The position numbers were made by a program, and so were the translations under genes. Positions 1 through 44,687 of a stretch of DNA of 44,687 bases are shown one piece after another (position 1 is the stretch's first letter; each line of letters begins with the position of its first letter). The notes under the pieces are model-generated. The model saw only the letters and a program-made list of their open reading frames with translations, was not told where the DNA came from and did not search any database. This DNA comes from a bacterium. GTDB taxonomy: Bacteria > Planctomycetota > J058 > JAJDCP01. Location: NCBI GenBank assembly GCA_030428695.1, contig JAUIEM010000013.1:1-44687 (forward strand), read 5' to 3'.

Positions 1-1044
1 GGGTGTCCCGTCGGCGCGCAGCACCCGCACGACCTCGCCTGCCTGCCCGACGCTGCCCGGATGCGCCCGCCAGGCGGCCGGGGAGATCCCGAGCCCGCCG
101 CCTTCCGCCGCCCCGTACACCTCGTACACCACGTCTCCCCACCAGGCGAGCATGCGCCGCTTGCGCGCGACCGGGCAGGGCGCGCCGCCGTGGATGACGT
201 GGCGCAGCGAGGACACATCCGCCGCCGCCCGCTCCGCGTCGGGCAGGGCGAGCAGCCGGTGGAAGTGGGTCGGGACCAGGAAGCCGCCGGTCACACGGTG
301 CCGGGCGATGCGTGCGAGGGCGCCCCGGGCGTCCCAGCGCTCCATCAGCACCAGGCGGTGGCCGAGGTGCAGGTGGTCGCTCGCCCACAGCAGCGAGGCG
401 CTGTGGTACAGGGGCGAGGCGACGAGGTGCACCAGGCCGCTGTCCGGCACGATCCCCGCCATCGCCCCGAGATGGGCGGCCGCCGCCGCCCCGCAGGCTT
501 CGGGCGAGCCGCCGCCGAGGGGCTTGCGCACCTGGCAGGGCCGGCCGCTGGTGCCGGAGGTGTAGTACAGCTTCTCGCCGCAGGCCTGGTCGTCGGGCGC
601 CGTCGCCGGCTGGCCGGCGAGCAGCGCGGCCCAGGTCGGGAAGTCTTCGCAGGCCTCGAGGGCGAAGCTGGCGGGCGCGCAGCCCTGCGCCCGGGCCATC
701 CGTACGGCGTCCGCGGCGCGCGGGCCGAAGACCAGCGCCCGGGCCCCGGCGTCGCGCAGGATCGCGGCGAGCTCGGGCGGGGCGAGGCCGGTGTTCAGGG
801 GGGCGAAGTACCAGCCGGCCTGCATCGCCGCGAGGTAGCAGGCGAAGAAGGCCGGCACGTTGCCGAGGGCGACGGCGAGGATGTCCCCCTGCCGCAAACC
901 GCGGGCGCGCAGCCCGTGGACCAGGCGCTGCGCGTCGGCGAGCAGATCGCCCGCGCGGACGGCGCTGCCGTCGTCGGCGATCAGCGCCACCCGCTCGGGA
1001 TGGGCGCGGGCGCGGGACCAGAACGCGGGGGTGGGGCTCTCCAT
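1..1044 (-). CDS. Acyl-CoA synthetase (AMP-binding, FadD-like), 3' end outside the window
   Basis: Activates a carboxylic (probably fatty) acid with ATP to an acyl-adenylate and transfers it to CoA. The AMP-binding signature YYTSGTSGRP lies at about residues 160-169. A histidine-rich core (LVASPLYHSA) follows, and the later motif YEVYGAAEGG matches the family's YGxTE box. An HGGAPCP segment before that box is typical of FadD-type long-chain acyl-CoA ligases. About 348 residues are visible. The C-terminal hinge and the catalytic lysine lie beyond the left edge, so the gene is cut by the window and need not be broken. ATG 1044 is preferred over the in-frame ATG at 1056, because 1056 overlaps a possible -10 box; neither has a clear ribosome-binding site, so the mRNA may be nearly leaderless. 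Substrate chain length is unknown. Confidence 0.88.
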   Translation of the reverse strand, partial: MESPTPAFWSRARAHPERVALIADDGSAVRAGDLLADAQRLVHGLRARGLRQGDILAVALGNVPAFFACYLAAMQAGWYFAPLNTGLAPPELAAILRDAGARALVFGPRAADAVRMARAQGCAPASFALEACEDFPTWAALLAGQPATAPDDQACGEKLYYTSGTSGRPCQVRKPLGGGSPEACGAAAAAHLGAMAGIVPDSGLVHLVASPLYHSASLLWASDHLHLGHRLVLMERWDARGALARIARHRVTGGFLVPTHFHRLLALPDAERAAADVSSLRHVIHGGAPCPVARKRRMLAWWGDVVYEVYGAAEGGGLGISPAAWRAHPGSVGQAGEVVRVLRADGTP

Positions 1045-1054
1045 GGCGCCGGGC

Positions 1055-1084
1055 ATGGTAGCCGACGCCCTCGCCGGCGGGCAA
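1055..1084 (-). promoter_or_regulatory. Possible promoter of the acyl-CoA synthetase gene
   Basis: Read on the minus strand, TTGCCC is followed after 18 nt by TACCAT. The same -10 hexamer occurs in front of eboA. It overlaps the hairpin downstream of the peptide gene at 1108, so only one of the two readings may be real. Confidence 0.3.
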
Positions 1085-1093
1085 GGGCGTCGG
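1062..1093 (-). terminator. Hairpin downstream of short peptide gene A
   Basis: CCGACGCCCT and AGGGCGTCGG form a perfect 10-bp stem around a 12-nt loop, starting 14 nt after the stop codon of the peptide gene. There is no U-run, as is common in GC-rich genomes. It would separate the peptide transcript from the acyl-CoA synthetase gene. Confidence 0.5.
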
Positions 1094-1107
1094 TGCGCGA
1101 GCGGCTC

Positions 1108-1197
1108 CTACCCGCGGTGGTAGGTCTGCTCGCGGACGAGGTCACGGGCGCTGAGGAACTTGCCGTCGCCGGCACGGATCGAGGCGCGGGTACGCAT
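1108..1197 (-). CDS. Short peptide A (29 aa), M[KR]x[KR]T-AG family
   Basis: Begins MRTRASIRAG and ends REQTYHRG; 29 residues, strongly basic. AAGGAGA stands 8 nt before the ATG and a strong hairpin follows the stop, so it looks like a complete transcription unit. The N-terminus matches four other short peptides in this window (at 3076, 28333, 28454 and 28545) at M, the basic residues 2 and 4, and the A-G pair at 9-10. No function is recognised. There is no signal peptide, no membrane segment and no cysteine. The shared start with a variable His/Tyr/Arg-rich tail resembles a leader/core arrangement, but no modifying enzyme is adjacent. Confidence 0.55.
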   Translation of the reverse strand: MRTRASIRAGDGKFLSARDLVREQTYHRG

Positions 1198-1313
1198 GGG
1201 AGGTCTCCTTCGGGGGTTGGGTTCGTGCGGTCACGACGACCGTCAGGAGGAATGTCCGCGGGCGGGGGGTTTCTTACGGGTCGGGGGAAAATCTTGTACG
1301 GGCGGACCAGGAG

Positions 1314-1340
1314 AGCCGGGCCTCGCGCGCGCTCCCGGCT
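1314..1340 (-). terminator. Possible terminator after the secreted repeat protein
   Basis: AGCCGGG and CCCGGCT form a 7-bp stem with a 13-nt GC-rich loop, 34 nt downstream of the stop codon at 1374. A short U-run occurs only further downstream, so the call is weak. Confidence 0.3.
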
Positions 1341-1373
1341 ACGGGACAGCTGCCGGCGCTGCTCCCGGGCTGA

Positions 1374-2822
1374 CTACTCGAGACCGCTGAACTCGATGCG
1401 GTTCGCGCCGAGCGCGATGATTCCGGCGCCCGACCCGGTCGCCGTGACGCGCGCCGCACCCGGCGCGCCACCCGCGATCGCGAGCCGGTCGCCGGCCAGC
1501 CCCTGCGCGCCCCCCTGGAAGACCAGGGTCCGCTCCAGATCGCCGGTGCTGAAGTCGATCTCGAGCGCGTCATCGCCGTCCCCACCGGTTACGATGATCT
1601 GGCCGCTGACCCCGGCCAGGGGCACGGTGAGCGTCGAGGTGCCCGTGCCGGTCACGCCCGCGATCACCGAGACCAGCGTCTTCCCCGTCGCCTCGATCGT
1701 CAGAGCGCCCCCGCTCTGCGAGATCCGGAGCTGATCGTCGGTGCCGGCCAGGTCCTCGATCACGAGATTCGACGAGCCGTCGATCCGCACGTCGATCACG
1801 GTCAGCGCGAACAGGCTCGGATCGGTCTCGCCTGCCCCGTCGCCGGTGCCGTCGCTGTCGGCGTCCGGCTCGATCCCGTCGTCGGACAGGTCGATGCCCA
1901 GCGTGCCGAGGGGTGACGTACCGGTGAACAGCACCTGGTTCCGGTACGCGCCGAAGCCGAAGCCCTGGTCGCTGATCGCGACGACATCGACGACCAGTCG
2001 GATCTGGGCGAGGCCGCCGGAGCCCAGGCTGCTGGGGCCGCCGAGCAGCTCGGGATCGGCGCTGCCGTCGAAGCCGGTGTTGAGAGTGATCGTCCCCGGA
2101 TCGACGATCAGCGCCGGCGCGCTCGCGAGCGTGTAGTTGCCCGCGCCGAACACCGTGTCGAGGTCTTCGGGCAGGCTCAAGCTGGACATCGTGCTGCCGC
2201 CGAAGTTCTCGAGGATGTAGTCGAAGCTGACCTGCGACCCGTTGACCGCGACACTCTTCGCGACGCCGATACGTGCCTCGTCGCCGACCGTGATCCGGGT
2301 CTGGTCGTTCTCGCCGGCCTCCCCCGCATCGCCGTCACCGTCGGGGTCGGGGACGATGCCGTCGTCCGTCGTGTCGAAGACCATCGCGCCGAGAGGACTC
2401 TGCGCGCTGACCGTCATGGCCGCGAGGTAGACCCCAAAGCCGTTCCCCTGGTCTGACACCGTGTTGATATCGACCCGAAACCTGACCTGCGCACGTTCGC
2501 CGGCGGCAAGGGTTCCGCCGACGATGACCCTGGAGAAGACGTTGAAGCCGAAGAACTGCGGGCTCAGCACCAGGCTTCCCGGGCCGCTGATCCGTACCGG
2601 CTGTTGCGGGACCGAGTAGTTGCCGGCGCCGAGCACGGGATTGAGCGGGAGCTCGGCGAACACACCGGACAACGGCACATCGCCCAGATTTTCGACGTAC
2701 AGATCGAAGGTGACCTGGACGCCGTCGACCTGCGCGCGGAGCGCGGCCCCGATCGCGGGATTCTCGACCTGGGCGAGGCTGGTGGAAGCGAGCAGCCCCA
2801 TCGCGAGCAGAGCAGTACGCAT
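1374..2822 (-). CDS. Secreted two-repeat protein with Asp-rich segments
   Basis: 482 residues with an N-terminal signal peptide (MRTALLAMGLLASTSLA). Two homologous units (about residues 20-165 and 170-330) share the order VxFDYxxEN, LGAGNY, SDQGxGFGxY, SPLG and DDGIxPDxDxDG. Each unit ends in an Asp-rich loop resembling calcium-binding thrombospondin-3/dockerin-type motifs (PDPDGDGD, PDADSDGTGD). A third region carries GGDGDDALEID and GDRLAIAGG, a pattern common in planctomycete cell-surface proteins. The repeated units look like beta-sandwiches of the DUF11/conserved-repeat kind, but no family is claimed. GGAGATCG precedes the chosen ATG, and the protein before this start would lack the signal peptide. 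Likely an exported, calcium-dependent surface protein; partner unknown. Confidence 0.8.
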   Translation of the reverse strand: MRTALLAMGLLASTSLAQVENPAIGAALRAQVDGVQVTFDLYVENLGDVPLSGVFAELPLNPVLGAGNYSVPQQPVRISGPGSLVLSPQFFGFNVFSRVIVGGTLAAGERAQVRFRVDINTVSDQGNGFGVYLAAMTVSAQSPLGAMVFDTTDDGIVPDPDGDGDAGEAGENDQTRITVGDEARIGVAKSVAVNGSQVSFDYILENFGGSTMSSLSLPEDLDTVFGAGNYTLASAPALIVDPGTITLNTGFDGSADPELLGGPSSLGSGGLAQIRLVVDVVAISDQGFGFGAYRNQVLFTGTSPLGTLGIDLSDDGIEPDADSDGTGDGAGETDPSLFALTVIDVRIDGSSNLVIEDLAGTDDQLRISQSGGALTIEATGKTLVSVIAGVTGTGTSTLTVPLAGVSGQIIVTGGDGDDALEIDFSTGDLERTLVFQGGAQGLAGDRLAIAGGAPGAARVTATGSGAGIIALGANRIEFSGLE

Positions 2823-3023
2823 CTCGATCTCCGTGAGATTGTGCACGAGCACGGCGAAGTGTTCGGCAGGAAGGAAGGTCACATCCGCCGCTGCTCGCCG
2901 ACGCCAGCCTGGCACCCGTGAAAAAGTACGGAGAGTGTAGCAGCCGCAGGCGCGGAGGCGTACCCCTTCGCGGGTGGTTTCCGCGTCCATTCCGACTGCG
3001 GCCGCGCCCTCTGCATACAACCA

Positions 3024-3050
3024 GCCGGCCGCGGAAGGTCCGCGGCCGGC
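3024..3050 (-). terminator. Strong hairpin downstream of short peptide gene B
   Basis: A perfect 12-bp stem (GCCGGCCGCGGA with TCCGCGGCCGGC) and a 3-nt loop lie 26 nt after the peptide stop codon. On the minus strand it is followed by the moderately T-rich TGGTTGTATG. It also insulates the divergent upstream region of the secreted protein at 1374. Confidence 0.6.
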
Positions 3051-3075
3051 CGGGTCGATCCGAACCCCGAGGGGC

Positions 3076-3135
3076 TCAGTCTTCGCTGCGGTTCCGGTGC
3101 CACCAACCGGCACGGGTCCTGGTCTTGGCCTTCAT
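3076..3135 (-). CDS. Short peptide B (19 aa), M[KR]x[KR]T-AG family
   Basis: Full product MKAKTRTRAGWWHRNRSED. The ribosome-binding site AAAGGAGG, 8 nt before the ATG, is among the best in the window. A 12-bp hairpin follows the stop. The start agrees with the four related peptides (M, Lys2, Lys4, Thr5, Ala9-Gly10), while the tail is unique and has two tryptophans. A sigma-54-like sequence lies about 55 nt upstream. The ORF is very short, so coding status rests on the family resemblance and the signals. Function unknown. Confidence 0.6.
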   Translation of the reverse strand: MKAKTRTRAGWWHRNRSED

Positions 3136-3439
3136 GGTGCGGTCCTCCTTTCGTGCACGGGTGTCGTGCGCTCTTGCTGGAGAGAAGGAAAGCACGCGCT
3201 GTGCCAGTTCATCGACATCGCCGCAAAGGCTTATCCAACAGAGCTTTGTGCCACGTCGGGGGCCTCCCTGCCGTCGCCGGCGCCGCCCCGGACCCACCTC
3301 ACTTCGCGGGCCCGTCCCGCCCTTGTGCAGATCCAGGCCGCGCGCTGTGCAGATCCCCGCGGGGGTGCACGTGCCTGTTCCTTCCGGGTTCTTTGTCAGC
3401 CCCCGAAAATTCTTGCGCTCGCACACTCTACCGGCATAG
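3136..3439. other. Gene-free region between peptide B and the DUF4241-like gene
   Basis: 304 nt. It holds the sigma-54-like site for peptide B, a direct repeat of TGTGCAGATCC (near 3325 and 3348) of unknown meaning, and a possible plus-strand promoter at its right end. No convincing ORF was seen. Confidence 0.5.
3191..3206 (-). promoter_or_regulatory. Sigma-54-like promoter in front of peptide B
   Basis: On the minus strand TGGCACAGCGCGTGCT matches the -24/-12 consensus TGGCACG-N4-TTGCW at all but two positions, including the essential GG and GC with correct spacing. Transcription would start about 45 nt before the peptide ATG. A single match in a GC-rich genome can arise by chance. Confidence 0.4.
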
Positions 3440-3441
3440 AT
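3413..3441 (+). promoter_or_regulatory. Possible promoter of the DUF4241-like gene
   Basis: TTGCGC, 17 nt, then ATAGAT. The -10 overlaps the ATG at 3440. If this promoter is real, translation would start at the in-frame GTG at 3461 rather than at the ATG. Confidence 0.35.
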
Positions 3442-4381
3442 GGAAACCGGGGGCCCCACGGTGCGTATTCTCCTCCTTCTGTTGCTCGCTCTGACCGGCC
3501 TTGGCCAGGAGCTGCCCGACTACGGGCAGTTCCTGTTCGACGCCAGCGAGGTCGACACGCGCTCCGGGAGGATGCGGCTCGAGCGCGTCGAGCTCGGCCA
3601 GCTCGAGCTGCCGACCGGCCGCCTGACCGTCAGCCCCGCCCTGCGCGACTTCCGCGCCGACGCCTTCCAGGCCGCCGTGCCGCCCGGAACCTACCCGGTC
3701 CATGCCCTGCTCGGGCACATGCGCGGTACCCGGGTGACGATGCTCGCGATCGAGGTCCGGTCGGGACGGCCGGTCCGCTGGGTCGAGCTCGACGCCGGGC
3801 AGGAGCACGGGGGCTTCGACCTCGGCGGCTACACCGACCTGCCGACCGGGGTCGTCGCCCTGGTCGACGGGCGCAGCGCTCTGCGCTACAGCGCCCGGCT
3901 CGGCGAGCGCGGCTTCACCAGCGCCCTGTTCGACGAGCTCGAGAGCCGCGACGCCGCGGGCTGGTCCTTCGCCGAGGTCACCCTCGCCGACGACCAGAAC
4001 GCGCTGGTGATCTCGACCGGCCTCGGCTCGGCCGGATGCGTCAGCCGGCTCGGCTACGACTCCGCCGGCAACGTCTGCTGGCTGGTCTGCGACATGCTCG
4101 TGATCCCCGCCCTGCGCGAGGCCCAGGCGCGCATCTGGGAAGAGCGGATGATGCAGCGCCACCACGAGCAGGTCGGCAGCCGCGAGGCGACCACCCTCGA
4201 CAACACCCTGCGCTGGATCATCGGGCTGACCGTGCTGTTCGGGCTCGGCTTCATCGTCTTCCGCATGAAGACCAACCCGAGCGGCTTCCTGTGCGACCGC
4301 TGCAAGTACAACAGCCCGCGCTACTGCACCCGGCCCGAGCGGCCGAACGCGAAGCGCTGCCCCGACTTCGGGGCGAAGTAG
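3440..4381 (+). CDS. Membrane-anchored DUF4241-like protein with C-terminal zinc-binding tail
   Basis: 313 residues. A hydrophobic N-terminus (ILLLLLLALTGLGQ) reads as a signal peptide. The middle (about residues 75-215) matches the DUF4241 pattern: PPGTYPVHA, then VRWVELD, then TGLGSAGCVSRLGYDSAG and a VCDM block. A membrane helix (about 255-277) follows, and the last 35 residues have CDRCKYN, YC and RC spacing like a small zinc ribbon, which would lie in the cytoplasm. The start is uncertain: ATG 3440 has no ribosome-binding site and overlaps a possible -10, while GTG 3461 sits right before the signal peptide. The GST gene begins 6 nt after the stop and is probably co-transcribed. DUF4241 has no established function. 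Confidence 0.75.
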   Translation: METGGPTVRILLLLLLALTGLGQELPDYGQFLFDASEVDTRSGRMRLERVELGQLELPTGRLTVSPALRDFRADAFQAAVPPGTYPVHALLGHMRGTRVTMLAIEVRSGRPVRWVELDAGQEHGGFDLGGYTDLPTGVVALVDGRSALRYSARLGERGFTSALFDELESRDAAGWSFAEVTLADDQNALVISTGLGSAGCVSRLGYDSAGNVCWLVCDMLVIPALREAQARIWEERMMQRHHEQVGSREATTLDNTLRWIIGLTVLFGLGFIVFRMKTNPSGFLCDRCKYNSPRYCTRPERPNAKRCPDFGAK

Positions 4382-4386
4382 GGGCC

Positions 4387-5088
4387 GTGGAGGTCGTGCT
4401 CTACCAGTATCCGCCCGCCGGCCGCCTCGCCTCGATCTCGCCCTTCTGCGTCAAGGTGCAGCGGGCGCTGCACTACAAGGGCGTCCCCTTCCGCGTGGTC
4501 AACACCACGCGGGCCACCCGCTACAATCCGCGCGGCCGGCTGCCGGCGGCGGACATCGGCGGCGAACGCCTGCTAGACTCGAGCGAGATCCTGCTCGCGC
4601 TCGAGCGCGCCTTCCCCGCTCATCCGCTGCTGCCGGAAGAGCCGCGCCGGCGCGCCGAGACGCGGATGTTCGAGGACTGGGCCGACGAGGTGCTCTACCC
4701 TTACCTGCTGTGCTGGCGCTGGTTCGTCGAGCCGCCCGATCCGGCGCGCGCCTTCCGCTTCCTGCCGTGGGGGCTGCGCCGGCTCGGCCTGGCACTGTAC
4801 AAGCGGAAGGTCGGGGCGCGCCTGAAGGCCGTCGGGGTCGGACGCAAACCGGTCGCGGTCGTCCGGGAAGAGCTCGCCGCCCTGCTCGCGACGCTCGAGG
4901 CGCGTCTGGACGGGGCGCCCTTCCTCTTCGGGGAGCGGCCGAACCTCGCCGACATCGCGCTCTTCGCGCAGGTCGACGGGCTGTACTGGAAGCCGCTGCC
5001 GCAGGCCCGGGCGCTGATCGAGGCGCATCCCCGGCTGCTCGCCTGGTATCAGGCGGTCGAGGCCGCCTCCTCAGGGGATGCCGGGTAG
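4387..5088 (+). CDS. Glutathione S-transferase family protein
   Basis: 233 residues from a GTG start 6 nt after the preceding stop. The N-terminal thioredoxin-like half has SPFCVKV (residues 18-24) at the active-site loop, then LPAADIGG (cis-Pro region) and DSSEILLALE, the glutathione-binding block with Ser-Ser/Glu. The alpha-helical C-terminal half contains the N-capping box NLADIALFAQV typical of GSTs. Such proteins conjugate or isomerise electrophiles with glutathione, but the substrate cannot be read. The last 18 nt overlap the convergent acetyltransferase gene. Confidence 0.88.
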   Translation: MEVVLYQYPPAGRLASISPFCVKVQRALHYKGVPFRVVNTTRATRYNPRGRLPAADIGGERLLDSSEILLALERAFPAHPLLPEEPRRRAETRMFEDWADEVLYPYLLCWRWFVEPPDPARAFRFLPWGLRRLGLALYKRKVGARLKAVGVGRKPVAVVREELAALLATLEARLDGAPFLFGERPNLADIALFAQVDGLYWKPLPQARALIEAHPRLLAWYQAVEAASSGDAG

Positions 5089-5589
5089 CGGCGGCAGGCC
5101 GGCGTCGGCCGGTTCCCAACGCAACACCAGGGACAGGCGGTCCGGCCACTCCTGATCCTCGGGCTGCAGCACCCGGCCGCACTCGACGAAGCCGAGCCCG
5201 GCGTAGAAGCGCCGCGTCTCCGCGTAGGGCTCGTAGTCGACGCTGTCGCCGAGGGTGTCGACCCGCAGCGCGAAGTGTCCGCGGCGGTTGGCCTCCTCGA
5301 CGCAGGCGAGCACGAGGTGCCGGCCGATGCCGTGGCGGAACAGGTCCGGCCGCACCCCCAGCCAGGTCAGCTCGAGGGCGGGCGTCGTGGCGTGGGGCTC
5401 GAACAGGGCGAAGCCGGCCGGGGCGCCGTCGGCGAGGGCGAGGAAGCCTCGGGGCCGGGCGAGGGCGGCGGCGACCTGGGCGCGGGCCCGGGCGGTGAAC
5501 CACTCCGGCAAGGCCGCGACCAGGCCGTCGACCGCTCCCGCGTCGCGGGCGAGAAGGCGGCGCACGCGGAGCTCGTCGATCTCCGCCAT
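5071..5589 (-). CDS. GNAT family N-acetyltransferase
   Basis: 172 residues. The acetyl-CoA pyrophosphate-binding loop is RHGIGR (residues 85-90) within LGVRPDLFRHGIGRHLV, and motif B is AETRRFYAGLGF. Together with the FALFEPH strand before motif A, these define a GNAT fold that transfers acetyl from acetyl-CoA to an amine. The substrate is not predictable. The ATG directly follows the TGA of the upstream gene (TGAATG), so translation is probably coupled to the 160-aa protein at 5590. It converges with and overlaps the GST gene. Confidence 0.88.
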   Translation of the reverse strand: MAEIDELRVRRLLARDAGAVDGLVAALPEWFTARARAQVAAALARPRGFLALADGAPAGFALFEPHATTPALELTWLGVRPDLFRHGIGRHLVLACVEEANRRGHFALRVDTLGDSVDYEPYAETRRFYAGLGFVECGRVLQPEDQEWPDRLSLVLRWEPADAGLPPLPGIP

Positions 5590-6072
5590 TCAGGAGAGCT
5601 CGCCGTCGACTTCCGTCACCGCCCCGGGCAGGCCCGACAGCGCCTCGAACAGCGTGTCCTGCAGCTCGGGCGTCGCCTGCGCCGGGCTGCCGGCGGGGGC
5701 GCTGAGCACGTACTGGGTGCGGCACTTCTGCAAGCGCTTGGCGAGGCGCGGCTCGAGCCCGTCGCAGAGCTGCTCGAGCAGCTCCTCGAGCTCGTCGCCG
5801 GTCGTACACGAGAGCTCGCAGATGCCGAGGTCCTCGAACAGGCTGTCCAGGCTGCCGTCCTCGACCGCGCGGGAGACCGTGCGGACGTCGGTCGCGCCGG
5901 ACTCCCAGCCGACCACGTCGAGGCCCTCCTCGGTCTCGTCGGTCGGCACCGAGCCGGACTCGCGCAGGGACTCGTAGGTGAGGATGGTCCACCCGTGCCC
6001 GGTCATCAGGCTCTTGAGCCGGGCGACCGACAGAGGATCCCTCGGCAAGAAGATCGAGAAGTCGACGCTCAT
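5590..6072 (-). CDS. Unknown protein, tandem paralogue 2 (160 aa)
   Basis: 160 residues, not recognised. It aligns without gaps to the 160-aa protein at 6151, about half of the positions being identical by eye. Shared blocks are the N-terminal MSVxxSxxLP, SLMxxxGWxIL, GWExGATD, the CxLxC pair near residue 91, PRLAKRL, GSPAQATPxLQD and the identical end DGELS. It is acidic and soluble with no signal peptide. An earlier in-frame GTG exists at 6087, but AGGAGG-like GGAGGAAACG sits before ATG 6072, and the paralogue starts at the same residue. The downstream acetyltransferase gene is contiguous. Confidence 0.75.
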   Translation of the reverse strand: MSVDFSIFLPRDPLSVARLKSLMTGHGWTILTYESLRESGSVPTDETEEGLDVVGWESGATDVRTVSRAVEDGSLDSLFEDLGICELSCTTGDELEELLEQLCDGLEPRLAKRLQKCRTQYVLSAPAGSPAQATPELQDTLFEALSGLPGAVTEVDGELS

Positions 6073-6102
6073 CGTTTCCTCCGACACGGCGATCGGAGGC
6101 CT

Positions 6103-6131
6103 AGCCTAGCGCTCGCCAGCGGCCCTGTCCA
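6103..6131 (-). promoter_or_regulatory. Possible promoter between the two paralogues
   Basis: Minus-strand TGGACA, 17 nt, TAGGCT, about 30 nt upstream of ATG 6072. It would allow the second paralogue and the acetyltransferase to be expressed separately. A direct repeat GCTAGGCTAGGC overlaps the -10. Confidence 0.35.
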
Positions 6132-6150
6132 CTGCCCGCCGCCCCCGGCG

Positions 6151-6633
6151 TCAGGAGAGCTCGCCGTCGATCTCCTTGAGCGCTCCGGACTGCCGCGAAA
6201 GCGCCTCGCACAGCGCGTCCTGCAGGTCCGGGGTCGCCTGCGCCGGACTGCCGATCGGCGCGTCGACGGTGTACATGCAGCGGGCCTTCGCGAGGCGCTT
6301 GGCGAGGCGCGGCGCGAGGTCCTCCATCGACAGCTCGATCAGCATCGCCAGCCCCTCCCCGGCCGTACAGCCGAGCGCGCACACGCCGATCGCGTCGTAC
6401 AGCCCGTCGAGGTTCCCCGCCGCGACCGCGGCCGCGACGGTCTCCGCGTCGGTGGCGCCCTTCTCCCAGCCGATGATGTCGACGCCCTCGGCCGTCGTCT
6501 CGGCGCGCTGCGCGTCGGTGCCGGACAAGGAGCGGTAGGCGAGGATGCTCCAGCCGCGGTTGCCCATCAGGCTCCGCAACCGTTGCACAGACATCGCCTC
6601 CGAGGGCAGATAGACCGAATAGCTGACGCTCAT
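6151..6633 (-). CDS. Unknown protein, tandem paralogue 1 (160 aa)
   Basis: 160 residues, paralogue of the protein at 5590, with the same length and conserved blocks (MSV start, GWEKGATD, CxLGC, PRLAKRLAK, GSPAQATPDLQD, DGELS end). The perfectly conserved GSPAQATP and PRLAKRL stretches argue for a constrained surface rather than drift. AGGAGG stands 6 nt before the ATG. It lies 85 nt downstream of murD2 on the same strand and may be the end of that operon. No family is recognised; the size and paired arrangement would fit an immunity or adaptor protein, but nothing in the sequence proves it. Confidence 0.75.
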   Translation of the reverse strand: MSVSYSVYLPSEAMSVQRLRSLMGNRGWSILAYRSLSGTDAQRAETTAEGVDIIGWEKGATDAETVAAAVAAGNLDGLYDAIGVCALGCTAGEGLAMLIELSMEDLAPRLAKRLAKARCMYTVDAPIGSPAQATPDLQDALCEALSRQSGALKEIDGELS

Positions 6634-6718
6634 GATTCCTCCTGGGTACCGGATGCGTGGGGTTTGCAGACCCTACGGCGCGACACGTCTCCGGGTTTTG
6701 GAGTTCCAGGAGGAAATC

Positions 6719-8095
6719 CTACGCACGCAGCCCCGCGCACTGCCCGAAGGCCTCGCCCCGGGCGGCGTAGTTGGTGAAGAAGCCGTAGCTCGGCGCCGCG
6801 GGCGAGAGCAGCACCACGCCTCCGCTCGGGGTGACCCGGCGGGCGAGATCGACGGCGTCGTCGAGGCCGGCGCTGAGCAGCACCTGCGGCACGCGCCCGG
6901 GCTGGCCGCGCAGCTCGCCGAGCAGGGCGTCGGCGATGCGCCGGCCGCTGTCCGGCATCGCGATCACGGCGTGGACCGGCAGGTGGGCGAGGCGCCGGGC
7001 GAAGTCCGAGAAGTCCAGCCCGCGCTCGTAGCCGCCGACCAGCAGCGAGATCGGCCGGCTGCGGAAGGTCTCGACCGCCGCGAGCGCCGACTGGGGCGTC
7101 GTCGAGATGCTGTCGTCGACCCAGCACAGCCCGTCGCGCTCGCCGAGCACCTCGAGGCGGTGCGGCAGGGCCGAGAAGTCCGCGAGCCCCTCCAACCCGG
7201 CGAGCGGATCGTATCCGAGCGCCTCGATCGCGGTCAGCGCCGCGCACAGATTGTACAGGTTGTGGCGGCCGCGCAGGGGAAGCTCTGCGCGCGGCACGAC
7301 CAGCGCGCCCGCCCGTTCCACCCCGCGCTCCCCGACGTCGAAGCCCTCCGGCGTCGCGAAGCACAGGTCGCGCGGCCCGCGCCGCACCCGCCCGAAGCTC
7401 TCGGCGTCGCGGGCGTTGAGCACCCGGCGGCCGCGCGCGCCGGCGCGGACGAGCAGGTTGAGCTTGTCGCGGTAGTAGCGCTCGACGCTGCCGTGCCAGT
7501 CGAGGTGCTCGGGGAACAGGTTGAGCAGCACCGCGACGTCCGGCGACCCGGTGAAGTCGCTCGCCTGGTAGCTCGACATCTCGACGACGTAGACCTCGGG
7601 CTCGGGCTCGCGCGGGATGTCGAACAGCGGGATGCCGATGTTCCCGCCGAGGGCCGCCCGCACGCCGGCCGCGCGCAAGAGGTGCACGATCAGGCTGGCG
7701 GTCGTGCTCTTGCCCTTCGTCCCGGTCACGCAGACGGTCCGCGCCCGGGGGTTCTCGGCGAACCACAGGTTGGTCGCCGAGCTGAGCTGCACCCCCGAGG
7801 CCCGCGCGCGCTCGACCGCCGGCGTGTAGGGCCGGATGCCGGGCGACTTGATCACGACGTCGAAGGCGCACAGCAGCTCCGGGCAGGCGTTGCCGATCAC
7901 CAGGCGCACGGCCGGGTCCGCCTCGACCTGCGCGCGCAGGTCCCCGGGCAGCGGCCCGTCGTTCAGCACCGTCAGCGGCTGGTGCGGCAGCTGCGCGCGG
8001 ACGTTCCGCAGCACCGCGCGGCCCTCGCGGCCCAGTCCCCAGATCGCGACCTTGCGGCCGTCAAGCTCTGCAATACGCACGCAGGTACTCTCCAT
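6719..8095 (-). CDS. murD2: MurD2-type UDP-MurNAc-L-Ala--L-glutamate ligase
   Basis: ATP-dependent cytoplasmic Mur ligase. It has the N-terminal nucleotide-type fold (KVAIWGLGREG), the P-loop GTKGKST at residues 125-131, the EMSSYQ block (172-177), NLFPEHLDWHGS, and LPHRLE plus DDSISTTP in the C-terminal half. 458 residues, the normal MurD length. The gene directly follows murL. In Xanthomonas the MurD2/MurL pair adds L-Glu to UDP-MurNAc-L-Ala and then epimerises it, and the same arrangement here supports MurD2 over classical MurD. The ATG at 8095 overlaps murL by 35 nt and has no clear ribosome-binding site; GTG 8080, preceded by GGAG, is an alternative start. L-Glu specificity is inferred from context. 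Confidence 0.85.
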   Translation of the reverse strand: MESTCVRIAELDGRKVAIWGLGREGRAVLRNVRAQLPHQPLTVLNDGPLPGDLRAQVEADPAVRLVIGNACPELLCAFDVVIKSPGIRPYTPAVERARASGVQLSSATNLWFAENPRARTVCVTGTKGKSTTASLIVHLLRAAGVRAALGGNIGIPLFDIPREPEPEVYVVEMSSYQASDFTGSPDVAVLLNLFPEHLDWHGSVERYYRDKLNLLVRAGARGRRVLNARDAESFGRVRRGPRDLCFATPEGFDVGERGVERAGALVVPRAELPLRGRHNLYNLCAALTAIEALGYDPLAGLEGLADFSALPHRLEVLGERDGLCWVDDSISTTPQSALAAVETFRSRPISLLVGGYERGLDFSDFARRLAHLPVHAVIAMPDSGRRIADALLGELRGQPGRVPQVLLSAGLDDAVDLARRVTPSGGVVLLSPAAPSYGFFTNYAARGEAFGQCAGLRA

Positions 8096-9434
8096 AGGCT
8101 CGGGGCAGGCGGTGCTCGCCGCTGAGGTCGAACAGGGGCGCTGGATCGACCTTCCTCCACCGCCCGCGCAGCGCCTGCAGCACCGGGCTGTCGGGCCACA
8201 GCCCCGAGGCCTCGAGCAGCTGGACGGCGACGCGGCTCTCGCGCACCTCGCCGACGCACTCGAAGGGCTTGTGGCCGCGCAGCCCGAGCAGCTCCTCGTA
8301 GCCGGGCAGCTGCGCGGGGTCGGCGAGCAGGTCGGCGCCGACGATGCCGAGCAGGGCGCTCTTCGGGAGGAAGGGCGCGAGGGCGAGGAACACGAAGCGG
8401 CACTTCGGGCAGTCGCGGCACCAGCGCTCGACCCGCCGCTCCTTCGCGATGCGGAAGGCGGCGTTGCAGCTGGTGAAGACCGGATGGTAGGCGGTCGCGC
8501 GGGCGAAGAGCCTGGCGATGTGCAGCTCGGACAGCGGCCGCAGCAGGGAGAAGTAGCGGAAGCCCTCGAGCAGCTCGGCCCCGATCAGGGTGTCCGCCTG
8601 GGCCTCGAAGTCGAGGCTCTTGCTGAACTGGTGGTTGACCTCCGAGCCCTGCCAGTAGAGGTTCCCGCTGTTCGCCGAGCGCTCGTTGGCCAGGGCGGCG
8701 CGGTCGAAGCCGTACAGCACCCCGGCGCAGGCCAGCGTGAAGCAGATGATCGCCGAGATCGGCACGTGGCCGTTGTAGGCGCCGATGCGGTTCAGGCGCA
8801 GCAGCTCGGAGCTGATCTTGCGCTCGACGTACACATGCGGCAGGCCGCTGAGCGCGCACACCTCGCGGATCGCCCGCGGCCGACCGAGGGAGAAGAGCAC
8901 CAGCTCCTCGCCCATCTCCCGCAGCATCTCGAGGGCGACGACCGAGTCCTTGCCGCCGCCGATCGGCACCGCGCAGCGCCGCGGCAGGGGCAGCGGATCG
9001 GGACGCGGGGCGGGGCGGCGGTCGAAGGGGAAGCGCACGCGGCCGCGCAGGTCGATGCGGTTCTGGTAGGCGAACTCGCCGAGGCCGCGGAAGTACAATT
9101 CCTCGAGGAAGGCGGCCGTGCTCTCGGGCAGCGGGCCCGAGGCGAGCTCGATGCGCGGCGGGACCGCGGCCTTGTAGTAGCTGACCCCCGCGACGAGGTA
9201 CAGCATCTCGAGGCAGCGCAGCAACGCCCTGCGCCGCGCGGGATCGAGCCGGGTCGGGGCGCCGTGGAAGCGGAAGCTCTCCGTGAAGCGCTCGCCGGTG
9301 TCGAAGCTGTACTCGAAGCGCGCGGTCGCGCTCGGCTCGTCGTAGGAGAAGCCGTCGAAGCGCAGGGCGGACACCGCCTCGGGCTGGAAGCGGGTCGCGC
9401 AGCGCGCGGCCTGGGGCGGGGCGATCGGCGTCAC
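8061..9434 (-). CDS. murL: MurL, UDP-MurNAc-L-Ala-L-Glu epimerase
   Basis: Converts the terminal L-Glu of UDP-MurNAc-L-Ala-L-Glu to D-Glu in an ATP-dependent reaction, replacing glutamate racemase in peptidoglycan synthesis. 457 residues. Recognisable family blocks in order: AGVSYYKAAVPP (82-93), LGEFAYQN, the PP-loop-like GGGKDS (159-164), NRIGAYNGHVPISA, NERSANSGN (250-258), EVNHQFSK, SLLRPLSEL, CPKCRFVFLALAPF (342-355) and HKPFECVGE. The GTG start overlaps the stop of the upstream gene (GTGA) and has AGGAGG 7 nt before it. It lies between a D-glutamate cyclase-like gene and murD2, all in one operon. Identification rests on remembered family motifs. Confidence 0.87.
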   Translation of the reverse strand: MTPIAPPQAARCATRFQPEAVSALRFDGFSYDEPSATARFEYSFDTGERFTESFRFHGAPTRLDPARRRALLRCLEMLYLVAGVSYYKAAVPPRIELASGPLPESTAAFLEELYFRGLGEFAYQNRIDLRGRVRFPFDRRPAPRPDPLPLPRRCAVPIGGGKDSVVALEMLREMGEELVLFSLGRPRAIREVCALSGLPHVYVERKISSELLRLNRIGAYNGHVPISAIICFTLACAGVLYGFDRAALANERSANSGNLYWQGSEVNHQFSKSLDFEAQADTLIGAELLEGFRYFSLLRPLSELHIARLFARATAYHPVFTSCNAAFRIAKERRVERWCRDCPKCRFVFLALAPFLPKSALLGIVGADLLADPAQLPGYEELLGLRGHKPFECVGEVRESRVAVQLLEASGLWPDSPVLQALRGRWRKVDPAPLFDLSGEHRLPRAYGEYLRAYCRA

Positions 9435-10297
9435 GAGAGGACCTCCTGTAGCGCTTCGTGGAAGGCGACCTGCCGGGACCAGTCCAGGCCGTCGACCGAC
9501 AGCCCCCGGGCGCCGTGCACCCCGTCGACCGCCCCGGCCTCCCGCGCCGCCTCGAGCCGGCGGCGCAGGCCCGGGACGGTCAGGGCGCGCGGCACGCCAT
9601 CGCGCCCGGCGGTCAGCCACAGCGCCCCGGCCAGGGCCGCGGCGCCCCAGTTCGAGACGCCGGCGACGATCGCCGCGTCCGCCTCGACCGTGCAGGCGAT
9701 GGTCGCGCCGTGGGGCACGTGGGCCCGGGTCAGGGCAGCGAGGCCGCCGAGCCCGAGCTCGTTGCCCCCATCCCCGATCGCGTAGCGACGCGGCACGGCG
9801 GAGAACAGCGCCCGCAGCCCGGGCTGCGGACCGAGCTCGGCGCCGGCCATGCTGTAGCAGACGTCGTCCGCCGCCGGACCCGGCACCTCGATCGCGAGCA
9901 CGCTCTCGACCCCCGCCGCGCACCAGGCGGCCCGGGCCGCGCAGGCGTCGCGCAGGGGCAAGAGCGGGGTCGACGGCGGCAGGCAGGCGGCGACCACCGC
10001 CGCGCAACGCGGGTCGGTCGCGACCAGCACGGTGCGGCCGAGCTGCTCGAGCACCGCGGCGAGCATCCCGCAGCCGGGCGGGCCGTCGCTCTCCGCGGCG
10101 CCGAAGCGCGGCAGGTAGAAGCCGGTCAGGAGCCCGACCGGGCCGTCGCCCGCGAGGAGCTCCTCGGCCACCCGCGCGAGGTTTCCGGCGCACGCCTCGA
10201 TCAGCGCGCCGCTGCCCCGCCCGACCTCGCGGCAGGCGAGCGCCTCGAGCGCCTGGATCCGCACGGCCGTCGACTTCTGCACCAGACTGCCTCGCAT
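9431..10297 (-). CDS. D-glutamate cyclase-like protein (DUF4392)
   Basis: 288 residues with the DUF4392 signature: LTGFYLP (57-63), ESDGPPG (69-75), a VATDPRC strand and the near-invariant GDGGNELGLGG (175-185). The family includes the C-terminal part of mammalian DGLUCY, which converts D-glutamate to 5-oxo-D-proline. First gene of an operon with murL and murD2, sharing a 4-nt overlap with murL. That context fits a role in removing free D-Glu, or in a related glutamate reaction linked to cell-wall synthesis. A GGAGCAGG purine stretch precedes the ATG. Enzymatic activity is inferred from family and context, not shown by the sequence. Confidence 0.8.
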   Translation of the reverse strand: MRGSLVQKSTAVRIQALEALACREVGRGSGALIEACAGNLARVAEELLAGDGPVGLLTGFYLPRFGAAESDGPPGCGMLAAVLEQLGRTVLVATDPRCAAVVAACLPPSTPLLPLRDACAARAAWCAAGVESVLAIEVPGPAADDVCYSMAGAELGPQPGLRALFSAVPRRYAIGDGGNELGLGGLAALTRAHVPHGATIACTVEADAAIVAGVSNWGAAALAGALWLTAGRDGVPRALTVPGLRRRLEAAREAGAVDGVHGARGLSVDGLDWSRQVAFHEALQEVLS

Positions 10298-10546
10298 CGG
10301 TTTCCTGCTCCGTGGTCTCCCCCCGGTTTATCGGCACGTTTTGGGGGCGGGCTGTACCGGCGGGTGGGGAATCCGCATCGGGGGCGGGGCGGACGGATCG
10401 AGGTCGAGAATCGAGAGGGAGGTTGTGATGCGGGGTTGTTGGATGCGAGGAAGCGGCGGACGGCGGGAGCGGGTTTGCGGGTTCTTGCAAGCAAGAAGAA
10501 GAAGGGAACCGCCAAGACGTCAAGGCGCCGAGAAGAGGAAGAAGAA
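10298..10546. other. Gene-free upstream region of the murL operon
   Basis: Left part of a 546-nt gap between divergent genes. It contains G-rich runs and, near 10490-10546, a purine-rich stretch with GCCAAGACGTCAAGGCGCC-like sequence and GAA/AAG triplets, far more A-rich than its surroundings. No convincing gene or promoter was found. Confidence 0.4.
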
Positions 10547-10725
10547 GAAGAAGAAAATATCTATAAGGAACCCAGGAACCCATGAGAAGACGAAGATGAA
10601 GACCAAGAGAACGCGAGCACAGGTTACGACCATCCAGACTCTATCAGCGAGACCGCTGCGACGACGTTAGCCTTCTTGTTCTTTTCCTGGGTTCATTGGG
10701 TTCCTTATGGATATCTTTCTTCTTC
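10547..10725. repeat. Long imperfect inverted repeat (about 45-bp arms)
   Basis: Arms 10547-10589 and 10681-10725 are inverted copies, 39 of 45 aligned columns identical with two 1-nt gaps; the core ATAAGGAACCCA is perfect. The 91-nt centre holds a basic 24-codon ORF starting MKTKRTR (10596-10670). Base composition is markedly lower in GC than the flanks. It could be a miniature inverted-repeat element, an intergenic repeat, or a long-hairpin RNA; no target-site duplication is obvious. Confidence 0.6.
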
Positions 10726-10843
10726 AGAGGTCAGCAAGGCCAACCCCCAAGTCGCGAAGCAACCGGCCGCGGGCACGCGACAACGACGCCCTCGCCAACC
10801 ACCGTACCCTTCGCGTATCTTCGAACCCCACGGAGGGACGACC

Positions 10844-11377
10844 ATGCGCGAAAAGGAACCTCCCGCCGGAGCCGAGCTCGAGCTTCCGGCCCTGCCCGAG
10901 GAGGGCGCGCTCCAGACGGCGGCGGCCGCGACGCATCACGTCCTGGTGCTGGCGGCGGTCGGAGCGCTGGTCTTCATCGGGGTCTCCGGGCTCTCCAGCC
11001 AGGCCTCCTCAAGAGGGTACGGCATGCCGGTTGCCGTCACGGCGCTCTGCGTCCTCGCCTTCTTCCTCTACGACCTCGCGAAGTGGGTGCGCGAGGTGGT
11101 GCGCGGCGCGATGCAGCTGGCGCACCGGCAGCATCGCTTCGCCCGGGAGGTCCTCGGCCACTCCGCGCTGGTCTCCAAGGACGATGTCGAGTGCGCGACC
11201 GAGCTCGAGCGGCGCACCGCCGAGGCGACCCAGCTGCCGCGCCTGCTCGGGGCGCTGCTGCTCGCGATGGTCCGGACCCAGGACAGCGTGCTGACGGCGC
11301 TCGAGCAACGCGGGGAGACGGTGGCAGAGGAGGTTCCGGAGGCGGGAGAGGTCGACGGGGAAGAGGCCGCCGGCTGA
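10844..11377 (+). CDS. Small membrane protein of unknown function
   Basis: 177 residues with two predicted membrane helices (about 31-50, HHVLVLAAVGALVFIGVSGL, and 60-79, MPVAVTALCVLAFFLYDL), then a long cytoplasmic helical tail of about 95 residues ending in an acidic stretch. GGAGG lies 7 nt before the ATG. No family is recognised. It stands alone, divergent from the murL operon and convergent with the ADP-ribosylglycohydrolase-like gene, whose stop lies 1 nt away. The charged amphipathic tail suggests coiled-coil interaction with a partner. Confidence 0.75.
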   Translation: MREKEPPAGAELELPALPEEGALQTAAAATHHVLVLAAVGALVFIGVSGLSSQASSRGYGMPVAVTALCVLAFFLYDLAKWVREVVRGAMQLAHRQHRFAREVLGHSALVSKDDVECATELERRTAEATQLPRLLGALLLAMVRTQDSVLTALEQRGETVAEEVPEAGEVDGEEAAG

Positions 11378-11378
11378 C

Positions 11379-12323
11379 TCAGCCCGCGAGCAGCTCCTCC
11401 ACCGCCGCCCGCGCCTCGGCGGCGGCCGTCGTCTTCTCCAACCAGGCCGCGGGAATCCCGCCGAGCCCGCCCCGCGCCCCCCAGACCGCGCCGACGAAGT
11501 TGGCCCGGGAGCAGTTGCAGCCGCCGGCCACGATGGTCTTCTCCACCGCCTCGCGGAAGCTGCCGGAGGTCGCGATCGCGTGCAGGGCGCTGAGGTAGGT
11601 GCCCGGGTAGGGACAGGCCTTGCCGGTGCGGGCGACGAAGGCGCTGTGCTCCTCGTCCAGGGCCTCGGCCACCGCCGCCGGCAGCGCGGGCTCGGGCCGC
11701 TCCCCGAGGGCGGCGAGCACCCAGGCGGCCTGCTTGCGGCCGTACTCCATGCACAGCTCCGAGCTGCTGACCGCGCGCAGCGCCTGGTCGATGGCCGCGG
11801 GCTCGCGCAGCAGCGCGATCACCGGCAGGGCCGCGCAGTATGCGTCGCTCTCGTCGCCGTCGACCATGCCGGTCGGCTCGAGGCCCTGGCGGGCGCGCTC
11901 GAGGTAGGCGAGCGTGGTCGCGTGCACCCAGGGACCGGGCACGGCCCCTTTCCAGCCCTTGCGGTCGGCGGGGCTGTCGTAGTTCTTGCCGCGCCGGGCG
12001 TGGGCTTCGGCGTAGGCGCTGCCCGGCCCGAAGTGGCGCGTCGCGTGGGCGAGGAAGTCCGCCGGGGCGAAGCTCCCGCCGGCCGCGCGCAGCGCCCGCA
12101 GCATCACCAGGCCCTGGTCGCCGTAGCCGGACTGCGCGCCGAGGGGGACGTCGTAGAAGGGGCTCGCGTTGCGCGGGAAGAAGGCCGGCTCGTCGACCTC
12201 CTCGAGCAGCGCGGCGAGCTTCTTCTGGTCGTACACCCAGTGCAGCGGCCGGGCGGCTGCGTCGGCGACCAGCTGGCCGAGCACGCAGCCGAGGATCCGT
12301 TCGTCGCGGGTCGGTTCGCTCAT
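11379..12323 (-). CDS. ADP-ribosylglycohydrolase family protein, J1-crystallin-like
   Basis: 314 residues. The N-terminal GCVLGQLVADAAARPLHWVY, SPFYDVPLGAQSGYGDQ and the C-terminal GGCNCSRANFVGAVWGARGG match the J1-crystallin branch of the DraG/ADP-ribosylglycohydrolase fold. In active hydrolases the last motif carries the metal-binding Asp-x-Asp (GGDTD). Here it is replaced by Cys-Asn-Cys, and the N-terminal acidic motif is also altered, so classical ADP-ribose hydrolysis is doubtful. AAGGAG precedes the chosen ATG 12323; an upstream in-frame ATG at 12356 lacks such a site. The role is unknown. Confidence 0.82.
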   Translation of the reverse strand: MSEPTRDERILGCVLGQLVADAAARPLHWVYDQKKLAALLEEVDEPAFFPRNASPFYDVPLGAQSGYGDQGLVMLRALRAAGGSFAPADFLAHATRHFGPGSAYAEAHARRGKNYDSPADRKGWKGAVPGPWVHATTLAYLERARQGLEPTGMVDGDESDAYCAALPVIALLREPAAIDQALRAVSSSELCMEYGRKQAAWVLAALGERPEPALPAAVAEALDEEHSAFVARTGKACPYPGTYLSALHAIATSGSFREAVEKTIVAGGCNCSRANFVGAVWGARGGLGGIPAAWLEKTTAAAEARAAVEELLAG

Positions 12324-12378
12324 CGGGAGCTCCTTGAAGGCGGGTAGGGACAACACGCGGGCCCCGTGCGTCGTCGGA

Positions 12379-13347
12379 TTAGCGGGCGCGGGCGTCCAGG
12401 TCGGGATGGAAGACCTCGCCAGGCAGGGTGTGGCTGTTCGTGTTCAGCGTGTTGCCCCGCCACGGGTAGCGGTCTCGGATCTCCTGCAGCCCGTTCCAGT
12501 AGTGGCGCGCCTTCCACAGAAACGTCGGGAGCGGGAGCGCGAGCGCCCGCTCCGCCCAGCCCAGGAGAAACGGCAGGTCGTCGGCGAACAGGTGTTGACG
12601 GATGGTGTGCTCCTCGACGAAGCGTCCCTTGTCTGCGCGCAGCTGCGGTGTCCTGCGGCGCAGCGACCGCGACGGATCCCCGATCATCACGTGGACTCCG
12701 TTCCACCAGCCCTTCCGTGCCGCCTCCAGGCGGCGCTTGTTGTGCTGGAGCGGATGGCCGGGCTCGTAGCCCTCGAAGAGCAGACAGAACTCCGGGCACA
12801 GCGCGAGGAAGTCCGCGCTCGCCTGCCGCACGTGCTCGTTGTTCGCGTCGTCGACGATGATCACCGCGTGGGGGTCGAGCAGCGGACGCGCGAGCATCAA
12901 GCACATCAGCTGGCTGCGATAGTCGTGGGGACCGTCGACGAAGTAGACCCGGAGCCTGCGCCCCTCAAGAAGCTCCTCCGGCGCCCCGAAGGCCTCCTCG
13001 AAGCCGCGGTCGATCAGGCGGACGTTGCCGAGACCCAGCGCGGCGATGCCTTCACGCACCCTGGCCTGGTTCGTCCCGTCCCGGTCGAACTGGGAGAAGT
13101 TGTCGACGCCGAGGACCGCGAGCGCGGGCGCGGCGAAGGCGACGTGCAGCAGCGTCAGGCCCCGGAACACCCCGACCTCGAGGTAGGCGTGTTGCGACGG
13201 GTCGCAGTACTCCTTGGCGAGCCGCTGCAAGAGCCCGAGGATCCGCACGCTCGAGAGCCCGTCCAGCGCGGCGGGCGGCCGCTCGCTCGGACCAGCGGCA
13301 GCCGCGTGGAGGAGGGCGTGGACGCGTTCGATGTGAGGTGCAGGCAT
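12379..13347 (-). CDS. Class I SAM-dependent methyltransferase (Methyltransf_24-like)
   Basis: 322 residues. The SAM-binding glycine motif is EVGVFRGLTLLHVA (about 57-70), followed by an acidic strand end (VLGVDNF), then RVYFVDGPHDY and AVIIVDDAN, the order typical of Methyltransf_24 enzymes acting on sugars or natural products. The last 120 residues are specific and rich in Trp/Arg. It lies 115 nt downstream of a CMP-sugar synthetase gene on the same strand, so methylation of a surface sugar is plausible but not shown. GGAG precedes the ATG. Confidence 0.78.
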   Translation of the reverse strand: MPAPHIERVHALLHAAAAGPSERPPAALDGLSSVRILGLLQRLAKEYCDPSQHAYLEVGVFRGLTLLHVAFAAPALAVLGVDNFSQFDRDGTNQARVREGIAALGLGNVRLIDRGFEEAFGAPEELLEGRRLRVYFVDGPHDYRSQLMCLMLARPLLDPHAVIIVDDANNEHVRQASADFLALCPEFCLLFEGYEPGHPLQHNKRRLEAARKGWWNGVHVMIGDPSRSLRRRTPQLRADKGRFVEEHTIRQHLFADDLPFLLGWAERALALPLPTFLWKARHYWNGLQEIRDRYPWRGNTLNTNSHTLPGEVFHPDLDARAR

Positions 13348-13462
13348 GGGGACTCCGGGACGGCGCGGTCATAGTCAGGGTGCAGGCGCGCCAGTCTACT
13401 CGATGGGCCTGCCGGGCTCACCGATGAATCGGGCGACCGGCCCCCCCGCCGTCTCTTCGCGA

Positions 13463-14146
13463 CTACCCGGCGCTCTCCCCGCGCTCGCGGAACTCGAACA
13501 GGAGCTCCGCGAAGCGGAAGTCGACCTCTTCATCGATGTCCCAGGCTTCCTGCCGGGAGATGGGAAACATGAGGGGGGACTCTCCGATGCGGTTCGCCCG
13601 CTGCCGCAGCACCTCGGCCGGGAAGATGTAGAGGTTGGAGTTCTCCTCGAACATCGGCGGCAGGTCCTGGGTCCGCAGAAGCTGCGCGGGGTCGTGGTTG
13701 ATCGGCCGGCCCGCGGCATCCCAGAAGCGGGACTGCACCGGCGTCGCGCTGAACAGCGTGTCGTGGGTCGGATAGCTCGCGAAGTAGCGCTCGATCGCCT
13801 GCTGCACCGTCTCCGGACGCAACAGCGGGTTGGTGCAGTGGGTCTGCAGGAAGAACTCCCCGCCGAGCACATCGACGGCGTGCAGGAGCACCTCGTTCAT
13901 CGGGATGTGGCCGTCCCGCAGATCGTCCGGCCGCTCGAGGAGCCTGACGCTCGGGAAGCTCCGGGCGGCATCCGCGAGGATGAACGGGCTGTCGGTGTCG
14001 ATGACGACCTCGCTGATCGACGCGCACGCGAGCAGGGTCTCGATGATACGGTGGTAGAGGGGGCGGCCACCGAAGTCGCGGTAGTTCTTCCCGGGCACGC
14101 GCTCGCTGGTATGGCGCATCGGAACCAGGGCGGTCAGGGTGGGCAT
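13463..14146 (-). CDS. CMP-sugar (acylneuraminate-type) cytidylyltransferase
   Basis: 227 residues. The N-terminal nucleotide-binding motif PMRHTSERVPGKN (about 9-21) and the following GGRPLYHRIIETLL, VVIDTDS and EFFLQTHCTNPLL are hallmarks of the CMP-NeuAc/CMP-Kdo synthetase family, which activates sugars with CTP. The C-terminal EAWDIDEEVDFRFAE matches the family's acidic metal-binding motif. It probably activates a nonulosonic acid or related sugar for surface glycans. No biosynthetic partner apart from the nearby methyltransferase gene is in the window. A TTGCAA-N16-TACCGT promoter precedes it. Confidence 0.85.
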   Translation of the reverse strand: MPTLTALVPMRHTSERVPGKNYRDFGGRPLYHRIIETLLACASISEVVIDTDSPFILADAARSFPSVRLLERPDDLRDGHIPMNEVLLHAVDVLGGEFFLQTHCTNPLLRPETVQQAIERYFASYPTHDTLFSATPVQSRFWDAAGRPINHDPAQLLRTQDLPPMFEENSNLYIFPAEVLRQRANRIGESPLMFPISRQEAWDIDEEVDFRFAELLFEFRERGESAG

Positions 14147-14244
14147 CGAAGGCCTCGCAGGGAGCGGGTCGCGTCGACGACCCCGGAGATTCGTCCGGCA
14201 CACGGTCCAAGGGCCGGCCGCTCCACACACGGAGCGATCGGTTG

Positions 14245-14272
14245 ACGGTACCAGCGCCCTCCCCCATTGCAA
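14245..14272 (-). promoter_or_regulatory. Promoter of the CMP-sugar synthetase gene
   Basis: Minus-strand TTGCAA, 16 nt, TACCGT, about 100 nt before the ATG. The -35 and the adjacent GGGGGAG are nearly the same as those in front of eboA (23964-23991), which supports a shared promoter type. Confidence 0.5.
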
Positions 14273-14295
14273 GCCCGGCTCGCTCCCGAGGTCGA

Positions 14296-14373
14296 CCGGA
14301 GGGCGGAGGTGAACCGCGCGCCAGCGCTCTGAACGCCCCCACAACGCGAGGCGGGCTCACCTCCACCCTCCGG
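14296..14373 (-). terminator. Large hairpin downstream of the Arg-rich membrane protein
   Basis: Two 20-nt arms (14296-14315 and 14354-14373) pair at 18 of 20 positions around a 38-nt loop. The hairpin starts 5 nt after the stop codon at 14378. The position fits a transcript end; there is no U-run. Confidence 0.5.
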
Positions 14374-14377
14374 CCCC

Positions 14378-15148
14378 TCAGCGGGAGCGGATGCGGCGTC
14401 GCGGGACGCCGCGCGCGCTGCTGCCGCGGCGGGTTCCGCTCGTCACCCGCCGACGGGCGAGCTTGCGACCGCTCGAGGGCGCGCCGCGGCGCTCCGCGCT
14501 CGGCTTCTTCCGTCGCTTCGTCTGCTCTTCGAGGGTGGCGGGGAAGAGCTCTCCGGCGAGCTCGACGAGCTGGCCGATGATGCGCTCGAGCTTGCGGTTG
14601 TCCTCGATCCAGTCCGCGTGCTCGAAGCACAGCCCGTCGTCGTCCACGCCGACGTGGCCGTGGCTGTCGACGAAGCGCTTCAGGCCGCGCAGCAGCGAGG
14701 CGGGGAAGCGGTTGCGCACCGAGCGGGCGCGGCGGGCGGAGAGGATGAAGGCCTCGTCGAAGGCGCGGTCCCCGAGGCGGACGGTGCTCTTCAGCACGCT
14801 GCCGAGCTTGTTGACCAGGGTGCGCGGGGTGATCTGCAGGCCGAGGCGCAGGCTCTCGGGGAAGGCGACGGTGATGCGGGTGAACTCGATCTCGGTGCGG
14901 CCGCTGCGCTGGATGAACATGTCGACATCGACCCCGAAGCCCCGGTAGAGGCCGTCCATCACCACCCGGCCGGGGGAGCGGCGGGTGCGCAGGCCGAGCT
15001 TGCGACCGAGCACCGCGCGCTTCTGGGCGATCTTCTTGCGCTTCTGGGAGACGTAGATCAGGTAGGCGATCACGCCGCTGGCCGCGGCGAGCAGCGCGAC
15101 CCATTCGAGGGGTCCGCGCGGGCCGGCGGCGAGGATGGGGTCGAACAT
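14378..15148 (-). CDS. Membrane-anchored protein with Arg-rich tail, unknown function
   Basis: 256 residues. One N-terminal membrane helix (about 13-33, PLEWVALLAAASGVIAYLIYV) is followed by a basic stop-transfer stretch (SQKRKKIAQKR), so the bulk should be cytoplasmic. The soluble part has a beta-rich region (VVMDGLYRGFGVDVDMFIQRSG, IEFTRITVAFPE) and a conserved-looking GVDDDGLCFEHADW. The last 45 residues are mostly Arg, Ser and Pro, and could bind nucleic acid or an acidic membrane surface. GGAGG precedes the ATG by 8 nt. Not recognised as any named family. Confidence 0.72.
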   Translation of the reverse strand: MFDPILAAGPRGPLEWVALLAAASGVIAYLIYVSQKRKKIAQKRAVLGRKLGLRTRRSPGRVVMDGLYRGFGVDVDMFIQRSGRTEIEFTRITVAFPESLRLGLQITPRTLVNKLGSVLKSTVRLGDRAFDEAFILSARRARSVRNRFPASLLRGLKRFVDSHGHVGVDDDGLCFEHADWIEDNRKLERIIGQLVELAGELFPATLEEQTKRRKKPSAERRGAPSSGRKLARRRVTSGTRRGSSARGVPRRRIRSR

Positions 15149-15366
15149 CGGGGAGTCCTCCGTGTCGTGTTGCGCCTTGAGCAGAGGAAGCGCCGGAGGG
15201 GGAACAGCTCTCGTCGATTTTTCAGGGAACGGGGCGCGCGCGCAGCCCTGGCGCAAGCGAGAGAAGCTCCGGGCGGAGGGCGAGGTCGAGCGGCTGCGCG
15301 ACGCCCTCGCCCGCGCCGAGGGTGCGCGCCCTCGCCCGCGAGCTCGAGGAGCGCTCGGGCTGCGGC
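15149..15366. other. Gap with possible remnant coding sequence
   Basis: 218 nt. On the plus strand two reading frames together spell a coiled-coil-like peptide (EVERLRDALARAEG, then RALARELEERSG after a frameshift near 15320). This may be decayed sequence or chance in GC-rich DNA. Confidence 0.2.
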
Positions 15367-16164
15367 TCACTCGCCGACGGGAGCTTCCGGTCCCTCGCCG
15401 AGCAGCGTGTCGAGCAGGGCGGAGGCCGAGGCCGGCGTCGAACCGGTCACCTCGAGGTAGACCCGCTCGAGGTCGGCGTCGGGGATGCCGACCTCGGCGC
15501 GCAGCTCCTCGAGGTCGCCGACCGCGAGCAGCTTGCCGCGGTGCAGGATGGCGAAGCGCTGGCAGGTCTTCGCGATGAACTCGAGGATGTGCGAGGAGAC
15601 CAGCAGGCTGCGGCCGCGCTTCGTCCACTCCTGCAGGATGTCCCGGAACAGCGTGATGCTCGGCGGGTCGAGGCCGTTGGTCGGCTCGTCGAGCAGCATC
15701 AGCGGCGCGTCGGAGATCAGACAGCTCGCCAGCGCGGCCTTCCGCCGCATGCCCGTCGAGTAGCTGCCGAGGGCGCGGTGCCCGTCCTCGCCGAGGCCGA
15801 GGTGGGCGAGCAGGCGCTCGGTCTTGGCCGGCACATCCGCGACCTGGCGCAGACCGGCGACGAAATCGAGCAGCTCGACGGCGGACAGGTCCGGGTACAG
15901 GCTCGCGCTCTCGGGCAGGTAGGCGAGCTTGCGCCGCGCGCCGACCGGGTCGCTGCGCATCGCGACCCCGCCGAGCTGCACCTCCCCGGCATCGGGCTGC
16001 AGCAGGCCGACGATGATGCGGTTGAGCGTCGTCTTCCCGGAGCCGTTCGCGCCGAGCAGCCCGAAGGCCTCGCCGGGCCGCACCTCGAGCGAGACCCCGT
16101 CGAGGGCCGTGCAGTCCCCGAAGCGCTTGACGATGTCGTGGACGACCAGCGGAAGGGCGGGCAT
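15367..16164 (-). CDS. ABC transporter ATP-binding protein (ABC-2 type)
   Basis: 265 residues. Walker A GANGSGKTT (38-46), signature YSTGM (135-139), Walker B LMLLDEP (155-161), D-loop NGLD and switch histidine SSHIL. The YLPE at the Q-loop and the overall length match ABC-2/export ATPases (CcmA/NatA-like). The start overlaps the stop of the STAS-fusion gene by one base (TGATG), so the two are translationally coupled. No permease gene lies next to it on either side, so the membrane partner is elsewhere or the ATPase acts differently. GGAAGGG-like purines are weakly visible before the start. Confidence 0.92.
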   Translation of the reverse strand: MPALPLVVHDIVKRFGDCTALDGVSLEVRPGEAFGLLGANGSGKTTLNRIIVGLLQPDAGEVQLGGVAMRSDPVGARRKLAYLPESASLYPDLSAVELLDFVAGLRQVADVPAKTERLLAHLGLGEDGHRALGSYSTGMRRKAALASCLISDAPLMLLDEPTNGLDPPSITLFRDILQEWTKRGRSLLVSSHILEFIAKTCQRFAILHRGKLLAVGDLEELRAEVGIPDADLERVYLEVTGSTPASASALLDTLLGEGPEAPVGE

Positions 16165-17138
16165 CAGCGCGTCTTGAACAGGCGGAACAGGTTGCCGCCC
16201 TTGGGATGGGGGCGGATCTCGAACTCGTCGAGCACGCGCCGCACCGAGGCGAAGTAGCTGTTGACGCGCACCGGGTCGAGGCGCTGACCGTAGTCGGAGA
16301 TCTTGATCTCCATGCCGCGGCCGTTGGTCGAGACCAGGACGTGGTAGATCGAGCGCGGGTCGTTCTTGTACACCAGGCTGCTCAGACCGCTCGTCACGTC
16401 GTGCAGGGCGCGCTTGATCGCGTCGACCTTCGCCCCCGGCCCGAACAGCCGGGTCGCGAGGACGGAGACCAGCGCGCTCAGACCCTCGGCGGCTTCCGCG
16501 GTACACGGCACCGAGACCTGCACCGGCTGGGCGCCTTCCGGAGCCGCGAAGCTCTGCCCGCCGCTCTCGCTGACCGTGACCAGCATGTAGCAGCGCGGGC
16601 AGAGGTAGGCGCCCGGCCCGGTGAACTCGAGCGGCGTGCCGCACTGCTGGCAGTCGGCGACGACCGGGAAGCGCGGCTTGCCGCCGCTCGGGGCCGACTG
16701 CGCAGGAGCGGGAGCGCGGGAGGGCTCGGGGCTCGGCCGCGCGGGGGCGCGCTCCGCCGGCTTCGGCGCCTCGGGCTTCGGGCCGGACTTCAGCGAGGCG
16801 AGGGCCGACTTCACGTCGGCGGCGATCTCGAAGAAGACGTGCAGCCCGAGCATCTCGATGACGATCTTGACCTTCGGCGGCACGCGGATCAGCGCGAGCC
16901 CGCCGTTGACACCGCGGAACACGTCCCGGAACTTGACCAGCGCGCCGAGGCCGGTCGAGTTGACGTAGCGCACGCTGTTCATGTCGAGGATGAGGAACTT
17001 CACCCCGCGCTCGCTCGCCCCGGTCAGCGTGTTCTGGAACTCGGTGACCGTCGAGCCGTCGATCACGCCGCTGACCTGCGCCACGACGGTGGAGTCATCG
17101 CCGTCCAGGGTGTTGAACTGGATGTCCAGACCGGCCAT
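16164..17138 (-). CDS. STAS domain - zinc ribbon - HATPase-like fusion
   Basis: 324 residues. Residues 1-112 are a STAS/anti-sigma-factor antagonist domain with the phosphorylatable serine in YVNSTGLGALV (Ser61). A Pro/Ala linker (115-155) leads to a zinc ribbon with Cys163, Cys166, Cys180 and Cys183. The C-terminal 120 residues (VPCTAEAAEGLSALVSVLA, DVTSGLSSLVYKND, EIKISDYGQRLDP, KGGNLFRLF) resemble an RsbW-type serine-kinase ATPase fold, though the boxes are weak. This combines partner-switch antagonist and kinase-like parts in one chain. AGGAG precedes the ATG. Likely regulates a sigma factor or phosphatase; the target is unknown. Confidence 0.8.
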   Translation of the reverse strand: MAGLDIQFNTLDGDDSTVVAQVSGVIDGSTVTEFQNTLTGASERGVKFLILDMNSVRYVNSTGLGALVKFRDVFRGVNGGLALIRVPPKVKIVIEMLGLHVFFEIAADVKSALASLKSGPKPEAPKPAERAPARPSPEPSRAPAPAQSAPSGGKPRFPVVADCQQCGTPLEFTGPGAYLCPRCYMLVTVSESGGQSFAAPEGAQPVQVSVPCTAEAAEGLSALVSVLATRLFGPGAKVDAIKRALHDVTSGLSSLVYKNDPRSIYHVLVSTNGRGMEIKISDYGQRLDPVRVNSYFASVRRVLDEFEIRPHPKGGNLFRLFKTR

Positions 17139-17185
17139 AGAGGGCTCCTGCGTTGACCAAAACCGGGGGATCGACGTGAGAACGT

Positions 17186-17213
17186 ATTGTAGAACCCCCC
17201 CTCTAAATGTCAA
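17186..17213 (-). promoter_or_regulatory. Consensus-like promoter of the STAS-fusion/ABC operon
   Basis: Minus-strand TTGACA, 16 nt, TACAAT, about 50 nt upstream of the ATG at 17138. It is the closest match to the sigma-70 consensus in the window and lies in a locally A/T-rich stretch. Confidence 0.75.
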
Positions 17214-17331
17214 ACCACCGCGCCCGCGCAGGCGAAGCGCTCCATGGCCGTGCGGCACGCGGCCGTCCGAGTGAGGCAGCCCGCGGCCGGAAGCGCCCGC
17301 CACGCCCGCCTCCCCGGGCCGTGCCATGGAT

Positions 17332-17359
17332 TTGCGAGGCGTCCGGGGCTCTGTTAGAC
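17332..17359 (+). promoter_or_regulatory. Promoter of the KKPVPKT-repeat protein gene
   Basis: TTGCGA, 16 nt, TTAGAC, giving a start about 90 nt before the ATG at 17455. It uses the same TTGNNN-N16 layout as the other candidates in this window. Confidence 0.5.
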
Positions 17360-17454
17360 TCCGGACAGTACGGAGCACGGTTCCGGGCGGTGTCGACAGC
17401 AGTCGCCGATCTCCACGGTCAGCCGCACGCGCCCGTCCGTACCGGAGGTGAGCC

Positions 17455-19554
17455 ATGGGCTGGATCTTTGGGAAGAAGAAGAAGGCCGAGCCCGAAGAAC
17501 CGCAACCTGCCGGCCCCCCGCAGCCGCAGATCCTGTTCTCCGGCGACGGCATCCCGACCCAGCCCAACGTCTTCAACCGCGCGCCCGGAGAGGGCATGGC
17601 CAAGCCGCTGACCGCCGAGAACTTCGACGGCCAGAGCGCGGTGGAAGAGCTCGAGTCAGGCTACGTCAGCGCCCCGACCCTGATGGACCCCGCCCTCGGC
17701 GGCCAGGTGCTGCACCGCGCCCCGCCGACTCCCGGCGCGCCGCCCCCGCCGCCGGGCTCGGCCGCGCCCTGGGCCGAGGCCCAGGTCGGGCAGCCGCCGT
17801 CCGCGGTCAACCTCAGCCCGGGCATGCTGGTCGGGCAGGCGCCCCCGAAGAAGAAACCCGTCCCCAAGACCATCGTGATGGACCTTCCGCCGAAGGTGAA
17901 GAAGAAGCCCGTCCCCAAGACCGTCGTGATGGACGCGGCGAGCGCCGGCATCGCGACGGCGGCCGCGGGCAAGAAGCGGCCGGTCGCGAAGACGATCGTG
18001 ATGACACCGGATGCCGTGCCGATGCCTCCGCCGATCGCCAAGAAGAAGCCCGTCCCCAAGACCATCGTGATGGACCCCTCGAGCGCCGCGGCACCTCCTC
18101 CGCCGCCGCTCAAGAAGAAGCCCGTCCCCAAGACCCAGCTCTTCGACCCCAGCTCCGCCGGCGCGCCGCCGCCTCCTCCGCCCCCGGCGCAGAAGCGCCC
18201 GGTCCCCAAGACCCAGCTCTTCGATCCCAGCGCCGCGGGCGCTCCTCCGCCTGCTCCGCCGCCGGTGAAGAAGAAGCCGGTCCCCAAGACGATGCTGTTC
18301 GACGCGGGCGCGGCCGCCGCGCCGCCGCCGCCTCCTCCTCCGCCGGCGAAGAAGCCCGTCCCCAAGACCCAGCTCTTCGACCCCAGCGCCGCGATGGCCC
18401 CTCCGCCGCCACCGCCTCCGCCAGCGAAGAAGCCCGTCCCCAAGACCGTGCTCTTCGACGCCGGCGCGCCGCCCTCTTCGACGCCGCCGCCGCCCGCGCC
18501 GCCGGTGAAGAAGAAGCCGGTCCCGAAGACCCAGCTCTTCGACCCCAGCGCCGCGATGGCGCCGCCGCCCGCGGCGCGGGTCCCGGTGCCGAAGACGCCG
18601 CTGTTCGACGCGGCCGCCGCGACGCCGCCACCTCCGGGGCTTCCGCCGGCACGTCCCGCGCCGCCGCCGCCAGCGCCGCCGCCGCCCGCGCCCTCGCTTC
18701 CGAAGCGGGTCGAGTTCGACACCGGCCAGCTGAGCCAGGCCGACCAGAAAACCCAGGCCGCGCGGCCCGTCGCTCCGATCACTGGCAGGGTCGGCCCGGT
18801 GACGGCCCGCGCCCCCGCGGCGCGCCCACCCGCCGCCCTACCGTCGGCGGCTCCGTCGGCGGCCGATGCGAGGCAGAAGACCATGCGCCTGAGCGCCGAA
18901 GACCGCGAACGCCCCAGCGCGCGGGTTCCCGCGCCGCTCTCCGACAAGCAGAAGCAGCTCGCCGCCTCGCTGCTCTCGGCAGGTGTGGTCACCCAGGAGT
19001 TCCTGTCCGCGCAGCTCAAGAAGGCCGGACGCCAGGCTGGCGCCCTCGGCAAGGCCCTGTTGCAGTCCGGCTACGTCAAGGAGGACGACATCCTCGCGAT
19101 CCTCGTCCGCCAGCACAAGATCCCGAGCATCAAGATCGCGAAGACCAAGATCCCGCTCGACACCGTCGCCACCCTCCCCGAAGAGGTCGCGCGCAAGCAC
19201 AAGGCGATCGTGCTCGAACGCCTCGACGACCTGCTCGTCGTCGTGACCACCCAGCTCTTCAACGGCGACGCGATCGCCGCGCTGCGCAAGGAGACCGGCT
19301 GCAAGATCGCGATGATCGCCTGCAAGGACGCGCCCGCCTTCGAAGCCGCCCTCGACGACTTCTACGGCCGCCTGCGCAAGTCGAGCCAGCTGACGAAGCC
19401 CGCCCCCGCCGACGGGACGGCGACTCCCGCGCTGCGCGCGGTCGCGGTCAGGGAGCGGGTGCGGCCGGCGAAGACCTGCGTGCCCGATCTCGGCGCCCAG
19501 TACGACAGCCTGTTCGCCAGCGCCGGCCCGGTGCGGGCGGCGGCCCGCTTCTAG
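17455..19554 (+). CDS. GspE-N (MshEN) domain protein with KKPVPKT repeats
   Basis: 699 residues. The N-terminus is MGWIFGKKKKAEPEEP. Residues about 130-395 carry eleven repeats of the form KKKPVPKT-x-[VL]-[MF]-D followed by Pro/Ala-rich spacers. After another disordered stretch, residues about 495-645 form a type II secretion GspE N-terminal (MshEN-like) domain: LLSAGVVTQEFLSAQL, GALGKALLQSGYVKEDDILAIL, then VATLPEEVARKHKAIVL. No ATPase domain is present, so it cannot itself power a pilus or secretion system. Each repeat offers one Thr in a basic setting, a plausible target for the window's Ser/Thr kinases, but this is speculation. GGAGG precedes the ATG. MshEN domains can bind cyclic-di-GMP. 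Confidence 0.85.
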   Translation: MGWIFGKKKKAEPEEPQPAGPPQPQILFSGDGIPTQPNVFNRAPGEGMAKPLTAENFDGQSAVEELESGYVSAPTLMDPALGGQVLHRAPPTPGAPPPPPGSAAPWAEAQVGQPPSAVNLSPGMLVGQAPPKKKPVPKTIVMDLPPKVKKKPVPKTVVMDAASAGIATAAAGKKRPVAKTIVMTPDAVPMPPPIAKKKPVPKTIVMDPSSAAAPPPPPLKKKPVPKTQLFDPSSAGAPPPPPPPAQKRPVPKTQLFDPSAAGAPPPAPPPVKKKPVPKTMLFDAGAAAAPPPPPPPPAKKPVPKTQLFDPSAAMAPPPPPPPPAKKPVPKTVLFDAGAPPSSTPPPPAPPVKKKPVPKTQLFDPSAAMAPPPAARVPVPKTPLFDAAAATPPPPGLPPARPAPPPPAPPPPAPSLPKRVEFDTGQLSQADQKTQAARPVAPITGRVGPVTARAPAARPPAALPSAAPSAADARQKTMRLSAEDRERPSARVPAPLSDKQKQLAASLLSAGVVTQEFLSAQLKKAGRQAGALGKALLQSGYVKEDDILAILVRQHKIPSIKIAKTKIPLDTVATLPEEVARKHKAIVLERLDDLLVVVTTQLFNGDAIAALRKETGCKIAMIACKDAPAFEAALDDFYGRLRKSSQLTKPAPADGTATPALRAVAVRERVRPAKTCVPDLGAQYDSLFASAGPVRAAARF
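17845..18640 (+). repeat. Eleven coding repeats, KKPVPKT type
   Basis: Codons for PVPKT recur about every 60-80 nt with near-identical DNA (CCCGTCCCCAAGACC), separated by CCG/CCT-rich spacers of varying length. Eight later copies have LFD after the Thr, the earlier ones VMD, which suggests two rounds of expansion. Confidence 0.8.
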
Positions 19555-19567
19555 AAGGGCTGGTCTT

Positions 19568-19873
19568 CTAGGAGCCTTCGTTCCGGCCCTTCCCAGCCCG
19601 CCGCAGCAGCCACTCTTCGAGGGGCCACGCGAGCAGCGTGCCGCCGATCATGCCCCAGGCGAGCCAGCGGGTGCCGAGCGTCGCGACCGCGACAAGCATG
19701 TGCCAGAAGGGATTGCCGTGGAACAGCCCGAGCACCGCCTCGAGCGAGCGGGCGTGATCGGCGTAGGCGACCAGGCCGAGGTACACCGCCCAGACCACGG
19801 CCAGCCGCACGAGCCAGCCCAGCCGCCGTCGCCGCGGGGAGGGCGGGAGCTTGGCCTTCGCGTCGGCGCTCAT
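19568..19873 (-). CDS. Small membrane protein
   Basis: 101 residues with a basic N-terminus (SPRRRRLGW), then two or three hydrophobic helices (about 20-38, 55-72 and 70-88). It is last in a three-gene operon, its ATG overlapping the stop of the upstream gene (ATGA). No family is recognised. It is probably a membrane partner of the preceding membrane-anchored protein. Confidence 0.7.
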   Translation of the reverse strand: MSADAKAKLPPSPRRRRLGWLVRLAVVWAVYLGLVAYADHARSLEAVLGLFHGNPFWHMLVAVATLGTRWLAWGMIGGTLLAWPLEEWLLRRAGKGRNEGS

Positions 19874-21051
19874 CGCGGCTCCTCCGGCACACCCATGCCC
19901 TCGAACCAGGGCCGGGCGGTCTGCATCGCGAGCAGGATCGCATCTCCGAGCATCGGCGAGGCGACGTAGTGACGCGCGCCGCCGGAGTCACGCGAGATGC
20001 CGAACAGCTCCGCGAGGCTGAGCAGCCCGCCGAGCAGCGCCTCGTCGCCGTGCCAGCGGGCGCCCGCGATGCTGAAGCCGCTCGCCGACACGCCCCAGAC
20101 CAGCACCGGACCGGAGTCGATGTCGCCGAAGCCGGCCGCGGGATCGTCGGCGGTCCACTCCCGCACGCCGGCGAAAGGGCCGAGGCGGCCGGCGAGATGG
20201 GTCTTGAGCAGGTCGAACTGCGCGGCGGCGAAGGCGCGGTCGAGCATCGGCAGGAAGTAGCTGTGCCAGCCCGCCGCGGACCCGCGCCCGCGCTGGAGCG
20301 GCTGCCCGGAGGAGTAGTCGATGCCGAACACGATCAGCCCGGTGTGCGGATCGAGCAGGTGCTTCTTCGTGTAGAACAGGTAGCTGTCGATCGCCCCCTG
20401 GTAGCCGCCCCCGAAGACCTCGTCCGCGACCGCCAGCGAAGCGACGGCGACGATGTTGTCGCAGGTGTAGATCTCGAGCGGATAGGTCTCGACGTGGTGG
20501 TGGGGCATCGCCGCCATGCGCCGCGCGATGGCCCGCGACACGTCCTCGTGCAGCGAGCCGAAGCGCTCTCCGCCGAGCAGCCGGTAGGCGCCGAGCAGCA
20601 GGTTGAGGTGGCCGAGGTAGCCGATGTGACCGCGCGGCTCGTGCAGGCTGTCGAGGGCCGAGACCCCCCAGCTCAACGTGTCGAAGGCGGCGAGCTCGGG
20701 CTCGAGCAAGCGGTCGATGATCTCCTCGAGCAGCGCGACGGTCTCCTCCCTCGTGTCCGGCGCGTCGAGGGCGATCTGGGTCAGGGCGTAGCCGGCCATC
20801 GCGTAGCTGACGAAGGCGTACTCCCCCTTGAACAGGTCGTCCTCGGTGCCGATCGCCGCGGGCAGGACGTCCCCGGCCCGGATGCGCTCGGCCAGATACG
20901 CCCGGCGCAGACGCGCGTCCTCACAGGCGCCGCCCTCCGCGAGCAGCGGCTCGACGGAGACCGGCAGGAAGATCCCGATCGCGAGCACCGCGCCGAGCAC
21001 GAACACCGCCCGCACGACGAGCTTCCCTTTCCAGCCGAGCGCCGCGGCCAT
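19870..21051 (-). CDS. Membrane-anchored alpha/alpha-barrel-like protein
   Basis: 393 residues. One N-terminal membrane helix (about 12-30) is followed by an extracytoplasmic helical domain. Blocks such as EYAFVSYAMAGYALTQIAL, GHIGYLGHLNLLLGAYR, YPLEIYTCDNIVAVASLAVAD and GRGSAAGWHSYFLPML are spaced like an (alpha/alpha)6 barrel. They recall linalool dehydratase/isomerase-like proteins, but that assignment is tentative. It is the middle gene of an operon, starting 3 nt after the acyltransferase stop and overlapping the small membrane protein. It could act on a carbohydrate or lipid in the periplasm. Confidence 0.7.
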   Translation of the reverse strand: MAAALGWKGKLVVRAVFVLGAVLAIGIFLPVSVEPLLAEGGACEDARLRRAYLAERIRAGDVLPAAIGTEDDLFKGEYAFVSYAMAGYALTQIALDAPDTREETVALLEEIIDRLLEPELAAFDTLSWGVSALDSLHEPRGHIGYLGHLNLLLGAYRLLGGERFGSLHEDVSRAIARRMAAMPHHHVETYPLEIYTCDNIVAVASLAVADEVFGGGYQGAIDSYLFYTKKHLLDPHTGLIVFGIDYSSGQPLQRGRGSAAGWHSYFLPMLDRAFAAAQFDLLKTHLAGRLGPFAGVREWTADDPAAGFGDIDSGPVLVWGVSASGFSIAGARWHGDEALLGGLLSLAELFGISRDSGGARHYVASPMLGDAILLAMQTARPWFEGMGVPEEPR

Positions 21052-21054
21052 CGC

Positions 21055-21903
21055 TCAGCTCCCCGCCTGGGCCGCGCCGCGGGAGGCCACCGACGCGGCC
21101 GCGGGCGGCCCGTCGAGTCCGTCGAGCGACCAGGGGTTCTCGAGCACCCGGCGCAGGACCCGGGCGAGGTCGCCGGCCTGGGCCCCGTCGATGAAGCGGT
21201 GGTCGACGGTCGCGGTCAGGGTCAGCCGCTTCTGCACCACCACCTCGCCGTCGACCACCCGGGCCGCGTCGCGCAGCGCCCCGATCAGCAGGTAGACCGG
21301 CACCCGGGCGAAGGGCACCGGCGGGACGAAGCCCTCGTCGAGGCCGAACACCCCGACGTTGGTGATGATGCAGGCGCCGAAGGGGAAGGCCTCGAGCCCG
21401 AGCGCCGGCACGGAGAGCCCGAGCGCGCCCGTCACGTAGCCGCTGAGCTGCAGCAGCGGCCGGATCGCCCAGCTCGGCAGCCGGGCCAGCGGCGCCGTGC
21501 TGCGGTTGAAGGCGTCGTCCCGCCCGGTCGCCAGCCGCTTGGCGGCGCCGCGCAGCTCGCGCGCGATCGCGACCACGGGCTTCTCGTCGACCCGGCGCAG
21601 CTTCGCCTTGGCGAGGTTGCGCCCGCCCTGCAGCGAGACCAGGAAGCTGATGTCGACGGTGTCGTGCGGGACGTAGCGGCCGAAGCGCAGGTAGCCGTTC
21701 AGGCTCGGCACCTTCCGCAGCGCGAGCGCCGCAGCCTTCCCGACCAGGCTGGTCAGGGTGACCTTCTCACCGCTGGTCGCGCGCAGATGCTCGACGTAGG
21801 CGAGGATCTGGTCCGCGTTGACCGTCAGCTTTCCGTAGATGTTGCCCTCTCGCGGAGAGCTCCAGGTCGCGATCGCGATCTTCCGGCGCAGGCTCTGTCC
21901 CAT
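21055..21903 (-). CDS. Stand-alone 2-oxoacid dehydrogenase acyltransferase catalytic domain
   Basis: 282 residues. The catalytic motif DHRFIDG (234-240) is intact, including the active-site His235 and Asp239. The core is preceded by VDISFLVSL and a long insertion (about 115-165). Unlike true E2 subunits there is no lipoyl domain, peripheral-subunit-binding domain or linker, so it is not a normal pyruvate dehydrogenase component. A chloramphenicol-acetyltransferase-like trimer that acylates another substrate is possible. First gene of an operon with two membrane proteins. GAGGAGA precedes the ATG. Confidence 0.82.
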   Translation of the reverse strand: MGQSLRRKIAIATWSSPREGNIYGKLTVNADQILAYVEHLRATSGEKVTLTSLVGKAAALALRKVPSLNGYLRFGRYVPHDTVDISFLVSLQGGRNLAKAKLRRVDEKPVVAIARELRGAAKRLATGRDDAFNRSTAPLARLPSWAIRPLLQLSGYVTGALGLSVPALGLEAFPFGACIITNVGVFGLDEGFVPPVPFARVPVYLLIGALRDAARVVDGEVVVQKRLTLTATVDHRFIDGAQAGDLARVLRRVLENPWSLDGLDGPPAAASVASRGAAQAGS

Positions 21904-21940
21904 GGTCTCCTCGTTCCGCGGCAGGCGGCGCCGCGAGTCT

Positions 21941-21969
21941 ATCTTAGGGACTGGGGAGGACCAGGTCGA
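21941..21969 (-). promoter_or_regulatory. Possible promoter of the acyltransferase operon
   Basis: Minus-strand TCGACC, 17 nt, TAAGAT, about 40 nt before the ATG. The -10 is good and the -35 weak. Confidence 0.35.
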
Positions 21970-22144
21970 GGGCGCTGGCTCGAGCGCGCCGGGCCGGAGG
22001 GCTACCTGCCCGCGCTCGCCCGCGGCCGGGCGCTGATCGGGGAGGCGTGGGACAACCGCGGCAAGGGCCCGGCCCGGACGGTCGGGAACGGCGAAGCCGG
22101 AGCTCGACAGGCTGCTCGCCGTGCACCCGGAGCTCGCGGACTGA
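21955..22144 (+). pseudogene. Possible remnant of a C-terminal coding fragment
   Basis: Two plus-strand frames join into a plausible protein end: LERAGPEGYLPALARGRAL and GEAWDNRGKG in one frame, then KPELDRLLAVHPELAD with a stop at 22142-22144 in the next. A single-base shift near 22095 would restore continuity. There is no start or ribosome-binding site, so this is at most a decayed gene end. Confidence 0.25.
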
Positions 22145-22165
22145 GCGGGCGAGACCGCGGGCGGG

Positions 22166-23038
22166 CTACCAGTCCTGGCCGCGATGGACCGAGTTCCCCT
22201 CGAAGAGGTCGGCGCGGCTGGTCTCGATGCTCGCCTCGAAGGCTTCCTTGTCGAGGCGGTCGCTCTGCGCGAAGAAGTCGACCGGGTTGTGCCACACGAT
22301 CTTCTCGACCTCGGCCTCGGTGAAGCCGCGCTTGCGCATGTGCATCGCGGTCTTCGGGACCTTGAGCGGGTCGGAGCGGCCCCAGTCGCAGGCCGAGTTG
22401 ATGATCTTGCGCTCGAGGCCCCACTGCTTGAGGATGCGGACCATGCGATCCTCGTCCATCTTGGTGTCCGGGTAGATCGAGAAGCCCATCGCGCAGCCGG
22501 TCTCCTGCACCAGCGGCACCGTCTCCTCGGTGTTGTGGTCGACGAGCACCTTCTCCGGCGCGATGCCGACGTCCCGGATCACATCGAGCGTCCGCTTCGT
22601 CCCGCCGACCTTGTCGCGGTGCGGGGTGTGGATCAGCACCGGCAGGTCGTGCTGCATCGCGAGCTCGAGCTGGGCGATGAAGAAGCGCTCTTCGGCCTTG
22701 GTCTGGTCGTCGAAGCCGATCTCGCCGACGCCGAGCACGCCGTCCTTCTCGAGGTAGGTCGGCAGGATCTCGAGGACCGCCTCGTTGACCCGCGGGTCGT
22801 TGGCTTCCTTCGGGTTGAGCGCCATCGTGCAGAAGTGGCGGATGCCGAACTGGCTCGCGCGGAAGGCCTCCCAGCCGATCAGGGTGTCGAAGTAGTCGAT
22901 GAAGGTCGCGACGTGCGTGCGCGGCTGGCCGAGCCAGAAGGCCGGCTCGAGGATCGCGACGATGCCGGCCATCGCCATCGCCTCGTAGTCGTCGGTGACG
23001 CGCGAGAACATGTGGGCGTGGGGCTCGAAGATGCGCAA
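22166..23038 (-). CDS. eboB: EboB-like TatD-family metal-dependent hydrolase
   Basis: 290 residues. A TIM-barrel amidohydrolase with metal ligands EPHAHMF (His7, His9), GVGEIGFDD, LIHTPHRDK, VDHNTEET and a C-terminal HNPVDFF. It is similar to TatD but belongs to the branch found beside eboA in Ebo clusters, which help transport or process lipid-linked precursors in bacteria and algae. It starts at TTG 23038, with GAAGGAGA 7 nt upstream, 3 nt after the eboA stop. Substrate unknown. No UbiA-type prenyltransferase (eboC), eboE or eboF follows, so the cluster is incomplete here. Confidence 0.8.
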   Translation of the reverse strand: MRIFEPHAHMFSRVTDDYEAMAMAGIVAILEPAFWLGQPRTHVATFIDYFDTLIGWEAFRASQFGIRHFCTMALNPKEANDPRVNEAVLEILPTYLEKDGVLGVGEIGFDDQTKAEERFFIAQLELAMQHDLPVLIHTPHRDKVGGTKRTLDVIRDVGIAPEKVLVDHNTEETVPLVQETGCAMGFSIYPDTKMDEDRMVRILKQWGLERKIINSACDWGRSDPLKVPKTAMHMRKRGFTEAEVEKIVWHNPVDFFAQSDRLDKEAFEASIETSRADLFEGNSVHRGQDW

Positions 23039-23041
23039 GGC

Positions 23042-23899
23042 TCAGTCTCCTTCGGGCAGCGCCTGCGCGAGCAGCTCGCGCACGCGGGGATGGGTCTCTT
23101 CCTTTCTACGGGCCTCGAGCAGGCCGCGGGCTTCGGTCGCGAGCGGCCCGTCGGCGAGGATGCGCAGCGCGCGGGCGACGTGGAAGCGGTGGCCGGGGAA
23201 CGGATCGGAAGCGTGCGCCTCGAGGTAGCCCCAGGTGCTGTCCAGGGGGTGGTGGGCGATCACGTCCCAGACGTCGAAGGGCACCGAGCGGCCCGCGGCG
23301 GTGCGCTCACTGACGTACGAGGTCAGCATGCGCGAGAGCTCGGGCGAGGCGCGCTCGGCGAGACGCAGGATGCGGTGCAGACGGACGCCCATGAACGCGG
23401 CCTTCAGCACCGACTGGTTGTACAGAAGCGGGGAGATGCGCTCGGCGGTGTACGGGTTCTCGCACAGCACCGCCTCGAACAGCGAGACGGTGTTGGTGCG
23501 CAGGGCGTCCTCGACCGCGGCCAGCGCCGCGTCGTCGTCCCCGGACAGGAGGGCCAGGCAACGCAGGCTGCCGATGCGCTCGCGCAGCTCGCCGTGGTGG
23601 TAGAGCGCGGCGGCGCGCGCGCGGCCCTCGGCCCCGCAGGCGAGCAGGAGCAGCGCCCGCCCGGCGTCGTCGCGGCACCACGGGGCCAGGGGCAGCGGCC
23701 CGTGGGGGGTAGGCAGGCTCGGGGCCTCGTCGCGGTAGAGCGGGGCGCGGCCGAGCTTGCGGCTGGCGGCGGGGAAGCGACGCGCGATCGCGCCGGGGTC
23801 GGCGGCGACGGCCTCGAGGGCGGCGTCCAGCCACGCGCGCCCGCTGTCGCCAGCGGCGACGAGGGCGGCCTCGAGGGTGGTCACGGGATCGCCAGTCAC
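23042..23899 (-). CDS. eboA: EboA-like protein
   Basis: 285 residues. Blocks recalled from the EboA family: WCRDDAGRALLLLACG, ALRTNTVSLFEAVLCENPYT, YNQSVLKAAFMGVRLHRI and MLTSYVSERTAAGRSVPFDVWDV. EboA is a helical cytoplasmic protein without known catalytic residues. Directly followed by eboB, which supports the call. The start is GTG 23899 with AGGAGG 6 nt upstream. A TTGCAA-N16-TACCAT promoter lies 65 nt further up. Function probably concerns localisation or export of a metabolite, by analogy with scytonemin producers. Confidence 0.8.
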   Translation of the reverse strand: MTGDPVTTLEAALVAAGDSGRAWLDAALEAVAADPGAIARRFPAASRKLGRAPLYRDEAPSLPTPHGPLPLAPWCRDDAGRALLLLACGAEGRARAAALYHHGELRERIGSLRCLALLSGDDDAALAAVEDALRTNTVSLFEAVLCENPYTAERISPLLYNQSVLKAAFMGVRLHRILRLAERASPELSRMLTSYVSERTAAGRSVPFDVWDVIAHHPLDSTWGYLEAHASDPFPGHRFHVARALRILADGPLATEARGLLEARRKEETHPRVRELLAQALPEGD

Positions 23900-23963
23900 T
23901 GGTCACCTCCTCACCGACGCACGTCGCGGAAAGCTCCGCGCGCTGCGCCGGAACGGCGCGGCC

Positions 23964-23991
23964 ATGGTATCCAAATCACTCCCCCTTGCAA
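23964..23991 (-). promoter_or_regulatory. Promoter of eboAB
   Basis: Minus-strand TTGCAA, 16 nt, TACCAT, in an A/T-richer stretch of the eboA-tpiA divergent region. It shares TTGCAA and GGGGGAG with the promoter at 14245-14272. Confidence 0.5.
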
Positions 23992-24017
23992 GCACCGGGC
24001 CACGAGCCGGATTTCCA

Positions 24018-24045
24018 TTGACCTCGCGAGCGGCAACGCTACAAT
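24018..24045 (+). promoter_or_regulatory. Promoter of the tpiA operon
   Basis: TTGACC, 16 nt, TACAAT; transcription would begin near 24052, about 18 nt before the ATG, just enough for the GGAGG ribosome-binding site. Confidence 0.75.
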
Positions 24046-24069
24046 GTGCTACCCGAATCGGAGGCAGGA

Positions 24070-24810
24070 ATGGCCGGGTGCCCGCTCATCGCAGCGAATT
24101 GGAAGATGAACACCGACGCCGGATCCGCACGCGATCTGGCCGCTTCTGTGTTGGAGGGGCTCGCGTCCACTCCCGTCGAGCGTGACGTCCTCTTCTTTCC
24201 CCCCTCCTTGTTCCTCGAAGCGGTCGTCAACGCGGTCAGCAGCTCGAGCGCGACCCGGGTCGGCGTCGGCGCGCAGGATCTGCACCACGAGGCGCGGGGC
24301 GCCTTTACCGGCGCGATCTCCGCTCCCCAGATCGCGAGCACCGGCGCCGGCTGGGCCCTCGTCGGCCACTCCGAGCGCCGCCACGTGTTCGGCGACGGCG
24401 ACGAGACCGTCGGCCTGAAGCTGCAGGCCGCCCTGCGCGCGGGCCTGACGCCGGTGCTGTGTGTCGGCGAGACCCTCGAGCAGCGCGAGGCGGGCCAGAG
24501 CTCCGCCGTCGTCGCCGCGCAGCTCCGCGCCGCCCTCGCCGGGGTCGCCGCGGGCACCGAGCTGGTCGTCGCCTACGAGCCGGTCTGGGCGATCGGCACC
24601 GGCAAGACCGCCAGCCCCGCCCTCGCCCAGGAGATGCACGCCGCCCTTCGCGCCGAGCTGCCCGACCCCGGCTGGCGCGTGCTCTACGGAGGCAGCGTCA
24701 AACCAGCCAACGCGGCCGAGCTGCTCGCCCAGGACGACATCGACGGCGTCCTCGTCGGCGGAGCCAGCCTCGAGGCCGACAGCTTTCTCTCGATCATCCG
24801 CGCAGCGTGA
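24070..24810 (+). CDS. tpiA: Triosephosphate isomerase
   Basis: Interconverts dihydroxyacetone phosphate and glyceraldehyde 3-phosphate in glycolysis and gluconeogenesis. 246 residues, the usual length. Substrate-binding Asn10 and Lys12 (ANWKMN), electrophilic His100 (GHSERR), catalytic Glu170 (AYEPVWAIGTG, with the flexible loop) and the phosphate-binding LYGGSV are all present. GGAGG lies 5 nt before the ATG. First gene of a housekeeping operon; tpiA-secG order is common in bacteria. Confidence 0.98.
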   Translation: MAGCPLIAANWKMNTDAGSARDLAASVLEGLASTPVERDVLFFPPSLFLEAVVNAVSSSSATRVGVGAQDLHHEARGAFTGAISAPQIASTGAGWALVGHSERRHVFGDGDETVGLKLQAALRAGLTPVLCVGETLEQREAGQSSAVVAAQLRAALAGVAAGTELVVAYEPVWAIGTGKTASPALAQEMHAALRAELPDPGWRVLYGGSVKPANAAELLAQDDIDGVLVGGASLEADSFLSIIRAA

Positions 24811-24837
24811 AGTTGCCCTGAGGAGTCAGCCGACACC

Positions 24838-25230
24838 ATGGAACTCTTGATACTCGCATCGGCGAAGAGCGTGCTGACGACGCTGCTGTCGATCGTCTAT
24901 TTCTTCGTCTGTTTGATCTTGATCATGATCGTGCTGATGCAGCGCGGCAGTGAAGGCGGCGGCCTCGGCGGCGCCTTCGGCGGCGGCGGTGCCGAGTCGG
25001 CCTTCGGGGTCAAGGCCAACCTCGCCTTCAAGAAGACCACCGCGATCGTCTCGGTCGTCTTCGTCACGCTCAGCCTCGGCCTGGCCTGGCTGCAGCGGCC
25101 CGACGCCGCGCCGACCGAGCCCGGGGTGGAGAACACCGATCCCAACGGCGTGCTGACGCCGGGGGCCGGCGACCCCGAAGGTACGGGCGAAGGCGGCATG
25201 CCGGCGGAAAACCCCGCCGGGACCGAGTAG
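24838..25230 (+). CDS. secG: Preprotein translocase subunit SecG
   Basis: Auxiliary subunit of the SecYEG channel in the inner membrane. 130 residues with two membrane helices (about 12-35 and 67-84) and the conserved linker LMQRGSEGGGLGGAFGGGG between them. The C-terminus is longer than usual and Pro/Gly/Glu-rich. It starts 27 nt after tpiA, with GAGGAG upstream. Paired with tpiA as in many genomes. Confidence 0.95.
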   Translation: MELLILASAKSVLTTLLSIVYFFVCLILIMIVLMQRGSEGGGLGGAFGGGGAESAFGVKANLAFKKTTAIVSVVFVTLSLGLAWLQRPDAAPTEPGVENTDPNGVLTPGAGDPEGTGEGGMPAENPAGTE

Positions 25231-25245
25231 AAAGAGAGGGAAGGG

Positions 25246-25262
25246 CCCGGACGCGCTCCGGG
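25246..25262 (+). other. Hairpin between secG and pyrE
   Basis: CCCGGA and TCCGGG with a 5-nt loop, 16 nt after secG. A second imperfect stem (GGTCTCGC with GCGGGACC) follows. This could attenuate read-through into pyrE, but there is no U-run. Confidence 0.3.
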
Positions 25263-25323
25263 ACGGTCTCGCGCAGGCGGGACCACCAACCGCAACCCAG
25301 CAGATAGATCTGAGAGAGGTACC

Positions 25324-25914
25324 GTGGAAGAGCTGGACTACGAAGAGCTCCTCGAAGAATGCGGCGCGCTCAGCAACGGTCACTTCCGGCTCTCTTCGGG
25401 CCGGCACTCGGACCGCTACCTCCAGTGCCAGAAGGCGTTCCAGTTTCCTTCCCGGGCCGAGAAGCTCGGGGCGGGCGTCGCGAACCTCTTCGACGACGAA
25501 GAGATCGACGTCGTGATCGGCCCCGCGATGGGGGCGGTCAGCCTGGCGATGGAGACGGGCCGCGCGATCTCGCGGAAGAACAAAGAGCTGCGCGTCTTCT
25601 TCGCCGAGCGCGACGGCGGCCGCTTCACCCTGCGCAGGGGCATGGATCTCTGGGAGGGCGCCCGGGTCCTGATCGTCGAGGACGTGATCACGACCGGCGG
25701 CTCGGTCTTCGAGGTGCTGTACCTGGTCGAGACCGCGAAGGCGATCCCGGTCGGCATCGGCTGCGTGGTGCTGCGCGGTCGCGCGAACTTCGGGGCCACC
25801 CCGACCCGCTCGCTGCTGCAGCTCGACCTGCCCACCTACAGCGCCGACAACTGCCCGATGTGCAAAGACGGCATCCAGCTGGTCCGTGTCGGCCAGAAGA
25901 GGCCGATGCGTTGA
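25324..25914 (+). CDS. pyrE: Orotate phosphoribosyltransferase
   Basis: Joins orotate and PRPP to orotidine 5'-phosphate in pyrimidine synthesis. 196 residues. The PRPP-binding motif is VLIVEDVITTGGS, preceded by the FRLSSGRHSDRYLQ block and the flexible loop with ERDGGRFTLRRG. It starts at GTG with GAGAGG upstream. The C-terminal CPMCKDG with two Cys is typical of one PyrE branch. The stop overlaps the TTG start of yicC. Confidence 0.95.
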   Translation: MEELDYEELLEECGALSNGHFRLSSGRHSDRYLQCQKAFQFPSRAEKLGAGVANLFDDEEIDVVIGPAMGAVSLAMETGRAISRKNKELRVFFAERDGGRFTLRRGMDLWEGARVLIVEDVITTGGSVFEVLYLVETAKAIPVGIGCVVLRGRANFGATPTRSLLQLDLPTYSADNCPMCKDGIQLVRVGQKRPMR

Positions 25915-26786
25915 TCTCGAGTATGACGGGTTTCGGCGAGGCGTCGGGGCATCTCGGCGACTCCGCCGTGCTCGCCTTCGAGGTCCAGTCCGTCAACCAC
26001 CGTCATCTCAAGCTGCGCATGCGCCTGCCGGACGAGCTGGCCGCCTTCGAGGCGCCGGCCGAGGCGGTGCTGCGGCACCGCGTCCCGCGCGGCAGCCTGA
26101 CCGTGTCCTGTCGCCTGCGCGGGAGCGGCGCCCCCCGCCTCGCCCTCGACCACGAGCAGCTCGCCGGCTACGTCGCGGCCCTCCGCGCCGTGCAGCGCGA
26201 GCACGAGCTCGAGGGCGGGCTCAGCCTCGCGACCCTCGCCGGCCTGCCCGGCGTGCTGAGCTTCGCGGCGGCGAGCTACGACGGCCAGCTCGAGCCCTTC
26301 CTCGCCCTCCTCGGCCGCGCCCTCGACCAGCTCGAGGCCTCGCGCCGGGTCGAGGGGGCCGCCCTGCAGGAGGCCCTCCACGCCCAGCTCGCCGGTATCG
26401 AGGGCGAGCTCGAGAGCCTGTTCGCCATCCTCCCCGAGACCGTCAAAGGCTACAGGCTGCGGCTGCGCAAGCGGGTCGACGAGCTGCTCAGCGACACCCA
26501 GGTCGGCCTCGACGACGGCTCGCTCGAGCGCGAGGTCGCGCTGATGGCCGAGAAGGCCTCGCTGCAGGAAGAGACCGACCGGCTGCGGGCCCACGTCCTC
26601 GAGATGCGCAAGCAGCTCGACAGCGACGGGCCGGTCGGCCGCCGGCTCGAGTTCCTCGCCCAGGAGATGCTGCGCGAGGCGAACACGATGGCCGCCAAGA
26701 GCGTCGACGCCCGGGCCGTCCACACCGTGCTCGCGATCAAGCTGCGGGTCGACTCGATCCGCGAGCAGGTCAGCAATGTCCAGTAG
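25911..26786 (+). CDS. yicC: YicC/YloC family endoribonuclease
   Basis: 291 residues. The N-terminal SSMTGFGEASG and SVNHRHLKLRMRLP match the YicC N-domain, and the C-terminal ETDRLRAHVLEMRKQLDSDGPVGRRLEFLAQEMLREANTMAAKS is the DUF1732 signature. Family members cleave RNA. TTG 25911 gives the normal LISSMTGFG start and overlaps the pyrE stop (TTGA); ATG 25923 is an alternative. It overlaps gmk by 11 nt, a frequent neighbour. Confidence 0.93.
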   Translation: MISSMTGFGEASGHLGDSAVLAFEVQSVNHRHLKLRMRLPDELAAFEAPAEAVLRHRVPRGSLTVSCRLRGSGAPRLALDHEQLAGYVAALRAVQREHELEGGLSLATLAGLPGVLSFAAASYDGQLEPFLALLGRALDQLEASRRVEGAALQEALHAQLAGIEGELESLFAILPETVKGYRLRLRKRVDELLSDTQVGLDDGSLEREVALMAEKASLQEETDRLRAHVLEMRKQLDSDGPVGRRLEFLAQEMLREANTMAAKSVDARAVHTVLAIKLRVDSIREQVSNVQ

Positions 26787-27366
26787 CGGGCTCCTGGTCG
26801 TCCTCTCGGGGCCCTCCGGCGTCGGCAAGTCGACGGTCGCCCGCCGGCTCCTCGAGCGCCCGGGCTACCGGCGCTCGATCAGCGTGACCACCCGCGCCCC
26901 CCGCGCCGGCGAGGTCCCCGGGCGCGACTACGAGTTCACCGACACCGCGACCTTCCGGGCCTGGCGCGCGGAGGGACGCTTCCTCGAGTCGGCCGAGGTC
27001 CACGGCAACCTCTACGGGACCCGCATCGCGCCGGTCAAAGAGGCGATCGAGCGGGGCGAGGTGATCCTGCTCGTGATCGACGTCCAGGGGGGCGCGGCGG
27101 TGCGGGAGGCGACGACGCTGCCCACGCTCCTGTTGTTCGTCGCGCCGCCGAGCTTCGCGGTCCTCGAGAAGCGGCTGCGCAAGCGCGCGACCGAGAACGA
27201 GAAGGCGCTGACCCTGCGCCTCCTGAACGCGCGCCGCGAGCTCGCCGCCGGCGAGAGCTACGACCACACCGTCGTCAACGACGAGCTCGACGCGACCGTC
27301 GCCGCGCTCGCGCGCCTGATCGAGGACGCCCGCCATGGCAGACATCCTGCTCGGAGTCACCGGTAG
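26776..27366 (+). CDS. gmk: Guanylate kinase
   Basis: Phosphorylates GMP to GDP with ATP. 196 residues with P-loop [12 protein letters not shown]-binding [19 protein letters not shown] and LLVIDVQGG. The ATG lies inside the end of yicC, and its own end overlaps the CoaC-dUTPase gene by 32 nt. The tight packing marks this as one operon. Confidence 0.97.
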
Positions 27367-28348
27367 CATAGCGGCCTACAAGGCCTGTGAGCTCGCCTCG
27401 GCCCTGCGCAAGCAGGGGCACACCCTGACCGCCATCCTGACCTCCGCCGGCAAGCGCCTGGTGTCGAGCTACGCCCTGCGCACGCTGACCGGCAACCCGG
27501 TGGTCGACGACATCTTCCCCAGCCTCGCCCCGGAGAGCTGCCCGCACATCGCGGCGACCGACCGGGCCGACCTGCTGGTCGTCGCGCCCGCGACGGCGAA
27601 CTTCCTCGCCAAGGCCGCCCATGGCATCGCCGACGACGCCCTGAGCACCACCCTGCTCTCGGTGCGCTGTCCGGTCCTGGTCGCCCCGGCGATGAACCAC
27701 CGGATGTGGTTCCACCCCGCCGTCCAGGACAACCTCCTGCGGCTGCGCGAGCGCGGCCTCGGCATCGTCGAGCCCGAGGCTGGCCTGCTCGCCTGCGGCT
27801 GGGAGGGCAAGGGCCGGCTCGCCCCCGTGCCGACCATCCTCGCCCGCATCGACGCCGCTCTGGCCGGCGAGCGCGCGCCGCGCGGCCTGCCGGTCAGGGT
27901 CGTCTGCGACGGGCCCCTGCCCGCCTACCACAGCGCGGACGCCGCCGGCCTGGACCTGTGCGCACGGGAAGCCGTCGCGCTCGAGCCGGGCGCGAGCGCC
28001 AAGGTGCCGACCGGGCTGCGCGTCGAGCTCCCGCCCGGCTACGAGGCGCAGGTGCGCCCGCGCAGCGGGCTCGCGGCACGCCACGGGCTGACCGTGCTCA
28101 ACGCCCCCGGCACGATCGACGCCGACTACCGGGGCGAGATCGCGGTGCTGCTGATCAACCTCGGGGAAGCGGCCTACGCGATCGAGGCCGGAGAGCGTAT
28201 CGCCCAGCTGGTCGTCGCGCGCCACGCGCGCGTCGCCTGGGAGCCCGTCTCCGCGCTCGGGGAGAGCGCGCGGGGGGAAGGGGGCTTCGGGTCGACGGAC
28301 GCGGCGGACGCGGAGGTGCCCGCCGCGGGCGATCACGTCGAGTCGTAG
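27335..28348 (+). CDS. coaC-dut: Fusion of phosphopantothenoylcysteine decarboxylase (CoaC) and dUTPase (Dut)
   Basis: 337 residues in one uninterrupted frame. Residues 1-175 are a flavodoxin-like CoaC domain with FMN-binding TGSIAAYKA, catalytic His71 (CPHIAATD), PAMNHRMW (118-125) and active-site Cys154 ([10 protein letters not shown]). Residues 185-337 form a complete trimeric dUTPase: AGLDL (204-208), RSGLA (243-247), [11 protein letters not shown] (259-269), RIAQLV (288-293) and the phosphate-binding [10 protein letters not shown] (313-322). In most bacteria CoaC is fused to CoaB, and dut is a separate neighbour. Here CoaB is missing and Dut takes its place, so CoaB must be encoded elsewhere. 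The stop overlaps the convergent peptide C gene by 16 nt. Confidence 0.93.
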
Positions 28349-28413
28349 CGGACGTGCCGGCCTTCGTACGATGGGAAGTGCGGTCCGGCCTGGATCCTGG
28401 TGCGGGTCTTCAT
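28333..28413 (-). CDS. Short peptide C (26 aa), M[KR]x[KR]T-AG family
   Basis: Begins [18 protein letters not shown] and ends RHVRYDST. Nearly identical to peptide D, 40 nt upstream. GAGGAGA precedes the ATG. His/Tyr/Arg-rich tail, no Cys. The 3' end overlaps the end of the CoaC-dUTPase gene on the opposite strand. Last gene of the E-D-C unit. Function unknown. Confidence 0.6.
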
Positions 28414-28550
28414 GGCTGTCTCCTCAGCGATTGTCGTGGTGGAGTCGGGGCGCTCACATAGAGCTGTAGCGGATGTGCCGGCCTTCGTACGATCGGTAGT
28501 GCGGTCCGGCCTGGATCCTGGTGCGGGTCTTCATGGCTGTCTCCTCAGCG
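28345..28550 (-). repeat. Tandem duplication, 121-bp period
   Basis: Segments 28345-28429 and 28466-28550 match at 82 of 85 positions. Each spans most of a peptide gene plus its ribosome-binding site. All three differences change an amino acid (V/I, F/Y, P/R). Confidence 0.85.
28454..28534 (-). CDS. Short peptide D (26 aa), M[KR]x[KR]T-AG family
   Basis: Begins [18 protein letters not shown] and ends RHIRYSSM. The duplicated partner of peptide C, with the same ribosome-binding site (GAGGAGA), which overlaps the stop of peptide E, so E and D may be translated together. The conserved start and diverging tail fit a family with a fixed N-terminus and a variable C-terminal core. Function unknown. 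Confidence 0.62.
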   Translation of the reverse strand: MKTRTRIQAGPHYRSYEGRHIRYSSM

Positions 28551-28622
28551 CGTGGTGCTGTAGTGGTGGTCACGTTTGACGACGTGGTGCATGCCTGCCT
28601 GGAGCGCGGTGCGGGTTCTCAT
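28545..28622 (-). CDS. Short peptide E (25 aa), M[KR]x[KR]T-AG family
   Basis: Begins MRTRTALQAGMHHV and ends KRDHHYSTTR. First gene of the E-D-C unit; its stop lies 10 nt before the ATG of D. GGAAGAGA upstream is a weaker ribosome-binding site. Five histidines in 25 residues could bind metal. Function unknown. Confidence 0.55.
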   Translation of the reverse strand: MRTRTALQAGMHHVVKRDHHYSTTR

Positions 28623-28641
28623 CGTGGGTCTCTTCCGGGTG

Positions 28642-28660
28642 GGGCCGGCGATTCCGGCCC
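28642..28660 (-). other. Hairpin in the leader of peptide E
   Basis: GGGCCGG and CCGGCCC around 5 nt, 20 nt upstream of the peptide E start. It could act as a leader structure or attenuator. Confidence 0.35.
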
Positions 28661-28833
28661 GCCCTTCCTTGCCCGGAGGAGCGGTGGTCTTACAGGTTTT
28701 CTGGTCAGAACCCGATCGGATCTTGACGTGCGGGGTCGCCCCGAACCGTCGGCCGTCGCGGCGTGGCCGCGGCCGTGACCGTGACCGGGTCGCCTTGTCG
28801 GGCGCGGGACGCGACGGTGCGCCTCCCTTCCGG

Positions 28834-28862
28834 GCGCCCGGCAGGGCGCAATGTCAACATTG
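28834..28862. promoter_or_regulatory. Two adjacent palindromes, operator-like
   Basis: GCGCCC-GGCA-GGGCGC (28834-28849) directly abuts CAATGT-CA-ACATTG (28849-28862). The second is A/T-rich in a GC-rich gap and overlaps the minus-strand TTGACA, so it could be a repressor site over a -35 box. Confidence 0.35.
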
Positions 28863-29039
28863 GACCCGTCCCAGAGGACCAGGTTGCCCGCCGAAGCTGG
28901 AGACTGCTCCGGGCCGTGGACGACCTTTCGCGTGCAGGTGTTCCTCCCGGAGCTGACTCCGGCTTCGGACGGTCCTTTCTTCGCGCAACCTGGGACCGAC
29001 GGTGTGGAAGCGCCGACACGGAAGAACCCCAGGACGCGG

Positions 29040-30155
29040 TCAGCGCGTCGCCTGCAGGGTCAGCACCGCGAGCGCCGTCGTGTACACCCGGCCCCCGACA
29101 TAGCCCCACTCCCCGATCGGATGCCAGCTCCCCGCCAGGTCGGGGTGGCTCCCCCCCTCCCCGCACTGGCTCGCGACCAGGGCCTCGGTGACGGCCGGCC
29201 GCCAGCGGTCCCAGGCTTCCCCTCCGAGCCGTGCCAGGGCCAGGGTGCCGAGGTACCAGTAGTAATGGTTGAGGTCGCGGTAGCGGCGCTCGCGCCAGTG
29301 AGGGAGAGCCTCGAGCAGCCGCGCGCGCGGCGCACGGGTCCAGACTCCGGCCGATTCCCCGCACACCAGGCGGGCGTGCAGGGCCGCGGCGGTCAGGGTC
29401 GGACGCGGTCGGTACATGTCCTCGCCGAGCCGCGTCGAGAGCGAGCGCAGATAGGACGAGCGCCCCTCGCTGTCGTGCCGGTAGCCGGTCCGCCCGTCGG
29501 TGCCGGTGTGCCGCGCGAGCAGGCGGCGCCCGCGGGCGAGAGCCTCCTCCGGCACGTCCAGACCGGCGTCCCGCGCCGCGGCGAGGCCCATCAGCACCTG
29601 GGCGGTCACCGAGCTGTCGCTCAGCCCTTCCCGCGGCACATAGCGCCAGCCCCCGTCTTCGTTCTGGGCCGCGAGCAGCCAGGCCGTCGCGCTGTCGGCG
29701 GCGGCTCGGGTGCCCGCGTGCTCGCGCCAGGCCAGGCTGCGGCACAGGGCGCGGGTGGCGAGAGCGTGGCAGTAGATGCCGCCGTCGCCGCGGGCCTGTG
29801 GCCAGGTGCCTCCCTGCTGGCCGGCCCGCAGCCAGGCCAGCCCACCGTCCAGCTCGGCATCGTGACCCTGCGGGGCGCCGAGGAAGGCGAGCAGCGCCAG
29901 GGCGGTGGTGCCGACATCGTAGGCCTCGTAGCCGCGCCCCGGGCCGAGGTTGTCCGGCTCGGCGAAGGACGGGCCGACGCAGCCCGCCCCCTCACAGCGC
30001 AGGGAGAAGTCGGCGCAGGCCCAGTAACGGGTGTCGCCGACCGGGGTGTGGTGCCGGGCGAGCCAGGAGAGGCCCGCGGCGATCGCGGCGTCGGTGTCCG
30101 CGGTGGCGGGCAGCGCGCCGATGACGAACAACAGACAGAGTCCCGCTCTACTCAT
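29040..30155 (-). CDS. Secreted terpene-cyclase/prenyltransferase-like toroid protein
   Basis: 371 residues with a signal peptide (MSRAGLCLLFVIGALPATA). Repeated helical hairpins with the motif ALxxLARLGG or LAAQNEDGGWRYV (for example AAIAAGLSWLARHHTPVGD, TAWLLAAQNEDGGW, EALVASQCGEGG) build an alpha/alpha toroid like squalene-hopene cyclase and related repeat proteins. The catalytic DxDD of cyclases is not seen, so an enzymatic terpene role is unlikely for this exported protein. AGGAGG precedes the ATG. It diverges from the secreted pair at 30180, only 24 nt between start codons. Common in planctomycetes. Confidence 0.75.
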   Translation of the reverse strand: MSRAGLCLLFVIGALPATADTDAAIAAGLSWLARHHTPVGDTRYWACADFSLRCEGAGCVGPSFAEPDNLGPGRGYEAYDVGTTALALLAFLGAPQGHDAELDGGLAWLRAGQQGGTWPQARGDGGIYCHALATRALCRSLAWREHAGTRAAADSATAWLLAAQNEDGGWRYVPREGLSDSSVTAQVLMGLAAARDAGLDVPEEALARGRRLLARHTGTDGRTGYRHDSEGRSSYLRSLSTRLGEDMYRPRPTLTAAALHARLVCGESAGVWTRAPRARLLEALPHWRERRYRDLNHYYWYLGTLALARLGGEAWDRWRPAVTEALVASQCGEGGSHPDLAGSWHPIGEWGYVGGRVYTTALAVLTLQATR

Positions 30156-30179
30156 CGTGACGCCTCCTGGAGCGATCCC

Positions 30180-32534
30180 GTGGCCCGATCCTTTCCCGCC
30201 GTCCTGCTCGTCCTGCTTACCGCCTGTGCTCTCGGCCAGTCGCGGGTCACGCTGCACGAGCTGCGCCTGGTCGACGGCACCTGGCTCGACCTCGAGGCGG
30301 GGAGCCTGCTCAGCCGCCCGACGGTCGGGCCCTTCACAGGCGACTTCGCCATCTTCTACGATCGCGGCTGGTCATTCCAGGGCAACGGTGGAGCCGCGCT
30401 GCTGCCGGTCGAGAGCTTCGCCCCGACGCCGCCGGACAGCGGCTGGGTCGAAAGCTGGGGAGTGCAGGCGGCGCAGACCTGGCCGGAGGAGTGGCCGCAT
30501 CCGGCGCCCGTGTGGCTGCGCGCAGCGGACGGCCGCCTGGCGCGCGCGGAGCTGTTCGCGGGTTTCCTCACGCTGACGGTGCAGCACGAGCCCGGCGCCG
30601 GCTTCCCGGCTCCTGTCTCCGGACTCCGGGCGCGCTACGGGGACGGCCGCTTCACCCTGTCCTGGGCTGAGGATGCCCTCGCCGAGGTGTCCGTCGCGGT
30701 CGCGGGGACGGGCGCGTACTCCTCCCTCGGCAGGGATCGGGGCCGCTTCGTGTGGGAAGCGCCCGCCGACGGCACGGACTGGAGCTTCGAGGTCAACCGC
30801 ATCGGCGCCGGAGGCGGGGCCGCGGTCCCCGCGCGGATCGGCCGGCGCGCCGCGACCGGCCTGCGCTTCGAGCGCATCGTCTGGAAGCCGGGCGGCAGTG
30901 GCGGCTTCCAACCTTTCTCCTTCGGGGACCCGGACGAGCCCGATGCCGACACACCGACCGTCTACGTGTCCCTGGACCGCGTCGACCGCGCCCTGACCCG
31001 GCCGGGCGTCGCCGGCTGGCACGGGCAGGGCCTGTGGGAGGACTTCTTCGGCGGCGCTGTCGGAGCTCCACACGCCCCGCTCGAGGACTACACGGTCCAC
31101 GCTCCCCGCGGCGGCTGGCTCGGCCTCACCGACGCCGAGGGACGCGCCGCCAAGCTGCTGCTGGTCGGCGACGAGCACGTGCTGCGCGCGTCGACCGGCG
31201 ACCGGGGACCCGCGCCCGACGGCCCGGACGCGCTGCGGCTCACCGTCGAGGACGGGCTCCTGCGGCTGAGCTGGGACCCGGTCCCGGGCGCGGTCGGCTA
31301 CTGCGTCTACCGGCTCGACCCGCTCGGCGAGCTGCCCCTGGTGATCGCGGAGCCCTCCGCGACCGCGCGGACCGTGCCAATCCCTCCCGGCGTGTTCAGC
31401 GTCGGCGTCAGCGCGCTCTTCGCGGACGGCCGGGAGAGCTGGCCGCGCGCGGCCCGCTGCTGGCGCGACACCGATCCGCTCCCCCGCGGCGCGCGCTGGA
31501 CACGCTCCGAGCACACGCTGACCAGCGGCGCGCGGCTCGGCCCCATCCGCCTGGAGCACGACGGCACGGGGAGACCCCGCATCGCGCTCGACACCCTGTG
31601 GGCGAGCGCGTGGCCGATGACAGAGCTTCCCGATAGCCTTCACGAGCTCGCGACCCGGACGGGCGTGCGCGCGCTGCTCCACCTGCCGCGGGAGAAGCCC
31701 TGGAACCCGCGGACCGGCGCGCGGATCTGGCTGCGCGTGCCGGAAGGGATCGCGCTGGTCGAGTGCCTGGGCCGCGCGCCCGACGCGGTCCGGCTGCGAT
31801 TCTACGCCACCCGCATCGAGGCGAGCGAGAAGCTCGCGCTGATGCGGCCCCCGCCCCTTCCGACCGACCCGGAGCTCGCCGCTGAGCTCGCAGAGGACTG
31901 GCGCGCGGACGAGGGGAGCGTCGCGCTGGTCTACGACTGGGGTCCTCTTGCGCTCTGGGAGCTGCCGGGGCTCGGAGCGTCCCCCGCCCTCCTCGAGACG
32001 CTGGCCGAGGCCGTGTGGGAGGACTGGGGGTGGTGGACGGAGGACTACACGCTGGCCTTCCCCGCCGCGGCGCCGGGCCGACTCGAGCCCGTCGTGCTGC
32101 GCGTGCGCGGGAGCCCGCCGGGGCTGGCTGAGCAGATCGAGCTCATCCCCCACCGCGTGGGCGACGAGGTCCGCTTCGCGGTCGCCCCCTCGACCCGCCC
32201 CGGCATCGATGCCGGGGACGCCCGGAACCCGCTCGAGGTCGCCGAGCGCTTGTTCAACGCCCTCGACGTCGAGCATCCCCCGCGCGGGGATTTCGGCTTC
32301 AGCGCCGAGCCGATGTTCTCCCGCCGCTGCGCCGTCGTGTCTGACCCCGACCGTCCGGGGGCCTTCGTGCTCGAGGGGCTGGTCGCGGTGGACGGAGAAG
32401 CCGCGGGCCCGCTGCGGATCTCCTTCGACCCCGCCCTGCCGGGGCTCAGCTTCGCACGCCTCGACGCTCGCTGGGTCTTCGAGGGGCGCGAGCACTTCGT
32501 CGAGATCGTACGGGAAGCGGAGGGCGGACGATGA
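30180..32534 (+). CDS. Large secreted protein with FN3-like domain, paralogue 1
   Basis: 784 residues from a GTG start with GGAG upstream; signal peptide MARSFPAVLLVLLTACALGQ, possibly a lipoprotein-type Cys near residue 17. A stretch LRLTVEDGLLRLSWDPVPGAVGYCVYRL (about 355-382) followed by SVGVSALFADGRESWPRAA reads as a fibronectin type III domain. It shares order and motifs with the next protein (LVDGTWLDLEAGSLLSRPTVGP versus LVEDIWWDLDAATVLSRERVGP at the N-terminus). No catalytic motif is recognised. It overlaps the downstream paralogue by 4 nt. Probably a cell-surface or periplasmic protein acting with its twin. Confidence 0.75.
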   Translation: MARSFPAVLLVLLTACALGQSRVTLHELRLVDGTWLDLEAGSLLSRPTVGPFTGDFAIFYDRGWSFQGNGGAALLPVESFAPTPPDSGWVESWGVQAAQTWPEEWPHPAPVWLRAADGRLARAELFAGFLTLTVQHEPGAGFPAPVSGLRARYGDGRFTLSWAEDALAEVSVAVAGTGAYSSLGRDRGRFVWEAPADGTDWSFEVNRIGAGGGAAVPARIGRRAATGLRFERIVWKPGGSGGFQPFSFGDPDEPDADTPTVYVSLDRVDRALTRPGVAGWHGQGLWEDFFGGAVGAPHAPLEDYTVHAPRGGWLGLTDAEGRAAKLLLVGDEHVLRASTGDRGPAPDGPDALRLTVEDGLLRLSWDPVPGAVGYCVYRLDPLGELPLVIAEPSATARTVPIPPGVFSVGVSALFADGRESWPRAARCWRDTDPLPRGARWTRSEHTLTSGARLGPIRLEHDGTGRPRIALDTLWASAWPMTELPDSLHELATRTGVRALLHLPREKPWNPRTGARIWLRVPEGIALVECLGRAPDAVRLRFYATRIEASEKLALMRPPPLPTDPELAAELAEDWRADEGSVALVYDWGPLALWELPGLGASPALLETLAEAVWEDWGWWTEDYTLAFPAAAPGRLEPVVLRVRGSPPGLAEQIELIPHRVGDEVRFAVAPSTRPGIDAGDARNPLEVAERLFNALDVEHPPRGDFGFSAEPMFSRRCAVVSDPDRPGAFVLEGLVAVDGEAAGPLRISFDPALPGLSFARLDARWVFEGREHFVEIVREAEGGR

Positions 32535-34891
32535 GCGCGCGCGTCCTGTTCCTCCTCACCGCCCTGGCCTGTGCCCAGGAACCCGCCGTGCGCACCGAGA
32601 GCCTGCCCCTCGTCGAGGACATCTGGTGGGACCTCGACGCCGCGACGGTGCTCTCGCGTGAGCGGGTCGGCCCGCTGCAGGCCGACGTGGTGCTGACCGG
32701 CGAGCCGCTGCGCCTGCAGCTCTGCGGAGGCGCCCGCTGGATCCGGGCGGTCCCGCGCGCCGGCGCACGTCTCGACGCGACGGCAGCCGCGCTGCCCGTC
32801 GCCGCGGGCGAGAGCCTCCTGGTCGCGACCGACCAGGGCGCCCGGGCGCTGGTGCTGCTGCCGGCGGAGCGCGGCCAGCCGGCGCGGGTGATCGTCCGCC
32901 ACGACGGCGGGGAGAGCTTCGCGGCCGGGGTCGAGGGCCTGCGCCTGCGCTACACCGAAGCGGGGGCGCTCCTGGTCTGGGAGGACGACGCACCGGCCCG
33001 TATCTGGCAGCGCCGCGACGGGCACTGGCTCACACGCGGAACCGGCACCGGCAGCTTCGCCCTCGGCCCGCTGCACGCGCCGACCCGGATCGCGGTCGCG
33101 CGGCTCCTGCCGGACGGCACGGAGGCGCTGCCGGTCGGGCTGACGGCCGGTCCGCCGGCGCCTCTACGGCACGGCGTCCTGTCCCTCCCCGATGCCCGCC
33201 TGGAGCTCGGCGATACGCTGCTGGCGAGCGTCTCCCCGATGGCGATCCGGGCCGGCCCCGGCGTCACCCTCCTGCCGCTCGGCGACGGGCCCCTCGCCTG
33301 GTTCGGGCCCGCTCCGCCCCCCTCCGTCGACGGGCTGCGCGTCGTCGAGCCGGAGCTCGACGAGGTGTTCGCCCTGCGGACGGACGACGGCCGCAGCGGC
33401 CGGCTGTGGTTCCGGCCCGAGGGGCGGAAGCGCCTGGTGTGGCGACTCGGGGACGCCGGCGAGCGCGGCCCCGGCCCGACCGCCTGGCGCGGCGAGCCCG
33501 GCGCGGAGCAGGTGACGCTGCGCTGGCGGCCGGCGCCCGGCGCGGCAGCCTATCGCGTGTACGCCTTCGACCCGGAGCGGGGCTTCCGGCAGCTCGCCGA
33601 GCTCCCCGGGCCGCCCTTCGCGCTCCCCGTCGAGGGCCCTCTGTACTGGCACGACGTCGCCCTCAGCGCGGTCGATGGCACGGGCCGGGAGTCCTGGCCG
33701 CGGCGCCTGACCGTCGCCGCCAGCCCCGACGGCGCCTACCGCGAGCTGCGCCTGCCGGGACCGGACGGCGCCTGCGGCTGGAGCCTGCGCCGGGGACCGG
33801 TCGTCGCACGCGACAGCTGCGACCTGTTCAACCCCGCCCCGGGCAGCCTCGAAGCGCAGATCACCTCGCTGTGGTCCGCGGACACGCTCTTTCCGCCGCA
33901 GCTCTCCGCCATCCTGCACGCCAACACCAGGCCCGCCAGCGTCGCGACCCCGGCGCTCGCCTGGTTCCGCACGGCGGACAGCAGCTTCGTCCGCATGCGA
34001 CACCTCGGGAACCGGGGCGACACCCTCGTCCTCGCGCTCCTGCCGCTGCGCTTCGGGCTGCGCGAGCAGCTCGCCGCGATCGACAGCCCGCGCTTCCGCC
34101 CCCACCCCGCCGAGCTGGACGACGCCCGCGCCGCGCTCCGCCAGCTCGACGCGACGGCTCCCGAAGAGGCCGCCCGCGCCCGCTCGACGCTGGAGTCCCT
34201 CGGCCCGCGGATCATCGACGCCCTGCGCGCGCTGCCCGCCGGGTCGGCGCAGCGGGACCGTGCGCTCGGGGACCTCCTCGAGCGCTGGTTGCAAGCCGAG
34301 AACGGGGAAGAGGAAGCGCCCGGACCGCTTCTGGTCAACGCGCAAGACTACCTGTTCTTCCCCGAGCGCCTGCCTCCGCAGCTGCCCCTTCCTCTGCACG
34401 AAGCGCCGCTCACCTCCTACACCCCGGGCGAGCGGGCGCGCTACAGGTGGGTGGGCACGGGGCCTCACGGGGCCGACACCGCCGAGCTGGTGCTCGAGCT
34501 CGGGGAGGAGGGGCGGGAGGTCCCGGTCTCCTGCACCCTCGACGGAGAGGAGCGCCGCTTCCGCTCCCTGCTCCGCGGAACCAGCGCGGTCGACTGGCTG
34601 CCGCCCGGCCGCAAGGGCTGGCTGGACCTGCGCGCGGTGCTTGTCGGGACAGGGTACACCGAGCGCGACCCCCTGCCGGTCTACACCACCTGGCGGCTGG
34701 TCGAGGTGCCCTGGAAGGGCGGGAGCCTGCCCTGCCTGCGGCTGACGGTGCACGGGCGGGACAGCCATCGCCAGCTGGTGCTCTGGTACAACCCGACCCT
34801 GCCCGTGCTCGGCCTCGCGCGCCTCAGCAGCCGCGTCCACGGCGCCGCGGGCCGCTTCCACGAGACCGACCTGACGCTGTTGGAAGAGTGA
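32531..34891 (+). CDS. Large secreted protein with FN3-like domain, paralogue 2
   Basis: 786 residues with a signal peptide (MSARVLFLLTALACAQ). The N-terminal DIWWDLDAATVLSRERVGPLQ parallels the start of the preceding protein. The middle has a fibronectin-III-like stretch (VTLRWRPAPGAAAYRVYAF, then DVALSAVDGTGRESWP). The C-terminal third, with TSYTPGERARYRWVGTGP and LYNPTLPVL-like strands, is beta-rich. The ATG overlaps the previous stop (ATGA). Tandem duplication with later divergence is likely. Function unknown. Confidence 0.75.
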   Translation: MSARVLFLLTALACAQEPAVRTESLPLVEDIWWDLDAATVLSRERVGPLQADVVLTGEPLRLQLCGGARWIRAVPRAGARLDATAAALPVAAGESLLVATDQGARALVLLPAERGQPARVIVRHDGGESFAAGVEGLRLRYTEAGALLVWEDDAPARIWQRRDGHWLTRGTGTGSFALGPLHAPTRIAVARLLPDGTEALPVGLTAGPPAPLRHGVLSLPDARLELGDTLLASVSPMAIRAGPGVTLLPLGDGPLAWFGPAPPPSVDGLRVVEPELDEVFALRTDDGRSGRLWFRPEGRKRLVWRLGDAGERGPGPTAWRGEPGAEQVTLRWRPAPGAAAYRVYAFDPERGFRQLAELPGPPFALPVEGPLYWHDVALSAVDGTGRESWPRRLTVAASPDGAYRELRLPGPDGACGWSLRRGPVVARDSCDLFNPAPGSLEAQITSLWSADTLFPPQLSAILHANTRPASVATPALAWFRTADSSFVRMRHLGNRGDTLVLALLPLRFGLREQLAAIDSPRFRPHPAELDDARAALRQLDATAPEEAARARSTLESLGPRIIDALRALPAGSAQRDRALGDLLERWLQAENGEEEAPGPLLVNAQDYLFFPERLPPQLPLPLHEAPLTSYTPGERARYRWVGTGPHGADTAELVLELGEEGREVPVSCTLDGEERRFRSLLRGTSAVDWLPPGRKGWLDLRAVLVGTGYTERDPLPVYTTWRLVEVPWKGGSLPCLRLTVHGRDSHRQLVLWYNPTLPVLGLARLSSRVHGAAGRFHETDLTLLEE

Positions 34892-36094
34892 TCAGCCCGG
34901 CTTGCCGTCGAGCCGGGAGCAGAGCACGCGCGCGACGCTCCACAGCAGCTTGACGCCGAGGGTGGGCTGTCCCATCACCAGGCGTGTGAAGTCCTTGCGG
35001 GTCAGGCGCAGGAGGCGGGTGTCGGTGACCGCCATCACGGTCGCCGAGCGGGGCCGCGCGTTGAGCAACGCCATCTCGCCGAAGTGGGTGCCCTGCTCGA
35101 GGCGCGCGACCTGCTTGTTGTCGCGCAGCACCTGGCAGGTGCCCTCGAGGATGATGTACATGCTCGAGCCCATCGCGCCCTGCTCGATGACCTTCTCTCC
35201 CGGACCGCAGGACAGGTAGTCGAACATGTTGAGGACCGCGACCAGCTCCTTCATCTCGAGGTGCTTGAACAACGAGACGTAGCGCAGGGTGGTCAGCTGG
35301 TGGTTGACCTCGCTGCTGCGGGCGTGGTGCTTCTCGTCGTAGGACTCGATCGAGACCAGCACGGCGGTGATGTTGTCGTGACCGCCGCGCTCCTTCGCGA
35401 TGTCGACCAGCTTCTGGGCGCTCGATGCGGGCGGCTCGTTGGCGAGCACGTCCGCGAGCTCGCTGTTCTCCTTGAAGTAGCTGTACAGGCCATCCGAGCA
35501 GAGCAGGTAGCGGTCGTCGGGCATCACGTCGAAGACCAGGGTGTCGACCTGCACCGTCGCCTGGATGCCGACCGCCCGGGTCAGCACGTGGGCGTGGGGC
35601 GTGCGCTTGATGCGCTCGGTGATCTGCACGCCGGTCTTCGCCATCTCGGTCAGATAGTTGTGATCCTCGGTCAAGAGGTACAGGTTCCGCTGCCGGCAGA
35701 GGTACATGCGGCTGTCGCCGACGTGCGCCATCACGGCCTTGGTGCCGACGATCACCATCATCGTCAGGGTCGTGCCCATACCGGCCTTGCCGTGAGTGCT
35801 GGTCGCGTGCTTGTAGACCGCGTCCGATGCCGCGCCGACCGCCTTCTTCAGCGAGTCGACGACGTGGTCTTTGATGTTGTCCCAGTCGTCGCGGGCGCCG
35901 AGCTCTTTGCGCAGGTGACGGATGTGGTGCTCGAGCACCTTCACCGCCGTGCCGGACGCGACCTCGCCGGCCGCGTGGCCGCCCATGCCGTCGCACACGG
36001 CGAAGAGTCCCAGCTCGGGGATGCACAGGTGCGAGTCTTCGTTGTTGCCGCGCTTGTTGCCGACATCGGTCTTGGCAAAGGCCGTGATGTGCAT
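34892..36094 (-). CDS. PP2C-type Ser/Thr phosphatase fused to cyclic-nucleotide-binding domain
   Basis: 400 residues. Residues 1-255 are a PPM/PP2C phosphatase with the metal ligands in NNEDSH (17-22), VCDGMGGHAAGE (33-44), GMGTTLT, HVGDSRMY, LLCSDGL and GGHDNIT. Residues about 275-395 are a cNMP-binding domain with the phosphate-binding cassette FGEMALLNARPRSATV, including the conserved Glu and Arg expected for cAMP/cGMP binding. It would dephosphorylate proteins under cyclic-nucleotide control, in an island with three kinases that are natural counterparts. No strong ribosome-binding site is visible. It abuts the convergent secreted-protein gene at 34891. Confidence 0.93.
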   Translation of the reverse strand: MHITAFAKTDVGNKRGNNEDSHLCIPELGLFAVCDGMGGHAAGEVASGTAVKVLEHHIRHLRKELGARDDWDNIKDHVVDSLKKAVGAASDAVYKHATSTHGKAGMGTTLTMMVIVGTKAVMAHVGDSRMYLCRQRNLYLLTEDHNYLTEMAKTGVQITERIKRTPHAHVLTRAVGIQATVQVDTLVFDVMPDDRYLLCSDGLYSYFKENSELADVLANEPPASSAQKLVDIAKERGGHDNITAVLVSIESYDEKHHARSSEVNHQLTTLRYVSLFKHLEMKELVAVLNMFDYLSCGPGEKVIEQGAMGSSMYIILEGTCQVLRDNKQVARLEQGTHFGEMALLNARPRSATVMAVTDTRLLRLTRKDFTRLVMGQPTLGVKLLWSVARVLCSRLDGKPG

Positions 36095-36197
36095 CGCGTT
36101 CCCGTCGGGTGCTGATCTCGGGGATGCCCCTATCCTACAACGGACCGGCTCCGATTTCTGCCCCGACTTCGCGTCGGCGACAAAGAATTCGCGGGTT

Positions 36198-36319
36198 GGG
36201 GGCTGGAACGAACGAATGCCCGCTCCGCGGGGGATCGTCGTCGCTGGCGAGGAGCGAAGAGCGCGCAAATGGGCTGTAGCGCGCCCCGAGCGACGAGTGG
36301 TTGTTTCGTTCCAGCCCCC
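36198..36319 (-). ncRNA. Structured intergenic element with nested helices
   Basis: A perfect 15-bp inverted repeat (36198-36212 with 36305-36319) closes a 92-nt interior. Inside are a 5-bp hairpin (36219-36231), an 8-bp helix (36238-36245 with 36289-36296) and, within that, a 6-bp GCGCGC helix (36261-36266 with 36279-36284). Together they make a three-way-junction fold. The right arm begins at the last base of the kinase stop codon, so on the minus strand it lies between the kinase and the phosphatase gene. It could be a terminator, a processed RNA or a palindromic DNA element. Confidence 0.45.
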
Positions 36320-39300
36320 TACGGCCGCGGCGCGAACAGCGCCTCGAGGTCCGGCTCCGGCAGGGCGCGGAAGGGCGGGTGCTCGTCCCGCAGGTAGTCC
36401 CACCGCGCTCGCAGCTCTGCGCGTTCCTCTTCCGCCATACCGGCCGCCTGCGCGCGCAGGTGCTCGAGGTAGCGTTGGAGGAAGCGCAGCGCGAGGGCGG
36501 CGGCGTCCGCCCGGGCGGCGGCGTCCGCGGCGGACAGGAGGTACTCCGGGTCGCTCGGCGGGCCGAGCTCCCAGGCCCGCTCGAAGGCCTGAGCGCAGGC
36601 GAGGTAGTCCTCGGCGTGGTAGGCCCCCGAGGCGAGCAGCTCGAAGTCGGCGGTCGAGGCCGGCGCGCGCTCGCCGCTGCGGAAGGCGTGCAGGGTGCGC
36701 TCGCGGCGCAGGTCGGCGAGCGCCTCGCTCAGGGTATCGACGTCCCGCGCGACCGCCGGGTTGAGCGCCATCAGCCGGCGCTCGGCGGCGAGCGCCTCGA
36801 GGGCGAGCTCCTCGGCCCGGTCGAAGTCGAGCTGCAGCTTGTGGCAGTGGGCGAGATAGAACAGCGAGCGGATCAGGTTGCCGAGCAGCTCGGGGTTGTC
36901 GGGATGGCGCGCGCTCGCCTCGCGGTCGAAGCGCAGGTTCTCCTCGCACACCGCCTGCGCGGCCGCGAGGTCGCCGGTCGCCAGCCAGGCCATGCCGATG
37001 TTCTGCAGGCCGACCGACACCTGGTGCAGGTAGCCGAGGTTGTCGGGGAAGTCGGCGAGCAGCCGCCGCCGCAGCTCGAGCGCCTCGCTGAAGGCCCGCC
37101 CCGCGCCCTCGGTGTCGCCGAGCTCGAGGCGGGTCTCGCCGCAGCGGTCGAGCAGGATGGCGAGCCCCGCCCGGGCCTCGCCGTCGCCCTGGCTGCGGAC
37201 GACGAGCTCGCGCTCGATCTCGAGGCAGTCCTCGTACAGCTCCAGGGCCTCCTCGAGCTCCCCGCGCTCCCGCGCCAGGCCGGCCACCGCGCTGAGGGCG
37301 AGGGAGTAGTCGTCGGCCGCGCGCAGGCTCTCCGGCTGCGCTTCCCACAGCGCCCGCGCCACGTCCAGGGCCGCGTACAGGTGCTGCTCGGCCGCCTCGA
37401 GCTGGCCGCCGGCGAGCGCGTGGCGGCCGTTGTTGGCCAGGCACTCGAACAGGTCCCGGCGCAGCGACCCGCTCTCCGGCGTCGCCGCGACCAGGCCCCG
37501 GCAGCGGCGCAGGGCTTCCTCGAAGCAGTCGCGCGCGGCCGCTTCCTCCGACACGTCCTCGAGGGTGGTGCCGAGGGCGTTGAGAGCGTCGACCAGGTCG
37601 CGCTCCGCCTGCTGGCTGCTCGGGGAGAGCTCGACCAGCACCCGGCAGACCCCGACGCACTCGGTGTACAGGTCGCGGGCGCGGGTGTGATCGCCCTGGG
37701 TGGTGTGCGCCCCGGCCAGCGTCCACAGGCCGACGAACAGGTCCCGGCGCGCGACCGCGCTCTCCGGCAGCTCGGCGACCAGCTCGCGGCGGAGGACGAG
37801 GCTCTCCCGGAAGGCCGCGAGCGCGCCCGCCGCATCGCCCTCCTCGGAGAGCAGGGCCCCGAGCCGCTCGAGCCCTGTCGCGTAGTCGCGCCGGGTGCGC
37901 GCGCCGTACGGATCGCGGCGCAGGCTCTCGCGCCAGATCGCCAGGCACTCCTCGAGGTGCGCCCGGGCGGCGGGCAGGTCGCGCTGGGCCATCGCGACCT
38001 GGAAGGCCCAGACCAGCGCGACGGACAGGTCGCGCTCGCGGCCGCGGCTGGTCGTGTCGGCCGCCAGGGAGCGGGCGAGCTCGAGGGCGGTCGCGCCGAG
38101 CTCGGCGGCCCGATCGACCGCGCCGAGCTCGAGCTCGACCTCGAGGGCCCGGGCGGTCGCGAGCATCAGGTCCCGGCGGGCGTCGACCGAGGAGGGGTCG
38201 AGCCGGTACAGCGTGCGCTCGATCTCCAGCCGCTCCAGCATCGCCGCGCGCGCTCCGACCAGATCGCCGCGCACCCCGCACAGCTCGACGATGCGGTCGA
38301 GAGAGCCGCACAGGTTGCGGAAGGCCTCCTCGCTGGGGACCGCGGCGGTCAGCCCGCGGGAGATGCCGAGCGCGTGCTGGGTCGTCAGCCAGGCGGAGTC
38401 GAGGGCGCCGACGGCCTGGTAGGCCTCGCCGAGGCCGAGCAGGGCGAGGGCCTGCTCGCTCTTCAGGGTCGGCGTCGGCGTCTCGGCGCTGAGCTGGGCG
38501 TAGACCGCGCAGCTCTTGCGCAGGTAACCGAGGGCCTGGGCGGCGTCGCCCTCCGGCCCGAGGCTGAGCAGACCGAGCTTGCGCAGGGAGCGGGCCGCCC
38601 CCTGCGAGACCAGCGCCTCCGCGACATCGACGTCGCGCAGCGCCTCCCAGCTCTCCCGGGCGGTCTCGAGGATCTGCCGGGCGACCCGCCGCGAGCGCTG
38701 GTCGTTCAGATCGTCCAGCAGCCAGGTGTGGACCTCGCTGGTCAGCTTGTCGAGCGCTCCCCGGGCGATCTGCCCGCGGCGCTCGGCGTAGTTCCGCGAG
38801 AGCTCGAGGCGGTCGCGGGCCGAGCGCAGCTCTTCGGCCTGGCGGCGGATCGACTCGTTCTGCTCGGCGATGTACGCGTTGCGGACCTCGACCCGGCGCT
38901 TCTCCGCTTCCACCTCGGCGTTCTTCGCGAGCACGCGCTCCTTCTCGACCTCGATCGCCGCGTTCTTGCCGGCGACCACCACCACCGCCGCGGTCAGCCC
39001 CGCGATCAGCAGCAGGGTCGCCCCGATCAGCGCCCGCCGCAGGCGCCGCACCCGGCCCTGGCTGCGGGCGCGCACCGCGCGGACGGCGGCGAGCTCCGCG
39101 CGCAGCGCGGCGGCCTCTTCCCCGTCGATCGCCGCCTGGGCCTCGGCCAGCCCCAGGTCGCCCTGGCCGAGGGCGGCCCGGGCCCAGGCCAGACGGGCCC
39201 GCAGCTCGCCGTCGGCCGCCTGGCGGTTCCCCTCCCACAGGCGACGGGCCTGGCGGAAGCCGGCCAGGGCTTCCGCGAAGCTCTCGTACAACGGGTTGCG

Positions 39301-40374
39301 GCGCGCGCTGTCGACCGGCCCGTCGAGCCCCTCGGCGCGCTCGACGCAGGCGCCGAGCCGGCGCTCGGCCTCGCGCGCGATCAGCAGGCTCTCGCGGTGG
39401 GTGAGGAAGGCGTCGAGGTCGCGCTGGAAGTCCTCGAGGCTCGGGCGCCGCGCCGGTTGCAGGGCGAGGGCCCGCTGGCACAGGGCGCGCAGCTCGAGGG
39501 GCAGCGCGGGCGGAGGCTCTGGACGGCGCCCGGTGCAGGCGACCTCGATCGCATCGGGCAGGCTCCGGCTGTCGTTCGGCGGCTTCCCGGTCAGGAGCTC
39601 GTAGAGGATCCCCCCGAGCAGGAACACGTCCGTCCAGGGCCCGATCTCGCTGCCCCGGCCCAGGGCGAGCTCGGGCGCCATGTAGCGGGGCGTGCCGCAG
39701 GGGGTGCGGATGTCCTCGCGGTTGCGGATGCGGCTGTCGCGCACCTCGTCGAAGCGCACCGCCATGCCCCAGTCGACGACCAGCACCTCGCCGAAGGGGC
39801 CGAGCATCACGTTGCTCGGCTTGAGGTCGTTGTGGGCGATCGAGCGGCTGTGGGCGTAGGCGACCGCGTTGCTGACCTGGCGCAGGATGCCGAGGTGGCG
39901 CACCAGGTCGCCGCCGCCCTCGGCCTGCAGGAGCTCCTTCCAGCTCTGGCCCTCGACCAGCTTGAGGGCGAGGAAGGGAGCGTCCGGAGCGCTCCAGCCC
40001 AGGGAGTAGACCGGCACGATGTTCGGATGCTCGAGCTGGCCGGTGACGATCGCCTCGGCGAGGAAGCGCTCGCGCGCCGCCCCCGAGCCGCGCCGCTCGG
40101 GCCGCAGCTGCTTGAGCGCGACCTCGCGGTCGAGGGCGAGCTGGCGGGCGCTGTAGACCTCGCCCATGCCGCCCTTGCCGAGCAGGGCGCCGCGCTCGAA
40201 GTCGCGCACGGGAGGCTCGGCCGGGAGGCTGCGGGCGGCCCACAGGGGCAGGTAGCTCGCGTCGAGGGAGACCGCCGACAGGTCGGCCTCCGAGCCGACC
40301 GTGCGCTCCCACAGCTCGATCAGCCGCTGGGCCTCGAGGGAGCTGTCGCTGGCGTCCGGGTCGGGGTCTGTCAT
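36319..40374 (-). CDS. Ser/Thr protein kinase with long TPR-like array
   Basis: 1351 residues. The Hanks-type kinase domain (about 60-340) has the glycine loop GKGGMGEV, Lys88, the catalytic loop HNDLKPSN (181-188, Asn in place of the usual Arg) and DWG (201-203) in place of DFG. A membrane helix follows (about 447-470), then a coiled coil (KNAAIEVEKERVLAKNAEV) and roughly 750 residues of helical TPR-like repeats ending near the C-terminus. The topology puts the kinase inside and the repeats outside the membrane. The ATG at 40374 has no ribosome-binding site but sits 7 nt after TACACT, so the mRNA may be leaderless. DWG-type kinases with TPRs are frequent in planctomycetes. Confidence 0.92.
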   Translation of the reverse strand: MTDPDPDASDSSLEAQRLIELWERTVGSEADLSAVSLDASYLPLWAARSLPAEPPVRDFERGALLGKGGMGEVYSARQLALDREVALKQLRPERRGSGAARERFLAEAIVTGQLEHPNIVPVYSLGWSAPDAPFLALKLVEGQSWKELLQAEGGGDLVRHLGILRQVSNAVAYAHSRSIAHNDLKPSNVMLGPFGEVLVVDWGMAVRFDEVRDSRIRNREDIRTPCGTPRYMAPELALGRGSEIGPWTDVFLLGGILYELLTGKPPNDSRSLPDAIEVACTGRRPEPPPALPLELRALCQRALALQPARRPSLEDFQRDLDAFLTHRESLLIAREAERRLGACVERAEGLDGPVDSARRNPLYESFAEALAGFRQARRLWEGNRQAADGELRARLAWARAALGQGDLGLAEAQAAIDGEEAAALRAELAAVRAVRARSQGRVRRLRRALIGATLLLIAGLTAAVVVVAGKNAAIEVEKERVLAKNAEVEAEKRRVEVRNAYIAEQNESIRRQAEELRSARDRLELSRNYAERRGQIARGALDKLTSEVHTWLLDDLNDQRSRRVARQILETARESWEALRDVDVAEALVSQGAARSLRKLGLLSLGPEGDAAQALGYLRKSCAVYAQLSAETPTPTLKSEQALALLGLGEAYQAVGALDSAWLTTQHALGISRGLTAAVPSEEAFRNLCGSLDRIVELCGVRGDLVGARAAMLERLEIERTLYRLDPSSVDARRDLMLATARALEVELELGAVDRAAELGATALELARSLAADTTSRGRERDLSVALVWAFQVAMAQRDLPAARAHLEECLAIWRESLRRDPYGARTRRDYATGLERLGALLSEEGDAAGALAAFRESLVLRRELVAELPESAVARRDLFVGLWTLAGAHTTQGDHTRARDLYTECVGVCRVLVELSPSSQQAERDLVDALNALGTTLEDVSEEAAARDCFEEALRRCRGLVAATPESGSLRRDLFECLANNGRHALAGGQLEAAEQHLYAALDVARALWEAQPESLRAADDYSLALSAVAGLARERGELEEALELYEDCLEIERELVVRSQGDGEARAGLAILLDRCGETRLELGDTEGAGRAFSEALELRRRLLADFPDNLGYLHQVSVGLQNIGMAWLATGDLAAAQAVCEENLRFDREASARHPDNPELLGNLIRSLFYLAHCHKLQLDFDRAEELALEALAAERRLMALNPAVARDVDTLSEALADLRRERTLHAFRSGERAPASTADFELLASGAYHAEDYLACAQAFERAWELGPPSDPEYLLSAADAAARADAAALALRFLQRYLEHLRAQAAGMAEEERAELRARWDYLRDEHPPFRALPEPDLEALFAPRP

Positions 40375-40420
40375 GGACGCAGTGTAGCGCAGGAGGCGGC
40401 GCGCCGCATGGCCGGGTCGC

Positions 40421-40478
40421 CGTCCGGGGGACCGCCTCCGGACGAGCGGGCTGCCGTCGCCGGGCGGCTCGCCGCCCG
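40421..40478 (-). terminator. Two hairpins between the kinase genes
   Basis: CGGGCGGC-TC-GCCGCCCG (40461-40478) lies 6 nt after the stop of the upstream kinase. CGTCCGG and CCGGACG (40421-40444) form a second stem after it. The pair probably ends the upstream kinase transcript. Confidence 0.5.
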
Positions 40479-40483
40479 CCCGC

Positions 40484-42799
40484 TCACTCGGCGAGCTGGA
40501 GCGCGAGCCGGAACTCGACCTCGGCGCTGTCCGAGGACACGTGCAGCGCGAGCTCCCCCGAGCGCCGCTCGAGGCTCTGCCGGGCGAGCTCCTCCCCCGC
40601 CACGTAGAAGGCGGCGGTCCGCCCCCGCACCTCGACCGCGACCGTGAGCCCCTCGGCCCCGACCTCGACCGGGCGCGAGCGCAGCGGCAGGGTCCAGGCC
40701 AGGCCGGCCTCATCCCGCTCGAGGGATACGACCGCGGCGACCATCGCGCCGTCCTTGCGCAGCAGCTCGAGGCCGTAGCGCGGGTGCTCGCCCTCGACCA
40801 CGAACACGCCGACCGCCCGGGCAGCGCCGGGGAGCAGCTGGCCCGAGACCCGCCAGGAGGTGCCGGGCAGCGCCTCGTGCAGGTAGCCCTCGCCCCGCGC
40901 CCGGACGCCGGTCGAGTCGCCGATGAACGTCGCCTCCGCGGCTTCGCTCCGCACCTCCTCGAAGAACAGGGGCACCCCCGGGAGCCAGCGCGGAGGGTCG
41001 TCGAAGGTCGCCGCGAGGGCGATCGCGACCAGCGCGAGGAGCAGCGCGAGCCCCGCCAACGCCAACGGCCAGCGCGGGCGGGCGGCGGCGGGCGTCGCCC
41101 GCTCGGGAGCGGCCCGCGCGGGGGTGGCCTCGAGCTTGCGGTAGGGTTTGCCTTCGAGCGCTTCCTCACAGCGCAGCGACGGCAGCGCCGGCCCCTCGGG
41201 GAACTTGTCGAGCTGGCCGGCGGCGGCGAGCTCTGCCTGGAGGGCGGCGAGGGCCTCGACGACCTCTTCGGCGCTCTGGTAGCGCTCCTCCGGCTTCTTC
41301 GCCATCAGCTTCCCGACCAGGGACACGAAGCCGTCGGGGATGCCGCGCTGGCCCTGGAAGCTGCGCGGCGGGTGGTAGTTGTGCAGCAACACGTAGCCCG
41401 AGGCCGAGCGCGCCTCGTAGGGCAGGTTACCGGTCAACAGCGTGAACAGGCTCGCGCCGAGGGAGTACAGGTCGCTGCGGTGGTCGATCGCGCGGCCGTC
41501 GGCCTGCTCGGGGGAATAGTAGGCGGGCGTGCCGAGGATCTCGCCGGTACGGGTCAGAGCGTTCTGCGCGTGGAGGCACTTGGCGATGCCGAAGTCGAGG
41601 ACCTTCACCGTGCCGTCGTCGGCGATCATGATGTTCGACGGCTTGATGTCGCGGTGGATGATCCCCTTGTCGTGGGCGACGCCGAGGGCCCGCGAGGCGG
41701 CGGTGAAGATCGCGATCAGCTCCTCGAAGCTGCGCGGGCGCTTGCGCACCGCGGCCCGCAGCGTGTCGCCCTCGATCAGCTCGGCGCTGAAGTAGGGGAT
41801 CTCCTGGCTCGGCTCGAGGCCGACGGTGAAGATCTGGATGATGTTCGGATGCTTCATCGAGGCCGCGTTGCGCGCCTCGCTGAGAAAGCGCTGGCGCAAG
41901 GCGCGGTGGTGCGCGAGACCCGGGTGCAGGAGCTTGATCGCGCAGGGCCGCTGCAGGGCGAGCTGCTCGGCCTCGTAGACCGCCGCCATCCCGCCGCGGG
42001 CGATCAGGCGCTTGATCGTGTAGCCCGGGATCTTCGGCAGCTGGTCGCTCTCCTTGACCACCGGACCCGCCGGCAGAAGCGGCCGGAACGGGGTCTGGAA
42101 CAGCGCGTCGCGCACCGCCCTGCCGACCGCCCCGGGCTCGTGGAGCGAGACGACCTCGGCCGCGCCGTAGCGCCCGGCGACCGCCTGCTGCCAGCCGGCG
42201 ACGGCGCGCCCGCAGAGCACCACCGGGAGCTCGAGGCAGTTCTCGCGCAGGACCGTGACCAACGCGAAGGCCCCGTTGTCCTGCAGGTCGAGGTCACAGA
42301 CCAGGGCGGCGTAGGTGTGGGCGGTCAGCTCGGCGCGGGCGGCCCCGACATCACGCACGACCCGGCAGTCGAGCTCCTCGACCGCGAGCTCTTGCTTCAT
42401 CCGCGTACCGACCGCGCCATCGGGGGTGACGACCAGCACCCGGCGCTCGAGGGAGCTCTCGCTGATCAGCTCCTTCGGCGTCGATGCGGCGGTCGCCGGC
42501 GTCTCGACGCTGTCGACGGTCACCTCGACCCGCGTGTCGACCCCGAGCACGAGCACCGCGCTGCGCGGAAGCCGGGTCCAGGTCTCCGCCAGCCGGCGGC
42601 GGGCGTAGAAGGTCCCGTAGCGGCTCCGCAGGTCGCGCACCCAGACGCACTGCCGGTCGACGCGCAACTGGGCGTGCCGGCGAGCGACCTTCCCGGCCAG
42701 CCGCACGTCGGCCTCGGGTCCGCTGCCGAGGGTGATGACCTCGGAGATCTCGCGCCAGGGGCCTGGCTCCGGCGTCAGGACACGCAGGGATGCGGTCAA
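40484..42799 (-). CDS. FHA - receiver-like - Ser/Thr kinase membrane protein
   Basis: 771 residues. Domains in order: FHA (about 18-95, ITLGSGPEADVRLAG, RRHAQL, LRSRYGTFY), a receiver-like fold (115-235; VLVVTPDG, a DLDL acceptor region, but GAAEVVSLHEPG lacks the conserved Lys), a Hanks kinase (260-525; ARGGMAAVY, HRDIKPSN, DFGIAK, YSPEQADG), a membrane helix (about 577-598) and an extracytoplasmic beta-sandwich of about 170 residues. It begins at TTG 42799 with GGAGA 6 nt upstream. The FHA would bind phosphothreonine, perhaps its own. A degenerate receiver fused ahead of a kinase is unusual. Confidence 0.9.
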   Translation of the reverse strand: MTASLRVLTPEPGPWREISEVITLGSGPEADVRLAGKVARRHAQLRVDRQCVWVRDLRSRYGTFYARRRLAETWTRLPRSAVLVLGVDTRVEVTVDSVETPATAASTPKELISESSLERRVLVVTPDGAVGTRMKQELAVEELDCRVVRDVGAARAELTAHTYAALVCDLDLQDNGAFALVTVLRENCLELPVVLCGRAVAGWQQAVAGRYGAAEVVSLHEPGAVGRAVRDALFQTPFRPLLPAGPVVKESDQLPKIPGYTIKRLIARGGMAAVYEAEQLALQRPCAIKLLHPGLAHHRALRQRFLSEARNAASMKHPNIIQIFTVGLEPSQEIPYFSAELIEGDTLRAAVRKRPRSFEELIAIFTAASRALGVAHDKGIIHRDIKPSNIMIADDGTVKVLDFGIAKCLHAQNALTRTGEILGTPAYYSPEQADGRAIDHRSDLYSLGASLFTLLTGNLPYEARSASGYVLLHNYHPPRSFQGQRGIPDGFVSLVGKLMAKKPEERYQSAEEVVEALAALQAELAAAGQLDKFPEGPALPSLRCEEALEGKPYRKLEATPARAAPERATPAAARPRWPLALAGLALLLALVAIALAATFDDPPRWLPGVPLFFEEVRSEAAEATFIGDSTGVRARGEGYLHEALPGTSWRVSGQLLPGAARAVGVFVVEGEHPRYGLELLRKDGAMVAAVVSLERDEAGLAWTLPLRSRPVEVGAEGLTVAVEVRGRTAAFYVAGEELARQSLERRSGELALHVSSDSAEVEFRLALQLAE

Positions 42800-42874
42800 A
42801 GGGGCTCTCCTTCATGGCCCCGCAACGATCCGCCGGAGCTTCCGAGCAGCGGTGGCGGGGGCCGACATCGAACA

Positions 42875-42902
42875 TTGCGCGGGCCTCTGTCCAGGCTATA
42901 GT
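42875..42902 (+). promoter_or_regulatory. Promoter of the third kinase gene
   Basis: TTGCGC, 16 nt, TATAGT; transcription would start about 15 nt before the TTG start at 42924, leaving just a ribosome-binding site as leader. This supports the TTG. Confidence 0.55.
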
Positions 42903-42923
42903 ACCTCACGTGGGAGAGAAAGG

Positions 42924-44564
<1,641 letters not shown>

Positions 44565-44572
44565 CGGACGCG

Positions 44573-44687
44573 CTACGCGCTCCCCTCCACCGGCTCCAGC
44601 GGCTCCAGCTTCACCGGCGCCGTCGCGTCCTCCGCCACCGGCTCCAGCGGCTCCAGCTTCACCGGCGCCGTCGCGTCCTCCGCCACC
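44573..44687 (-). CDS. C-terminal end of an unknown protein with 16-residue repeats
   Basis: Partial gene, 38 codons plus stop visible. Two perfect copies of a 16-residue unit (VAEDATAPVKLEPLEP) are followed by VEGSA and a TAG stop. The repeats may continue beyond the right edge. The unit is Pro/Glu/Ala-rich and charged, likely disordered. The reading frame is inferred from the clean repeat and the single stop. It converges with the kinase gene. Confidence 0.55.
   Translation of the reverse strand, partial: VAEDATAPVKLEPLEPVAEDATAPVKLEPLEPVEGSA
44592..44687. repeat. Perfect tandem repeat, 48-bp period
   Basis: Two identical 48-bp copies (44592-44639 and 44640-44687), the second running to the window edge. 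48 is a multiple of three and encodes the 16-residue unit. Identity is complete at the DNA level, so expansion or gene conversion is recent. Confidence 0.95.

Follow-up and report, generated by a model that had tools for sequence, protein, structure and literature searches.

A dispersed family of micropeptide genes with a common ten-residue start and variable tails in planctomycete DNA

Carried on the minus strand of the 44,687-nt stretch of planctomycete DNA analysed here ('the window') are five very short open reading frames, peptides A to E (Table 1), which, nearly certainly, belong to a real gene family. What the family does we infer, and the best reading, to which we would give a probability of about one half, is of micropeptides consisting of leader plus variable tail, with the leader read in trans. 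That is, A to E would be real, translated genes of one dispersed family, the ten-residue N-terminal leader would serve as an address label with the tail free to change, and a common machine encoded elsewhere in the genome, whether protease, exporter or modifying enzyme, would recognize that leader and act at or after Gly10, as by cleavage at AG. The tail would then be the functional part, with tandem duplication as the source of its diversity, and the genes probably are switched on together from a common promoter.

Peptides of 15 to 30 residues are too short for standard gene finders, and such a family therefore stays invisible. If one machine reads the leader, then that machine could be found by co-occurrence, and the whole would represent a compact natural tag-and-cargo system as well as a novel class of peptide products from planctomycetes. 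Should the peptides act whole, they would still constitute a new family of small proteins, multi-copy and with a regulon that can be tested.

Five peptides at three loci

The first-pass annotation had described five minus-strand ORFs of 19 to 29 residues, at three loci and with a common start, and this description was borne out. The motif M[KR].[KR][TA]...AG, as sought on both strands of the window in ORFs of up to 80 residues beginning with ATG, GTG or TTG, matches exactly A to E, all of which start with ATG; 40 order-3 Markov simulated windows gave one match in total, or 0.025 per window (ATG only). The ribosome-binding sites likewise are as described, strong for A to D, with AGGAG(G) 6–8 nt upstream, and weaker for E, which has GGAAGAG only. 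Eleven ATG-initiated ORFs in the window possess AGGAG 4–10 nt upstream, and four of the five that are shorter than 60 residues are A to D. As with the KAG-leader micropeptides defined from genome G720 (below), the window peptides thus are seen each with a ribosome-binding site of its own, if a weak one in E, and with fewer than 40 residues. Their tails are 9–19 residues long and the residue following AG is P, D, W or M. No Pfam or NCBIfam family was matched by A, C, D or E up to an E value of 10, B (19 residues) being excluded as below the 20-residue minimum.

Table 1. Positions of the peptide genes and associated elements within the window
Feature	Position	Strand	Description
Peptide A	1108–1197	−	29 aa, MRTRASIRAG + tail DGKFLSARDLVREQTYHRG; AGGAG 1205–1209
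Peptide B	3076–3135	−	19 aa, MKAKTRTRAG + tail WWHRNRSED; AGGAGG 3144–3149
Peptide C	28333–28413	−	26 aa, 10-residue leader + tail; RBS 28420–28424
Peptide D	28454–28534	−	26 aa, 10-residue leader + tail PHYRSYEGRHIRYSSM; AGGAG 28541–28545
Peptide E	28545–28622	−	25 aa, MRTRTALQAG + tail MHHVVKRDHHYSTTR; weak RBS GGAAGAG 28630–28636
Tandem direct repeat	28327–28550 (28327–28429 and 28448–28550)		103 nt, 92% identical, spacing 121; carries C and D
Hairpin after A	1062–1093	−	14-nt arms, 93% complementary, 4-nt loop; ahead of AMP-binding (acyl-CoA ligase-like) gene
Hairpin after B	3021–3053	−	15-nt arms, 93% complementary, 3-nt loop
GTAAGA	1272–1277	−	80 nt upstream of A; candidate common promoter element
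TAAG	3230–3233	−	98 nt upstream of B; candidate common promoter element
GTAAGA	28688–28693	−	71 nt upstream of E; candidate common promoter element

Relatives in other genomes

Relatives were sought among 392 genomes of one Planctomycetota-like, PSD1-rich phylum. The pattern search gave 15 places in 8 genomes versus 1 match of a reversed control pattern, and ten of those places, in three genomes (seven in G720, two in G452, one in G523), were accepted as relatives. Not accepted were G594, G640, G593 and G530, which present long ORFs or no motif ORF, as well as G729, with a single, doubtful match. That A to E represent overlooked genes of one family, fixed at the start and diverging toward the end, is a proposal which these relatives support, and the N-terminal conservation in other genomes that it calls for is found in 3 of the 392. 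The distribution nonetheless is sporadic, with 22 of the 23 genomes of G720's class lacking accepted members.

Across the family the peptides mostly are 15–38 residues long and the leader mostly reads M-x-x-[KR]-[TS]-x-[VIL]-[KRQ]-A-G, its distance from the starting Met being fixed. G720 carries ten loci, one of which is a tandem row of 18 units; members in this genome have 11–38 residues (one has 64) and tails of 1–54; rows of 6 and of 18 peptides both occur among the relatives. To this common leader are joined quite unlike tails, which are Cys-rich at L123, Flp-pilin-like in the three tandem units of L124, hydrophobic at L115 and L118, repetitive in some relatives and, in the window, rich in His, Tyr and Arg. 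The His/Tyr/Trp/Arg-rich tail previously ascribed to the peptides is true of the window but not of its relatives. G523 has polyproteins in which the leader tag recurs 6–12 times, with AGG in most units; ten such genes are found in the company of Ser/Thr-kinase and ECF-sigma genes, and for six of the ten an ECF-sigma match is the immediate neighbour. Of 1,082 candidates in a large protein database, none matched the 148-residue polyprotein at E ≤ 1. Short database proteins with KTNVKAG...NHN may be present in other phyla, which limits any claim of novelty; a literature search for five strings of this type gave no match.

Selection on leader and tail

The G720 array, 18 units within 1.4 kb, permits a codon test. 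Many of its units have a Shine-Dalgarno sequence, some have no ribosome-binding site, and several display overlapping stop and start codons. Over leader codons 4–11 of the 18 units, pS is 0.54 and pN 0.18 (pN/pS 0.33), versus 0.47 and 0.47 (pN/pS 1.02) over tail codons 12–19, while in frames +1 and +2, codons 2–11, pN exceeds pS (ratio above 1). This pattern points to translated units, with the leader constrained and the tail free: selection of the translation type acts, in this relative, on the leader and not on the tail. For the window itself, codons 2–10 (pS 0.33, pN 0.37) do no better than shifted frames, four independent members being too few.

A leader profile was trained solely on 17 leaders of this array. 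Unit 16, lacking an in-register start codon, was kept in the codon test but left out of the profile. As applied to 1,936 window starts, the profile ranks E first (score 13.9), D second and C third (11.0 each) and A fourth (9.1), with B the weakest, at rank 8 (2.1). Among 12,842 starts of random G720 contigs the best score was 9.6, such that none is as high as E, D or C, two are as high as A, and 21 are as high as B; elsewhere, when 107,561 starts from other loci were scored, false positives reached 12.4. By a profile built independently of the window, that is, A, C, D and E belong to the family.

Duplication, hairpins and upstream elements

C and D reside within a tandem direct repeat and E has 39 nt in common with it at 74% identity. 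C and D consequently are not independent and E is partly similar, so that the three loci represent about four independent members. C and D differ by one synonymous and six nonsynonymous changes (pS 0.06, pN 0.10), with all of the residue changes found in the tail, and C is a recent duplicate of D.

The hairpins following A and B, earlier described as perfect over 10 and 12 bp, are real, though over their full arms near-perfect rather than perfect. C to E possess only a 10-nt overlapping palindrome, i.e., no hairpin of this kind. A terminator scan scored neither the A nor the B hairpin as an intrinsic terminator, the TTGTAT following the latter falling below the scan's requirement of five T in eight, and found no intrinsic terminators around C to E.

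Upstream elements are common to several loci. GTAAGA occurs twice in the window, considering both strands, ahead of A and of E. TAAG is rare in the window, with three of eight sites on both strands lying upstream of A, B and E; it is present 70–98 nt upstream at all three loci, with a chance of 0.010 per locus. This may be viewed as a post hoc hint of common control. In G720 a different element, CTMAAMC-N16-19-AWKGW, precedes five of the ten loci, versus 1 match in the remaining contigs sampled from that genome (431 kb) and 0.0017 expected, and it is absent both from the five other loci and from the window. The significance of either motif is post hoc as both were derived from the very loci tested. 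In a search for an 8-mer common to 15 upstream regions, the highest count was 10, reached by a GC-rich word, versus 6–9 in shuffles, and the result was discarded. The sigma-54-like site upstream of B (3191–3206) proposed in the first-pass annotation does not hold up: it has one mismatch, and two such sites were seen versus 0.59 expected per shuffled window, which is not significant since two or more were present in 11 of 100 shuffles.

Search for a partner enzyme

A co-occurring conserved modifying enzyme or transporter was what the first-pass annotation had proposed to look for. No enzyme or transporter is common to the loci among annotated neighbours, nor did a comparison of ORFs between the window and the peptide loci yield one, and the window ORFs scanned with Pfam include neither a modifying enzyme nor a C39 domain. 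The original suggestion, in which the fixed start would be a leader and the rest a core or signal peptide, is the best fit.

A candidate partner is seen in G452, where the L123 member (4074–4148) heads a row consisting of a 63-residue candidate precursor and a graspetide-type ATP-grasp ligase. The latter matches the models for TIGR04187 (E 2e-62), MvdC and MvdD, in each case below the curated cut-off, and also AMdnB structure 7m4s. Of three other G452 ligase loci, the two that were scanned have candidate precursors of 62–68 residues without the family leader. G720 and G523 have no match to a TIGR04187-type ligase at E ≤ 1e-15, and tblastn of the G452 ligase against the window found none. As a general partner this ligase was rejected, being present in one of three carrier genomes, with 8 of 80 genomes having a match. 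Ser/Thr kinases as G720 neighbours also were set aside (7 in about 134 kb of peptide loci versus 7 in 256 kb of random contigs), as were SQHop-like proteins found near E in the window and near the G720 array, where 34% identity over 87 residues (E 0.003) is unconvincing.

Alternative explanations

That these ORFs are a product of chance, or that a repeated element without coding function has been mistaken for genes, has been refuted in the main by the simulated windows, the codon test and the profile, and we consider it highly unlikely. C and D are indeed a recent DNA duplication, the pattern searches of the 392 genomes do return unrelated ORFs, and the profile has its high-scoring false positives, but A and B lie outside of the repeat and nevertheless display the same residue pattern, the ranking in the window comes from another genome's leaders, and the selection in G720 is frame-specific. 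A different possibility is that the peptides act whole and unprocessed, as short, positively charged peptides within the cell (binding RNA, ribosomes or membranes, or stress-related), with the basic N-terminus as the working part and the tails modulating. The net charge of the first ten residues (0 to +4 across the family, +2 to +4 in the window) is consistent with this, as are purifying selection sitting on codons 4–11 of the array and the lack of a processing enzyme among annotated neighbours. However, were the whole peptide functional, its tail should be under constraint, and tails differ in kind between loci, with residue changes concentrating there both in the G720 array and between C and D; we view this reading as possible but doubtful.

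Regulatory uORFs, their products acting by attenuation or arrest on the gene which follows and the A and B hairpins being the attenuators, would fit A, which with its hairpin lies directly ahead of the AMP-binding gene, and would fit also two G720 members, one about 43 nt ahead of a guaB-like ORF and another followed by a same-strand amidohydrolase ORF. By contrast, the neighbour is convergent for C to E, for the L117 members and for the first L118 row, rows of 6 and of 18 peptides make no sense as uORFs, the genes following family members are unrelated to one another, and it is the N-terminal part which is conserved, with the tails free; this explanation is quite unlikely. The peptides could instead be short and prepilin-like, their basic leader ending in Gly being a type IVb (Flp/Tad) prepilin leader cut by a TadV/PilD-type peptidase. 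The Flp motif has Glu five and Tyr six residues after Gly, and the tails of the three tandem ORFs of G452 L124 (PTAVEYAV...), which resemble Flp N-termini, have just these. None of the five window tails has Glu at +5, though, nor does any of the five have the hydrophobic segment, and most tails of the 35 other listed members lack a long hydrophobic stretch, leaving the prepilin explanation unlikely.

Comparison with known systems

The leader-plus-variable-tail reading invites comparison with RiPP precursors, a likeness, i.e., leader and variable core within one peptide, which is of architecture only. Prochlorosins and SyncA have conserved leaders, which are long, and highly variable cores, with many precursor genes unlinked to the enzyme. 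One promiscuous enzyme, ProcM or SyncM, is reported to handle many precursors (PMC10783134, PMC9872173). The family described here would similarly comprise many precursors for one enzyme, in this case a putative one, but its leader is of ten residues rather than Nif11-like and its peptides are mostly of 15–38 residues. Graspetides (MvdC/MvdD/TIGR04187) are approached by the L123 member with its candidate precursor and ligase but not by G720, G523 or the window, which lack matches as given above. The leaders cut by C39 peptidases are much longer than ten residues. Those double-glycine leaders (PMC6363468) resemble the present ones in being leader-type starts ending in a Gly motif, as also in the AGG of the G523 polyproteins, but in the window AG takes the place of GG, with P, D, W or M as the next residue.

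More tentatively, and as an extension that we would consider improbable though worth stating, the decapeptide M-x-x-[KR]-[TS]-x-[VIL]-[KR]-A-G might be a new minimal modular address tag, recognized in trans by one dedicated machine whether it stands on a lone micropeptide, on the products of a row of up to 18 coupled genes or on a polyprotein with 6–12 tags. Sets would be fired together by alternative sigma factors, and this means of peptide output in Planctomycetota would resemble none of the known RiPP, pilin or double-glycine systems.

Searches beyond the accepted relatives

Among plasmids, D had no match at E ≤ 10, and A matched three Cereibacter records inside collagen-like proteins (E 1), which were rejected. 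The 123-residue G523 polyprotein gave 5 plasmid and 12 phage records, all rejected. Two regions were inspected, with a Bacillus plasmid match antisense to an annotated gene and a Tistrella match within a very large ORF; the remaining records, at E 3 or worse except for a second Bacillus record, were rejected uninspected. Three further patterns had no matches in viral contigs. Of eight pattern stretches in those contigs, L087 and L088 are the starts of 110- and 112-residue ORFs, and the others do not fit except for L086 (45 residues, MKAKTGLKAG...), which alone was kept, as doubtful, and which in a protein search finds only itself.

A match in G704, of G720's class, one in G835, of the class with the closest Dfp-dUTPase fusions, and three from another scan were taken as background from the pattern match alone, the reversed control pattern giving 1 match in each of these three scans and 3 in a fourth. 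The G835 match is the one background-like match in the 75 genomes of its class. Two named proteins, together with the PSD1-rich phylum that holds the relatives, are the basis for placing the window in Planctomycetota, and a contig encoding P0002 (78% identical) represents a close relative. The Dfp-dUTPase fusion itself is found in 9 of the 392 genomes, at loci of 36–43% GC (eight loci read) versus 72% for the window.

Peptides A to E in the window

The window (GC 72%, 44,687 bases) is chromosome-like and encodes triosephosphate isomerase, SecG, YicC, guanylate kinase, a Dfp-dUTPase fusion, and three Ser/Thr kinases. Upon its translation, peptides A to E, i.e., five minus-strand ORFs of 19 to 29 residues, are found where the first-pass annotation had placed them, each with an ATG start; of the ribosome-binding sites claimed for all five, those of A to D are good. 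Eleven window ATG ORFs carry AGGAG 4-10 nt upstream, five of which are shorter than 60 aa, with A to D being four of those five. The strict motif M[KR]x[KR][TA]xxxAG, scanned on both strands with three start codons, matches five times in the window, that is, at A to E, and forty simulated windows gave one match in total. C and D form a tandem duplication (103 nt, 92% identity) with six nonsynonymous changes and one synonymous, and E has 39 nt in common with this repeat at 74%. A, C, D, and E match no Pfam or NCBIfam model up to E 10; B lies below the minimum length for such searches.

Coordinates of peptides, relatives, and accompanying features
Feature	Location	Description
Peptide A	window 1108-1197, minus	
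Peptide B	window 3076-3135, minus	
Peptide C	window 28333-28413, minus	
Peptide D	window 28454-28534, minus	
Peptide E	window 28545-28622, minus	
482-aa ORF	window 1377-2822	between A and B; no Pfam match
Dfp-dUTPase fusion	window 27335-28348	Dfp-type flavoprotein domain fused to dUTPase, without CoaB domain (PF04127)
Ser/Thr kinases	window 36319-44564	three, large; FHA domain in one, TPR repeats in one
G720 array	L115 17404-15963	18-unit row spanning about 1.4 kb; richest G720 locus
Simple-sequence run	L115:17400-17700	GGGAGAT repeats, upstream of array
G720 rows	L118	two rows: six members and at least two
G720 members	L117, L120, L121, L158	two or three each
G452 member		MNARTNLKAG-KFCNECGYYPCTCN; pattern search of 392 genomes
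G452 member		MSTKTNVKAG-PTAVEYAVMLALIIVVC; pattern search of 392 genomes
Putative graspetide cluster	L123:4074-5556 (G452:C20)	member, then 63-aa candidate precursor (acidic, Thr/Ser-rich end) and ATP-grasp ligase, in one row
G452 trio	L124:9289-8992 (G452:C233)	three tandem 27-29-aa ORFs; leaders slightly different, tails like Flp-pilin starts
G523 pattern place		N-terminus of a 148-aa repeat protein
G523 polyprotein genes	L160, L125, L161 (G523:C100), about 51.8-86.8 kb	ten genes with NHAA units, ~35 kb
45-aa ORF	L086:358-492	MKAKTGLKAG...; 188-kb viral-collection contig; leader score 11.0

Relatives in other genomes

Plasmid searches by tblastn gave no match with D and three records with A, all off-target. 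None of 386 listed relatives of a Hydrogenedentota genome has the strict pattern plus a Shine-Dalgarno sequence, and three matches of a looser pattern in 34 mixed-phyla genomes were treated as background. Two named relatives of the window's Dfp-dUTPase protein belong to Planctomycetes. From a phylum chosen via a genome very rich in the PSD1 domain, 392 genomes were drawn, and here the pattern occurs in eight genomes, at 15 places, with a reversed control pattern matching once. Three carriers were accepted, G720 (seven places), G452 (two), and G523 (one), so the N-terminus does recur in other genomes, a search for which the first-pass annotation had proposed. The class of G720 (23 genomes) supplies, besides G720, a single match in one genome, treated as background, and the class with the closest Dfp-dUTPase fusions supplies one background-like match in 75 genomes. 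The family is thus sporadic in its distribution.

Selection on the leader

In G720 the leader, i.e., the shared ten-residue N-terminus ending in AG, is present at ten loci. Many units of the 18-unit array have a Shine-Dalgarno sequence, and several overlap the preceding unit's stop. When the 18 units are all compared pairwise, codons 4-11 give pN 0.18 and pS 0.54, codons 12-19 give 0.47 for both, and the two wrong frames give pN > pS over codons 2-11. As this pattern is frame-specific, the array units are translated, with the leader under constraint and the tail, i.e., the residues after Gly10, free of it. The window leader gives pN 0.37 and pS 0.33, from too few sequences for such a comparison, with shifted frames doing as well.

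A profile was built from leader positions 2-10 of 17 array units only, no window sequence being included, and was run on all 1,936 window starts whose first ten codons are open. E, D, C, and A rank first to fourth (13.9, 11.0, 11.0, and 9.1) and B eighth (2.1). B, the weak member by this test, nevertheless fits the strict motif, and its ribosome-binding site is strong. Among 12,842 starts on other G720 contigs (256 kb) the top score is 9.6, and two reach the score of A. A wider run covered 107,561 starts at loci other than those of G720 and the window, copies of one place being merged, and yielded 15 distinct starts at 10 or more: six accepted (four in G523 and one each at L123 and L124), two doubtful (L086 and L127), and seven rejected. 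As rejected starts score up to 12.4, the profile score by itself is no proof of the G523 members.

Tails, neighbours, and upstream elements

The tails rich in His, Tyr, Arg, and Trp described earlier hold for the window, but relatives have tails of other kinds: hydrophobic, or with MPTM/TPYM at the end, in the G720 array; GFTIDAW-like at L118; Cys-rich at L123; and Flp-pilin-like at L124. In G523 the motif is repeated, as (V/I)R(T/S)xVxAGGxxxNHAA, in ten proteins of 6-12 NH units each, with a CCGGATTTCCCCGACAC-like stretch upstream of many of their genes. Leader scores are 10.6-13.3 for four of the ten and below 6 for the other six starts; together with the shared KTTVKAG, these scores suggest, less certainly, homology with the short peptides. 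The genes are interleaved with 11 Ser/Thr-kinase matches, mostly on the opposite strand, and at six of the ten an ECF-sigma match lies within about 200 nt upstream, also on the opposite strand. Some ECF factors are regulated via Ser/Thr kinases, according to PMC8103513.

No annotated neighbour recurs at the G720 loci, where guaB, an amidohydrolase, a heparinase-like gene, SurE, and acetyl-CoA synthetase are among those seen. By ORF comparison the window and the peptide loci have just kinases and two weak matches in common. Kinases are approximately twofold denser near G720 peptides than in random contigs, an unconvincing enrichment. A candidate for the co-occurring modifying enzyme which the first-pass annotation had envisaged is seen at one G452 locus, L123, whose ATP-grasp ligase resembles those making graspetides and is close to microviridin ligases. 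In G720 and G523, by contrast, no such ligase is found (E <= 1e-15; eight of 80 genomes with a match).

Five of the ten G720 loci are preceded by the element CTMAAMC-N16-19-AWKGW; other G720 contigs (431 kb) contain it a single time, and the window not at all. The window does have TAAG, with eight sites on the two strands combined, of which three lie 70-98 nt upstream of A, B, and E, and GTAAGA, whose two sites precede A and E. These motifs, derived from the very loci they mark, suggest that dispersed members may be co-activated.

Possible roles of the leader

The decapeptide stands at a constant distance from the start Met and is selected while the rest drifts or diversifies, which fits a candidate address tag. 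A common reader would recognise this leader; the way in which tails multiply is seen in the arrays and the C/D pair. The main rival is that the basic N-terminus instead functions as part of the whole peptide. Only for the G452 trio, with its pilin-like tails, is a prepilin leader a good fit, and regulatory uORFs are unlikely since convergent genes are faced at several loci and units stand in long rows.

The literature yielded no paper for strings of the leader motif, and nothing relevant on planctomycete short peptides among the matches listed. As neither model nor paper matches, yet related short database proteins presumably occur in other phyla, we rate the family as a variant, apparently new, on the known theme of many precursors with one leader.

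The L086 ORF has itself as sole protein-database match. Comparable Dfp-dUTPase fusions occur in nine of the 392 sampled genomes, with 36-43% GC at the eight loci fetched.
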